Shown piece by piece: positions 1 through 64,000 of a DNA stretch of 64,000 bases (within the stretch, counting starts at the first letter, position 1; every line of letters begins with the position of its first letter). The DNA is taken from positions 2,294,001 through 2,358,000 of the forward strand of contig JAYJMM010000112.1 in NCBI GenBank assembly GCA_037349105.1, written 5' to 3'. The notes beneath the pieces were generated by a model that worked only from the letters and a program-made list of their open reading frames with translations, searched no databases and had not been told where the DNA came from. This stretch comes from Limnomonas spitsbergensis. Its lineage: Eukaryota; Chlorophyta; Chlorophyceae; Chlamydomonadales. The position numbers were made by a program, and so were the translations under genes.

Positions 1-555
1 ACAACAAGGGTGACGTGTCGGGTGCATCACGGTATTGTGTAGTCAGTGACGTTACACCCCAGGGCCCTGTGCATAAGGCTCAGCCGCGTGGGCGCCCCAC
101 ATTGAAGTCGGGGGAAGGAAAGTAAGAGGGAAAGGGGGGAAATAGTGTGGAAAGAGTGAAAGCATATTGTGGTGAGCGCCGCACCACCTTTGGCAGGGTG
201 GTGGGTAGCCACCATTGGGCGGAAGGTAAACAAAGTTTGGCTGGCCCGCTTCAGGTGGCCCTAGCAGCAGGGCTTGCTGTACCAGGCTCCCACGGGCATA
301 GCCATGTAGCTGAATTGTAGCTGAAACTTCAGAAACAGTGATGATAGAACGGAGAAGCTGTGGATCAATCCGCTCTGGATTCCTGTATTAGTATGGTTGG
401 GATTGTCTTGTGCATCCATCTCCATTTCTCAATTGAATGAAGTACCTTCGGACCTGCTCTGAGGGCCTTCACTTGGCTGACACATGCACATACGCAATTC
501 CTAAAGATTGTTTGAGATCAATGTGACCTGACCTCTGTCCCTTCAAACATTGCAG

Positions 556-640
556 GTCTTGCTCTGAGGAGATCATCATGAGCGCGCCATGCCCTGTTTG
601 CGGGGAAAACATCTCCGCGCTCATGGATATTTTCCTTTAG
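556..640 (+). CDS. Last exon of a third RING-finger membrane protein copy (partial gene)
   Basis: This exon follows an acceptor ending ATTGCAG at 555. Read after a two-base carry-over it gives SCSEEIIMSAPCPVCG and a short tail ending DIFL, then TAG at 638-640. This is the second half of the C-terminal RING finger (final C-x2-C pair), matching the last exons of the paralogues at 13051-12973 (minus) and 31252-31327 (plus). Positions 1-555 are the preceding intron; by comparison with the paralogue the window opens only a few bases after the donor, so the large upstream exon should lie just outside the left edge. The intron carries a copy of the SINE-like family near 50-110. Whether this copy is a working gene cannot be judged here. 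Confidence 0.72.
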
Positions 641-2065
641 ATAGCAGAGCAAACCTTGTGGACGGTGTGCAGTTAATCAACATGTTCATAAGAATTACAT
701 TCCAAGGCTAGACTGCAGTTCATGGCTAGAGTCGCTTGACTCTAGAGGAGCTGGGGATTTCTCGGACCGCCTTTCCTTTCTGGGGGGGCCTGGTCCGTTT
801 CCTACCTTCCTCTCCTTCTTTCTTCCCTTTTGCCATAAATTTCCAATTTTCCCAACCAGACAGTTGGGCGCCCGAAGCCTTTTTGAAATTTGAACAGGGC
901 CCAGAAGTGTTATATCATGGACGTACGAGTTGAGTTTCAATAACCAGCAGCCTTCAGGACACCGATTATTGGGGGATTAAGCTGCCATGCCCTATTCTGA
1001 CTGTGCACCAGAGCTCCTCACTGGCGGACTCTATCAGGCGGGAGGGCGCGGCTGTCTCTACTGCTGGCATGCCTCCAACTCCACCCCAGGTCGGGGGAAA
1101 CATTTGAGAGTGGTGTCGTTTAAACCGCTGCCTCAGCCACGGCATGTCGGAAAGTGCTGAAGCCGAAGCCATAATGGTGCGGAAGCCGTCACCACGCACA
1201 AAAGAAGGCTTGGGCGGCCAGCCTCACATCTGCCTCGCATTTTGAAAAGCGTAAATGAAAGCACTACAGCTGGTACCCCTGGCGAGAAGCAGCGCAAGCC
1301 CCCTGCAGCATATCCACCTGTGTGCCATTCTGCAGGCATCACAATCCCCCCGCAGCATATATATCCACCTGCCAATGACAAAGGCAATGACCCTGCTCAA
1401 AAAGGCTTGGCCTCGTTGGCGCCCAACTGTCCCGTTGAGAACAAATAAAAGGAACGTAAGGTAAGAGGGGAAATGGACAGATGGAGAAGAACACGAAGGA
1501 GAAAGAAGTGCCCCCCCCCCGAAAGAAAAAAGAGAAAAAGAGGAGAAGGCAGCCCGAAGTATTCCTGCCGCTCTTAAGCCTTCTTCAACTAGAAAGCAAG
1601 AGAGAAACAAAAAAGGGGGGAGAAACAACATTTCCCCAAGAAGGCAAAGAAAAGCAACAAAATAGCCTCAACAATGCCTACCACGTCCTCAACAAAAGTC
1701 AGAGCCTCCCACCCAGGCCTGCCCAGGTACAACTGCAGCATATCCACCTGTGTGCCATGCTGTATGCATCACAAGCCCCCCGCAGCATATCCACCTGACA
1801 CCTGTGCACCCATCTCATCACCGTTGCCACCAATGTCTAGCACTTCTTCGATAAACACCGCCGCCACTCGCAGCTGCTGCCACTGCTGGCCATGGTACTA
1901 CAGCTGGCATTCCAGACTCGAAGCAGCACATGCTCCCTTCATCAGATCCATCCTCACGCTCATCTGATCACCAGGCCCCCCTCCAGCCGGCATCTCAGAA
2001 GAAGCAATGTTTACGGGCACATGTCCCATGCATCAAGTGTGATGCTCTGTTGGACTGTAAAAACT

Positions 2066-2251
2066 TCACAAAAACTTCACAATACGGCCACCTGCAGCCA
2101 ATGCCGAGGACGCAGGTGCTAGCGGTGGCAGCAGCCAAGCTAGCATCAGCTCCTTGATAAGCCTCCTGACCTCCGGCTCGTCCACCTTCCCTGACGAACA
2201 CGCGCTGCGCTGCAGAAAGGTCAGCTCGTCCAACATCTGGAAGTGACCCAC
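2066..2251 (-). pseudogene. Isolated, altered copy of the chlorophyllase last exon
   Basis: After a TTTTTTTAG acceptor the frame reads VGHFQMLDELTFLQRSACS and continues almost identically to the chlorophyllase last exon at 11755-12033, including the putative catalytic His in GHFQ. The reading frame then leaves the parent at about 2085 (GRIVKFL, stop at 2066), because about 80 bases of another repeat are inserted there. I found no matching upstream exons on the minus strand beyond 2430, so this looks like a truncated relic carried by the inverted duplication. It could still serve as a shared 3' end of an antisense transcript. Confidence 0.75.
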
Positions 2252-2925
2252 CTAAAAAAACAGGCATAAAACACACACACGCGTGACACATGTGAATTAA
2301 CATTTTGTGTGGAACTCTAAGACAAAGGAGATATCTCTCATGCAGTCATGCTGCAAGAGGCAACGGTCGTTCAGCACATGAAGTAACCCACCTGAAGCGC
2401 ACACACAAAGAGAAAAATCTCTAGTGGAACTCAGGTGTCGGATTTAATCTTCTTTGCCTTCCCGGCCTTTCCTTTTGTTCCTTTCCCCCCTCTTCCTTTT
2501 AGTTTCTTCTTTTCTCCCCCCTAAACAGTTGGGCGCCCACGCGGCCGAGCTTTGAGCGGGCCCAGAGGTGTAACGTTATTGACCTTTGAGCAGAATCAGC
2601 CTCTTCTCCGCCAACAGCCTTGACTTGGCCGCAAAAGCGCACAATAACCCACTTGAACTGCGCTTTGATCGGGTTCACCTGCTGTCCAGACGCCTGTTAG
2701 TTCCTTGGATGCATGGAAGAAGCTACGGCCTCTGCATGCAGACAAGCTGCAAGTGGCGGTGCCTGGCGGCATCGTCGCCTGAGGCTTGGTCACAAAATAT
2801 GCGGCAGTACTGGGGTTGGCTGCGCCCGCCGCACTGCCCCTACCTGCTACCGCCACCCGCCTTAGCTACTTTCTCAAAGGTCGCCACAAACTGGTATGGC
2901 ACCTCGCCCCCCCATACTGAGCATG

Positions 2926-3157
2926 TCAATGACGTTACACCACTGGGCCATGCTGCAAAGCTCGGCCACGTCGGCGTCCAACAGCAAGGTTGGAGACTAA
3001 AGAGAGAGAGGAAAGAGACCCCCTCAAACACAAAACAAAAGTCCTAATCCCCAATCCAACTACCGGGAGCTTAAGACGTCTGGGCCATGCTCAAAAGACT
3101 CGGCCGCGTGGGCGTCCCACTGTCAGAAAGGGGGGAAAAGGAGAAAAGAAAATTGTA
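2926..3157. mobile_element. Dimeric SINE-like element with 14-bp target-site duplication
   Basis: The element is bounded on both sides by CCATACTGAGCATG (2912-2925 and 3158-3171), a perfect 14-bp direct repeat as expected from LINE-driven insertion. It begins TCAATGACGTTACACC and holds two related monomers, each with a GGGCC...GCTC...CTCGGCC(G)CGT core, the first near 2940-2985 and the second near 3083-3122, separated by a purine-rich linker. A close inverse copy lies at about 32395-32632. Single-monomer relatives recur near 51-105, 860-930, 1400-1440, 2525-2585, 12690-12740, 13510-13570, 32640-32740, 33230-33290, 41965-42005, 51660-51920, 53050-53335, 53660-53700 and 54000-54050. Confidence 0.75.
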
Positions 3158-3158
3158 C

Positions 3159-3293
3159 CATACTGAGCATGTGTAGCATGAGAAGCTTCTTGCATACATC
3201 GTGGTTGATGACTTTTACCAGCTCAGGGTCAATCTGGTCCCGCAGTTCCAAGCGTGTGCTGTCGTGCTGGTCAACAAAAAGGGAGTTTGCCAT
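3159..3293 (-). CDS. Exon-like fragment of an unidentified gene, interrupted by the SINE-like element
   Basis: From ATG at 3293 the minus strand is open for 45 codons (MANSLFVDQHDSTRLELRD onward, ending MLHMLSM). A preceding acceptor-like TTACAG near 3317 leaves open whether the ATG is the true start. The sequence looks protein-like but I do not recognise the family. Beyond the element the host sequence resumes at 2911 and is open as GGEVPYQFVATFEKVAKAG to a stop near 2845. The two halves are one base out of frame at a run of seven G/C. So the element lies within an exon or right at its edge, and the gene is probably broken unless the GT at 3158-3157 now serves as a donor. Confidence 0.45.
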
Positions 3294-4809
3294 GGTAGTC
3301 ACTGGGTGTGGTAACTGTAAGCAGCTACCAGACTCATGAGGGATGTTCCTGGTAGGCCCAATGGGGGGCTAAGTTAAGGGGGGATCTCCGACAAAATTGC
3401 CATGTTAAAAAAAATCTTGTATTTTTTCTAGCAGCCAGCTTTACGATGAGGGCTACGCCATTCTCCTCCTTGTGTCAAATGCTGCTGATTGACATCATAA
3501 AATGGGACATGAATTAGCACTGATCTCCCCCCCTCCCCTGGCATGCAAAATGGCATGTATGGGGGTGGGATCATGAGTGTCCTGAGTGCCGGAATCCCAA
3601 GCATTCTGAGTATCGGTATCCCGATATCTTGAGGCACTTGAGTATTCTGAATATCGGTATCGTGAGCAGCCTGAGTACCATGAGTGCTTGAGTATCCTGG
3701 ATATCCTGATTTTTGTTAGACTGAATACCCATGCCCCGACTTTCTTAAGTTTTCTGAGTGTCGGTATGTATCCACCGATTTTCTGAGTATATTGAGTATC
3801 TAATGGACCTGATTTAGTTTTTTTCTATGTCATATGTTTGACTCATCTGCCTTCATCGTTACCAGTAGAAGCGAACTGCCGAGCTGGTCTGAATACACCC
3901 CTGACACCCCTCACAATCCTGGGTTTCGACTGGCAAATTGACGTCACTGACTGGGTCTCGGAGGCAGGGCGGCGCGGGGGGCGATGTCACGTGATAACTT
4001 TGTAGCTGAGCAGGAAACGATGTGGCGCCCAAAGGGCGTACACCGGTGTAAATAAGTACTCTGATTTTATCAAGAGTGACTATTTAAGGTACGACTGTAC
4101 TGTACGAAGATAGATCTGAGATATAGATCTGTAAATGATGCTTTTAGAAGACTCTAGATGTGTAGAAAGAGATCTGATGAGTAAGTGTAGACTGCTTAAG
4201 AGCTTGTAAGTGAGCGCTCTGCTAAAAGTGTACGGCACACTATAGCTGGCAAGGGTGCCAGCTATAGGGTGCCAGCCACCAATCTTCCTTCGCCCCCCCA
4301 GCCCGCCCGAACTGTACAAAGTGCGGGACGGAAAGGCTGGTTAAAACGATCAGGGAATATATATAATTAAACGATAGATGGGTCGCTCCAAAATGGAACA
4401 GCATGCAAATAATAGATTGACATTAGCCAATAAAGTCAGCAAAAAAAAAAAGGCCACTTTTGGCAACGACTCGGCTGAGGAGGGCCTGCATCAGGTCAAC
4501 ACTGCAGAGTCTAGAGACCGTGTTCGTTGCCACGCCACATGGCCACCATTGCACACGTCACAATAATTGCCTGGTATAAAACTTAGGAGAAGGAAGAAGC
4601 AAGGGGGAAACAAAATAAATACGCCCCCTCGGGAAAGGAATTCCGATTCCCTAGCCCCTCTAGACTATAGCCATCATTCAGTACAACCAAGACTCTCACT
4701 AAAGCAACGGTTCCCACCCATGCCTGCCCTGCGACAGCTGGTGAAAGTGCATGGCTCGCCCAAGAGACCCACCCAGTAGGCCTGCCCACCCCTGCTCCCG
4801 CATCCTGCA
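3294..4809. other. Intergenic stretch with a degenerate GAGTAT/ATCGGTATC repeat
   Basis: No convincing gene. About 3570-3790 is an old tandem array built on short units such as CTGAGTATCGGTATC and GAGTATCCTG, now very diverged. 4080-4370 has short inverted stretches around TATAGCTGGCA that could fold. Small open frames at 4378-4779 have no family features. Confidence 0.5.
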
Positions 4810-5784
4810 CTAGTTATCTTGTAGATCCCATCGGTACCTCACGTAGTCAAAGCGTGACGGACACTCGATCGCTTCATTACCGGCGTCATCCACAACACGG
4901 CCCTCACACACGTTGGTGTTGCCTGTCACGCTCACTTTCATGTCTGCGGCAAATCTTGTGAGCCACCATGTAGCAAGGTCGTGTGGCGGAAGCTCCATGC
5001 CTTCAAGCTCCATTTCGTCAAGCTCCATGTCGTCATCATCAGACTCAAATTCGTCAAGAGTCATGCCGTCGAACTCTTCGGGGACATCCTCATCTACGCA
5101 CAAGCGCCCCCTGTCCATGTCAAGATACGACTCCAGACGGGGCATCAAGAGCCTCAGTAGCTCCCCTACTGCCATTTTCCCGCCATGTCGAGCGGCCACG
5201 TGGACTCTAACCTTGTCGATGTCCTCGATAGGGTACAACTCCCACATGCAGAAGCAGTCTGACGTCTTGCCTGACTCGGATTTCCTCTTGGTGCTGCACG
5301 CCAGGCTGGCGTAGTGGTCGCCGATCAGGAAGGGGTACTTGGCGCCTTTCGAGGTGAAGCAGACAGTGAGCATGCTCTGCATTAAATCGCTGGCGGCGCC
5401 TTGGTACGTCAGTCGGGCCGGGTTCACCTCCCGTTGGCGCCATCCAAAAGAAGTCAGGCCCCTCAGTTGTTGCAGCCGGTTTGGGCCAAGGGAATCATAG
5501 CCAAGGCTCACAGAGCCTGTTATCAGAAGCTTCTGGTGCAGGCTGCCCAAGAAAGCTGTCATGGCATCCGATTTCAGCCCTTGTAACTTTGCTGTCTCCA
5601 GAAACCCGCCCTTTGCGTCCTCAAAAATGCTGAGGTACTCGTGGCAGGGCTGTGGCCATGTGAACTTGTGCCGGAGCTGGCATGCTGCGCATGCCCCCTC
5701 TGCCCTCTCCGCGTTTTTGGGGAGGGCGCAGTGCCCCTTCGTCGGGTCGAGCTGGGCTGGGTAGAGAGGTGAGCCCAAAGGCAT
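4810..5784 (-). CDS. Hypothetical protein, 324 codons, single exon
   Basis: This is an uninterrupted reading frame from ATG at 5784 to the stop at 4810-4812. The composition is normal for a globular protein. It has several Cys, including an ACAACQLRH motif near residue 32 and DCFCMWELYP near residue 180, which could bind metal. A strongly acidic Met-rich segment lies near residues 240-270 (ESDDDDMELDEMELEGMEL), and the C-terminus is FDYVRYRWDLQDN. No signal peptide or membrane helix is evident. I do not recognise the family. An intronless acidic protein amid repeats could be a host gene or a captured transposon gene; no terminal repeats were seen around it. The overlapping frames at 4913-5764 on the other strand look like shadows. 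Confidence 0.6.
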   Translation of the reverse strand: MPLGSPLYPAQLDPTKGHCALPKNAERAEGACAACQLRHKFTWPQPCHEYLSIFEDAKGGFLETAKLQGLKSDAMTAFLGSLHQKLLITGSVSLGYDSLGPNRLQQLRGLTSFGWRQREVNPARLTYQGAASDLMQSMLTVCFTSKGAKYPFLIGDHYASLACSTKRKSESGKTSDCFCMWELYPIEDIDKVRVHVAARHGGKMAVGELLRLLMPRLESYLDMDRGRLCVDEDVPEEFDGMTLDEFESDDDDMELDEMELEGMELPPHDLATWWLTRFAADMKVSVTGNTNVCEGRVVDDAGNEAIECPSRFDYVRYRWDLQDN

Positions 5785-6952
5785 CCCGACGGCATGGGCT
5801 TTTCCTTGTCGTCACCCTACGCAGAATGATGTACTAGCTGGTTTAGGAGGATGCCAGGGTCCAGGGGGCACTGGGCAGGACATGCCATGGGCCAGGGGGC
5901 AACTAGTTTTTGGTAAATGCTGCCAGTTTCCTCCTGGATCGCTCTGTCTGGCCCCTTAAAAAAGACTTTGGGTGGTAGCGTTACCTTTGTAACATGAACC
6001 AGCTGCCATGCCATGCCATGCCATGCATGCCATGGGCCAGGGGGCAGCTATCTAGGACATGCCATGGGCAGGGGGGTAACTAGCATGTGCCATGGACCAG
6101 GAGGTAACTAGCACGTGACAAATGTCGTGGGCCTAGGGGTAACTAGCACATGCCATTGGTCAGGGGGCAACACAAGCCATGGGCCAGGCTGCCAGTACGC
6201 AACTAGTAGCCCATGCCATGTGCCAGAGGGCAGCACGTGCTGTATTGCAGGGATGAAGAATGTCTATGACTTTATTAACCATGCAGATGTGCCATCGAGA
6301 TACACACGCGATGCACTCGAGTGGTTGCTTGATCGTCATTGTTGTGATTTATCGTACTCGCCCTGCCTTGCCCCACCCTTGGTTTAAAATCCAGCGACAA
6401 TCCAAGCAAAATATGCGAATGGGCTCATTACGAGGCATACCTCAGAGATCGGCTCAGTGGTCGAACTGTATTCATGCTCTGGATGCGCATGCCGACGTCT
6501 GAAGTATGCCAGTGGTAGACAGGAGTCACTGCCAAGGAGATACAAACAGAAAACAGTCGGCCGGGAAGGTGACAGGTCGTTCTGCGGAGTGGTGGGTCTT
6601 CAAAAAGCCTGCGGAGCTGTTCCGTAGACCCTGTTTCTGTACGACAGGGCCTGAGGAGGAGTTCCGCAGTCAATTAGAAACGTGCTGTAAGGCAGTCTTC
6701 ACCTCGTCGGGTGGTGCATCTTCGCCACTTGTGGCACGAATGTACGATCTTCATCCGACCTGTACTCCCCAACAACCTGCCACCCGTCGAAAACCTTAAC
6801 CCTTCTCGGGGTCTAGGCCTCGAAGGCCTCCACCTCACACTAGTCACACATACTGTCTCAGGTTACAGACAGCCACCCAATCTTCATACCAACTGAATCG
6901 AATGGCTGTTGGATGCGTGCGCTGACAATGTAACAACAATATCCTGTCAGGC
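5785..6952. repeat. Degenerate CATGCCATGGGCCAGGGGG array and unassigned sequence
   Basis: About 5870-6250 is an old tandem repeat of roughly 30-40 bases built on CATGCCATGGGCCAGGGGGC followed by AACTAG. 6250-6950 has only short open frames without recognisable features. It may include the promoter and 5' leader of the chlorophyllase gene that starts near 6953. Confidence 0.55.
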
Positions 6953-9900
6953 ATGCAACATACCATGCTGCGCCACAAATCAACGAGCCTGCCACGAACC
7001 TCCGGCCATGCACTGCAGCAGCAGCAGCAGGCATGCATGCATGGCGGCAACACCCACTGTTGCATGGGTGTAGACGCGCTTGCAGGCCGCGCAGCTGGGA
7101 TGCCATCAACACGGCAAGCGATGTTGGATCTCGATCGCGGCAGGGCCCTTCTTCAATCGAGATCTACGGATCTAGCTCGCTGCGCACCTGCTACGTTTTC
7201 GCAAGACAGAGGTCCCCCATGTAGCAAGCAGCGGGACGGTGGGGCAACGAGGATGGAGCGCTTTGATCTGCCATCAGAGGAGGCTTTGGCACCGACCGGG
7301 CCTGCAGGCATGCTGTCGAGAAGAGCCCAGCTGGGAGCTCTGATCCTTGGGGTGAGAAGCCCATGCATTGCATGCCACAATATGGTTATGGGGTCCCGCA
7401 TGGGTGGGTTCTTGTTGAGTTATTGTGGGTGTTGCATCAGGTTGTTGCATGATGTGTACGGTAATCAGTGTTGGACCTGATCAGCCCAGTGGTGGCTACA
7501 GCGTCTACCCAGCATGCAGGCATGCTGTCGAGAAAAGCCCAGCTTGGAGATCTGATGCTGGGGGTGAGAAGCTCATGCATTGCATGCCACAATATGCTAA
7601 TGAAGTACCGCATGGGTGGGTTCTTGTAGGTGTTGCATGAGGGTGTTGCACGAGGGTGTTGCATGAGGGTGTGTTATCGGGTCTTTTGGGGTCTTTGGCG
7701 GCATGGAGTATGCGGTGGGGTGCAATGCACACCTTGTGTCACAGATACCATCTACAGTAGACCAATGGGTAGCCATTAGCCAATACCGTTCCCGCTCGCC
7801 TCACCGCTCACGCATTCCCCCCTCACACCCCTCTCCACTCACGCACCCCACTCCCCGACGCCCCTCAACCCCTCCCCACTCACGCACCCCACTCCCCAAA
7901 CCTCCCCCTTCTCCCCTCCCCACTCATGCACCCCACTCCCCGACACTCTCCCCTCTCCCCTCCCCACTCACGCCCCCCACTCCCCGACCCTCCCCACTCT
8001 CCCCTTCTCGCTCACGCATCCCACTCCCCACCCCCACCCTGCAGTTTTCGTCAGCTCAGACCACCCACAACCACGCCTGGGCCGCACCTGCCGACCGCGC
8101 AACCGCCGCCGCCCCAGTCCTCCCCGCCGCCGCTGTGCCCTCTGACGCCGCCGGCCGCAGCACCTTCAACCTGATCACAGGCACCCTTGAGGGCTTTGAG
8201 TGGCCGCTCGACGACGCCGCTGAAAACACCGTTGACGTGCCCATCCAGATGTACCTACCAACCGCTACCGGCCTTCATGCCGAGCAGCAGGCTGGTGTTG
8301 CCGTCGTGTTTTCCCCGGGCTTCCTTGTGGCCCCCTCGGCCTATGCTTCGTACTGCGAGGCGCTGGCCGGACACGGCATCACGGCGGTGTCGTATGGTAA
8401 GCCATGGGAGAGCCCGACGCAGCCGATGGACGACGTGCACAGCCGGGAGCTGCTGAGGGCGGTCATGGACTGGGCGCAGCGGCAGCCAAGCGTCGAGGCG
8501 TGCGTGGTGGACGGTAGCGGCCGCCGCAGCAGCAGCGGCAGCGGCAGCTCTGGGAGGCTTGGCAGTGCGACGGACGGCGGCAGTTCTGCCGCTGGCTCTG
8601 CCTGGGAGAAGGGGCGCAGCGGGGGCAGCGCAGGCGGGCCGTCATTCGTGCTGGCCGGTCACTCTCGTGGGGGGAAGATCAGCGTGCTGGCAGCTGCTGC
8701 AGACCGTGCCGCTGGCCGCCAGCGTGTCTCCAGCCTGCTGCTCCTGGACCCGGTGGATGCCTCCTTTGACTCTGTGGAAGGGCCCAGGTAAGGGATGTAG
8801 AGTGACCGAGTTTCCCAAAACCTCTCATGGCAAAGGTTTATTTTCATTGGTTTCCGTAGACCCAGTGGATGTGTTGTGAGTGGGGCCTAGGTGAGTGAGG
8901 TGGCAACCGAAATCCGCCCCTGGAATTCAGTCCAGAGATTTTTTCGGTGCCCCAGTGATGAGAGGTGGCACACAGAAATCTGCAAGGGCTCCAGAACAAA
9001 TAAAGCAGAACAGAAAAGAGGCTCCCCTGTCTTTAAAACAGCAGGTCCCTTGAGCCGCCAATCAAAGCCGGGCCATCGTAAAGGCAGCTGTGCTGTTTTG
9101 AAAAGCCAATGCTCAAGCGCCCTGGAATGGCAAAGGGCCCATGTGAGAAGATTCGCCCCACAGTGTGGATACATCTCATCATTGTGCAATATACCGCATT
9201 TTGCATGTTGCTGGGCAGACACCGCTGGGCCTGGCGGAGTAGTTGCTACTAAGTCAAGGCAACCACCCACAGCCTTTTGCGAAAGGGCCAGGCAGTGCGA
9301 ACGGGGGGGAAACAAGTCACAAGAACCAAAAACCTAAAACATGTGACACGGGGGCAAAAACCAATACAAAGCAGCACAGCGGGGTGGCGGGGACGAAACC
9401 TAGAGCGGGCAAAAGCGAGGGGCCCAAGCAGCAGGGCTTGCTGCTCCTACCCGCCAGCCTCCCCGCTGCCCCCATCATGTTCCTCTGTCATAATACCTTG
9501 TCGTGTTACGGTATGTTCCCCCGTTGCCCCCCCTTGCAGGTTCCCCTCGTCACTTCCCGCTTTGAAGGCCTTGGTATCCAGCGAGCGGAAGCAGCCTGGA
9601 GAGGTGACGTCAGCTGATGCAAGTGCTCCGCCTCCAATGCCTGTTTTGACAATTGGATTTGGCAGGTGAATGTCCTAGGATGGGCAGGGAAATGGTCTGA
9701 AGCACGCGTGTTCCTGGAATCCTAGGATGGGCAGGGAAATGGTCTGAAGCACGCGTGTTCCTGGAATCCTAGGATGGGCAGGGAAATGGTCTGAAGCACG
9801 CGTGTTCCTGGAATCCTAGGATGGGCAGGGAAATGGTCTGAAGCACGCGTGTTCCTGGAATCCTAGGATGGGCAGGGAAATGGTCTGAAGCACGCGTGTT

Positions 9901-12033
9901 CCTGGAATCCTAGGATGGGCAGGGAAATGGTCTGAAGCACGCGTGTTCCTGGAATCCTAGGATGGGCAGGGAAATGGTCTGAAGCACGCGTGTTCCTGGA
10001 ATCCTAGGATGGGCAGGGAAATGGTCTGAAGCACGCGTGTTCCTGGAATCCTAGGATGGGCAGGGAAATGGTCTGAAATTCTTATTTTTCTGGTATGAAC
10101 CTATCAACCTCTGAAAATGTTGATTTCTTGAGGAAGGTATTTATTAGTGAGTGGTCTGGATTGACATTTGGTAGAGCTTATTTTTCCGGCTGGTCGGCCA
10201 CCTTCAGCGGGCCACACCTCTGGAGATGAAAGGCCTGAAAAGGACCAAAACTGGACCAGCCTCCAACCGACGGCCAAAGTTGCATAAGGCCTCCTTCCAG
10301 TTGGTAGTTGGTAGCTGAGTAGCTGCTAAGCGGATTCTAAGCGATGAAATGTCACCTGTATGAAACAAGTTTGATGCATCTATGTAAAATGTTTGTTTCT
10401 TTTCTCAAGCATTTGGGACACAATCCGACACGTGGACTTTCGCGTTTCTTGTTCATGCTGGTGTTGCTGCTGACTTATTTTTGCTGGTGGCATGGCGGGT
10501 GTTGCTGGTGCTGGTGGCATGGCGGGTGTTGTTACTGGTGTTGGTGCTGATGCTGATGGTGTTGCTGCCTTTCTCATGTTGAGCCAAGCCTTGTGTGTCA
10601 CCTTGCACTGTTCAGGAATGGAGACTGCATCCCTCGCCGCAGCAACTACCTTGCATTCCAGGCAGCGGCAGCGGGGCCGGAGGGGGGTGATGCTGCAACG
10701 TCCGCCTTGATTGTGCTGAAACAGGTGACGGGGACAGAGGGTAAATTATTTCTGTTCCAGACAGCAACCGCGGGGCCTGATGGGTGGGGAGGGGGTGTAA
10801 GAGTGTGCTAAAGCGCTTGGCGCAGAGGTAGCGAAAGATACTCGGAAAATGGAACGTGAGGGAATCGAACACCTCTAGAACCGTCCACCAGACGGATGTC
10901 CCGGGAGATATAGGAGACCTGGGGTTTGAGGGTTTACCCACTTGGTACGAATTAGCGCTCGGAGATCTTACGTCAGCATCGCTGCGTAGTCTCTTACAGG
11001 GGGGTATGCAGACTCAACTAAGGGGGGGGGTCCTGCCTCATCCGCCTTTCGTGAGTCCTGTTTCAGAGATAGGCCATGGAGGGTCTTAGATTCCACGCGG
11101 GCAATACTTTTAAGATGTTGGGCAAACACCCGCCAAATTGGTTCATGGTCAAGGGGGCGTGTGCCAGTCTTTTGTAGTGCACTCCAGACCCTCTTCAGGC
11201 GGCCACCAATAGGCCACTGGGGACCCAAACTTGACCGGCGGCGGCCGGCGGCCTGAGCAGCAGGCTTGCTAATCCAGGCTCCCTTGGCGGTTGGCCGTGA
11301 TGCAGCTGAAGTGTAGCCGAAGCGTGCAAAAAATACAGTGGCCCCAAGCTTGCTATGGGTTCATGCCCAGGACGTCAGGCTGGCTCATTAGGAGCACAGA
11401 CACAAAATAGTACCAGAGCCACCTTGTCAAAGCATGGGGGGTCATTCTGGAACCACCGGAATGCAGTCCTTTTTGTGTCTTATTATTTGCCTCTTTGCAA
11501 CCGGTATATTAACGTTTTTACGAAGATGGCAGCCAGAGTGTTTCCTCTGTTAAAAATGAGTAACGCAGCATGCCAACGATTAAACCCGTGATTTTCTCTT
11601 CTTGTGTGCGCTTCAGGTGGGCCACTTCATGTGCTGAATCATCGTTGACTCTTGCAGCATGACTGCATGAGAGGTACCGTATTTCCTTGTCCTAAAATTC
11701 CACATAAAATGCAAATTCACGTGTGCCATGTGTGTTTTATGCCTGTGTTTTTAGGTGGGCCACTTCCAGATGTTGGACGAGCTGAGCTTTCTGCAGCGCA
11801 GCGCGTGTTCGTCAGGGAAGGTGGACGAGCCGGAGGTCAGGAGGCTTATCAAGGAGCTGATGCTAGCTTGGCTGCTGCCACCGCTAGCACCTGCGGCCGC
11901 GGCATTGGCTACAGGTGGCCGCATTGCTTCTTCTGAGGTGCCGGCTGGAGGGGGCCCTGGTGATCAGATGAGCGTAAGGATGGATCTGCTGAAGGGAGCA
12001 TGTGCTGCTTCCAGTCTGGAGTGCCAGCTGTAG
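6953..12033 (+). CDS. CLH: Chlorophyllase (alpha/beta hydrolase), five exons
   Basis: Chlorophyllase removes phytol from chlorophyll, giving chlorophyllide. Proposed exons, all in phase: 6953-7351, 8045-8787, 9540-9665, 10616-10724 and 11755-12033, about 551 codons. The lipase motif AGHSRGGK (near 8655) supplies the nucleophile Ser, LLLLDPVD (near 8740) the likely Asp, and VGHFQMLD in the last exon the likely His; this trio is typical of chlorophyllases. VLTIGFG and CIPRRSNYLAF match the conserved C-terminal half. The protein is longer than plant enzymes because of a Ser/Gly-rich insert before the GHSRGG motif and a long N-terminus. Exon 1 ends MLSRRAQLGALILG, a twin-arginine-like thylakoid signal after a presumed chloroplast transit peptide. 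The start is the least certain part. The spacer between exons 1 and 2 is C-rich repeat and exon-edge duplication. Confidence 0.85.
7303..7640 (+). repeat. Tandem duplication of chlorophyllase exon 1 3' edge plus donor
   Basis: About 7303-7430 and 7513-7637 are two copies of the same block. The first contains the real exon end (MLSRRAQLGALILG) and its GGGGTGAGAAG donor. The second, inside the intron, still reads MLSRKAQLGDLMLG up to the same GGTGAGAAG donor and then the same downstream intron sequence. Confidence 0.8.
7785..8040 (+). repeat. C-rich degenerate repeat in chlorophyllase intron 1
   Basis: Units built on CACTCACGCACCCCACTCCC repeat with variation. They run directly into the acceptor CACCCTGCAG at 8044, so they may act as an extended polypyrimidine tract. 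The open frame across them is probably not translated. Confidence 0.7.
9674..10078 (+). repeat. 47-bp minisatellite at the donor of chlorophyllase intron 2 (exon 3)
   Basis: About 8.6 copies of a 47-base unit starting CCTAGGATGGGCAGGGAAAT, virtually identical to each other. The array starts eight bases after the splice donor at 9666. Such uniformity implies recent expansion or homogenisation. Confidence 0.92.
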
Positions 12034-13610
12034 TAATATGGCCAGCAGTGGCAGCAGCTGCGAGTGCTGGCGTGTTTTTATAGAAGTGCAGGCCGTTGGG
12101 GGCCGCTGGGGATAAAATTAGCACACAGATGGATTTGCAGCATGGAGCGTTTGCCGCTAACGGCCTCGAGTGCCAGATGCTGTGACAGTGGCCAGCAGTG
12201 GCAGCAGCTGAGAGTGGCGGCGGTGTTTATCGGAGAAGTACTAGACGTTGGGGGTGCTGGTGATGAGATGGGTGCACAGGTGGATATATTGCAGTGGGAT
12301 TGTGTCATTCTGATGCATACATGACAGCATGGCACACAGGTGGATATGCTCCAGTTTACCAGGGCAGACTTGGGTGGGAGGCTCTGACTTTTGCTGAGGA
12401 CGTGGTGGGCATTGTTGAGGCCTAGTTTTTTCTTCTCTTTGCCCCCTTGGGGAATAGGCCCCCCCTCTTGTTTTTTGTTTCTCTCTTGCTTTTTTGTTGA
12501 AGGCTTCAAAGGGGTGGACATGCTTCGGCCTTCGGGTTGACTTTCCATTTCGGGGGGGGGGGAGGGGCATTTCTTTCTCCCCTGAGGTTTGGAGCTTTGG
12601 TGCACGGTCAGAATGGCATGACAGGTAAATCAGCGTTCTGAAGGCTGCTGGTTATTGAAACTCAACTCGTACGTCCATGTCATAACACCTCTGGGCCTTG
12701 TTCAAGTTTCAAAAAGGCTCGGGCGCCCAACTGTCTGGTTGGGAAAATTGGAAACTAAAGGCAAGAGGGAAGAAAGAAGGAGAGGAAGATAGGAAATGGA
12801 TCATGCCCCCCCAGGAAGGAAAGGAGGTCCAGAAATTCCCCAGCCCCTCATAAGAGTCTAGCGACTCTAGCCATGAACAGCAGTCTAGCCTTGAAAATTG
12901 GAATTCAACTCTTATGTACCTATGGGCACATGATGGTTAATTGCAGAGCTTCCGAAAAGATTGCTCTGCTATTTAAAGGAAAATAAGCATGGAGATGGTT
13001 TCCCCGCAAACAGGGCATGGCACGCTCATGATGATCTCCTCAGAGCAAGACCTGCAATGTTTGAAGGGACAGAGGTCAGATCACATTGATCTCAAACAAT
13101 CTTCAGGAATTGCGACTGTGCATGTGTCAGCCAAGTGAAAGCCCTCAGAGCAGGTCCGAAGGTACTTCATTCAATTGAGAATGGAGATGGATGCACGAGA
13201 CAATCCCAACCATACTAAAACAGGAATCCAGAGCGGATTGATCCACAGCTTCTCCGCTCTAGCATCACTATTTCTGGTGTTTCAGCTACAATTCAGCTAC
13301 ATGGCTATGCCCGTGGGAGCCTGGTACAGCAAGCCCTGCTGCTAGGGCCACTTGAGTGGGCGGGCCGGTCAAGGCTTGTTTACATAACGCCCAATGGTGG
13401 CTACCCACCACCCTGCCAAAGGTGGTGCGGCGCTCACCACAATATGCTTTCACTCTTTCCACACTATTTCCCCCTTTCCCCTCTTAACTTTCCTTCCCCC
13501 AACTTCAATGTGGGGCGCCCACGCGGCTGAGCCTTATGCACAGGGCCCTGGGGTGTAACGTCACTGACTACACAATACCGTGATGCAACCGACACGTCAC
13601 CCTGGTTGTT
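11590..13610. repeat. Right arm of the large inverted duplication
   Basis: This arm is the reverse complement of 1-2430. It contains the real last exon of the chlorophyllase (plus strand) and the last intron and exon of the RING gene (minus strand), which converge tail to tail. 12034-12970 between them is non-coding, with repeated GGCCAGCAGTGGCAGCAGCTG blocks (near 12040 and 12190) and a SINE-family copy near 12690-12740. Confidence 0.85.
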
Positions 13611-16600
13611 ACCTGCAGACTCCGTGTCCACGCAAACCCTTCCGCTCGTGGACCACAGCCATGACGGCGGGAGGCCCAAGGCAAATGCTGCACGCCTTCT
13701 TGTCAGCCACTGCTGATGCCCTGATAGCAGCAGACGCAGGAGTAGGCAGGGCAATCCCGGCTGGCTGGATGTGTGAAGCTGTACCCATTAATGGTGTTGC
13801 TGCTGCTGCTGCTGCTGCCTGCTGACGCGCTAGGTACATGGCGACCAGGGCAGGGGGCAGGCCAACGAGCGAGCCCCTGCCCGGTGCCACAGCTGGCCTG
13901 GCGGACTGGCTCGGCAGATTTACTAGGACGGAAGGTGCCGCCGCAGCGACTGGCGGTATGGAAGGTGCCTCTGTCAATGGGTTTGCAGCAGAACCGCCCT
14001 CTGCTGAGGCAGGGGCACGGCCTTCGAGGTCCCAGCATCTCTGAGCCCCTGCCCTGATTTCAGAGGGAAACCCATAAGCGCTGGGGCCTGCAGGGGCGGC
14101 TGCAGGGGGCCCTGCTGCTGGAGCGCGCAAGAGGCAAACAGGTGCAGAGGCTGGCTGGGAGGAGGCCGAGGCAGGTCTGGCAGCAGCAGCAGCAGCCGCG
14201 GGAGGTTGCGGTGCGACATAGCTTTCTGTTGATCCTGCAGCTGCTTCAGTGTGCATGGGCCTGTCATGGCTCCCTGGGCCTGCCAAGGGAGAGGCAGAGA
14301 TCTTTGCTTGGTCTACCTTGGGTGTGGACCTTGTCACCAGAGGCTCGAGACTCGGTGGCGCCCGGCGCGAGGCGCTTGAAGCCTTGGCCTCTTCAAAGGC
14401 CCTGGCTGTGGATCTACCGCCGCCGGCAGTCAGCGGCTGGACGCCAGGCTGTGTAGTGGCAGCTGCCTCCTGCTGATCTTGAGCCCTAGCCACTCTGCAG
14501 CCCTTGGCAGAAGCCTTGCCTGCTTTGCTTCCTAGGGGAGCTGTGCCCTGCTGCCGTTGGCGTTGAGGAGCTGCAGAGGAGGAGGAGGAGGTGGGACGGA
14601 AGAAGAGCTGCAGAAGGCGCGCCTGCGGCTCCACAGGCCCCCCAGTGCCAGTCCCTGGGCCACTTTTCCTGCTCGGTCCAGGAGCTGCAGAGGAGGGGTA
14701 GGTGAGGATAAGGCACGGCTGCTTTTCTGCAGGACCTCCAGCATTACTCCCGCCGACAATGTCTCTGCTGAGGAGGCCGCTGCCGGGAGCCGCAGTGCGC
14801 TGAGCAGGCGCAGTAATGTCTGCCCTCGCAGGCGTGCTGCCTGCTGTCCCATGGGCGTATATGGAGGGCTTGATCTTGCCCGACTTCGGCTTGCGATTCA
14901 CATCAGAGGGGGCAATGGCAGCGGCAGCAGAAGCAGCTGATTTTTGCTTGGCGTTCAGCCGATTCCTGCGCCAGTCCGCACGGACTGCCTGCCAGGATTC
15001 ATACAGGTACTGGCGGCAGCAGTATGCGAGGAGGAGCGCGCACATGAGGAGGCTCAGGATGAGGAAATCCAGGCCGTGCATCGCTTGGTCTGGCGGTGTC
15101 GGCATCACGAAAGCTCTCTCAGCCGCAGATTGGGCAAGTGCAGCATCGTACACATCAGCCGCGTCCTTGTATGCAGCGGCCGCGGTCGCGTATGCTGCTT
15201 TGTATGCTGCCACTGCGGCATTGTACGCAGACAATTTGTCTGCATAAGCGCCTACATCACTCATATGAAAGGCATCAGCCCCGTCGTAGCCGTCACCTTC
15301 TGCCCAGGGAGGAGCAGGCGGCGTGCATCCCTTAAGCATCGCTGCCATCAGGTCTGAGCACTCCTGCCGCTGTCCCCCCAGCAGCACACACCGCATGTAA
15401 TCCGTCACTCCGGGGCCGCATGGGGGCTTGAGTGGGTGCACAGAGGCAATGCGGAAAACAAACAGGCTGCCCAGAATGACGCAGATGGCTGCGGTGAGAT
15501 GGCCCCTGTGCCATATGTCTACTGCAGTAGTGTGCATGGTTGGGTAGCACGGACCCTGCACATCATGTGGAGGACAGTGAGATAGCCGTTGGTCACCGAG
15601 CATTTCAGCAGCTTATTCAAATACGCGGCTCTGGCCATGCTAGAGTATTAAGCTCTGCTTAAGTAGCGCAATGCATCATGTAAACGGGTGGGTAACAACA
15701 CCTCTTAAGACATGACAGGTCTGACCCAATCTCTGTTCCTGTTGCCTGTGCATTGTAATTTCTTACATACTTGTCACACTTTTGCTCACCTCCCGTCGCA
15801 GCCACGAGGACAGGACTTCATTGCCGCTCATCACCCCCCCTGCTGAGACGTCCTTGATGACCTTCTCCAGGACCCACTCCCTCTCATGGCTCTTGTAGAT
15901 GGTGTTATACTTGGGCGGCATAACGCCGGTCCGCAACAAACAGTACCACATCATTTTTCTCCAAACACTGCAGCCAGAGGGACATGCAAAGGCAGGAGGG
16001 ACGGCTATACTCAATGCACGATGACAAGGGATATTTTCATTGCACCTGGGAATGGAAAGGATATTTCGATTGCACAGCACCTGGGAATGGAAAGGATATC
16101 TCGATTGCACAGCACTTGGGGATGGAAAGGATATTTACAAATTTTTGATTCACAGCTCCTGGCTGGGAATGGAAAGGATATTTAAATATTTTCCATTCTC
16201 AGCAATAGGGAATGGAAATGTTATTTAAATATTTTCCATCGCACAGCACCTGGGAATGGAAAGGACATCGTCCATTCACAGCGCCTGGGAATGGAAAGGA
16301 TATCTTCCATTCACAGCACCTGGGAATGGAAAGGATGTCTTCCAATGCACAGCACCTGGGAATGGAAAGGATATCTTCCATGGCACAGCACCTGGGAATA
16401 GAAAGGAATGTCTTCCAATGCACAGCACCTGGGAATGGAAAGGATATCTTCCAATGCACAGCACCTGGGAATGGAAAGGATATCTTCCAATGCACAGCAC
16501 CTGGAAATGGAAAGAATATCTAGATTGCACAGCACTTGGGAATGGAAAGGATATCTTCCATTCACAGCACCTGGGAATGGAAAGGATGTCTACCAATGCA

Positions 16601-19600
16601 CAGCACCTGGGAATGGAAAGGATATCTAGATTGCACAGCACCTGGGAATGGAAAGGATATCTAGATTGCACAGCACCTGGGAATGGAAAGGATATCTTCC
16701 ATTCACAGCACCTGGGAATGGAAAGGATGTCTTCCATTGCACAGCACCTGGGAATGGAAAGGATATCTAGATTGCACAGCACTTGGGAATGGAAAGGATA
16801 TCTTCCATTGCACAGCACCTGGGAATGGAAAGTATGTCTTCCATTGCACAGCACTTGGGAATGGAAAGGATATCTTCCATTGCACAGCACCTGGGAATGG
16901 AAAGGATATCTTCCATTGCACAGCACCTGGGAATGGAAAGGATATCTAGATTGCACAGCACCTGGGAATGGAAAGGATGTCTTCCATTCACAGCACCTGG
17001 GAATGGAAAGGATATCTTCCATTCACAGCACCTGGGAATGGAAAGGATGTCTTCCATTCACAGCACCTGGGAATGGAAAGGATGTCTTCCATTGCACAGC
17101 ACCTGGGAATGGAAAGGATATCTTCCATTGCACAGCACTTGGGAATGGAAAGGATATCTTCCATGGCACAGCACCTGGGAATGGAAAGGATATCTTCCAT
17201 GGCACAGCACCTGGGAATGGAAAGGATATCTTCCATTCACAGCACCTGGGAATGGAAAGGATGTCTTCCATTGCACAGCACCTGGGAATGGAAAGGATAT
17301 CTTCCATTGCACAGCACTTGGGAATGGAAAGGATATCTTCCATGGCACAGCACCTGGGAATGGAAAGGATATCTTCCATTGCACAGCACCTGGGAATGGA
17401 AAGGATATCTTCCATTGCATAGCACTTGGGAATGGAAAGGATATCTTCCATGGCACACAGGCACAGCACCTGGGAATGGAAAGGATATCTTCCATTGCAC
17501 AGCACCTGGGAATGGAAATAATATCTTCCATTGCACAGCACCTGGGAATGAAAAGGATGTATTCCTTTCACAGCAGCTGGGAATGGAAAGGACATCTTCC
17601 ATTCACAGGAGCTGTACGCTGCCGGCACCCGCCCGAGCAACCCAAATACAAATGTCACATACACACTTACTTGCATTCGGTGCAGCAGGCCATGTAAGTT
17701 TGTAAAGCCAGGATCCCGATCCCGGGATGCGGCGAGCAGAAGCAACAGCGGTAGAAAAATTGAAAGAAACCCTGCGTTGGGTCATGCCAAAAGCAATTTG
17801 GTCCCTGGGGCCTGATCACGCATTCAACATACTGGTACTGCGGCATGAAGCACATGATTTGCTCATCTTTCGAGGTGTTACGCACGTTTCCGAGCTTAAA
17901 AATATATCCGGTCTTATGGATCTAATACCGGAACATATTTTGCATGTGCAAATAGTTCATGGGTGTTCTCTTGACGGCCACGCTGCAGCCATAAAAGGAT
18001 TAACCTCAACCCTGAACCCTGGGCAATCTCACCAGCGACCTGTATCTCCCCCCATGTACTACCTCAAGGCAGCACAATACGGTGAGATACAGCATGATAC
18101 GGCACAGGTTAAGCCAGATTGTACTGCCAAGTTAAATGACACGGCACAGGTGAAGCCGGATGGTGCTGCCATGGCAGCTTGATACGGCACAGGTTAGGCT
18201 GGATGGTGTCACCATGGTATACCTTGACAACAACAGGCAGCCACGGCCATGCAAGCAGAGGCAGCGTCGAGGTCAGGATTCCAAAGATGATGCCGGGCAG
18301 GCGCGAGTCGCGATAATAGCTGTAAGTGCTGCCATGATCCAGATAGAGGGATCCAAGTAGGTCGATCTCCTCCGCTGACACTTGACTCGCCGCAGATGCA
18401 GAGAGCTTTTCAGTTGACATCCTGCATTCGCAATTGTCAGTTTGAAAAATACTGGGACAGGCTGCACACCAGTGATCATTCATTGATTGAACTATTGGAC
18501 AATCTTTTCCTTGGGTTTTCAAATTGTGAGGCTGGCCGCCCAACCCTTGAAACCAGAGGCGCTAATAACCCGGGCGAATAAGAAAATCAAACAGGATATT
18601 AACAGCTGTCAGCGTGCCTGGCGCCCAAGCCTGGACCACATGGCAAGTGGCCTCAACCATGTCAGGCATCTAGCAGTCTCAAGGAAACATCCCATATCCT
18701 TCAAGATAATGTTGTTGGAGGTGACAAATAAGGCAAGGGGGGATGGATGCAGAGGTTGAGTGAGATCCAGCATAACAGCGTATCGTATCACACTAGCAAC
18801 CCTCAAGTGGGCTGATGGTGACCAGGCACATGGCAACACGATACGGCACAAGTTCAGCCGCATTGTACTACTTCAGTGCCTCGATACGGCACAGGTTCAG
18901 CCGGATTGTGCTACCATGACCAGGCATATGATGCAACAGGCATGTATTACGAACGCCCAGGGGAGCGCGCACTCATCAGCTGGGCAGGAAGCACCGATTC
19001 AAATTGAAGCAAAGTGATATATTAGTACCCTGGACTTCAGCACTGTGCCTCATCTGGACACCTCAGGCCAAGAGCTAGCACAGGCATCCTGATTTGATGG
19101 TATGCCATGCGCATATCCACCATTGTAGCAGCAGTTGGATGGAACATATCGCGCACACCAGAACTTACTTGATAACTACTTTTGCCGCGTTCCCGAACAT
19201 TTTGAGCACTGATAGGGCTCCGATGCGCTCTGGAATTGCCTGTTTCTTTATACCCCCCTTCTTAAGCAATTTCCGGAGTCTGCGGCGTAGTAGAAAGATG
19301 ATGAAATCTTCACGCATCCTCTGGCACGCCGCGGCCATGTCTCCAAACAGCGCAAAGACCATCATCAAGGTGAACAGGGATTCCATCTTGTGGCCCCACA
19401 TCGTGCGCCATCCTAGATATGACAGGCCCCAGCTCAGCGACCAGATCCGGGACAGTGGCACGATGAGCCTGGCAGCAATCAGATGCCAGCTGCAGACGCC
19501 CAGCACCACCAGGCCAATAAGTGCTGCAGGAACAAGGTGGTGGCATAATTAAACAGCTCTCAGTAATAATCGAGGTAACCTAAAGAAACAGGGGTGATGG

Positions 19601-20324
19601 CAGAATCAAGCAGGAAGGGTAGGGGGTATAATAGAAAAACAGGCATAATCAAGCAGCAAGAGCAGAGCAAGGGTGATAATCTGAGGGTCGAATACTAGAA
19701 TCCAGCATTATCAGCATGCAGCAGTGAGACGGGGGGATGATATCAAAATCAACTGACAGGAAAACGGAAATGGGTATATGGCACGATCAAGCAGCAGCCG
19801 TGTGATAACGTTATCAAGTGAAAACGATTTGCAGGTGATATGGTGGGGAAGTGAACAAGCTCCGAGGCCCCGTTTCTGCTCAGAATCTGCCACTGAGGCT
19901 GCAAGCTGATCTAGCAGGGTCATTTACCCAGCAGTATTATGCGCAGCTCTCCTTCACTCGCGATGTAAGCTGTGTATTTCCAGCAGCAGACAGAGCATGT
20001 GCACAGGCCACAGCCCTTGGCATTGCTCAATAACCGATGACACGCTTGTTCTCAGCAAGGATGGTTTCCCCTGGGTGACTCCCAGTACTCCCAGATCATC
20101 ACGGATGTCTTTTCTGAACAAAGTTCTCATCTTGGAGCAGATACAGAGCTCAAGCAGGATACATCCGCCGTCACAAAAGAGGATCTTCTTCCCCCAGTTC
20201 AGGATTCGAGGCCCAAGATGGCAGGTGATCCAGAAGGCAAGGGATAATTGGAAGCCTGTCAAGGGGATGACAAAGTTGCCAGCTTGGAAAAGGGTATCGA
20301 TGATGGCAAACTTAAAAATTTCGA
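12973..20324 (-). CDS. Multi-pass membrane protein with C-terminal MDM2-like RING finger (copy A)
   Basis: Exons read on the minus strand: about 20324-20103, 19523-19169, 18461-18223, 17771-17671, 15967-15790, 15555-13613 and 13051-12973. The last five join in phase. Phase between 19169 and 18461 is off by one, in both paralogues, so a small exon is missing from my model; the 5' end is also unresolved. Hydrophobic segments occur in nearly every exon (FVIPLTGF, SYLGWRTMWGHKMESLFTLM, ILTSTLPLLAWPWLP, LDFLILSLLMCALLLAYCC). A long Ala/Ser/Pro-rich linker follows. The C-terminus carries CSIC-x10-H-x7-H-x2-C-x2-C-x9-CPVC and ends ISMLIFL. The protein probably acts as a membrane-anchored E3 ubiquitin ligase, by inference from the RING. 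Function is otherwise unknown. Confidence 0.75.
16015..17600. repeat. 36-38-bp minisatellite filling an intron of RING gene A
   Basis: Roughly forty units built on CACAGCACCTGGGAATGGAA followed by AGGATATCTTCCATTG, with many single-base variants. It fills the intron between exons 17771-17671 and 15967-15790 almost completely. On the gene's own strand each unit reads CTTTCCATTCCCAG/GTGCTG, which resembles a splice acceptor. Long open frames on both strands (HSTWEWKGYLP-type and its antisense) are consequences of the unit length and not genes. Confidence 0.93.
18070..18222 (-). repeat. Donor-adjacent array in RING gene A intron
   Basis: Three to four units of about 40-48 bases containing AACCTGTGCCGTATC (minus strand) start immediately after the donor of exon 18461-18223. 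Related single units lie at about 18835-18920 and 21838-21850. Confidence 0.7.
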
Positions 20325-22210
20325 CTGTACTCAAAATGCTGTTTCCCGAAGTACGGTAAAATGTCTGCATCGCCCGATTGTCCATATTTGAATGATGCTT
20401 AAATAGCTTTGGCAATAAACTAGGCGCCCAGAAAATTGCTGAGACCACCAGATTCAAGCAAGAAGTATCTGACGTTAAGCCCAGGGAATGCACTCGAAAT
20501 GCCCCCACTTTCGTTTAACCCGCTGCCACAACGGCATGTCGGAAAGTGCGGAAGTCGTAGCCCTAATGGTGCAGAAGCCGTACCCTCAAAAGAAGGGTTG
20601 GGTGGCCAGACTCACACTTTGTAAAGCGTACTCCTTCAGAGCACACTGCTTAATCACTGATTCCTTGAATTATGATCGACACAGTCTTCTTCGACGGGTG
20701 TCTAGCTAGTTGGCCACCAATTGTCTCGATGCATTGGTGGGAGACTGAGGTACGAACGTTGGCATGAGCGATCTGCTGGGCTTTGAAACATAGTCGCCCC
20801 CAGAGAGTTGCCCCTGGTTTTTTCGTTTGCCTCAACAATCAGTAGGTTTTCGCCAGAGGTTATCTGATTATCGCGGTTGTCAAACCTTTCGGAGGATGTG
20901 GAAGTAGTGCGAACCACACTACTACTCAAACCCCCTGTTTTGGTAGGTAGGTCATGGTGTCAAAACTGGTAGGTTTTCCTACCGATTTCAGCCAACTTAC
21001 CAAAAATTAGGGCTATGATTCCCCGACCTACCAGAATTGGCTTGCACCTACCATTTCTTGCCCAGTCCCCTACCAAAGATCTCAAAACCTGCCATTTATT
21101 GTCCAGCCCCTACAAAAATGCCAAGTGAGCCAAGTTGATACAAATGGGGCAAACAATGAGCAAACAATCCAGTCTCGACATGATGTCCCTCATTTAACTT
21201 TTTAGCAATCCTTGTTTTATAAGGGCAGGCAAAGCCACGGGGCCACGCACCGGTGGTGTGAACCGGGCTCTGGCGCAGTGTGCTTGTTGGTCGTGTGCCT
21301 TACTGCCTTTCCTGTTCCTGCTCGCCTTTTCCCGGCTGTCGACGAGGGCCCCTTGCGCACCCGGGCTGTTTGTTGTGTGTCTATCTGCGTCTCAGGTTTT
21401 CTACCTTTCTGGGGTTGAACTGCCGGCCTCACACCTTGTAAAGTCCAAAGGAAAGAAAAGGCTGAGCGCGAGCCCGGCTGGCGCAAGCCCTCGAAATGGC
21501 GATGAGGCCAACGATAAGAGGCCGCGTAGTTGGGGTCACCGGGCGGTGGGAAAATAGCAACTTCGTAGGGCTTGTAGCTGAAGAAGTAGCTAAGCGTAGG
21601 GTAAATCGCGCAGCGCGCAGCGCTGCGCTTGATATTGAAGTAACAATTTCTCGTGTTGAAGGCGCATGCCTCTTGACTCACGGGCGGGCCAACAAGTAAC
21701 ACATTGAGAACCAGCATTTTTCTGTCCACTGAGGCCAAGACCTTCCATGCAGTCACATCAAAGCAAACGTTTATACCCATACTAGATTTATAAAAATGCG
21801 TACTAAGCTGATGAGCATACTACAGTACAAGCAGCCTGGTACGGCACAGTCGAGTCGCTCCTGCCTCCTCCACTCGAGGCGCATCGACATGTAAAAAGGA
21901 AACTTAGAGTCATACAAAATGTGCTCTGTAACATGAGCATGCAGCAAAAAAGTCTGTGCCCTGCATGGCAGTGGTCCTAAGCCATGTCATGGCTGCATAT
22001 GATAAGCTTCAACATAATTGTGGATTCAGCAAAAGAGCTAATGCTACAAAGTAATGAACATCTGCTTGCTTTCATGTTTGGGCAAGCCACAAAAACGTGT
22101 GCCCTAAATAATACGTGACAATGGTCCTAAACCCTCGTATGAAACTTGATCAGCATGGTGAGTTGCAAACCCTATGGCTGCACAAGAATAGAGTACAAAG
22201 GCAAACCAAA
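20325..22210. other. Unassigned region upstream of RING gene A
   Basis: 20515-20640 resembles 1120-1250 (both contain GGCATGTCGGAAAGTGC and a later AAAGCG) and so belongs to an interspersed family. 20935-21110 is rich in CCTACCA/TGGTAGG in both orientations and could form hairpins. Hydrophobic minus-strand frames near 21600-21780 (LVLNVLLVGPP) might be an early exon of gene A, but I cannot show it. Confidence 0.4.
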
Positions 22211-24580
22211 CTAGGTAGCTGCTGTTTTGCTGTGCTTTGCTTGGTAAGGCCCGCACGTGCTACGGTGAGCATAAAGCCCCAAGCTACCATCTGACCTCCA
22301 ACCGCATATGCAAGACTTTGCCCCCTGCCCTTGCTTGTTGGGCCCATCCAGCTTGGCCTTGCTCTTCCACTTCTTGACTTGGATAGACCCTGCAAGAACT
22401 GATGGCCCAGCTGAGGAAGAGGGTGTGCAATTCTCTTGCCCCCCCCCTCTGCTAGACCCTACCACCTTAGAAGCCTGCATCAGTGCATCCATAGCATTGA
22501 CGACCTGCTGGACACCAACAGAAAGGGGGGCAGAGTGCTTAGCAGTACCCGTGATGGCCTCCATCATGCCAGATGTGCCTCGCCGGCACAGCTCTGTTGC
22601 CACCTTCCTGTCAAATGCTGCCAAATGCTTAGCTGTTTTTGTGGTCAGCTGATTGCCTTGGCCCCCAACAAGTTGCTGCTGTCTCAGAGCACAGACCACC
22701 TCGTCGTTAAATGCCCTAGCCATGCTGTCAAAATTCGTCTTGTGTCCACGTGTGTGAAGGGGCAGAAGCTGGTTAAAAAGTGTGACCTCAGTTGGAGTGC
22801 TGATGGGCATGGAGCAGCTGGTCATGGTAGCACGCCTGGCTCCCATGAACTCCCGGATAAACATGCCCTTCCTCTGCCTAGGTTTGGCTGAGTAGCTCAC
22901 CTTCCGGGCCTTGTTCTGAGATTGCGAGACCTCAAAAGGCCGCTTGAGCCGGGAGCACTCCCCAGGCTGGAGCTGCATGGCTGCATCCTTGGGGGCTACA
23001 TTTGCATCTGCATTTGGAACCAGGCTGGAGGCAGCAGCAACAGCTGCATGGGGCAGCATGGGGCTGCTGGCTGATGGCAGCTGGCTGGAGGCAGCATAGG
23101 GCATGGGGCTGCTGGCTGATGGCAGCTGCCTAGGGGCAACAGCAGCTGCATGGGGCAGCATGGGGCTGCTGGCTGATGGCAGCTGCCTAAAGGCAGCAGC
23201 AGTTGCATTGGGCATCATGGGGCTGCTTGCTGATGGCAGCTGCCTAAAGGCAGAAACAGCTGCATGGGGCAGTATGGGGCTGCTGGCTGATGACAGCTGG
23301 CTGGAGGCAGCATGGGGCAGCATGGGGCTGCTGGCTGATGGCAGCTGCCTAAAGGCAGCAGCAATTGCATGGGGCAGCATGGGGCTGCTGGCTGATGGCA
23401 GCTGCCTAGGGGCAGCAGTAGCTGCATGGGGCAGCGTGGGGCTGCTGGCTGATGGCAGCTGCTTAAAGGCAGCAGCAGTTGCATTGGGCATCATGGGGCT
23501 GCTTGCTGATGGCAGCTGCCTAAAGGCAGCAACAGCTGTATGGGGCAGCATGGGGCTGCTGGCTGATGGCAGCTGGCTGGAGGCAGCATGGGGCAGCATG
23601 GGGCTTCTGGCTGATGGCACCTGCCTAAAGGCAGCAACTGCTGCATGGGGCAGCATGGGGCTGCTGGCTGATGACAGCTGGCTGGAGGCAGCATGGGGCA
23701 GCATGGGGCTGCTGGCTGATGGCAGCTGCCTAAAGGCAGCAGCAATTGCATGGGGCAGCATGGGGCTGATGGCTGATGGCAGCTGCTTAGGGGCAGCAGT
23801 AGCTGCATGGGGCAGCGTGGGGCTGCTGGCTGATGGCAGCTGCCTAAAGGCAGCAACAGCTGCATGGGGCAGCATGGGGCTGCTGGCTGATGGCAGCTGG
23901 CTGGAGGCAGCATGAGGCAGCATGGGGCTGCTGGCTGATGGCAGCTGCCTAAAGGCAGCAGCAATTGCATGGGGCAGCATGGGGCTGCTGGCTGATGGCA
24001 GCTGGCTGGAGGCAGCATGGGGCAGCATGGGGCTGCTGGCTGATGGCAGCTGCCTAGGGGCAGCAGCAGCTGCATGGGGCAGCATGGGGCTGATGGCTGA
24101 TGGCAGCTGCCTAAAGGCAGCAGCAGTTGCATTGGGCAGCATGGGGCTGCTGGCTGATGGCAGCTGCCTAGAGGCAGATGCATGGTGCAGCATGGGCCTT
24201 GCAGAAGCAGGGCTGGCTGCCGCCAGCACCCTGGCTGCCTTGTCCACCAGGTCTTGGAGTAGCTGTGGGTTGTGAGCTGCTGATGCAATGGCAGCCAAAA
24301 GCTGGGATGGGGACTCCTGGTCAGGGCACTCCGAGTCAGAGCGGGGTAGGGGGTTCTGCATGAGCTGCTCCAGCAAAGGGGGCGGCGCAGGCTTCCAGGT
24401 AGCCGGTGCACCACGCTGGTTGCAGTGCATCTCCTTCAGCACTCGGGCCAGCTCCTCATCTGAGATTTTCTGCCGAGACGTTGCCGAGAGCATGCGCCTG
24501 TCCAAGTAGGTGTAGCCAAAGGACTTCTCTGTTGCTGGGGGGTCAACGATGCCGGCAAAGGATGCTCGAAGTCGAAGCAC
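22211..24580 (-). CDS. Repeat-rich hypothetical protein, 789 codons, with a C-terminal Cys/His motif
   Basis: One open frame without introns. Residues 1-130 look globular (ISDEELARVLKEM and following). About residues 145-500 are some two dozen modules of RQLPSASSPMLPHAA followed by a variable AAF-type spacer. The C-terminal third is again globular (FNQLLPLHTRGHKTNFDSMA, a conserved-looking block) and ends with CICGWRSDGSLGLYAHRSTC, a C-x-C-x14-H-x4-C arrangement that may bind zinc. The family is not recognised. A Pro/Ser/Ala repeat protein with a terminal zinc motif, lying between two duplicated genes, could be a host nuclear protein or a transposon-derived gene; no terminal inverted repeats were identified. 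Confidence 0.65.
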   Translation of the reverse strand: MLRLRASFAGIVDPPATEKSFGYTYLDRRMLSATSRQKISDEELARVLKEMHCNQRGAPATWKPAPPPLLEQLMQNPLPRSDSECPDQESPSQLLAAIASAAHNPQLLQDLVDKAARVLAAASPASARPMLHHASASRQLPSASSPMLPNATAAAFRQLPSAISPMLPHAAAAAPRQLPSASSPMLPHAASSQLPSASSPMLPHAIAAAFRQLPSASSPMLPHAASSQLPSASSPMLPHAAVAAFRQLPSASSPTLPHAATAAPKQLPSAISPMLPHAIAAAFRQLPSASSPMLPHAASSQLSSASSPMLPHAAVAAFRQVPSARSPMLPHAASSQLPSASSPMLPHTAVAAFRQLPSASSPMMPNATAAAFKQLPSASSPTLPHAATAAPRQLPSASSPMLPHAIAAAFRQLPSASSPMLPHAASSQLSSASSPILPHAAVSAFRQLPSASSPMMPNATAAAFRQLPSASSPMLPHAAAVAPRQLPSASSPMPYAASSQLPSASSPMLPHAAVAAASSLVPNADANVAPKDAAMQLQPGECSRLKRPFEVSQSQNKARKVSYSAKPRQRKGMFIREFMGARRATMTSCSMPISTPTEVTLFNQLLPLHTRGHKTNFDSMARAFNDEVVCALRQQQLVGGQGNQLTTKTAKHLAAFDRKVATELCRRGTSGMMEAITGTAKHSAPLSVGVQQVVNAMDALMQASKVVGSSRGGGQENCTPSSSAGPSVLAGSIQVKKWKSKAKLDGPNKQGQGAKSCICGWRSDGSLGLYAHRSTCGPYQAKHSKTAAT
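23040..24170 (-). repeat. Coding tandem repeat inside the 22211-24580 gene
   Basis: Units of about 42-69 bases built on CAGCATGGGGCTGCTGGCTG (plus-strand reading) are arranged in higher-order combinations, with TGCCTAAAGGCAGCAGC and GGCTGGAGGCAGC variants alternating. All length changes seen keep the minus-strand frame. The antisense strand is also open for most of the length, a property of the unit. Confidence 0.88.
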
Positions 24581-25082
24581 CCGCCCAACAGCGCTGTCTT
24601 TGCTGTGTCGCTTCTGCTCGTCTGCAGCGCTGCATGGATATCCAGAACTAGTGAAGCTATAGATGCGGTATCTGGAACGTCTGTGTACCCCTGTGAAAGC
24701 TTAAAGCTGGTGATGACTGGCCCTCTGATCTGGAATGTCAAACTGCGATTCTTCCCCGTCTTGCTATTGTTTTTCTCAAAACTGAACGGAATGCTGTTCA
24801 TTGCCAACGGGTTTTTAATGTCGCTCAGCTACTACCGTCAGATGGTTTAAAAGGTAACTCGAGGTAGCTCGAGTTGCCTCTCCACACGCAGTGCATTTCC
24901 ACACACTGAGAGGTTACTCCCCTACGAGCCTGATATACCCCGGGGCGGTTGGGGTCGGTGGTTGGGTACGGTTGGCTTAGTTGGCTTTGGAATGCATAGG
25001 GGCTTTACTTCGGAAACTTCTTTTCCTGCATATTTTGGTTTCGTTCGTGGGACAAGTGGAATTTGAATACCGGTACCCGTAG

Positions 25083-28000
25083 GTTGGTAATCTTCATGCT
25101 CGCTCTCATCGAGACAGCTTTTCAAACTGGCCGCTTCGTTATTCCCCTGACATGCTTTCTAGCATCCTTTGCCTTCTGGCTCGTCTACCACTTTGGGCAA
25201 AGTGTCTTGATCTGGGCAAAGGAGTCGGTACCCAGGGCAAGCCTGGCAGTGAGCCTCTTCAACAGCTTCTTCTACAGCTACGGCATAACCGGGTTGAAAA
25301 GTGAGTGTCAATGTGCCATGAGGAACAGGCACTGCAGTGATCTAGAAGGCAGGGTGAACCTTCACTGCTGAAAACACTCTTGTCCTTGGTCGTGGAAGGG
25401 GCCTTACGCTGTGGCCTGTGCACATGATGCTTTGCCCGCTGCCGCTGGAGACACAAAACACGTCATGACTCAATCACCCATCCCAGAGGTTTTCCGTTAG
25501 GCTGCCCGATAATTCACCACTTTGGATTGGCTTAAAATAAGCTTCAGATCTGGTATGGTACAGTCCTGGTCTGGTACCGTCTCAGGTAGAGTCCGGACTC
25601 GTCCCACCAATGAACTCGATTCCTGACCCTCAAAATCAACACTGTAGGTATGTTCATCCACCTGCTACTGCTTTTGATTATGCCACCAGGCACCCTGCCC
25701 AGTCATTTTTAGTGACATGCCTGGTTGAATATTGGTACTGAAAAACCCACCACAGACAGGTATACTCTCCTGCTTCACAGTATTTTCACATGTAACATGA
25801 TATTTTGCATGATCACTCATTTTTCACTCACTCAGTCAAAATTCGAATTTTCTAGGTATCCTCTTATGCTTTGAGTCGTAACGTGTTCCTTCTAAACAGT
25901 AATTGACCCTGCTCTGCTTGATTATGCCATCACCCCTGCTGTTTGATTATGCCATCACTCCTGCTGTTTGATTATGCCATCACCCCTGCTGCTTGATTAT
26001 GCCATCACTCCTGCTGCTTAATTATGCCCTTACTACTGCTGTTTGATTGTGCCATCACTCCTGCTGCTTAATTATGCCATTACTCCTGCTGTTTGATTGT
26101 GCCATCAACCCTGCTCCTAGATTATGCCATCACTCCTGCTGTTTGATTGTGTCATCACTCCTGCTGCTTGATTATGCCATCACCCTGCTGCTTGTTTATG
26201 CCATCACCCCTGCTGCTTGATTATGCCATCACCCCTGCTGCTTGATTATGCCATCACCCCTGCTGCTTGATTATGCCATCACCCTGCTGCTTGATTATGA
26301 CATTACTCCTGCTGCTTGAGTATGCCATCACCCCTGTTGCTTGATTATGCCATCACCCCTGCTGCTTAATTATGCCATCACCCTGCTGCTTGATTATGCC
26401 ATAGCTCCTGCTGCTTGATCATGCCATCACTCCTGCTGCTTGATTATGCCATCACCCCTGCTGCTTGATTATGCCATCACTCCTGCTCTGCTTGATTATG
26501 CCATCACCCCTGCTGCTTGATTATGCCATCACCCCTGCTGCTTGATTATGCCATCACCCCTGCTGCTTGATTAAGCCATCACTCCCGCTGCTTGATTATG
26601 CCATCACTCCCGCTGCTTGATCATGCCATCACTCCTGCTCTGCTTGATTATGCCATCACCCCTGCTGCTGCTTGATTATGCCATCACCCCTGCTGCTTGA
26701 TTATGCCATCACCCCTGCTGCTTGATTATGCCATCACCCCTGTTGCTTGATTATGCCATAACCCCTGCTGCTTGATTATGCCATCACCCCTGTTGCTTGA
26801 TTATACCATTACTCTTGCTGCTTGATTATGCCATCACTCCTGCTGCTTGATTATGCCATCACTCCTGCTGCTTGATTATGCCATCACTCCTGCTTTTTGA
26901 TTGTGTCATCACTCCTGCTGTTTGACTATGCTATCACTCTTGCTTCTTGCTTATGCCATCGCTCCTGTTGTTTGATTATGCCATCTCCTTGCTTGTTTTT
27001 GTCACCCCCCCCCCCCCTTTGCTGTTTGTTGATGTGGCTATTACCTCTGCAGCTTAATGATGGATGCCTTAAAACCTGTTGTTTTATTATGCTGCCTCCC
27101 CTTCTGCTTCATCATGCCATCACCTTACCTTGATGCTTCTTTAAGGCAATCTTTTTAAGCCATCGCTCGGTAACGGCGCGGCTGTGGCTTCGGCCCAGGC
27201 TGTGCTTTTTCCTTGACTCTCACGCCTCCACGGGGCGTAGTTTTCTTTCTTTCTTGCCATATCTCCTACGTTTTGTCTAATTTCTCTTGCTGATTGAGTG
27301 CTGCTGCTGCCACTGTCCTTGCCTATGCCCCTCGCTCATTGGTGCTTGATGATTTATGATTATAAGCACTCCATCAGAAGTTTCTGCTGTTTGATTGTCT
27401 TGTAGATGCCATCATGGATCATGGTGCACCCCTGCTGCTTGACTCTTATGCTTTGCTGTCTCCCCAGCTGCTTGATTTTACGATTTAGTCATCAATTCTG
27501 CTGCTGGATTATGCCACCGCCATACCTGTTACTGCAGCGCTTATCTGGCATGTGGTACTGGGCTTCGGAGGCTGGCATCTGTTTGCTGCCAGGTTCAACG
27601 TGCATTTGTCTTGGCTCTGGTCGCTGAGCTGGGGCCTGTCATATCTGGGATGGCGCACGATGTGGGGCCACAAGATGGAATCCCTGTTCACCTTGATGAT
27701 GGTCTATGCGCTGTTTGGAGACTTGGTTGCCGTGTGCCAGAGAATCCCTGCAGACACATTTTTCTTGCTCGAGGACAGCAGAATCATCACACTCCAAGAA
27801 ATGGTCGCGACGAGGAAGATAAAAGAATCAGCATTCAAGTGAGTCCTGGAGTATTCAGAATGCCCCTGTATGTTTGTCCTGCCTGCTGACCCTCAGAATT
27901 CCCCTGTATGTTTGTCCTGCCTGCTGACCCAATGGCAGCCAGAGATGGCATGTCCTGAAACTAAAATGCTTGTGCCGTTGGCCCCTCATAAAGTGGTGGG

Positions 28001-31000
28001 CATTATCGAGGTGCGTTTAAGTGCTGAAAGATTCCGCTCTGCATTTTAGGGGACTTCGATAACCGGTCAATATTGAATTCAAAATTTTGTCTGCCCACGC
28101 CCCAAGACATGTTTCCTGCCTGCACCTACATGTCGCAACGTGTGTCTGGTCACAGTCTGCTTGAGCATCCTTGGGTCGATATGATATGGTCATATGCTGT
28201 CGCTCATTCATCCGCTGTCTCCCTCCTAGCCTTGTTCACCTCCACAGTTTGCTTGAGCGTCGCCGAGGTGATAAGAATAATATGACACTTATGTTGGCAG
28301 TTATTCAGCCTCTCTCTACCCCATAGCCTTGCTCACCTCTAACAATATTTTCTTCAGTTTGCATAAATTATAAAGTGTTCAGTTGCTGTAGGGCTCTTCA
28401 TATTGCTTGCAGCCCGCACCTATGTTCAGTTGCTGACAGCCTGGCTGGTTGCATGCAACCTGCCCCTGTTGTTACGATCTTTGGAATTTGAATGCAGGAT
28501 GGAAGCCTCTATGTTCTATGCATCTCAAGGGTTGGAAATATCGGCGGGGCAACTTGAGCTACTCCGCGCTGCCTTCTATGACATCAGCTGCGCTCGTAGC
28601 CATAGTGCAGACTGGCGCCTGCACGCAATCGGCTTTGGCTTCTGGACCTCGACGGTGCCTCTGCTGGCGTGGCCATGGCTGCCTAACGTCATCAAGGTGG
28701 GACGTGGAACATGCACACAAATCCGGTGCAGCGCAAACGTACTCAGCCACCCATGCAATGAATGATATGTTAACAGCTCCTCGACAAGTTGAATACTTGA
28801 TCCCTCCCAGATAATAACACCCCTTTTGGTGCGCCCTAACGTAGGGCATCTTTCGTTTTTTCTTCCGATGTTACTTCTGCTCGCCGTATCCCGGCATCTG
28901 GATCCTGTTGGTGTTTCTGGCGATGGGCTGCTATGGTGAATGCTGGTAAGCGTGAAGGTGCCAATTTTATGTGGGTTCAGATGTGGAGCACAAAACCTTG
29001 TCAGTGGTGGCAATATGTGGTTGATCCCTTAATCGATCTGCCCTTCACGTGAATCCGACTGTATGATGAACCAAGCCTTAGGTGGCACCAGGACACAGTG
29101 GCAAGGCAAGGTTTATCCGATGTGGTTGTCCATGGAGCATGTTTGTCCCTTCTTGCTCATTTTCCTGATGCCTGCAGGGCCTGGAGATTCTATATGTGGG
29201 ACGCCTTGATGTCCACTGGAGGAACGCCTTCCGAATATAAAACTATGAACAGCAGTGATGAGAGGGAGAGGCTCCTGAAGAGGGTCATCAAAGACGTCTC
29301 GGCTGGGGGAGTGATGAGCGGCAACACGGTCTTGTCCTCTTGGCTGCGACGGGAGGTGAGAGGTAGCGGTAGGGGTATCTCAAAATGAAATACAGTGGTA
29401 ACAGGGTCTGAGCTGGAGCGAGACCAGTGAAGGCGAGGCGAGACTGGCACCGTCCCGTTTATATGATGCTTTGTGCTGCTTTAAAAGAGCCTCTATCATT
29501 GAATGCTATGGGATGGCCTGTGCCGCGTCTGCATAGTGTTTGAATGAGCTGCTGAAGCACCGGATCATGGACAGCTTCTCACTGTCTTCCGCCCCATGTG
29601 CAGGGTCCTTGCTACCCGACGATGCTATCTACTGCACTAGCAATCTGGGGTAGGGGCCATCTCACCGCAGCATTCTGCACCATTCTGGGCAGCGTGTCGG
29701 TTTTCCGCGTCCACTCTGCGCACCCACTCAAGCCCACATGCGGCCCCGGATTGACGGATTACATCCGGTGCATGCTGCGGGGGGGGCAACAGAGCAAATG
29801 CTCGGACCTGATGGCAGCGCTGCTCAAGGGATGCACGCAGCTGGCTCCGTCCACCGCAGGTGACAGCTATGATGGGAATGATGCCCTTGACGGCGATGCA
29901 GGCGCCGCAGCTGCCGCAGACAGTGCCGCTTCTGCCGCAGACAGCGTCGCATTTAAGGCATACAATGCCGCAGTTGCCATACAGGATGCCGCGGCTGCCG
30001 TATATGATTCTGCTGGTGCCCAATCTGCGTCCGAGAGAGCATTTGAGAATCGGATGCCGCCAGTCCTACCAAAGTTTGGCATACATTTCATCTTCATCAT
30101 CGTGTGCGCGCTGATCATCATATACTGCTGCAGCCACAATCTGTACAGGTCCTCGCAGACGGTAGGCGCAGATTGGTGCACGAGGCAGCTGCAGGTCCAG
30201 CAGAAAGCCACTGCTGCCGCTGCCGCTGCTTACACCGCTGCGGCTTTTGCTGCGGCTCCCGCTCAGGCAGCTGTCGCCAGACCCGTCTTAGACTCCTCCC
30301 AGCCAGCCACTGGGCACGTTCCGCTCACGTTTTGTCCAGCAGCTGGCTCTCCTGCAGCTTCCGGCGCTTATGGCATTATCTCTGAAGTCAGGGCAGCTGG
30401 CTCCCCTGCAACAACCCCTGCAGCTTCCGGCGCTTATGGAATTCCCATTGAAATCAGGGCAGCGGCTCAGATATGCTTGGACCTTGGGGGCCATGCCATC
30501 GCATCTCCTGAGGGCGGTTCTGCTCCATGCCCATCGGCGGATCTGCCTGCCATCCCACCTGTCGCTGCGGCAGCGCCTCCCGTCCTGATCACTCTGCCAA
30601 GCCAGCCAGCCCTACCAGAAGCTCCAGGCAGGGACTTGCTGGTTGGCCTGCCCCCTGCCCTGGCCGCCATGCACATGGTGCGCCAGCGTCAGCAGGCAGC
30701 AGCATCAGCATTACCAGTCGCAGCAACAATTATCGTTGCTTCTCAGGTCGAGCCCACTAAAATTGCCCCGCCGGTTCCGGCTTCTGCGCCGGTACCTCCG
30801 CCCGCTGCTGCCGGGGCATCAGCAGTGGCTCTCAAGAGGGCTTGCAGCATTTGCCTTGGACCTCCCGATGTCATGGCTGTGGTCCACGAGAGGAAGGGTT
30901 TGCTGAGCCACAAAGTCTGCAAGTAAGAATGGGCGGTCTTTCAGACGGTCTTTCCCAGACCGTTTTATTCTTTGAAGACGAGCTCAACAAATTATATTCT

Positions 31001-31327
31001 GCAGGGGGAAAACCCCATTGGGTGCAGGAAGAGGAGGGTTGTAGGACAATCTACTCGTGATACCAGCTTTTGCACGGTCGAGGCTTCCTCCAGAGGGTTT
31101 CCTCATCCCATTTATCCATTGCCCAACTAATTGGAGCGTCTGAATGCAGCCTGTTGTGCGCATTCACATAAGATGTCGCTGGCACACTCATTATTTCAAC
31201 ATATTTGCTGTGATCGTAATCACCTGACCTCTGTCCCTTTCAACTTTGCAGGTCCTGCTCTGGAGAGATTCTTGCCGTCATAAACGCGTCTTGCCCACTT
31301 TGCGGAGCAGAAATCTGCAAGTTATAA
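25083..31327 (+). CDS. Multi-pass membrane protein with C-terminal RING finger (copy B)
   Basis: Paralogue of the minus-strand gene at 12973-20324. Exons: about 25083-25300, 27538-27838, 28413-28696, 28845-28945, 29178-29355, 29604-30922 and 31252-31327. Two internal exons are exactly as long as in copy A (101 and 178 nt) and splice phases agree. Membrane segments are conserved (FVIPLTCF, SYLGWRTMWGHKMESLFTLM, TSTVPLLAWPWLP, IWILLVFLAMGCYGECW). The 29604-30922 exon has two further hydrophobic helices, an Ala-rich stretch and a Pro/Ala linker shorter than in copy A. The RING reads CSIC-x10-H-x7-H-x2-C-x2-C-x11-CPLC. An early exon near 24600-24835 (LKLVMTGPLIWNVKLRFFPV) is possible but conflicts with an opposing open frame. 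One small exon between 27838 and 28413 is missing from the model. Confidence 0.75.
25905..27010 (+). repeat. About 25-bp minisatellite in RING gene B intron
   Basis: Roughly forty units of GCTTGATTATGCCATCACCC plus CTGCT, with CTCC/CCCC and GTTTG/GCTTG variants. The same words, CTGCTGGATTATGCCACCGC, occur directly before the acceptor of the next exon at 27537. The array therefore looks like an expansion of acceptor-proximal intron sequence. After 27010 the units fade into unrelated T-rich sequence. Confidence 0.92.
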
Positions 31328-31466
31328 ATTATTTTCAGTATGCAGCAGGACAGGGATATATAATCGGATAGATACTGGCAATGGAACGACTGTTTTTTGT
31401 TCTTATATAATAGAATCAGGTTCCAATGCTCAGTTGCTCTCAGGATACCACTCCAAAGCTTCCAAG

Positions 31467-31722
31467 GGGGGGAAATGGTCCAGTGGTATAACGCTGGTGG
31501 CATCCATACCCAGAGGTTGAGAGATCGAACCCGCCACACGATCTTCTCTCTCCCCCTGCCTAGAGCGCCGGGTTCCATGTTCCTGCCCCCTCACATAGGA
31601 GGATGGTATGGCTGCACCATGGCCCAGGCTGTGCATGGTAGCTGGAATTGAGCCTAGTCATTCCCTACCAGCCCCACGTGGCTGAGCGTTCAGCAGGGCC
31701 CAGCGGGTATGCACTGTTCTAA
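31467..31722 (+). mobile_element. tRNA-derived SINE with target-site duplication
   Basis: The 256-bp body is flanked by ACTCCAAAGCTTCCAAG (31450-31466) and ACTCCAAAGCTTCAAG (31723-31738), a direct repeat with a one-base difference. The head reads GGTCCAGTGGTATAACGC, very like a tRNA D-arm and A box, and about 35 bases on GAGATCGAACCCGCC resembles a B box. A pyrimidine-rich body follows. The 3' part contains GCTGAGCGTTCAGCAGGGCC, reminiscent of the other SINE-like family here. Confidence 0.7.
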
Positions 31723-31738
31723 ACTCCAAAGCTTCAAG

Positions 31739-34241
31739 GTATATTGCTAATTACCAGGATGTTTTTCATGTCAAGATTCTCGTGGAGGTAATTCAAGTAG
31801 GTACCGGTAGCCAGACTGACGTGTGAGTAGGGACGTGTCATGATTGGTGACACAGTCACCTTAACAAGCATCCATGGCAAAGCAAGCTCTGTAATTTACG
31901 AGACTTTTAAACTCGTAATCGACGGGCACTAACGTACTTCCCACCATGCAAGAACACGGGTGTCCAAGTAGGGAATAAATCTCACTCCTCAGCCACTGAA
32001 GAAACTAGCCCTCAATGATGTCTACCACATCCCCACACAAGTTAAAGCCTCCCACCCATGCCTGCGCCGGCACAACTAGCGTGAAGTTATCAGCCGTGGA
32101 GACGTGGAGACCAGAGAAGGGAACCTCGAAACACATCGGGTCATCCCCCAAAGAGGAAAGACCGTCATGAAGTTATACATGCTGGCTCGATGGAGTTCGA
32201 GGCGACCCATGTGGGCGCCTTGGCAGCAGCTAGAAGATGGAGTTTGAGGCGACCCATGAAGGCCGCCTCAGTTTGTAGCTAGAATGGTTTCCAGGAGAGA
32301 CTTGCATGGGGATTCTAGCTCTCCAACTTGTCTTGGCCTTTACCGACGGTATCGCTTGGGACAGGTGCCTGCTTTTTGGTTGCGCAATCATTTCCTGTTT
32401 TTCTTTTCTCCTTTTCCCCCCTTTCTGACAGTGGGACGCCCATGCGGCCGAGCCTTTTGAGCATGGCCCAGACGTCTTTAGCTTCCGGTAGTTGGATTGG
32501 GGATTAGGACTTTTTGTTTTGTTTTTGAGGGGGTCTCTTTCCTCTCTCTCTTTAGTTTCCAACCAAGGTTGTTGTTGGACGCCGACGCAGCCGAGCTTTG
32601 CAGCATGGCCCTGTGGTGTAACGTCATTAACATGCTGGCTCGGCCGCGTGGGTGCCTAACTGTCCTGAGGTCAATGACATTACACCTCTGGGCCCTGCTC
32701 AAAAAGGCTCGGCCGCGTGGGTGCTCAACTGTCCCGTTGGAAGAAAATAAACTTAAGGTGAGAGGGAAAGAAGGAGGAACACACGGTAAGGAAAGAAATA
32801 CCCCCCCCGAAAGGAAAAGGCAGCCCGAAGTACCCTTGCCCCGGCCTTTCAAGCCTATTCCCCAAGAAGGCAAAGCAAAGCAACAAACAAACTAGGCCTC
32901 AAGCCCTAAACACAGCGTACGACATCCTCAACAAAAGTTAAAGCCTCCCATCCAAGCCTACCCCGGTACAACCGTTGAAAGTCTGTGGCCCCCTCCGGGG
33001 GGCCTGCCCAACCTTTCTCCCTAAGCCGCTCCTTCACGCTAGGGCACTGGAAACAGACATGCAGCGCATCCTCCACATGCTCGCCATCTCCCCTTGCCCA
33101 ACACCGTTGGCAGCACTGTCCTGAGGTATATAGGAGTCAGGAACCCCACACACCCCAGGCCAACCACCAGCCCACTGCAACTGTTAAGAGGCTGGCCGGT
33201 ATTTTTGTTTCTATCCTCCAAACCGATTAGTTGGGCACCCATGCGGCCGAGCCTTTCGATTAGGGCCCAGAGGTGTATCGTCCTGGACTGTTCAGAGGTG
33301 TGGGTGTATTTTGCAGCACATGACTGATGTAACAAGGGTGAAACCCCAGTAATGCATGGCTAAAGGAACTCTAGAGATCATATGACCATGCACATCCCCT
33401 GTGCAGCCACAGCCTAAGACGGAAGCAAGTCCCGGACAAGCCTAGGGATCTAGGGGTCTCCATTGTCGATCATTGGTTCAGCTCAGCCATCAGTACCCCT
33501 TACTTACGATGTGCGGGAGGCAGTGCTCTGGGGCTGGAGCGTCAGAAACATGATCACAGAGGCCCATGATTCCCATTTCCCAGCTCGTCTTTCACAGATG
33601 TTTTCCTAGTTCAGAACCTAGGAAACATCAGAGAGGCAGCATTTGCCCTGAAGAAAAAATGTGCAATGCCGGAGCGGTACCATACCAGTGCCCTGTTCGC
33701 GCCTGTCCCGCTGCGTGCCTGGCGCAAAGTGCAAGGCATGGGTTGCGCTGGCGAATTGCCATCATGAGTGGAGCTCAGGGACATCACAAAGCCACGTCCT
33801 GGCATGCGCAGGGCGTCAGCTGTCATAGCCTAAGCAATCTCATTTGACAGGGCGGCATGGCATAACTCATGCTGCCCTGTGCATGGCGGTGTGCATGGCA
33901 TGATTCAATCTGCCAGTCTGTTTCTCGCAATGTTTGTGTGAAAAGGCATGAGAGCACGGATGCATGTGCAGACGCCACAGCATGCACCTTACGTGTGCAA
34001 AGAAATCATGGGCCGGCAGGACGTGCCTTGAGTGTGGATCTGAACAGAAGTGATTTCGAATAGGTAAAACAAAGTATTTCGATGCATCGAGGCGGACGAA
34101 GAGTGCACCACGGGAACAAAGTTATCAAAAATATTAGTTCACATTTTCAGGGTTTGGCAGTGAACCCGATGTGCCTGATCATATCGCGCACATGCACCCT
34201 CGGTGCACAACTGAGTTTCGATCTTATTCCATCTCTACACA
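31739..34241. other. Repeat-rich intergenic region
   Basis: About 32395-32632 is a close inverse copy of the dimeric SINE-like element at 2926-3157, followed by further monomers to 32740 and another at 33230-33290. 32270 onward and 33000-33200 have no gene features. 33560-33850 holds open frames on both strands without recognisable motifs. 34050-34241 is the likely promoter and leader of LIL3. Confidence 0.55.
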
Positions 34242-36617
34242 ATGCAGACTGCCCTTAACCAGCGTAGCAGTGCTTTGAGGGCGGGTATCAAGGCACGGCC
34301 TACACGGTATTGTATTGTTTAGGATATGCGCCCCCCCTTCGGACCCCCCTGGCCTCCTGATGCACAATTGAGATGTTGATATATTGATTGTTATACTGCG
34401 CAGGCCTGCGGCTCGCCTGAGCGTGAGAGCCGTAGCTGAGGCCGACGTTGATGCCGCTGCCAAGGCAAGACAAAACACCTTTCGCACTAGCCGAAGGCGT
34501 CCGTTTCAACATAACATCATTTCGCTGCGCAGGAGCGCAAGGTGGGACCGCTGCAAAGGGGTGGCACTCTATCTGGCGCCGAGGCCGCTGGCAAGGTGCG
34601 CAGTCGCCGGATTTCAGATCAATCGCGAAAACTCCCCAGCGGAGTTCCCACTGACGTTCATCTCAATTCGCCATGCTCAGGACGCTGGCTACGTGGCAAA
34701 GGCCGCGCAGGCTGGAAAGGCTGTCGGTGTTTACAACCAGATTATCGACAACAAGTTCCAAGATGAGAGGTGGTCGAAGGGTACCTGGGTCATCAGCAAG
34801 TTTGCGGGGAAAGACGGCGAGACCGACTGGGACAAGGTGCGTGACATGACACATCTTCTCTGCTTGTCTCTACCTCAACCGACTAGGATAAGGTGCCAGG
34901 CCTGACCCCGACACACTGCAGGGCCTCACACAAATTCTCACACCATTCCAGCAGGCACCCAAGGCAGATCCCTCTCCCTCCCTGCGTTATCAGCCTGGCC
35001 TTCCTCCCCTCGCTGCCTTCCCCAGGTGATCGATGCTGAGATTGCTCGCCGGAGCCTGCTGGAGCAGACGCCCATCCCATGCACAAACGAGGATCAAGTG
35101 CTATTTGACACAGCCACCATCCCCTGGTGGGCCTGGGTCCGGCGATTCCACCTGCCAGAGGTGAGCATGGCAGTGTCCATATCTCGGTACAGCTAGCAGG
35201 TCTGAGTCAGGTGCTTTCAACTGCTGAAGGAGAGCCCTCTGCAGTGTCTATTTCATGGGCATTGGCTGGTGGGCCTGTGTTCGGCGCTTACCCATGCTGA
35301 GCCTGGGCAATATCCTACAGGATACTACGCAATAGGCACTAGACACTAGGTAACAGCCACCCAAGTCATGTGCATTCCCCCACTGCCTGAAGTGAGCATG
35401 GCAACAAAGATAACTGTGCAGGTCATTGTTTGGAACCTAACCAAGGTGCACCGGGTTTGTGTCAGGCGCTGGTGCTACCTGCGTGAGGGAAGCTTAGCAG
35501 TGTTCATTTCAATGTGTGCCAAACACCCTGCTGCATGCGGCCGGACCATGCGCATCCACCCGCCTGAGTTGAGCCTGGTCGAGATGCTTGTCTGTATGTA
35601 GTATTATGTGTAGCCTGCATCGCACCATCTAGTGGGTGCTGATGTGCAGCCACGAATGGGCCAATTGGAATGACCTGCACTGGCTTGCGGCTGGTGGGCA
35701 TGGATAACGCTCTTCCACCTGCACAAATTGAGCATGGCGGTGTTTTTTGTGAACCAATCATCTAGGGCAGACGACCGCTGGGTAGACACTACTGGGAAGG
35801 CGGGGACCAATCCTTGACTGGCCCAGGCAGTTTTACTCTCTGTACCTCTATTCTTCCCGGGTGCCAGGTAGCCGCACATGAAGCCATAGATGGTAGGCTA
35901 CTCAGTGCTGTGGCCAAACGGGTGCCTTCCTTAATCCACGCCTCAGGGCGTATATCAGGTCCCCTCAGCCGGGCATGGCTGGACTGCAGCTGAATCACCC
36001 CAACATAAATAGTGAGCCTAGGCATGTGGCTTTGTGCGGAACGGCATGGTACCACCCAGGCAAGGACATATCATGCCTGATGCATACATTCCGCATTTGT
36101 GCCATGTCCCTTGAATCGAGGGTGAGAAGATATATTTGTTTTAGGGGGGTGCCAAGATGACAAACATTTCATGCCTTGCTGCATGATGTTGCCTGTGCAT
36201 CGGACACAGATAACAAAGAATCGAAATACCGTAATTCAGTACATGTATCAGAGGAACTCGATGGGATCGGTAGGGACCTCACAAGACCAGGATTCTAGTA
36301 ATTATCCCTTTTCCTGGCTTTCAACCCTGTCTGTCTTTCCTTGCTTGCAGGCAGAGAAGCTTAACGGACGCGCCGCAATGGTTGGATACCTCCTGGCCGG
36401 CGTCGTGGACCTTATCTCAGGAGCTGGCCTCGTAGACCAGCAGGAGAGCTTCTTCGGCAAGGTGGCGCTACACATCGCTGTGTTCGGCATCTTGATTGTG
36501 AGGAACACGACGGATCTGGACAAGTACAAGGGACTGCTCGACGAGGCGACCTTCTACGACAAGCAGTGGAATGCAACGTGGGAGGGTGTGCAGCGGCCGT
36601 CGGAAAAGAAGGATTAG
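34242..36617 (+). CDS. LIL3: LIL3, light-harvesting-complex-like protein 3, six exons
   Basis: LIL3 anchors geranylgeranyl reductase at the thylakoid for chlorophyll and tocopherol side-chain synthesis (known from plants). Exons in phase: 34242-34306, 34404-34464, 34533-34595, 34681-34836, 35026-35160 and 36351-36617, giving 248 residues, close to plant LIL3. The start MQTALNQRSSALRAGIKA is transit-peptide-like. Diagnostic segments are FQDERWSKGTWVISKF, IPWWAWVRRFHLPEAE, the LHC motif EKLNGRAAMVGYLLAG, a second hydrophobic helix (VALHIAVFGILIV) and the family signature DEATFYDKQWNATWEG. Intron 2 starts AAG/GCAAGA, a GC-AG intron. Exon 3 has only 21 codons. Alternative readings of 34404-34836 as one open exon give unnatural protein sequence and were set aside. 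Intron 5 (1190 nt) is made partly of decayed copies of the exon 5 edge. Confidence 0.9.
35130..35745 (+). repeat. Decayed tandem copies of LIL3 exon 5 edge and donor
   Basis: The real junction CACCTGCCAGAG/GTGAGCATGG (35150-35170) is echoed near 35262-35310 (GGCTGGTGGGCCTGTGTTCGG), 35370-35402 (CTGCCTGAAGTGAGCATGGC), 35549-35585 (CCGCCTGAGTTGAGCCTGG) and 35692-35742 (CTTCCACCTGCACAAATTGA). The spacing is irregular and divergence is high. Confidence 0.7.
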
Positions 36618-36770
36618 ATGGGCTATGTAAAAGTATGAGTATAGGGAGAATTGGTTGGGTTGGACGCGCCTGTTTGAATGAGTAACTGCCAGACATTTTA
36701 TTGAACATTTTATTTCACCCGTGCACTTACTGTCGAGGATACCCATCCATTATAATGGGTAACTTGCCTC

Positions 36771-36775
36771 TGTAA
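36771..36775 (+). terminator. Possible TGTAA polyadenylation signal of LIL3
   Basis: TGTAA is the usual polyadenylation signal in chlorophycean algae. This copy is about 154 bases after the LIL3 stop. A closer copy directly after the stop is less likely to serve. No transcript evidence. Confidence 0.3.
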
Positions 36776-37816
36776 TCGGGGCCAGACTGCATATCGGGGT
36801 AAATTGTCCCGTGTGTTTGGATGTGGCCTGCTGTGCGAACTAGGCCTGCAAAGCTTGTGCATGACCGCTGTACTTAAGTTTGCCCCTAGAAACTGCATAC
36901 ACACCCCACGTGCAAGTGATAAAACTTTATGTGGACGACGGGAGAAGGAGCCAAAGGAGGACATACCAGTCGGGTTTTAAGAAGTCTGCTTACTCTGGCT
37001 TACACAAGGTGACCTTGGGCCGAGTCAGCCATACGTCCTGCAGAACCCCAGTCTCAGTGATTGCAGTGGGCCTCACACTGGCCTGAGCTGTGATGTTTTT
37101 ACAGTCCAACGGGGCATCACATATGATGCATGGGACTTTTGCCCGTTAACCGGTACAGGCACTAAAACGCTAGGACAACGAGCGAAAACCAGTGACACCC
37201 CTGGGCAAGCAACCAACACTCAACCACGGAGCAGTAGCGTGGGAATGACCCCCATAGTGCAGCAGGTTAGCCCCTGCCATAAAACATGACGTGGGTGCAA
37301 AAGAGTTCGGTTGGTCGCCACCTAAGAAAATTGAGAAGGAAATAAGAAAGTTTGAGTGAAATTGTACGAGTCTGTGTAAAAGGCTGTTTGAGGTCCTCTC
37401 ATACCGGCGTCTTCCAGACCTCTGATGGTCAACTGTGTTAAGCTTTCACCTGCAATGATTGAAGACCCACCACGTGAGTGAATGTGGTAGACGTAAATCC
37501 GAAGCACACGGACAAAGCTCAGATAACTCAAAAAGGCATTCTAAAATCCGACTTGTTTACACCTGATCCAGCAATTGGAATCCAGCATTGTAAAGCTCTA
37601 GGTTAGTTAACAGAAATGAAACAGTTCACTTCCCATCATCATTCCTCAAGGAGTTCGACCCGTGTAAACGTGTTCCTAAGTCTACAGTAATGTTTAATTC
37701 AGTCATACTAATGTCTAAAAGATAAAGAACCGTGGCCCAGCTCGCATCCCTGTACCAGCAACCTTGGACCGCAGCAGGCGCCAGCTAAAAGCAGAACCAG
37801 CATGTGACCCTCGGAT
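36776..37816. other. Spacer between LIL3 and the V-ATPase D gene (convergent ends)
   Basis: No gene seen. About 37096-37150 matches a segment inserted in the chlorophyllase-exon relic near 2010-2065, so a small interspersed repeat lies here. Confidence 0.55.
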
Positions 37817-40307
37817 CTAGAAAATGAGGTCTTCGTCGTTCTCATTCAGCATGCTGGTGGTCTTGGATCCACCCTTGAGAGGCGGCAGGTCGAAGTTTTC
37901 TTCTGTAGACGCTTCACTCGGCACCTGGTTCGGCACAGACAATAGGCTTCAGGAACTTCTTTAGGCACCAGATGGGCACAAGACGAGCAGCGGTGTATAT
38001 TTATCCCCAGCCAGTCCACTTTCAGGAGCCGCTGGGCAGCCACCGGTGGGACAAATGGGATCAAACCTTGACCAGCTTACCGACACCCGGGATCTTTTTG
38101 TGGCCAGCCAACCCATGGGGGACCGCCGGGCGGCCATCGTTTGGACTATGGGGACCAAACATCGGGGACCGAGCAGGAGGGCTTGATGCACCAGACCCCC
38201 CCGGCCACAGGCTGTATGTAGCTGAATTGTAGCCGAAGAATTCTAAAAAAATGAATGCAGCAAACAGCCGGTAGCCCAAACGACAGGGCTAGCTGCAGCA
38301 GGCACCCAAAGCTGCAAACCATGATGTAGCGGAATTGTAGATTTGTAGCTGAAACGTGTTCAAAATAAACGGTGACAGGCAGTGTACTTCAAAGGGGTTT
38401 CCATGAGTCAGTACGGGAATAGCAAAGTGTGGAACCTAGGATGGTTCTAATAGCATTATCACATCCACAAGATTTCATGTTTCATTGGGCATGATCGGAG
38501 GGCTGCAATTGTTTTCTTGACATTATTTCATGGTACGAGGTGCACTGTGAAACATTGAAAATAAACACAGACGAAAGGACATTCAGGGTTAAGACAGTTT
38601 TGAGGCGGATGATGGGTCAGTATGCCTCTTGGAAATGCATGACAGAAGCTCATTTGCAGCAGACCTACCGTCTTCTCCATGGCCTCCATCTCGTCCTCTT
38701 TCTGCTTTATCGCCGCTTCCGTGTGCTTCTGCTTGTTCTTCTGGACCTGGAACGGGAAATCATCCACGGCCGAGGAGAAATATCAGATTATATCATGATA
38801 CATGTGATATTTGTATGCCGGTCTTTGAATAGCCCCCGTCAACTGTTTGCCTTCACCTGTCCTAGTGTCCAACTGTTTTTATTTCACGTCATATGTACGG
38901 TCATACAAGAGATCCACACAGATCATAAACTGTCCCGCCGCGAAGTCGTGCATGGCATCCCAGAACTGACAAAAGCAGAATGCAGGCCATGTTGTCATTG
39001 TAGCTAAAGCTGATGTTCAGCTTCATCACTGCTTTCAGTTGTGGGGGCATGGTGCAGCAAGCCCAGCTGATTCGGTCACCGGCCGTAGGCTGGTCCAGGT
39101 AACAAGGTCACTCTTGGCCTCATGGTGACTGCCAGGCAGCCGGACAAAAATGTTATGATGCATGCAAAAGAAACCAAGCTTGTTGCACTGTCACATGCAC
39201 GGCACATGGCAGCATGACGATGTGAATCTGTGGCACATGGCAGCTAGGACACATGATCCCAACAGACTTAAACCCCAAGAACCTCCCTCACATGGCTACC
39301 TTTTTCAAGCGGAAGAACTCCTCGCGCTCTAGCTCGTCTAGCTCGCCCTTGATGTACGAGATCGTGTTCTCAATCATAGGCTTGACGACGTTCTCCAGTG
39401 CATTCACACGTCGGTTGGTGACCTGGTACATGCGTGCATGCATGCATGCAGGCAGGCAACTTTTATAAATGAGAAGTGACCCTATACCGCCCATCCCAGG
39501 CATTCCACTCCGCCATCACACGTCACTAACAGGCAACAGGCCTCTCTGGTCACCCCGCACCTTCAATGCTTCATCTAGGGTGACGAATGCAGTCTGCAAG
39601 TTTGCCAGTGCCACCAGAAGCTCGATCGTCTTGATGTATGACTTGCGGCAAGATTGCAGCTGCTGCCCACCCCGACCCAAACCTGTCGGGTGAAAAAAAT
39701 GTGAAGCTTGCGATCATCTTGACAACATCTTGTCCATGCTTGTCAAGTCCCAGCAAAAGAATGCTCCACAAACCTGTAAGGTCCATCTTTGTCTCCCCAG
39801 GAATCACTTCGGCACAAAACTTTGGAATCTTCACTCCTGCAACATTGTCGACTCCTCCGTTCACTTTGATCGTGGCAGTCTCCACGTTGTCGATAATGGT
39901 GTGCCTCACAGAGTCCCCGGCAGAGTAAACAGCCTCAGTCAGCGAGAAGAAAGCTTTCTTCATGAGGTCTCCCATGCCCTCCTTCTTTTCGATGATTTCC
40001 TTCAGAATTTGCCTAAATACACAAACAAAATTATGAGACGTACATGGAAGGGAGATCGCCTAAACGCTTGACACATACACACACACACACACACCGAAAT
40101 CTCAGCGACAAGGCATCAGCCTTCTTCTTCAACAGAGCGTGCCCCTTGGTCGCTCCGACGAGTCGAAGCTACATCAATTGGCCATCCATTATTAGTTCGT
40201 GCCATCTACGCGTCAAATGCGAGCAGGGGCTGGGCGGAAAGTACCTTCATCTGACCCAAGGTGGTCACCGTGGGAGCCACGATGTAACGAGCCGTGCTTC
40301 CCGACAT
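37817..40307 (-). CDS. VMA8: V-type H+-ATPase subunit D, seven exons
   Basis: Subunit D is the central rotor shaft of the V1 sector, coupling ATP hydrolysis to proton pumping across vacuolar membranes. Exons (minus strand), all in phase: 40307-40245, 40168-40095, 40012-39774, 39682-39561, 39422-39300, 38746-38669 and 37924-37817, giving 268 residues, slightly longer than usual. Recognisable family blocks: [12 protein letters not shown] at the N-terminus, [78 protein letters not shown] and [16 protein letters not shown]. The C-terminus ends NENDEDLIF. The exon 2 donor is formed by the first bases of a (GT)n microsatellite. Intron 6 contains an interspersed repeat. Named after the yeast gene for the same subunit. 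Confidence 0.95.
37940..38370. repeat. Interspersed repeat with GTAGCTGAATTGTAGC(C/T)GAA end
   Basis: The block includes GGGGACCAAACAT, GCAGGAGGGCTTG and ATGTAGCTGAATTGTAGCCG. Related ends occur near 290-330, 11225-11325, 13280-13400 (inverse), 40955-41100 (inverse), 45250-45300 (inverse) and 59110-59225. Here it sits in V-ATPase intron 6. It is a non-autonomous family of unclear class. Confidence 0.6.
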
Positions 40308-41848
40308 CCTATCAAAGCTTAGAGACGCAGCAGACTACACAGACTGATGCCAACTCGTCATCAGTTGAGCACGGTTTCACACTTTAAATTCGTACTCCAA
40401 GCAACTTGTAGCCTCTCGATCGAAGACTTCTATTCATCATTTTCAAGATGGCATGCACCGCTGTTTCCTCATGAGCAGCAACCCATGCATGCCGACATGT
40501 ATGCCAGCCAAGCTTTTGAAACCTCACCCTGGCGGTCTGCGTCCCCTCGAAGCAGCAAGCCAGCTCGTGCCACGATTGCACCACCGTGCATGGCTTGCAG
40601 AGGGCAGACATCTCCCCAAGGCGCCCTTGGTCAGCCCTCTAGCATGTGTGAGGGACCCCGCGTCACTCCTGCAAGGTCCACCGCCTGCTTTCGATTTCCG
40701 AGCAGACACCGCTGACAGCACCCAGCGGATTGTGAGCAGCGTCCACCCCCAGCTTCAAGACTTGGTTGATGATGGTGAGCGCGGCATGCGCATTTCATGT
40801 GTAGATATGCACACATACACGGACACACACACACACAAAAATCTCAGCCATTCATGAAGGTCAGAGGCTCAGAGCAGCAGGTACGTGCTAAGCCGATACG
40901 TGCGTACACTGTGACTACGCGCACCATGTTTGATAGTGGTGTATAGCGAATCTGGAAGCTACAATTCAGCTACATCACAGCTTGAAGCCAGAGGGGGCTG
41001 GTGCAGCAAGCTCTGCTGCTTGGGCCACCAGCTGTTGGCTTGTACATGTTTGGTCCCCATCCGCCCAATCGTGGCTGCCCAAGAGCCTGTGTAAGCCGGT
41101 CTGTTGCACATGAAAATAAGCTCAGCTGCACATTGAATCAGGCCAAGATTGGCTGAGCAGGCGAAAGGCTATTTGGTGCATACCAACTAAGATACTGCCC
41201 CAACAACAACAGCAACATGCACGGCCATTATAATTCCTATCATTCTCTAGCTGCCTACGATATTCTCTGAATCTCCATTCTTCACTGCCTGGTCCTTTTA
41301 CCCAATGGTTCTGGTGGATGCATAGACCAGGCAACAACAAACAAAAACAGCCGAGAGTGACCGCACTCGCACATACATTTACATTTCATGCTCGCACACT
41401 ACAGCAGCAGCAGCAGCAGCAAAAGATTCTGCTGCTTGGTAGGTCCTCGACCAGCGAGCAGCAGCGTTCACCCGACCTGACTTTGCTGCAATTCCGCCTG
41501 TCCATCTCTCTGCCATTTTTGTATGCCCTTCACACACCTGGCTGACCTGGCAGGCACCCTGATGGTCTGGCAGCGCCCGGCAGGCTACACTGAGCACCAT
41601 GCTCACTCTTAATTTCATTTTCACACATGGGTGACCTGGCAGGCACTCTGGTAATCTGGCAGCGCCCGGCAGGCTACACTGAGCACCACACTCACTCTTT
41701 TACCACCTTTCACACCCGGTGACCTGGCAGGCACTCTGGTGATCTGGCAGTGCCCGGCAGGCTACACAGAGCAGCACACTCACTCTTGTACCGCCTTTCA
41801 CACCCGGTGACCTGGCAGGCACTCTGGTGATCTGGCAACGCCCGGCAG
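40308..41848. other. Region between divergent V-ATPase D and TraB genes
   Basis: No coding region seen apart from weak open frames. 40800-40850 repeats the (CA)n plus AAATCTCAGC words of V-ATPase exon 2 (40071-40110). 40955-41100 is an inverse copy of the GTAGCTGAA repeat family. The TraB first exon(s) and promoter should lie in 41100-41560 but were not identified. Confidence 0.45.
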
Positions 41849-41860
41849 GCTACACTGAGC
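41545..41860 (+). repeat. About 90-bp tandem copies of a TraB exon 5' edge
   Basis: Four units containing CTGGCAGCGCCCGGCAGGCT followed by ACACTGAG. The last one (about 41830-41860) carries the acceptor GGCAG/GC of the first recognised TraB exon; the earlier three lie in the presumed upstream intron or leader. Confidence 0.75.
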
Positions 41861-44800
41861 GACGTGTGGATGGCTACCAAGAGCCCGAGCTAGTGTACCT
41901 GGTTGGAACTGCGCACGTTAGCCGGAGGTCTGCCGTCGACGTAGAGCGTGTCATCATGGTGGGTGTTAATGACGTTACACCTCTGGGCCATGCTGAAAGG
42001 AAGCTCATCATGGTGTGGGTGTGCGGCTCTCCTATTCCGTAAACTAGTGTGTTGTCCTGGTGTGTTTGTGGCCCCTCTAAGCCCTAAACCCTAAACCCTA
42101 AACTAGTGTGTTGTCCTGGTGTGTTTGTGGCCCCTCTAAGCCCTAAACCCTAAACCCTAAACTAGTGTGTTGTCCTGGTGTGTTTGTGGCCCCTCTAAGC
42201 CCTAAACCCTAAACCCTAAACTAGTGTGTTGTCCTGGTGTGTTTGTGGCCCCTCTAAGCCCTAAACCCTAAACCCTAAACTAGTGTGTTGTCCTGGTGTG
42301 CTTGTGGCCCCTGTAAGCCCTAAACCCTAAACCCTAAACTAGTGTGTTGTCCTGGTGTGTTTGTGGCCCCTCTAAACCCTAAACCCTCAAAACCCTAAAC
42401 TAGTGTGTTGTCCTGGTGTGTTTGAGGCCCATCTAAACCCCTCATCCCACACTTGTGCGTCATCATAACGTTTGACTCTCTTGATCCCTAGGCCGTGAAC
42501 CCTGAACCCTGTGGCTCACGCTAACCCCTATCACGCCAGTGTCACCCCTATCAAGCCTATGCCACCCCTTTCGAGCCCTTGTCATACAACCTAATCGAGT
42601 GTGTCATCATTGAGTGTGTGGCTTTGTGAGGCCCGTGAGTCAGTGGCCTCGGGCCTTGGGCCTCTGGCCCCTGGCCTCTGAGCCTCTGGGCCTCTGGCCT
42701 CTGGGCCTGTGGCCTGTGGCCTGTGGCCTGTGAGTGTGTGGCCTAATGCCTTGGGCCTCTGGCCTCTGGCCCCTGAGCCTCTGGGCCTCTGAGCCTGTGG
42801 CCTCTGGCCCCTGAGCCTCTGAGCCTCTGGGCCTGTGGCTGTGTGGCTGTCAGCAGCCTTGGTCAGGCATGAGTGGCACCTGCGCCAAGCGGCGAGCGTG
42901 CTTTGCTTCTTGGGGTGACGACAATAACTGAGCTCTGGTCTGTGCTGCTTGATATTGCCCGCCCACCAAAATTCAGCCCTGCCCTTTGCTTATTGACCTA
43001 GGCTATGCTCCCTGTTGGCTGCATTAACGTTCCGAAATCCAGCCCTGTCCTTACTGACCCAGGCTAAACTACCTGATTTCTGACTTGTACCAGGACCATG
43101 CGTCAAGCATAGGCCAGCCCTTGGTCTGCTGACTCAGGCTGTGGTCCCTGTAGGCTGACTTGGACCACGCATCAAAACTCAACCCAGCCCTTTGCTTGCT
43201 GACACAGGCCGTACACCCTGCTGGCTGACTTGGACCATGCACCAAAATCCAGCCCTGCCCTTTGCTTGCTGGCACAGGCCGTGCACCCTGTTGGCTGACT
43301 TGGACTCTTCCCCCCCAAATCAGCCCTGCCCTTTGCTTGCTGACACAGGCCGTGCGCCCTTGTGCAGCTGTAGTGGAGCTCTGCAAGAGCCGCACTGCCC
43401 TCATGTGGACCCGAGAGCAGCAGCGAGAGCAGCAGCAGCAGCAGCAGCAGGGGGGCAGCACGGACGAGCTCCTACGGGAGGGCACCGCACTGGGCCTTGC
43501 CGGGGCTGCCGCCGCCGCCGCGCCACCGGCGGGGCTGACGAGCGGCTGGTTCCAGCCATCTCCGCCCCGCCCGACCAACATGCTCCAGATCAGTGGTGGC
43601 GGCGGTGGCGGTTTTGTGGCAGCGATGCAGCGTAGCGTGCAGTTGGGCGGGCAGAGCGGGCTGCTGCTCCGGGTCCTGCTGTCCAACCTGGCGGGCGTCG
43701 CTGCAGGTGTGGGGTGGGATCTCGTATGCACCCCGCACTGACAGTTTTTTGGGTTTCAGTGCAGAGCACCGATTTTGTTTACCGGTATTATTTTTCGCTC
43801 GCTACAGCTCGAAGCCAGCTGCAACCCAGCCTCGGCGGCCCGGGGTGCACATGGTGCAACCTGACCCACTGCTGCCCAGCAGAGACATGCCTCAAAGCCG
43901 GGCGGGCGCTGCCGATGGCTCAGGGCACTCTCTGGCATTCCCGTCCATCTTTAAAGCGTTGTGTATTATTCTTTCATGTCGTTTTTAGCTTGTTTCACCT
44001 ACATTGTTCCACTTCTGGGACAATTTTTAGCTTGTTTCAGCTACATTGTTCCACTTCTGGGGCCATTTTTAGCTTGTTTCACCTACATTGTTCCACTTCT
44101 GGGACCATTTTTAGCTTGTTTCATCTACATTGTTCCACTTCTGGGGTCATTTTTAGCTTGTTTCAGCTACATTGTTCCACTTCTGGGGCCATTTTTAGCT
44201 TGTTTCGCCTACATTGTTCCACTTCTGGGGCCATTTTTAGCTTGTTTCAGCTACATTTTTTCACATCTGGGTGTGCGCACAGGGCAGTCTGACCCGCTGC
44301 TTCTCAGACTCCCTCAATCAAACCATGGCAGCGGACTGGGGGCAAGGTAGCTCCGGGTAGCTCATTGACAGCTGCCGGAAGAACGCGGAGATCGCATCAT
44401 CCTGCTCAGGCTCCCCCAATCAAACCATGGCAGCGGACTGGGGGCCAGGTAGCTCCGGGTAGCTCGTTGACAGCTGCCGGAAGAACGCGGAGATCGCATC
44501 ATCCTGCTCAGGCTCCCCCAATCAAACCTGGCATAGCAGCACTAAGTGACGATAACATGTAGATGCAGATGGAGCGCTCTGATCGGTGTCACCCGCAATG
44601 TCATTTGTTAGGAACGACACTGGTAAAGATGATTATTGAAGGAACGACACTGGTAAAGATGATTATTGAAGGAACGACACTGGTAAAGATGATTATTGAA
44701 GGAACGACACTGGTAAAGATGATTATTGAAGGAACGACACTGGTAAAGATGATTATTGAAGGAACGACACTGGTAAAGATGATTATTGAAGGAACGACAC

Positions 44801-47800
44801 TGGTAAAGATGATTATTGAAGAAACGACACTGGTAAAGATGATTATTGAAGGAACGACACTGGTAAAGATGATTATTGAAGGAACGACACTGGTAAAGAT
44901 GATTATTGAAGGAACGACACTGGTAAAGATGATTATTGAAGGAACGACACTAATAAAGATGATTATTGAAGGAACGACACTGGTAAAGATGATTATTGAA
45001 ACACCGTGCCGCTACAGGGACGGTTTCCATATGGAATGCCAGTGCAGTAGATTCGACTAGCCTTCCCTCAAAAGTGATACTGTTACGGGGCGAGGGAATC
45101 ATTAAAAATACGAATCATCAGTTGTCCTCACCAGTTTCAGAGGGAAATCAAGAATTTTTGTCCAAATTGGGGTCTGAGGGAAGCATTTAAGAAACAGCTG
45201 TTTCCGAACCTGCGGGACGGCAATTCAAATTGGTATTGGTCCTGTTATCTAAAGCTCGCTTCAGCTACAATTCAGCCATTTCCCGGCTAGCTGCCTGGGT
45301 CGTACATCGCGCAGACAGACGTGAGACCTGCTGCTTGAGCCCCCGGCTGAAGCCCCGTCCTTTTTTTGCCAATCGGCCTAGTGTTGGTTGTGGGGGGCAG
45401 CGCGCCGCCAGTGGTCTTGTTTGGCACCAGAACAGCTCTCGTCTGGTCTAGCCCACACCAGGCCTAGGCAGTGGGCTATGCTCACACTGCCGGTATCTAT
45501 TTCCCTGCTGTTCTGCCAGAACGAAGAAGGCCCCTCTCCCAATCGCCCCTCGGACTCTCCTTTGTCCCTCCTTGCTCCCTTAATGCAATCCAGCTGGGCG
45601 TTCAGGGCAGAGGGAAGTGCTTGGCGGCTGCCTGCCTACCCTAAGACCCTAAAACCCTAACACCTCAAGATCAGCCGCGTGTCTAGGGCAGAGGCGTGTA
45701 TGTGGCCATTGACTGCAAAGCCCTAAATCCTAAGCGCTTAACCCTAGGACAGAGGCGTGTACGTGGCCATTGACTGCAACGCCCTAGACCCTTAACCCTA
45801 AACTAGGACAGAGGCGTGTATTTGGCCATTGGCTGCAAAATCCTAAACCCTTAACCCTTATTTAGGACAGAGATGTGTATGTGGCCATTGACTACAAAGC
45901 CCTAGACCCTTAACCCTTAACCCTAAACTAGGGCAGAGGCGTGTACGTGGTCATTGACTACAAAGCCCTGGACCCTCATGCCTGCAGGCGAGCTGGGCAG
46001 GCATTCAAGGGCAGGCAAGTTTGTGGATACTGCCATTCCCTCAATCCACCCCCCCCAGTACCCACAGACCGTACCACGCAGACCGGCTGGGCGTGCTGTG
46101 GGGAGATGAGTTTATGGCTGTTGCGTGCTAATACCCAAAGCCGTAACACCCTGGTAACTCCCTGGTAACACCCTGGTAACACCCTGGTAACTCCCTGGTA
46201 ACTCCCTGGTAACTCCCTGGTAAGTCCCTGGTAACTCCCTGGTAACTCCCTGGTAACACCCTGGCAACTCCCTGGTAACACCCTGGTAACTCCCTGGTAA
46301 CTCCCTGGTAACTCCCTGGTAACTCCCTGGTAACTCCCTGGTAACTCCCTGGTAACTCCCTGGTAACACCCTGGTAACACCCTGGTAACTCCCTGGTAAC
46401 TCCCTGGTAACTCCCTGGTAACTCCCTGGTAACTCCCTGGTAACTCCCTGGTAACACCCTGGTAACACCCTGGTAACTCCCTGGTAACTCCCTGGTAACT
46501 CCCTGGTAACTCCCTGGTAACACCCTGGTAACTCCCTGGTAACTCCCTGGTAACTCCCTGGTAACTCCCTGGTAACTCCCTGGTAACTCCCCTGGTAACA
46601 CCCTGGTAACTCCCTGGTAACACCCTGGCAACTCCCTGGTAACTCCCTGGTAACTCCCTGGTAACTCCCTGGTAACACCCTGGTAACTCCCTGGTAACTT
46701 CCTGGTAACTCCCTGGTAACTCCCTGGTAACTCCCTGGTAACATCCGCTCAACAGCTAGGCATTCAGGGTAAAGCCAAGGCCGAGGCTGCTATCTACCGT
46801 GCCCTTAACCCTGAAAGCCCCCAAACCCTAACCCTGACCCCTTCAGACCAGCTCGGCGTTGAGGGTGGCGGTGAGTTTGTGGCTGCGAGGCAGGCAGCCG
46901 AGGAGGTGGGAGCGCAGGTTGTGTTGGGCGACCGGCCGATTGAGATCACGCTGGAGCGGGCGTGGGAGGCGCTGACGTGGAGGCGCCGGGTGAAACTGTG
47001 CTGGGAGCTGCTGCAGGCTGGCATGACTGGGCCGGCGGATCGGGAGGTGAGAGAGAGAGGCTGAGAGACAGGCAGATGCTTTGCTGGGGGCATCTGTAGG
47101 CTGGCAAGACGGGGCCAGCGGATCGGGAGGTGAGAGAGAGAGCGAGAGAGAGAGACAGGGAGATGCTGTGCTGGGAGCTTGTGTAGGCTGGCATGACGGG
47201 GCAAGCGGATCGGGAGGTGAGAGTGAAAGAGAGAGTGAGAGACAGGGAGTTGCTTTGCTGGGAGCTGGTGCAGGCTGGCATGACGGGGCAGGCGGATCGG
47301 GAGGTGAGAAAGAGAGAGAGAGAGAGAGAGAGAGACAGGCAGATGCTGTGCTGGGGGCTGCTGCAGGATGGCATGCCGGGGCAGGCGGATCGGGAGGTGA
47401 GAGGCTGAGAGGCAGGCAGCTGGGTGGAGGGTAGCTCTTGTAGGCAAGCAGGGGGGAGGGGAGAAAGTCTGATTGGCAGGCAGCTGGGGGGCGAGAGAGA
47501 AAGTCTGATTGGCAGGCAGCTGGGGGGCGAGAGAGAAACTGATTGGCAGGCAGCTGGGGGGCGAGAGAGAAACTGATTGGCAGGCAGCTGGAGAGGGGAG
47601 AGAGAAACTGATTGGCAGGCAGCTGGAGAGGGGAGAGAGAAACTGATTGGCAGGCAGCTGGAGAGGGGAGAGAGAAACTGATTGGCAGGCAGCTGGAGAG
47701 GGGAGAGAGAAAGTGATTTGCTGGCAGAGGAGGGGAGAGAGAGGCAGGCTGAGTTGCGGCCATCTTGGGGCGGCGAGAGGGACTGAAAGGCAGAGACGCT

Positions 47801-48597
47801 GGAGCAACAACTGATAGGCAGGAAGATGGAGCGGTGTGAGAGAGACTGAGAGGGGCCTCCTTCAGGCGGGCAAGGGGGGAGGTGAGAGAGACTGATAGGC
47901 AGGAAAACCCGGAGCTGAGAGAGAGAGACTGAGAGGCAGGCATATGATGTTGTGGGGGGTCCTGCAGACAGGCAGGGAGAGAGGTGAGAGAGACCGATTG
48001 GCTGGAAAAGTCCAGAGGAGATTAGGTGAGGGTGGCAGGGCACGGGTACATAATACTTATCTTCATTATTAGCCACAATGTGGAAACTGGGACACACCCT
48101 TCGCCCTAAACCTTGAAGGCCCGAACCGGCATAGGGGGGGGGAATTAGGGGGGGCAGGTTTTTTCCCAGCAGGGGAATCTGGGAATCTCGGAATCTTAAA
48201 TTATCTGCAAGATTTCTCTCCCCCCCTTAAAAAGAGAAAGGGAAAGACTTACGCCCCCAGGCTTCTCCTTGGGATGAAATGAACTCAACCTGCTGCTGCT
48301 GCTTCTCTCAGTCACATGTTCTTTCTGCTACCCCTTGCCTATGCCAGAGCGTCCTGACGGAGCAGCTGTTGGAAAGCATGAAGCAAGATGACGCGATCTC
48401 TGCGTTCTTCCTGCAGCTCTCGACGCGCTACCCGGAGCTACCTGGCCCCCTGATCTTTGAAAGAGGTGAGGGTTGGGAGGAGGGACGGTATTATATTATT
48501 ATTGTATATTACCGGCACCGGTATTATTATTATTATTACGGTATGAGGGGAGGGATGTTTTTGTATTTTAACTGTAGGTTATTATTACCGGTATACC

Positions 48598-48634
<37 letters not shown>

Positions 48635-48662
48635 GGTGTGAGGGGAGAACCGGTATTATACC

Positions 48663-48696
<34 letters not shown>

Positions 48697-48877
48697 GGTG
48701 TGAGGGGAGAACCGGTATTATACCGTATTATTATTATTATTACGGTGTGAGGGGAGAACCGGTATTATACCGTATTATTATTATTATTATTACGGTGTGA
48801 GGGGAGAACCGGTATTATTATTATTATTAGTTATTATTATTACGGTGTGAGGGGAGAACCGGTATTATACCGTATTA

Positions 48878-48910
<33 letters not shown>

Positions 48911-48985
48911 GGTGTGAGGGGAGAACCGGTATTATACCGTATTATTATTATTATTACGGTGTGAGGGGAGAACCGGTATTATACC

Positions 48986-49022
<37 letters not shown>

Positions 49023-50343
49023 GGTGTGAGGGGAGAACCGGTATTATACTGTATTTGTTTAGTTCCTACCGCTTAGATATTTCATGATCTATGAAAGAGA
49101 GGAGGGGAGGGGAGCTATGTTTTTTTTTTATTATTATTATTATTATTACCAGTACCGGTGATTGCCGGTTCACAGTTTTTCCTGCATTATCATCACCGTA
49201 GACGCTCTTTGCCTCCGCACGAAATTAATGTTGTTTCGCCGTCGCGCCTTGTGAAACCCCCAACTTCTGCGGAAAATGCAACTTGTGGGACGTCAAAAAT
49301 AGTTTTCCAGCCAAGCGCGCTTTAGCGAACAACTATATTTATTTCTCGTTCGCGGAGGCAAAACAAGTCGACGGTATTAATTTTATGAGGGGAGGCATGG
49401 TATGGCATTTGATTTGATTTGGTACCTACCGGTAGGGATCTTTCATATTTCTCAGGGGTGGAGGTGTGCCGCTCAGCTTGGGAGAGCCCTTCAATTCCTG
49501 CTCAGCTTGGGAGAGCCCTGCCATTCCTGCTCAGCACATATCATGAAAAGTAAAGCCTCCGTTTGTCTTCAAATCAGAAGTCCGGCGCACGAAAGCCCGG
49601 GTCCCACTCAGGCGGTGTCCTTACAAGTCAGTAGTCATGGTCACAGGTGCTCCTCCACGGTCATGTCAACACAATAACCTCACCTTCCGACTCCCATTGC
49701 GCAATCGCAGACGTTGGGCTCATCACGTACCAATGCATCATGACCAGACTGTCCCAGCTCCGGCCTGCCTCATGCGCCCCTTGCGTGCCCGCCCCGCCTG
49801 ACCAGAAAACGCTCGCTATGCCCCTCTGGTTCCCCGCCCCGCCGGTCCAACTGCCCTGCCCGACCCCGCCCCTCCAACCGCCCTGCCCCGCCCCGCTCGT
49901 CCAACACCGTCTTTCCCAGCCCTGCCCGTCCGACTGCCCCGCCCCACTCGTTTAACTATCCGCCCGACCGCCTGCCGCTCTCCCCTTGTACATGTACCTA
50001 AACCCTAAACCCCAAGCCCTCCCCTTGCAGACTTGTAGCTTAACCCTAAACCCTAAACCCTCCCCCTGCAGACATGTACCTAGCCTGGAGCTTGAAGCGC
50101 AGCAAGGCCGTCAACGGGGCCAAGTCGGTGGTGGGCGTGGTGGGCCGAGGCCACATGCGGGGCGTCGTCTTCGCGCTGGGCCAGGACTCCTCAGGCCTCC
50201 GCTTCTCCGACTTGGTGGGCGGCCGGAACAACAAGGCGGAGAGGAAGCGGCTGGCTGCGCAGGGCGCTGCCAAGTTTGCGCTAGAGACTGCGCTGTTTGC
50301 GGCGCTGTACTACGCGTGGACGGTGTGGGCACCAGGGACGTGA
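41849..50343 (+). CDS. TraB-domain protein (TraB/PrgY/GumN family), five recognised exons
   Basis: Exons in phase: 41849-41958, 43349-43706, 46847-47046, 48348-48465 and 50072-50343, about 351 residues; a short N-terminus is probably missing upstream. Family motifs: ELVYLVGTAHVSRRSAVDV, AVRPCAAVVELCKSR, GAQVVLGDRPIEITLERAW, LIFERDMYLAWSLKR and VVGVVGRGHMRGVVFALG. A hydrophobic C-terminal helix (FALETALFAALYYAW) suggests membrane anchoring, as in eukaryotic TRABD/TRB relatives, some of which are organelle-surface receptors. The biochemical activity is unsettled; the His-containing GTAH and GRGH motifs resemble the metalloprotease-like core proposed for the family. Exon 2 has a poly-Gln run and a Gly/Ala-rich insert. 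Introns total over 7 kb, almost all tandem repeats, many copied from the exon edges. Confidence 0.85.
42043..42445 (+). repeat. 59-bp minisatellite containing (CCCTAAA) telomere-type motif
   Basis: About seven units of TAGTGTGTTGTCCTGGTGTG, TTTGTGGCCCCTCTAAG and three CCCTAAA motifs, nearly identical, in TraB intron 1. The motif is the plant-type telomere repeat, but it is interrupted by unique spacer in each unit, so this is not a chromosome end. Confidence 0.9.
42480..42860 (+). repeat. Simple GCCTCTGGCC/GCCTGTGGCC repeat
   Basis: Degenerate 6-10-base units of CTCTGGGCCTCTGGCC type in TraB intron 1, after two blocks of CCCTATCA(C/A)GCC. Confidence 0.75.
42985..43348 (+). repeat. Tandem copies of TraB exon 2 acceptor edge
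   Basis: About six units of roughly 65-75 bases containing TTGCTTGCTGACACAGGCCG followed by TGCACCCTG. The last is the real acceptor (ACAG/GCCGTGCGCCCT at 43348/43349). Preceding copies near 43264, 43197 and 43126 are clear; those near 43060 and 42995 are decayed. Confidence 0.8.
43985..44278 (+). repeat. 42-bp minisatellite, seven copies
   Basis: Unit TTTTTAGCTTGTTTCACCTA followed by CATTGTTCCACTTCTGGGGCCA, in TraB intron 2. The open frame across it (FSLFHLHCSTSG-type) is incidental. Confidence 0.9.
44288..44530 (+). repeat. About 102-bp tandem repeat, 2.4 copies
   Basis: Units begin near CTCCCCCAATCAAACCATGG and include GACAGCTGCCGGAAGAACGC, in TraB intron 2. Confidence 0.85.
44611..45000 (+). 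repeat. 30-bp minisatellite, exactly 13 copies
   Basis: Unit GGAACGACACTGGTAAAGAT followed by GATTATTGAA, with only two variant units. A multiple of three, it is open in frame as GTTLVKMIIE repeats, but it lies inside TraB intron 2 without a matching splice context, so I treat it as non-coding. Each unit carries CTG/GTAAAG, a donor-like word. Confidence 0.93.
45660..45975 (+). repeat. Five degenerate units with CCCTAAACCC and GTGTACGTGGCCATTGACT
   Basis: Units of about 60 bases in TraB intron 2. Each contains AGGCGTGTACGTGGCCATTG followed by ACTGCAAAGCCCTA and then telomere-like TTAACCCTAAACT. In one frame each could read GVYVAIDCKALDP, so a lost or cryptic exon is possible. Confidence 0.8.
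46140..46745 (+). repeat. 11-bp satellite CTCCCTGGTAA, about 55 copies
   Basis: Nearly pure array with ACACCCTGGTAA variants, in TraB intron 2. All three antisense frames are open, which produces long spurious proteins (ELPGSYQGVTR repeats). Confidence 0.95.
47047..47405 (+). repeat. Four tandem copies of TraB exon 3 3' edge with donor
   Basis: The real exon ends GGCGGATCGGGAG/GTGAGAGAG at 47046. Copies ending near 47131, 47218, 47308 and 47399 repeat TGTGCTGGGAGCT, then GGCTGGCATGACGGGGCA, CGGATCGGGAG/GTGAGA. Each also keeps an acceptor-like TG(T/C)AG/GCTGGC, so each could be used as a 30-base micro-exon. Confidence 0.88.
47430..47720 (+). repeat. About 35-bp array GAGAGAAACTGATTGGCAGGCAGCTGG-type
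   Basis: Seven or eight units of GAGAGAGAAACTGATTGGCA plus GGCAGCTGGAGAGGG in TraB intron 3; similar words continue, decayed, to about 48005. Confidence 0.88.
48478..49150 (+). repeat. (ATT)n microsatellite mixed with GGTGTGAGGGGAGAACCGGT units
   Basis: About eight blocks of ACGGTGTGAGGGGAGAACCG separated by variable ATT runs, starting 12 bases after the TraB exon 4 donor. Near 49085, GATCTATGAAAGAGAGGAGG echoes the real exon end GATCTTTGAAAGAG/GTGAGG at 48452-48471. Confidence 0.9.
49150..50071 (+). other. Distal part of TraB intron 4
   Basis: Includes a short duplication (CTCAGCTTGGGAGAGCCC near 49475 and 49500), C-rich CCCGCCCC repeats at 49780-49980, and telomere-like CCCTAAACCC between three copies of the acceptor TCCCCTTGCAGAC before the exon at 50072. 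Confidence 0.6.
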
Positions 50344-50995
50344 TGTGTGAACATACCGGGGACATCATGTGTGGACAGTGTGGGCGCCAGGGACGTAATG
50401 TGTGGACAGTGTGAGCACCAGGGACGTGATGTGTGGACACACTAGGGACGTTCTGTTCGGACGGTGTGGGCACCAGGAACGTGATGTGTGGGCACACCGG
50501 GGACATGATGTGTGGACAGTGTGGGCGCCAGGGACGTGATGTGTGGACTCCGAGGACGTTATGTGTGGACGGTGTGGACGCACCGGGGACGTGATGTGTG
50601 AACACACTAGGGACGTTCTGTGCGGACGGTGTGGGCACCAGGGACGTGATGTGTGGACACACCGGGGACATAATGTGTGGACGGTGTGGGCGCCAGGGGC
50701 GTGATGTGTGGACACTGAGGACGTTACGTGTGGACGGTGTGGACGCACTGGGGACGTGATGTGTGGACACATCGGGACGTTATGTGTGGACGGTGTGGGC
50801 ACTTGGATCATGATGTTTGGACGGTGTGGGCACCAGGGACGTGATGTGTGGACGGTGTGGGCGCCAGGGACGTGAAGTGTGGACACACACCGGAGATGTT
50901 ATGCGTGGACGGTGTGGGCACTGGGATCATGATGTATGGACAGAGTGGACACCAGGAGCGTGATGTGTGGATGGTGTGCACACCTAGGGCAGGAA
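50310..50995 (+). repeat. About 55-bp minisatellite made from the TraB stop-codon region
   Basis: Units of GGACGGTGTGGGCACCAGGG followed by ACGTGATGTGTGGACACACC. The first unit is the coding end itself (TGG ACG GTG TGG GCA CCA GGG ACG TGA); about a dozen degenerate copies follow in the 3' flank. Confidence 0.88.
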
Positions 50996-51334
50996 GGGTG
51001 GAAGGTGTGGGCTCCACTTTCTCACTGCAGCCGTACGTGGCCCATCTGCAGCACGGATGTTTTCACCTGACTATCGTGCCAAGCGCTAGGCCTAATGATA
51101 GCCTGGCCAAGGCTCCCTGCGACACCCTGCTTTGACAAACCAAATCAGGGGATTATTATGTCCTGCCTAGCTTGGGGTTAATGAGTGGGCTTCCTGAATC
51201 TGCTGGATCTAGTGAGATCTTCTGGATCCAAGGGGATCTGCTGGATCTAGGGGAGAAAGGGAACCGAAGATGGTTTTGGTGTTGAGCACATAATGGTTGG
51301 GGTGGGTTCCTGAGTTCAGTCCACCTTGCACCCT

Positions 51335-51560
51335 TTGTCTCTGAAGGGGGATCCAGGATTATGGACGTACAGTCAATGAGTTACACGTTTGAAGGGGGAT
51401 CCAGGATTATGGACGTACAGTCAATGACGTTACACCTTTGAAGGGGGATCCAGGATTATGGACGTACAGTCAATGACGTTACACCTTTGAAGGGGGATCC
51501 AGGATTATGGACGTACAGTCAATGACGTTACACCTTTGAAGGGGGGTCCAGGATTATAGA
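51335..51560 (+). repeat. 46-bp tandem repeat, four copies
   Basis: Unit GAAGGGGGATCCAGGATTAT followed by GGACGTACAGTCAATGACGTTACACCTTT. The end of the unit is the SINE-family terminus TCAATGACGTTACACC, so the array grew from a SINE edge. Confidence 0.88.
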
Positions 51561-51659
51561 CGTGCGGTGTATTGCCTTTTGAATAGCAGGGACAACAGTA
51601 TACCTGTGGTATTTTCCCCTTTTTCCTGCCCCTTTGTGTTTGTTTCGTTCTTTCCTCCC

Positions 51660-51920
51660 AACCCTTAAGTTAGGCGACCCACGCGGCCGAGCCTTTTTGA
51701 GCAGGGCCCAGGGGTGTAACGTCATTGACTAAGGTCCGTTTGCTTGTTTCCTTCCGAATGATTAGTTGGGCGGCCACGCAGCCAAGCCTTTTGACTTGAG
51801 CCCAGAGGTGGAACGTCATTGACGAAGGTCCGTTTGTTTGTTTCCTTCCAACTGATCAGTTGGGCGGCCACGCAGCCAAACCTTTTGAGTTGAGCCCAGG
51901 GGTGTTACGTCATTGACTAA
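51660..51920. mobile_element. Three consecutive SINE-family monomers next to the LINE
   Basis: Monomers at about 51665-51730, 51770-51825 and 51860-51920 share GGCCACGCAGCCAAGCCTTT and GTGTAACGTCATTGAC. They are separated by AAGGTCCGTTTGTTTGTTTC spacers, which are themselves repeated. Confidence 0.7.
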
Positions 51921-52910
51921 TTGATTGATGGCGTGGGCGCCCAGCTAAAGGGTTGGGAGGAAAGAACGAAACATACACCAGATGAAACAGACCTTAGTGA
52001 AACGTCACGTACCTGCAATGTCATAGACATGGGCACAAAAACTCGAGTTATCTGATTGCCGGGGAACTCTTGTACCCAGGTAAATTGACAGCGAAGGTCT
52101 GTGTAGAACGGGCAGTAAGTCATGTGAAGTTCATCCTCCCGAAATTTAAGATTGCAACAGCTACAAAATCCTCTCGCTACGAGGCACACAAGGTTTCTCA
52201 AAGCGCCCCGTCTCAACATACAGCCAATGCGCCCCCATCCGATACCGGGCTACAGCGAAAATAACATTAGGCTTGCTTAAATTGTACCAGAAAGTCTCCT
52301 TCACATCACGCTTAATTTGGAACCACTAAGAGAACGTAAACAACTTGAACCCCAAGCGTTCTGAGTCAGGAGTAGCACGTACTGATTGGGCCGTACGTGG
52401 CATATCCCTGGAATTTTAGGAGAGCCACTAATCCCTAGCCGAATTCAGAACGACCTTAATATACAAAGAGGTATTGGCTAAATCAGTCAATAAATCAATA
52501 CCCAGAGTCATCAATATCGTAGACAGAAAACCAGCCCAACAAAGTGAAGTGCCAGCCTTCGCCAAATCACAACTCTCCTGCATAGCCATTTTCACAAGGT
52601 CATCGTCAGGCCTCTGATTAATTATATTCCAGAAACGCAGGGTCTGCTGAAAAAGACTCGAGATAAGGGGTTCACGGTGCAGTTCACTCATGAGAACATA
52701 TTCGGCCACAATCTTGCTAAGACCCAGACACTGCCTAAGGAAACCCTTTGTGAATTACCTCCAAATCTCTAGAGAAAGCAGTATCTGTCAAGCCGACTCC
52801 TTTCGCAAGGAGACCTGGTCCCCAAATTTCACACCCATACAACAAAATAGGCTTCACCAAAGATTAAAAAACATGACATTTAATGTGAACGTTGTGTATG
52901 TCAAGCCCAC
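51917..52910 (-). mobile_element. 5'-truncated LINE (end of reverse-transcriptase ORF), frameshifted
   Basis: Reading the minus strand from about 52910: LVKPILLYGCEIWGPGLLAK, the conserved post-thumb motif of LINE ORF2, then a one-base frameshift near 52735 (FLRQCLGLSKI resumes in another frame), then AEYVLMSELHREPLISSLF and a stop at 52428. Further 3', CSCCNLKFREDELHMTYCPF (about 52140) is the Cys/His C-terminal motif usual for LINE ORF2 (ED..H....CP.Y..LR). The element has no 5' domains, so it is a dead, truncated copy. Its 3' end runs into TTAGCTGGGCGCCCACGC, words shared with the SINE-like family. Confidence 0.82.
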
Positions 52911-54336
52911 CTCTTGAGGTAAAAATCGTTGAGGCGTAGACGTTGTCAGAGACTGGAACTTCCTTTGCCTTTCCTTTCCAGACTTTTGTCCGCCCCTTCA
53001 CTTTTTTGGCCCCTTATCCTTTTTTTCTGCCCCTTTTACCTAGGCGCTTCGAGCAGGGCCCAGAGGTGTAACGTCATTGACTTTCACCACCTGTGACGGG
53101 TTTTCTTCTTCCTTCCCCTTTTGCTTCCTCTCTTTCTTTTCTTTCTTTCTTTACTCCCCCCTCTGAAGTTAACTTTCCTTCCCCAATTTCACCGTTGGAC
53201 GCCCGTGCTGCCAAGCCTTTTCAGCAGGGCCCAGAGGTGAAACTTCAAGGACCAGGGCAGGCACACACCTGTTGAGCCCTGTTTTTTTTAGCTGGGCCCA
53301 GAGGTGTTCTATCATTGACCTCTGAGCCATGTTCAAAAAGGCTCGGCCGCATTGACATCAGGTTTTATGTTCGGAACGACCACCCATGCATCAAACGTTG
53401 TAGACTTATTCAGTACGGTATTTACAAGTAATTTACACGTGTGGGAGGAGATACAGCAGAAGCAAGGAACGCGGATGAACACGGCACATTAACTTCGCAA
53501 AACACAAAACTAGCCGACAGCCGACCCAGAGGGTGTGGTCAGACACACCCAACACCACCTGCACACAGAACAGGCGGCGGACTGGCCTCAACCGACTGGC
53601 CTCAACCGACTACCGCCAAAAGCCCATGCAAAATTGCACAACTCCCAAAAGGGCTTTCAACGACGTTACACTGATGGGCCCTGCTAGAAAAACGCGCGGC
53701 CAATCAAACCAAGCAAACAGTTGTGGAAAGGGCTGTGCACGGGGCATTTAGCAGTCAGTGCTCGGGCCACATCTGCACATCCAGATGACCGCAGAAATAT
53801 GGAGTTAACAAGAGGAACAACAGCTAGCATCCAAAGACAACCGGTATGCTGCTGAGCGTCTCAAGAATAGCAACCCAAGTCCGGCAGTACGATGACCGTA
53901 GTAGCAAGTACACAGAACGCATCGTGCATGCAGGTTCCTTCTGGTGCATGTAGCTGCTGGGTCAAGCAAGCTGGTCAAGAAAATGGTCAAGGGTCAACAT
54001 AATGTTACACCTCTGGGCCCTGCTCAAAAAAGCTCACAGCCGTGTCAGCGTCCAACGTCAGGGTGGGAGGGAAGCTGACCCTTCATTATTGGGCAAGGCA
54101 GAAGAGTGACCTAGGCAAGCAAGGGGTCGCCTGTTGTGCAGTCAAATGCCAGGCGGGTACAATACAGGGTGGACGCTTTCAGTCGACGCCAAATAAGTTT
54201 TTGGGAGCGAGGCAAGCTCATCAGTCTAGCCTCGTGACGAGATGCCCTTTTTGACAAATTTCCACAAATCCTCCAGCATTAGAAGATAAGAGGGGGTGGG
54301 GCTGGCTTTAAAGCGGAGAGGAGCGAGCGATGGAGC
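52911..54336. other. SINE-rich spacer upstream of the LINE, 3' of the large minus-strand gene
   Basis: SINE-family monomers near 53045-53085, 53200-53245, 53285-53350, 53655-53700 and 54000-54050. No gene seen. 53440-53670 and 54042-54254 are short open frames without motifs. Confidence 0.6.
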
Positions 54337-57300
54337 TCACAAACCTGGCTCGGCAAAGCAAACAAACAAGCCACTCGCAATCGAGGCGTTGCTCTCAAAC
54401 TGTTGTTGCTGCTGTTGCTGGGGCAGCCCTGCGGTGGTGGAGTCACCTCCCGCTCCTGGCGCCGTTGCGGCGCCCCTGCGCGCCTGCCACGCACCCCTCC
54501 CCGCCCGCGACGCGGCTGCCTGCCACTGAGAGAGCGGTACCAAGGCGCGGGCCGCAGTGCGTCTGACCCACTCGGCGCCGCGTGCCGGCGGGGACCTCTC
54601 CTCCAACGTCTTGTTCACCCAGCTGTAGACCTGATGGCAGAGGGCGGTGCCCGAGCCGGGGTAGCCGAGGCGCGAGACTGCCCACAGAGACGACAAAGAG
54701 TGAGACAGCGACGAGGCAGAGTGAGAGAGGGAGGGGAAGGAGTGAGAAAGGGAGGGGAAGGAGTGAGAAAGCTCGATGGCGCACGATACGTTGGGTATGC
54801 TTTTGTTCGACCAAGTAGCAGCGGCGGAATGGGCGAGGGCCGTTAGGCCTTGGCCCAGAGAAGATGCCAAGGCAGAAGGCAGCTTGCAGCCGCTGTTTTT
54901 GTGCCAGGAGGAAGTCACCAAGATGGGCAGGGAGCTCCACGCCCGCTCAGCCGAGCGGCACAGCAGCGAGGCGGCCAGCTGGCCGCTGCTGCTGCTGTGG
55001 CTGCTGGTGACAACGTCGCCACAAAGCTTGGAGGACAGCAACACGCGGCCTCCTGCGGAAAACAGGCTTGCCGTAGTGTTTCCAACCGGTGAGGAGGAGC
55101 CACTGCCAGTTGTGTTGCTGTGAGCAAGGAGGGACTGCAAGCTGCGGCTGAGTCGGGCCCACCGGCTCCGCACCGATGCAGAGAGCATGGACGGCCTCCG
55201 GTAACCTCCACCCCCGCTGCAACTTCCCATCGCGCCGCCGTAGGAGTGCGACATATTGGCAGGTGTGCAGTAAGGGATGAGAGCGCGAGAGGCGCGACCC
55301 AGCAAGGAGCTCAGGGCAGCACTGGCAGTGTAGAGAGTCGAGGGCGAGGGCGTCCAGCAGCTGCTGCTGCTGCTGGTGTTGCTGCTGGTGTTGCTGCTGG
55401 TGTTATTGCAGCTGTTGCTGTTGTTGCTGCTGTGACTACCATTGCTGGGCTCAGCGGTGGATGTGCGGGGGACGGGGCCCGAGGACGTGGCCCAGGTGGG
55501 GTACAACGCCAATGGGTCGATCAGATTATATGTGCCGCTCATCTTAAATGGCCAGCAGGGAGGCAACTCTGTACCTGCACGTCAGAAGCAAAGGCAGCAG
55601 AGGCACGTTCACAACAATGCAGACCTTTTTGAAGTGACGCATTCTATGCATGCACGGCAGGTGCACATTTTGGTAATTCCCGTACTTTCCTGATTTTGTT
55701 TTCCCTTTCAAATCCGTTATCTTAGTACCACTTCACAGTAAAAAAACGAGAACACAACTGTCAAATTGTGCAAGCTACCGGAATTCGATCTTCATGTTCT
55801 GCTTGCTGCGGTGTCATGTACTCATGTGCCTAGGTTGGGGTTCAGGGTGCTGTCGGGCATTTAGCCTGAACCTTGAACCCCGAGCAGAGATTTGCCTCCT
55901 AATTCCAGGCTGTTCCTGCTGCCAACGTACCTGACGAGGAGGAGGAGGCAGGCCTCCGAAGGGAGGATGCCAGGCGCCGCGCCGCCGTGGCCACTCTCAC
56001 AGCCGCGGTCCAGGAGCAGCCTGCCGTTGAGGCCGCCACGGAGGACCACACTGCATGCGCTCTACTGGCCATGGCCCCGCTGCTCGTCATGATCGCCGTC
56101 GCCGAGGAGAGCCCGCGGATCGACAGCGCGTGTGCGCCGGATGATGCCAGCGACGATTGAGAAAGGGGCGAGGAAGCGGCTGAGGAGGACGCGCCGCGGC
56201 TGGAGGCCAGTGACGGCTTTGCGGCGGCCGAGGATGAACACTGCTGCTGCTGCTGCTGCGTGGCAGAGGGCAAGGCCAACGGCGGAAACAAGGAGATGCC
56301 GCCTCCGCCGCCGCAGCTGCTGCTGCCAGAGGGGCTGGCGATAGGCAGCGTTGGGTGCAGCGCGTGCAGCGGGCGCTGGGCGATGCGGAGGGTGATGGGA
56401 ACAGACAAGGCTTTGGGCAGCAGCGGCAAAGGCGCGGATGGAGGCAGCGGCAGCAGCAGCAGTGGCGTGGACGGGGGCAGCGGGATGGCCTTACGGGGCA
56501 GCGGGACGTTAGCGGCCGCGGTAGCAGAGGCCGGCTGGGAGATGACCTTAGTCCAAAATGCCCCGGCGGGCGGTGGCAGAGCGATGAACTCAATGAACTT
56601 GGTGGGCCGGGTATCGGAGGTGCAAGCATCCATCAAGGGTGGCGGCAGAGCTATGGCCCCAGTAATCACAGTTCGGACGGCCAAGGGGTAGGCGTTCACT
56701 AGGGGCGGCTGCAGAGCCATGGCATTGGGCTGGCGAGCCGACGGGTAGGCGTCCACCAAAAAGGTTTCCGTTGTCCGGGCTGTGTCGCCAGTCGGACGCA
56801 AGGCAGCGGGGAACGAAGCGAGAGGCGCGGCGCTCTGGGCGCAAAACGAGGATAGGCAGCAGGCCTCGGCCGGCTGCAGCACCCAGGGCGATGGTGGCGG
56901 TAGCCTTAGGAAGGCAGGTCGAGGTCTCTGCTGCACCTGCCTGCTGGCCGTGGCGTTGGCGGATGTGGAGGGCGACTGGGCCGCCTCAGCGACAGGTCGA
57001 GGTCTCGGCTGCACCTGCCTGCTGGCCGTAGCGTTGGCGGCAGTTAAGAGCGAGAGGGCCGCCTCAGCTGCAGCCTGGAAAGGATGGAGGAGTGCGTATT
57101 GCAGTACTGGGCTGGGCAAAGACGGGGACGGTGGGGAGGAGCGAGGCAGCGTCACAGAGAGAGAGGTCGTGACCGGGGGCGGGGCAGCTGAAGCGTTACG
57201 AGCTGCCGAGGTCTTCCTGCTGCTGCGCAGCCCCTCGGTCTGCGCCGACGGCAGCAGCGCGAGCTGCGTGGCCGACGAGCCGGGCTCGCAGGAAAGCCCA

Positions 57301-60300
57301 GGAGATGGAAGGAGCGAGGAGAGGAACAGCAGCTCCTGCTGCTGCGGTGTGGGTCCTTGAAGCAGCTGGGGAGGCGGCGGCGGCGGCGACCGCATGCGTA
57401 CATGGGGCGAGGCGCCACACATTGAGGAGAATGGTGAGACAGAGGACGGCAGTAAGGCCAATGCATGCGCTGCCTTTCCAAAGAGGGCGGCGGCCTGCAG
57501 GGCGGATGCTGCAGCCCCAGGAGCAGGCACTGCGGCTAGGGCTACCGTAGCTGCTGCTGCTGCTGCTGATGATACTGCAGCAACTCCGGGGAGAGGGAAC
57601 CCCAAGGCGGGGGCGGGGGCAGGGGCAGGAGCGGGGACGGGGACGGGGGCGGGGAACATCACGGCTGTGGCAGTTGATAGCGGGGACGTGCTTGGAAGAC
57701 AAGCAGCGGGACAGCGGGTTGCAGCCACTGCCCGTCGCCCAGTCAGCTCTGACTCATTGCCTGGGAGCCTCACAGCTGATGCCGCCCAGCGTGGGCTTGA
57801 AGCGTGCGTACGCCTGGCTGCGGCACGGTTGGCCGCGGGCCTGTGTAGGTGCCTGGCCTGCTGGTCCGTGTGGGAGAACGGGACGCCCGCAGTGCAGTTT
57901 GAGGCGCGATTACGAGGGGTCCTACGAGGAAGCCGGAGGGAAGCTGCCGGGAGCTGACCCCAGTGGCGGGGCCAGGACCATGCCTCGCAGTGACGCCCAT
58001 CGTAAGGGAATGTGCTGTTGGCTGTTGAAGCAGCAGAAGCTGTGGTGGCGGCAGCAACGGCCGCAGGCTTTGTAGCAGCAGGTGCAGCAGGAGCGGGCTC
58101 GGAAGCAGGAATGGCAACAGCTGACAAGGTGCGGTTCCCGCCTGGCTGCGGCTGCTGCTGTTGTTGCGGGAAGCTTGACAAGGATGCGTCCAGAGACAAG
58201 CGCTGGTCGTAGGGGAGCATGGGCGGAGGGAGGTCCACGACCCAAACCATGACAGCTGCAGCTGGATTCCAAGACTGCAGCTGCAGTAGTGACGCATGGT
58301 CGCCGCCGCAGCTGCAGCTACTGCGGTTGGCCTCTAGGCCGGAAGCGGCAAGGGCGGCTGGGCAACAGGGCCGCGCGGCCGCGTAAGGCGTGCCCCGAGC
58401 CTGCGCCTCGGCAGCTGAAAAAACGGCGTTCGCGGCGGCCAGGGCCGCAAGGAGTTGGATTTCTTGCCGCTGCAGGCGCACCAAGCGACGCTGCTGGACC
58501 TGCAGGAAGGAGCAGGAAGGAAGGGGCAGCATGAGCGAGGGTAGCGTCTAGCGTCAAGAGCGGCATGTGGGGTTCTATTTTCCGGGCAGGTGCAGCTGCC
58601 TGAAGAGACGCTGCTGGGCCTGGTTTAGGGTTAGGGTTAAGGTTAAGGGATCAGGAAGGAGGCAGTACGAGCTGCAGCGAGAGTAGCGTCTAGCATTGAG
58701 GGCGGCGCGTGGAGTTCTGTTTTCCGGGCAGCTGTAGCTGCCTAAAGAGAAGCTCCCGGGCCCGGGGCAAACATCAAGGTCATGCGAGGCGATTGAAGCC
58801 AGGGGGCAGAATCAAAGGTTGCGAGGGTGGCAGGCGAGGGGGCAGACAAGGGGGCAGAATGCACTGTTGCGAAGGTGTGCAAAATCGGCTGCTGTGAGCG
58901 ATCTGCATCTGCAGGATGGCAGGTTGAGTTGCAGAGGGCAAAGGCGGCGGAAGGTATGTGTGGGGGGGGGGGGAAGAGCGACCGGATCTAAATGTAGGGG
59001 GGTAAGATGCACTTTCGGGTTAAGCTTTCAGGGTTGGAAAGTGGGGAAGCCCAAAATTCCAGTGCTTCTTTTTCCCAGACTCAGTTACAAGACAGTTATA
59101 CTCTGGCCTCTGGCCAGAGCACCCAGTTGTGGCCAGGCGTAGGCCGGCCCTAGTTTGGTCCCAATGGGGCCTTCAGCGGCCGTTGGGCGACCTGCCGAAT
59201 GAGGGCTTGTAGCCGAAAAAAGAATCACTGCCGGGTTGGTGGAGTTACGGCCAGAGATCATGTCAGAGAGTAAGGAGTCGTGCGGCATAATTAGTTGTGC
59301 AGCCTGTTCACACCTCCGATCATAATTAAAGGTTTAGTATTCAGGGTTCAGGGTTAAGTGGAGTGGGAAAGAGCCAGCGCGATGGACCTACCTCGATTCG
59401 GACTCGCATGATGCCTAGCTTTGCCGAATAGCGCTGGGCCAATGCGGTGAGGTACCCGACGGCGTAGGTGGCAGGAATCGGGGCTGGGGCGCCTGCCTCG
59501 CCCAGGCCTCCAGTGAGCGGGGTGATTGGAATGGGGGAGCCTGCAGCTGCTGCTGCAGGGGGTAAAGGCGCCTCCGGCTTGCTGCCAGGGGGCAGCGGCG
59601 CCCGAGGGTGTCCGTGCAAAAAGTGCGCGGGCGAGGCGGCGACAGAGGCGGGTGCAGCGTAGTAGCTTCTGTTCTGTACTGGTGCTATTCCCATGTGCAA
59701 CCGGGATAATTTCTCCCGCAGCTGCAGTAGACAGGGACCGAAAAGCAGGTATGCGATCAGGAGCGCCAGGACATTGAAAATGACCCATTGACACATCGAC
59801 AAAATCTCGGTGGGGCCCGTCATCCCTTCGTCACCCTGGTCGCGACGGCCGCCGCCGTCGCCGGGGCGTGGGACCGCTGACGGTGCCTTGGGAGCTGCAG
59901 CCGCTCCTGCTTCCCGGGGCGGAGAAAGAGGCACGGGCGGGTCTGGCACCGCTGCCGCCGCGGCCGAGGTTGCCCTCATGAGTAGGAGCAGGTACGGGGA
60001 AGGCGCAGGCAGGACATCCAGGGGGCCCACCTCCCCGAGGAGGAGCGGTGCCGGAGGGGCAGGCGGGGCCAGGCGGGGTCGCCGAGCGGCAGCTGCTCCC
60101 TCGAGGTGCAGCAGGGACGGCGGCTGGGCAGAGCGGGGCGGCTGGGCGACGGCCGCCTCCGCGGGTTGGAGCGGGGATGGAGCAGGCAGGACCAAGCGTG
60201 CCGGCTGAGCGGCAGCTGCTCCCTCGAGCTGCAGCAGGGACGGCAGCTGAGCCGAGCGGGGCGGCTGGGCGATGGCCGCCTCCACGGGTTGGTGCGGGGA

Positions 60301-63300
60301 TGGAGCAGGCGCAGGCGGGCCGGGCAGGCCGGACTCGCTCAGCTGCTGCGGGCGGTCCTGTAGGGATGTGCAGCAGGGAGGCATGTGGCGCTGAGGAAAA
60401 AGGGGGTGGGGGAGTTGGGTTTAGGGTTAAGGTGAATGTGTGGAACAGGGTTTGTGTGAAACCTCCGGGTCTGGATGTTTATTCGGTGGCCGCGGGATTG
60501 TGGCTAGGCGAGCGAAGTCTGCAGCGGCTGCAAAATGTAGCCCAGGTACCTAAAACAATCACAGGTCCCGAATACTGGTATCAGACCCTGGTATCAAAAC
60601 AAGTCCTAGGCACTTCCCGAAGGACACTTCCGTCCTTTCGGAACTCTCTGCCACGAGGGCACGCCCGACTTGCATATCTCGAGCCATGGACAGCCCATCA
60701 ACAACCCATCAAGCTGCCCGTCACATGAAAAGCACGCACGCACACACGAAAAGCAAGAAAAATGAACAGCCCATCAAGCTGCACATCACATGAAGCATTC
60801 CACACGAGAAGCAATCAAAGCACAAAGGACTAGAGGGTGGCTCAGAGATTCCTTTTCGGTTCCGAATCAACCGTCGCCCCATAACCGCCAAAGCCTCACA
60901 TTTGTTTCCCCCGAGGGCGAGTCTTATCCGGCCTACATTTGGTGGCCTAAGCAGCATGGCTGGCCGCGCTTGGGGCCTCCAGGATCCAGCTGGAGGCCGG
61001 TAGGTAGCTGAAATGTAGCAGACATGTAACAAGAGGCCGGCAGGTACCTGAAATGTAGCTGACATGTAACAGGAAGCCGGCAGGTACCTGAAATGTAGCT
61101 GACATGTAACAAGAGGCCGGCAGGTACCTGAACTGTAGCTGACATGTAACGGGAGGCTGGCTGGTAGCTGAAATGTAGCTGACAGGTAACGGGAGGCCGG
61201 CAGGTACCTGAAATGTAGCTGACATGTAACGGGAGGCTGGCAGGTAGCTGAACTGTAGCTGACATGTAACAGGAGGCCGGCAAGTAGCTGAAATGTAGCT
61301 GACATGTAATGGGAGGCCGGCAGGTAGCTGAACTGTAGCTGACATGTAACGGGAGGCTGGCAGGTAGCTGAAATGTAGCTGACAGGTAGCTAGAGGCCTG
61401 TAGGTAGCTGAAATGTAGCTGAACTGCTGCAGAGCCAAGCAAACGAAAGTGCCTCCCAGCCCAGCACGCACTTCACTGGCACCCAACCTCACCTCCACTG
61501 GAGCATCAGTCAGCAGCAGCCGGTCGCGAGCTGCCGGCAGACGCGGTCGAGGCAGCTGCTGGCGGTCGCCGGCCCTGCCCACAGGGCGCGGCAAGAATTG
61601 GGTGAAAAAGGAGGGCTGCTGCTGCTGCTGTAGCTGTAGCTGCTGCAGCTGCTCCTGCAGCCTCTGCTGCTGCTGCAGCTGCTCCTGCAGCCTCTGCTGC
61701 TGCTGGCGCTGCAAGTGCCTCAGCTGTTTCTGCCGCTGCCACTGCTGCTTCCCCAGAGGCTGCGACTGCAAGGTGTTTCCCTGCTGCTGCTCCTCGATCA
61801 GCTGGTCCAGCAGGGCGCGCGTCGCTTCATGCGCGCTGCCCGTTTGGCGCAGGCGGTGGTCCAGCTGCGTAATCGTCGCACCTACAACAGGGTGAGTAGT
61901 GTTCTGGGTTGGAGGGGGGAAGCGGGGGGTAGGAAGGAGGGGGGGGGATCAGCCTGGGTAGGCAAATTCCCACACAGATCCAGAAGGTTCTGTTGTTTAA
62001 AATGGTGGGTGGGTGGTGTGGGGGGGGACGGGGCGGTGGCAGGAGGTGCATGATGGTGGCAGCTTGTCAGGAGAACTTTTGAGAACTTGTAGGCGCACTC
62101 AAGGAAGAAAGTAAGCTATGCTCCATGGGAGGCGTGAGAGTTAAGGAAACAGCGCAGCCTGGGCCGAAGCCACATCCGCGCTGTTACCATCAGCGCGCGT
62201 GTACCTGTATCACAACTTAACCGGCAACGGTGAGCAACCTTTAAAGGGCGAAATAAATTTTCCCGATGCTTGACGGGCGAAAAGGAAGCCTTCCCCAGAG
62301 GTAGAGGGGAACTGGGGGGGGGAGACGGGGGGCTAATGCTCTTACAAATTCCACTTAACCACTCAAAGCCCTTAATGGAGGGGCCAGGCAGAGCAAACAG
62401 GGGGGGGAGACCTAAAGCCCTTAACGGAGAGGCCAGGCAGAGCAAACAGGGGGGGAGACCCAAAGCCCTTAACGGAGGGGCCAGGCAGAGCAAACAGGGG
62501 GGGAGACCCAAAGCCCTTAATGGAGGGGCCAGGCAGAGCAAACAGGGGGGGAGACGCAAAGCCCTTTACGTAGGGGCCAGGCAGAGCAAACAGGGGGGGA
62601 GACCCAAAGCCCTTTACGTAGGGGCCAGGCAGAGCAAACCGGGGGGGAGACCCAAAGCCCGTTACGTAGGGGCCAGGCAGAGCAAACAGGGGGGGAGACC
62701 CAAAGCCCTTTACGTAGGGGCCAGGCAGAGCAAACCGGGGGGGAGACCCAAAGCCCGTTACGTAGGGGCCAGGCAGAGCAAACCGGGGGGGAGACCCAAA
62801 GCCCTTTACGTAGGGGCCAGGCAGAGCAAACCGGGGGGGAGACCCAAAGCCCTTAATTATAGTAATTAATTAATTAAGGGCAGGGGGAGGCAGCGGAACC
62901 TAGCAGGGCGAGGCTGCAATGTGAGAATTGGTAAGATGGGCGCAATGCGAACAGGCAAACCAATTGATATATTTATACCCTCAACCCTGAATAAGCACAC
63001 CACCGCCCTCGCCACCGCAGCCCCATTTTCCTGTTGTTTCCCGCCCATCCTTCATTCCTTATCCAGCAGTGGTAGCATGGAAGATATTTCAACCTGAACC
63101 CTGAATCAGCACAATGCCGCCCTGTTTTCCCCGTTGTCGCAAGCCACACCCGTCCTTCATTCCTCATCCAGCAGCGATATCTTCCATGCACTCATCCTAC
63201 ACCACTTCATTCAACTTCCCTGGCTAATCTGTCCGTGGGCCTAATTCCCTAATTCCCTGGCTAATCTGTCCGTGGGCCTGCTTGTCCAGCACCCAAAGCC

Positions 63301-64000
63301 AGGCCAGACCCCGAGGTGCTGCACTGTTCTGGTGCATCACTTCAGGTTGCGGTGACGCAGAACAGTCTGTAAGGTACAGCTGCTGAACGGAGGTGCTACA
63401 CTTCTGGTGCATCACCTCGGTCATGCATCCTAGCTAATCTGTCTACTACCGTGGGCTTGCGTGTCCAGCACCCAAAGCAAGGCAAGACCGAGGTGCTGCA
63501 CCTCGGGTGCATCACCTCGGTCATGCATCAGAGGTTCATCACCGCCGTCCAGCAGCAGTTCCTTACACACTGTTCTACGTCACCGCAACTTGAAGCGCCT
63601 CACCCGCGTCAAGCAGCGGCACCTCTATGCATGCGGCATGCCCCGTTCCTCGTCAGCGAGGCTCGAAACTCTTGTTAAAGTGCCTCTCACCTGCATCCAA
63701 CAGCTTCTCCTGCAGCATGTTGCGCTCTTCCTCTAGGTACAACACCCGCAGGTCCAGGTCTAGGTCCAGGGGCGCATCGTCCGGCAGCGGGTCAAGGCCG
63801 TCAAAAGCAGCAGGGCCATCCATTGGGGCACAGCCATCCAGGGTCGCATCGTCCGGCAGCGGGTCAAGGCCGTCGAGAGCGGCAGGGCAAACCGGCAGGG
63901 CAGAGGCGTCCAGGGGCGCATCGTCCGGCAGCGTGTCAAGGCCGTCGAGAGCGGCAGGGCAAACCGGCAAGGCAGAGGCGTCCAGGGGTGCATCGTCCGG
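54337..64000 (-). CDS. Very large Ala/Pro/Ser-rich membrane protein with coiled coils (5' end beyond window)
   Basis: Five exons read in phase on the minus strand: 64000-63691 (open at edge), 61881-61493, 60357-59392, 58499-55931 and 55574-54337, about 1820 codons seen. The first has an acidic Asp/Leu/Pro repeat (DGLDPLPDDAPLDASALPV) followed by LYLEEERNMLQEKLLDAG, a coiled coil. The second is a Gln/Leu coiled coil (LQEQLQQQQRLQEQLQQLQ). The third contains a clear membrane helix, WVIFNVLALLIAYLLFGPCL, preceded by Pro/Ala repeats. The fourth is 856 codons of low-complexity sequence beginning VQQRRLVRLQRQEIQLLAAL. The last is Ser/Asn-rich (many NTS sites), with LSHSFPS repeats and a poly-Gln run. 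Family not recognised; coding status rests on phase agreement and long open frames in GC-rich sequence. Confidence 0.6.
58570..58770 (-). repeat. Two decayed copies of the acceptor edge of exon 58499
   Basis: On the plus strand the exon edge reads GACGCTGCTGGACCTG (58487-58502). Upstream in the intron, GAGACGCTGCTGGGCCTGG (58605-58623) and GAGAAGCTCCCGGGCCCGG (58746-58764) repeat it, each with the same TCTATTTTCCGGGCAG-type flank. CCCTAAA-type motifs (here TTTAGGG) lie between. Confidence 0.65.
61000..61430. repeat. 40-bp minisatellite with GTAGCTGACATGTAAC
   Basis: Ten to eleven units of GTAGCTGACATGTAACGGGA followed by GGCCGGCAGGTAGCTGAAAT, in the intron after exon 61881-61493. The words GTAGCTGAAATGTAGCTGA match the end of the interspersed repeat family, so the array grew from that element's end. 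Confidence 0.9.
62360..62862. repeat. 48-bp minisatellite, about ten copies
   Basis: Unit AAAGCCCTTAACGGAGGGGC followed by CAGGCAGAGCAAACAGGGGGGGAGACCC, in the first seen intron of the large gene. Later units share TTTACGTAGGGG, showing ordered subfamilies. On the gene's strand each unit has a TTTGCTCTGCC pyrimidine-rich stretch. Confidence 0.92.
62985..63600. repeat. Two tandem duplications in the same intron
   Basis: About 62985-63080 and 63095-63190 are copies (CATCCTTCATTCCTTATCCA/GTCCTTCATTCCTCATCCAG). About 63237-63430 and 63430-63600 are another pair (GGTGCATCAC, GTGTCCAGCACCCAAAGC). Both are moderately diverged. Confidence 0.75.
63765..64000 (-). repeat. Coding tandem repeat in the large gene's first visible exon
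   Basis: About 70-base units with GCATCGTCCGGCAGCGGGTC (plus strand) encode DGLDPLPDDAPLDASALPVC modules on the minus strand. The array continues past the window edge. Confidence 0.85.

What the first reader, a model, noticed from the sequence alone, without database searches (positions are those of the whole stretch)
7303..61430. Introns grown from duplicated splice junctions across several unrelated genes
In at least five genes here, intron repeats are copies of the adjacent exon edge and splice site: donor-side copies downstream (chlorophyllase exon 1, LIL3 exons 4 and 5, TraB exon 3), acceptor-side copies upstream (TraB exons 1, 2, 3, 5; chlorophyllase exons 4 and 5; the large gene at 58499; RING gene B), and one copy of a stop-codon region. 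Repeats range from fresh to nearly erased. This suggests a genome-wide process that keeps duplicating splice junctions, for example repair of breaks at R-loops or stalled forks at exon ends, and offers a route for minisatellite birth and intron lengthening. I do not know of this as a named system.
Basis: partly seen in the sequence, partly recalled or inferred. Interest (0 to 1): 0.9.

Follow-up and report, generated by a model that had tools for sequence, protein, structure and literature searches.

The report
Exon edges copied into neighbouring introns
In this likely green alga, ends of exons and their splice sites have been copied, sometimes many times over, into the introns beside them; this is likely a by-product of a general habit of its introns to grow by local tandem duplication, and it resembles the 'mirages' described in amphioxus genes.

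Summary
The window lies in a 260-Mb genome with many chlorophyll a/b-binding genes. Outside the window the same occurs in chaperonin and kinesin genes. Over 88 introns, exon edges match their own intron at score 15 or more at 6 donors and 14 acceptors, against a rate of 0.001 in foreign introns. A kinesin gene carries nine copies, 88-89 bp apart, of a conserved exon end with its donor; its paralogue has one. But junctions are copied about as often as random positions inside the same introns (donors 7 against 7.8 expected, acceptors 8 against 7.9; 72 introns), and the rate is flat from intron through junction into about 36 nt of exon. So the process most likely ignores junctions. Looser measures leave room for a two-fold excess; copies spaced under 65 bp are depleted at junctions. 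Junction-spanning minisatellites are already named 'mirages' in amphioxus, and repeats near intron ends were reported in green algae.

The parts
7264..7666 (+). Chlorophyllase-like gene, exon 1 end + donor + intron start (7264-7452) and its copy in intron 1 (7478-7666)
   Evidence: self-BLAST 82% over 191 bp; 64/70 across the junction at 7351|7352
11609..11770 (+). Chlorophyllase-like gene, exon 5 acceptor (exon starts 11755) and a decoy acceptor copy 138 bp upstream
   Evidence: 16/17 identical, 12 exon bases
11935..12294 (+). Duplication of the chlorophyllase stop-codon region (not a splice junction)
   Evidence: 11935-12140 with 12083-12294, 73% over 214 bp
34681..34910 (+). LIL3-like gene, exon 4 donor (34836|34837) and a decoy copy 56 bp downstream
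   Evidence: 23/29 identical; score 17 against a maximum of 12 in comparison introns
35026..35745 (+). LIL3-like gene, exon 5 donor (35160|35161) and degenerate copies in intron 5
   Evidence: 40/53 for the best copy; five copies with exon bases
41533..41860 (+). TraB-family gene, 88-bp array (3.7 copies) ending across the exon 1 acceptor (exon starts 41849)
   Evidence: TRF; 40/42; single locus in the genome
42964..43382 (+). TraB-family gene, 70-bp array ending across the exon 2 acceptor (exon starts 43349)
   Evidence: TRF, self-BLAST, 52/62
46051..46885 (+). TraB-family gene, exon 3 acceptor (exon starts 46847) and a degenerate decoy copy 766 bp upstream
   Evidence: 47/69
46996..47403 (+). 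TraB-family gene, 87-bp array (4.7 copies) of exon 3 end + donor (47046|47047) + intron start
   Evidence: TRF; 60/70; single locus in the genome
49990..50082 (+). TraB-family gene, 41-bp array crossing the exon 5 acceptor (exon starts 50072)
   Evidence: TRF; 35/40, 10 exon bases
50311..51016 (+). TraB-family gene, array crossing the probable exon 5 donor (50322|50323)
   Evidence: self-BLAST; 35/36, 6 exon bases; donor position is my reading
58465..58765 (-). Acceptor at 58499 (minus strand) of the gene whose open frame is 55902-58547, with a copy 120 bp upstream
   Evidence: 28/37; duplication 58509-58623 with 58648-58765
9673..10077 (+). Contrast: intron-only array (47 bp, 8.6 copies) that starts 8 bp after the chlorophyllase exon 3 donor and does not cross it
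   Evidence: TRF; donor position 9665

Best explanation
The repeats are partial copies of exon edges with their splice sites, lying in the adjoining introns, and they most likely arise when a general local tandem-duplication process that lengthens this genome's introns happens to straddle a junction, rather than from a process aimed at junctions. Step 1 (inferred): a stretch of DNA, mostly 70-140 bp where junctions are crossed, is duplicated head to tail, by slippage, break repair or unequal exchange; the data do not say which. Step 2 (shown as geometry, inferred as cause): if the stretch spans a donor, the second copy falls downstream, inside the intron; if it spans an acceptor, the first copy falls upstream, inside the intron; the outermost, exon-joined copy keeps the reading frame, so the change is predicted to be near-neutral. 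Step 3 (shown): some pairs have become arrays of up to nine copies, copies decay without preferential loss of their AG or GT, and paralogues differ in which junctions carry copies. Step 4 (inferred): duplications with copies closer than about 65 bp across a junction are removed by selection, because near decoys would disturb splicing, or seldom arise in coding sequence.
For: Own-intron copies far exceed foreign introns: score 15 or more at 6/88 donors and 14/88 acceptors, foreign rate 0.001. Total rate at junctions equals intron interior: 32-mers at 24/32 or better, donors 7 against 7.8, acceptors 8 against 7.9, 72 introns; spacing 65-300 bp, every copy in range counted: 7 (6.9) and 8 (7.0), and likewise at 22, 26 and 28 of 32. 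Rate roughly flat through the junction (3-9 of 60 introns per position in the intron and at the junction), 4-9 of 60 as far as 36 nt into the exon, then 1-3 of 60. A stop-codon region shows the same. Two TraB arrays have one locus each in the genome, so they are local copies, not a dispersed family. Kinesin L045 has nine copies of exon end + donor, paralogue L046 one. Over 15 homologous intron pairs, 6 junctions have a crossing copy in one paralogue only and 1 in both. AG kept in 34 of 48 acceptor copies (32.0 expected), GT in 29 of 39 donor copies (26.1 expected). Tandem repeats cover 24.4% of intron bases (19.4% without the window) and 2.2% of exon-match bases; the 22 introns with arrays have a median of 946 bp against 297 bp for 67 without (outside the window 16, 821 bp, and 61, 297 bp).
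Against: Looser, gapped alignment gives an acceptor excess: 12 against 6.3 expected (sd 1.7) in 47 introns outside the window, 14 against 9.0 (sd 2.1) in 56 with it; exon-only matching outside the window gives 12-14 acceptors against 5.6-7.2. Split by nearest spacing at 26/32, long-spaced junction copies are 12 against 6.6 expected (P 0.012; outside the window 9 against 5.5, P 0.054). So up to a two-fold preference is not excluded, though slower decay of the exon half could cause it. No transcripts were available; junctions come from profile matches plus GT-AG rules. The kinesin L045 intron was added after it was seen to carry copies.
Confidence: 0.78

Rival explanations
1. Junction-targeted duplication: something about exon ends (R-loops, stalled forks, chromatin) makes them preferred sites of tandem duplication.
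For: Acceptor excess with looser measures; long-spaced junction copies 12 against 6.6 expected; published excess of short tandem repeats near intron ends in Chlamydomonas and Volvox.
Against: No excess in total at any of four identity cut-offs, nor in the 65-300 bp class when every copy in range is counted; flat profile through the junction; no excess at 30/32 or better (4 against 7.3 expected); a stop-codon region is duplicated as well.
Confidence: 0.13
2. Intron birth by tandem duplication of an exon segment holding AGGT (Rogers model, recalled; cited in PMC3087553): the repeats are remnants of the event that made the intron.
For: Same raw process, tandem duplication in genes; proposed on the basis of mirages.
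Against: Both kinesin paralogues have the intron at the same place but only one has the donor array, so there the intron most likely predates the copies; copies are one-sided and partial.
Confidence: 0.04
3. Mobile or dispersed elements (introner-like) inserted at junctions.
For: Repeats at intron ends in many genes.
Against: Units hold each gene's own exon edge; the two TraB arrays searched have one locus each in 260 Mb (that search skips very common words).
Confidence: 0.02
4. The copies are genuine alternative exons or splice sites in use.
For: Many decoys keep intact AG or GT; all nine kinesin donor copies keep CAG|GCAAGT.
Against: Copies hold an exon edge (median 41 bp of exon in the 23 best crossing copies); intactness is no higher than neutral expectation; the 89-bp kinesin unit is not a multiple of three.
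Confidence: 0.03

Closest known systems
'Mirages' of amphioxus (Adh3, globins BflGb6 and BflGb9, troponin C, PGBD5); PMC3087553 (abstract and passages seen) and PMC3902484 (one passage seen)
   Same: Minisatellite-like tandem duplications that span exon-intron boundaries, at donors and acceptors, many copies keeping AG or GT, copy number varying between haplotypes (there) or paralogues (here).
   Different: Different kingdom; here seen across chaperonin, kinesin, TraB, chlorophyllase-like and LIL3-like genes with a measured rate of about one junction in ten of introns of 200 bp or more (15 of 144); splicing and allelic instability untested here; here no sign that junctions are preferred overall.
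Intronic tandem repeats of Chlamydomonas reinhardtii and Volvox carteri, PMC3887541 (abstract and passages seen)
   Same: Green algae with tandem repeats densest in introns and more frequent near intron-exon junctions.
   Different: That study used units of 1-50 bp and, in the passages I saw, did not report units that include the exon edge; here the junction-crossing units are mostly 70 bp or longer.
Intron gain by tandem genomic duplication, e.g. the potato RdRp case PMC4974935 (search listing only)
   Same: Tandem duplication inside genes.
   Different: Here existing introns grow; no new intron is shown.

Membership tests
Mirages (amphioxus) | Minisatellite-like tandem repeats whose unit spans an exon-intron boundary | tested here: met
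   TraB 46996-47403 and 41533-41860; kinesin L045 nine copies
Mirages (amphioxus) | Both 5' and 3' boundaries can be duplicated | tested here: met
   7 donors and 8 acceptors of 72 introns at 24/32 or better
Mirages (amphioxus) | Unit lengths of tens to about 160 bp | tested here: met
   Offsets 41-212 bp; amphioxus 10-72 and 150-160 bp
Mirages (amphioxus) | Many, not all, copies keep AG or GT | tested here: met
   34 of 48 acceptor and 29 of 39 donor copies
Mirages (amphioxus) | Regular splicing is not disturbed | not testable with these tools
   No transcripts available
Mirages (amphioxus) | Copy-number instability between alleles or in the soma | not tested
   One assembly only; paralogues differ at 6 junctions
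Intron gain by tandem duplication | Intron absent before the duplication | tested here: not met
   L045 and L046 share the intron, only L045 has the donor array; one pair looked at in detail
Introner-like elements | Near-identical copies in many unrelated genes | tested here: not met
   2 arrays searched, 1 locus each

The most novel reading that the evidence does not exclude
Intron growth in this alga is driven by a junction-blind tandem-duplication machine, and the spliceosome sets the survival rule: whole runs of intact decoy donors or acceptors are tolerated as long as they stand at least about 65-70 bp from the true site, while closer copies are purged. The arrays would then be a natural, genome-wide assay of how the spliceosome tells a true site from perfect copies of it.
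Probability: 0.25. Interest if true: 0.68.

Novelty: new member of a known kind. Interest (0 to 1): 0.52.

Why it matters
It carries a curiosity known from a handful of amphioxus genes into what is most likely a green alga and turns it into a countable process: about one junction in ten, in introns of 200 bp or more of this sample, carries a nearby copy of itself. That makes two questions testable: how introns lengthen, and how splicing machinery picks the true site when several intact copies stand beside it. It also warns gene finders, since profile matches and splice models run into the decoys.

Tried and rejected
Selection against decoy splice sites: the acceptor alignments suggested that AG is preferentially lost, but counting all copies gave 34 of 48 intact against 32.0 expected; rejected. 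A marked acceptor bias: seen with 30-base exon queries and gapped 60-base queries, absent with ungapped 32-mers; left open. Recursive splice points: the best crossing copy has AG|GT or AG|GC at the junction in 2 of 9 donors and AG|GT in 2 of 14 acceptors; not pursued. A chlorophyllase exon 2 donor copy that I thought I saw by eye scored 11, reached by 4 of 60 introns; rejected. PMC6823432 was opened for 'spanning exon-intron' and that passage concerns mitochondrial group II introns; irrelevant. Pfam on ten single exons or frames named only the chlorophyllase family plausibly; the spliced TraB exons gave PF01963 at 1.2e-17, the spliced LIL3 exons only 15.1 bits, below cut-off.

Limits of the sample: G000 is unnamed. 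20 LHC loci were taken from 111 matches because they looked multi-exon, 16 chaperonin loci from 72 matches, 4 kinesin loci from 139 matches for small profile gaps. PF00133 was searched but nothing was fetched for it. Neighbouring exon matches with profile gaps over 14 were skipped unless filled: 9 of 22 gaps were used, chosen by eye for gap fit, exon size and agreement between paralogues. Called introns with low score were dropped (4 of 45; 41 kept). One kinesin intron was added after the overlap rule was relaxed, which makes 89. Introns under 200 bp were left out of the interior comparison (72 of 89 used). The short-spacing depletion rests on 14 introns that hold such repeats.
Full report
WHAT THE WINDOW IS. 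The window is C112:2294001-2358000 of a 260,226,709-base, 124-contig genome with 111 matches to the chlorophyll a/b-binding family, hence most likely a green alga (inference). A chlorophyllase-like gene (PF07224, 24.1 bits, just under its cut-off of 26), a LIL3-like gene and a TraB-family gene (spliced exons PF01963, E 1.2e-17) hold most of the reported copies.

CHECK OF THE OBSERVATION. I read 7000-64000 of the sequence, listed tandem repeats and self-alignments, and tested each named junction against 60 introns. Eleven of thirteen named copies hold; the chlorophyllase exon 4 acceptor and RING gene B do not. The clearest window case is TraB 46996-47403: 4.7 copies of an 87-bp unit made of the last 51 bases of exon 3, the donor and a GA-rich intron start.

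IS IT GENOME-WIDE? I fetched stretches around LHC, chaperonin (PF00118) and kinesin (PF00225) genes and placed introns from consecutive profile matches with GT-AG sites. Outside the window, exon edges are strongly copied into their own introns in chaperonin and kinesin genes; of the 17 outside-window introns listed with a score of 13 or more, 16 are in those two families and 1 in the LHC family. Over 88 introns (56 paired, 20 gap-filled, 12 from the window), the last or first 30 exon bases match the own intron at score 15 or more at 6 donors and 14 acceptors; against foreign introns the rate is 0.0010.

THE BEST SINGLE CASE. In kinesin gene L045 the exon end that codes KHIPYRDSRLTFLLQ (translation; I recall a conserved kinesin motif of this kind) is followed by CAG|GCAAGT, and a unit of 88-89 bp holding exon end, donor and intron start stands nine times in a row, nearly identical. 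Its paralogue L046, with 94% identical sequence over that exon, has a single copy with CAG|GTGATC. Both have the intron. So the exon edge was amplified, or the array lost, in one lineage after the gene duplicated. Over 15 homologous intron pairs from paralogous genes, crossing copies were found in one partner only at 6 junctions and in both at 1. Two of the six are not clean differences: the L038 intron and the 778-bp L035 intron hold exon-edge copies that hardly reach into the intron side.

IS THE JUNCTION TARGETED? The proper control is the intron itself: the same 32-base query centred on random interior points, looking one way only, as a donor or an acceptor can. In 72 introns of 200 bp or more, junction-crossing copies at 24/32 or better number 7 donors (7.8 expected) and 8 acceptors (7.9 expected); the near-equality holds at 22, 23 and 26 of 32. 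For spacings of 65-300 bp, counting every copy in range, it is 7 (6.9) and 8 (7.0). The profile across the border is roughly flat: 5-8 of 60 introns from the interior through the junction on the donor side and 3-9 of 60 on the acceptor side, 4-9 of 60 as far as 36 nt into the exon, then 1-3 of 60 at 48-60 nt. That is what randomly placed units of about 100 bp would leave (inference).

RESULTS THAT PULL THE OTHER WAY. With exon-only queries the acceptor count outside the window (47 introns) was 12-14 against 5.6-7.2 expected, and the donor count 3 against 5.5-7.1. With gapped 60-base queries it was 12 acceptors against 6.3 and 6 donors against 6.2. Splitting by nearest spacing gives an excess of long-spaced junction copies (12 against 6.6, P 0.012; outside the window 9 against 5.5, P 0.054) and a lack of short-spaced ones (0 against 6.3, P 0.0001; outside the window 0 against 3.3, P 0.003) at 26/32. 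At 22/32 three short-spaced crossings do appear (41, 43 and 45 bp), and the LIL3 exon 4 copy stands 56 bp away in an intron too short for that test. The two classes trade against each other, because interior arrays of short units hide longer spacings. An excess of up to two-fold at junctions therefore stays possible; the exon half of a junction copy decays more slowly than an intron copy, which would produce some excess without targeting (inference). The lack of short spacings could be selection against near decoys or simply the absence of simple repeats in coding sequence; the repeats concerned lie in 14 introns.

FATE OF THE COPIES. AG is intact in 34 of 48 acceptor copies against 32.0 expected from flanking divergence, GT in 29 of 39 donor copies against 26.1. 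Decoys thus seem to drift neutrally; copies within an array are not independent. Tandem repeats cover 24.4% of intron bases in the sample (19.4% without the window), 2.2% of exon-match bases and 7.5% of the fetched loci as a whole. Introns with arrays are longer (median 946 bp, 22 introns) than those without (297 bp, 67 introns), and array length correlates with intron length (Spearman 0.63; 0.56 outside the window), as expected if arrays lengthen introns, though long introns also offer more room.

MECHANISM. A local tandem duplication that straddles a donor leaves its extra copy downstream, one that straddles an acceptor leaves it upstream; in both cases the extra copy is intronic. This accounts for the geometry without any aim. 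The stop-codon duplication in chlorophyllase shows the same at a border that is not a splice site. Which repair or replication error makes the duplications is not shown by these data.

WHAT IS KNOWN. Tandem duplications of intron-exon borders are called 'mirages' in amphioxus; they are reported not to disturb regular splicing, occur at both borders, vary in copy number between haplotypes, and were proposed as a route to new introns (PMC3087553, abstract and passages; PMC3902484, one passage). In Chlamydomonas and Volvox tandem repeats of 1-50 bp are densest in introns and more frequent near intron-exon junctions (PMC3887541, abstract and passages). In the listings of my eight searches (at most 20 rows each, titles and abstract starts, in a library without most subscription papers) I saw no report of mirages in an alga.

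VERDICT. A real feature, found in several unrelated gene families across this genome; a new member of the mirage kind in a new kingdom; most likely the visible edge of a junction-blind duplication process that lengthens introns, with a possible spacing rule that is worth testing.

Noticed in passing
72 introns of the sample; in the window 42040-42440, 45638-45976, 49990-50082: Telomere-like C-rich motifs sit on the sense strand at intron 3' ends: AACCCT 25 sense and 0 antisense in the last 100 bp, 2 and 6 in the first 100 bp; 18 of 72 introns have AACCCT, CCCTAA or CCCTGAA in the last 100 bp against 4 in the first 100. They may serve as branch point and pyrimidine tract; similar motifs lie inside several TraB array units.
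   Followed up: partly
   Followed up: no
1686-2416 (-) with 11592-12400 (+): A second, partial copy of the chlorophyllase 3' end in three pieces, 76-89% identical, including the exon 5 decoy acceptor region.
   Followed up: partly
9673-10077: A 47-bp unit in 8.6 copies, 100% identical by TRF, in a chlorophyllase intron: probably a very young array.
   Followed up: no
34464: LIL3-like intron with a probable GC-AG donor (AAG|GCAAGA); kinesin L045 has CAG|GCAAGT in all nine copies.
   Followed up: no
G000 contigs C109, C110, C41 and others: Many near-equal chlorophyll a/b-binding matches, several with one internal TAG.
   Followed up: no
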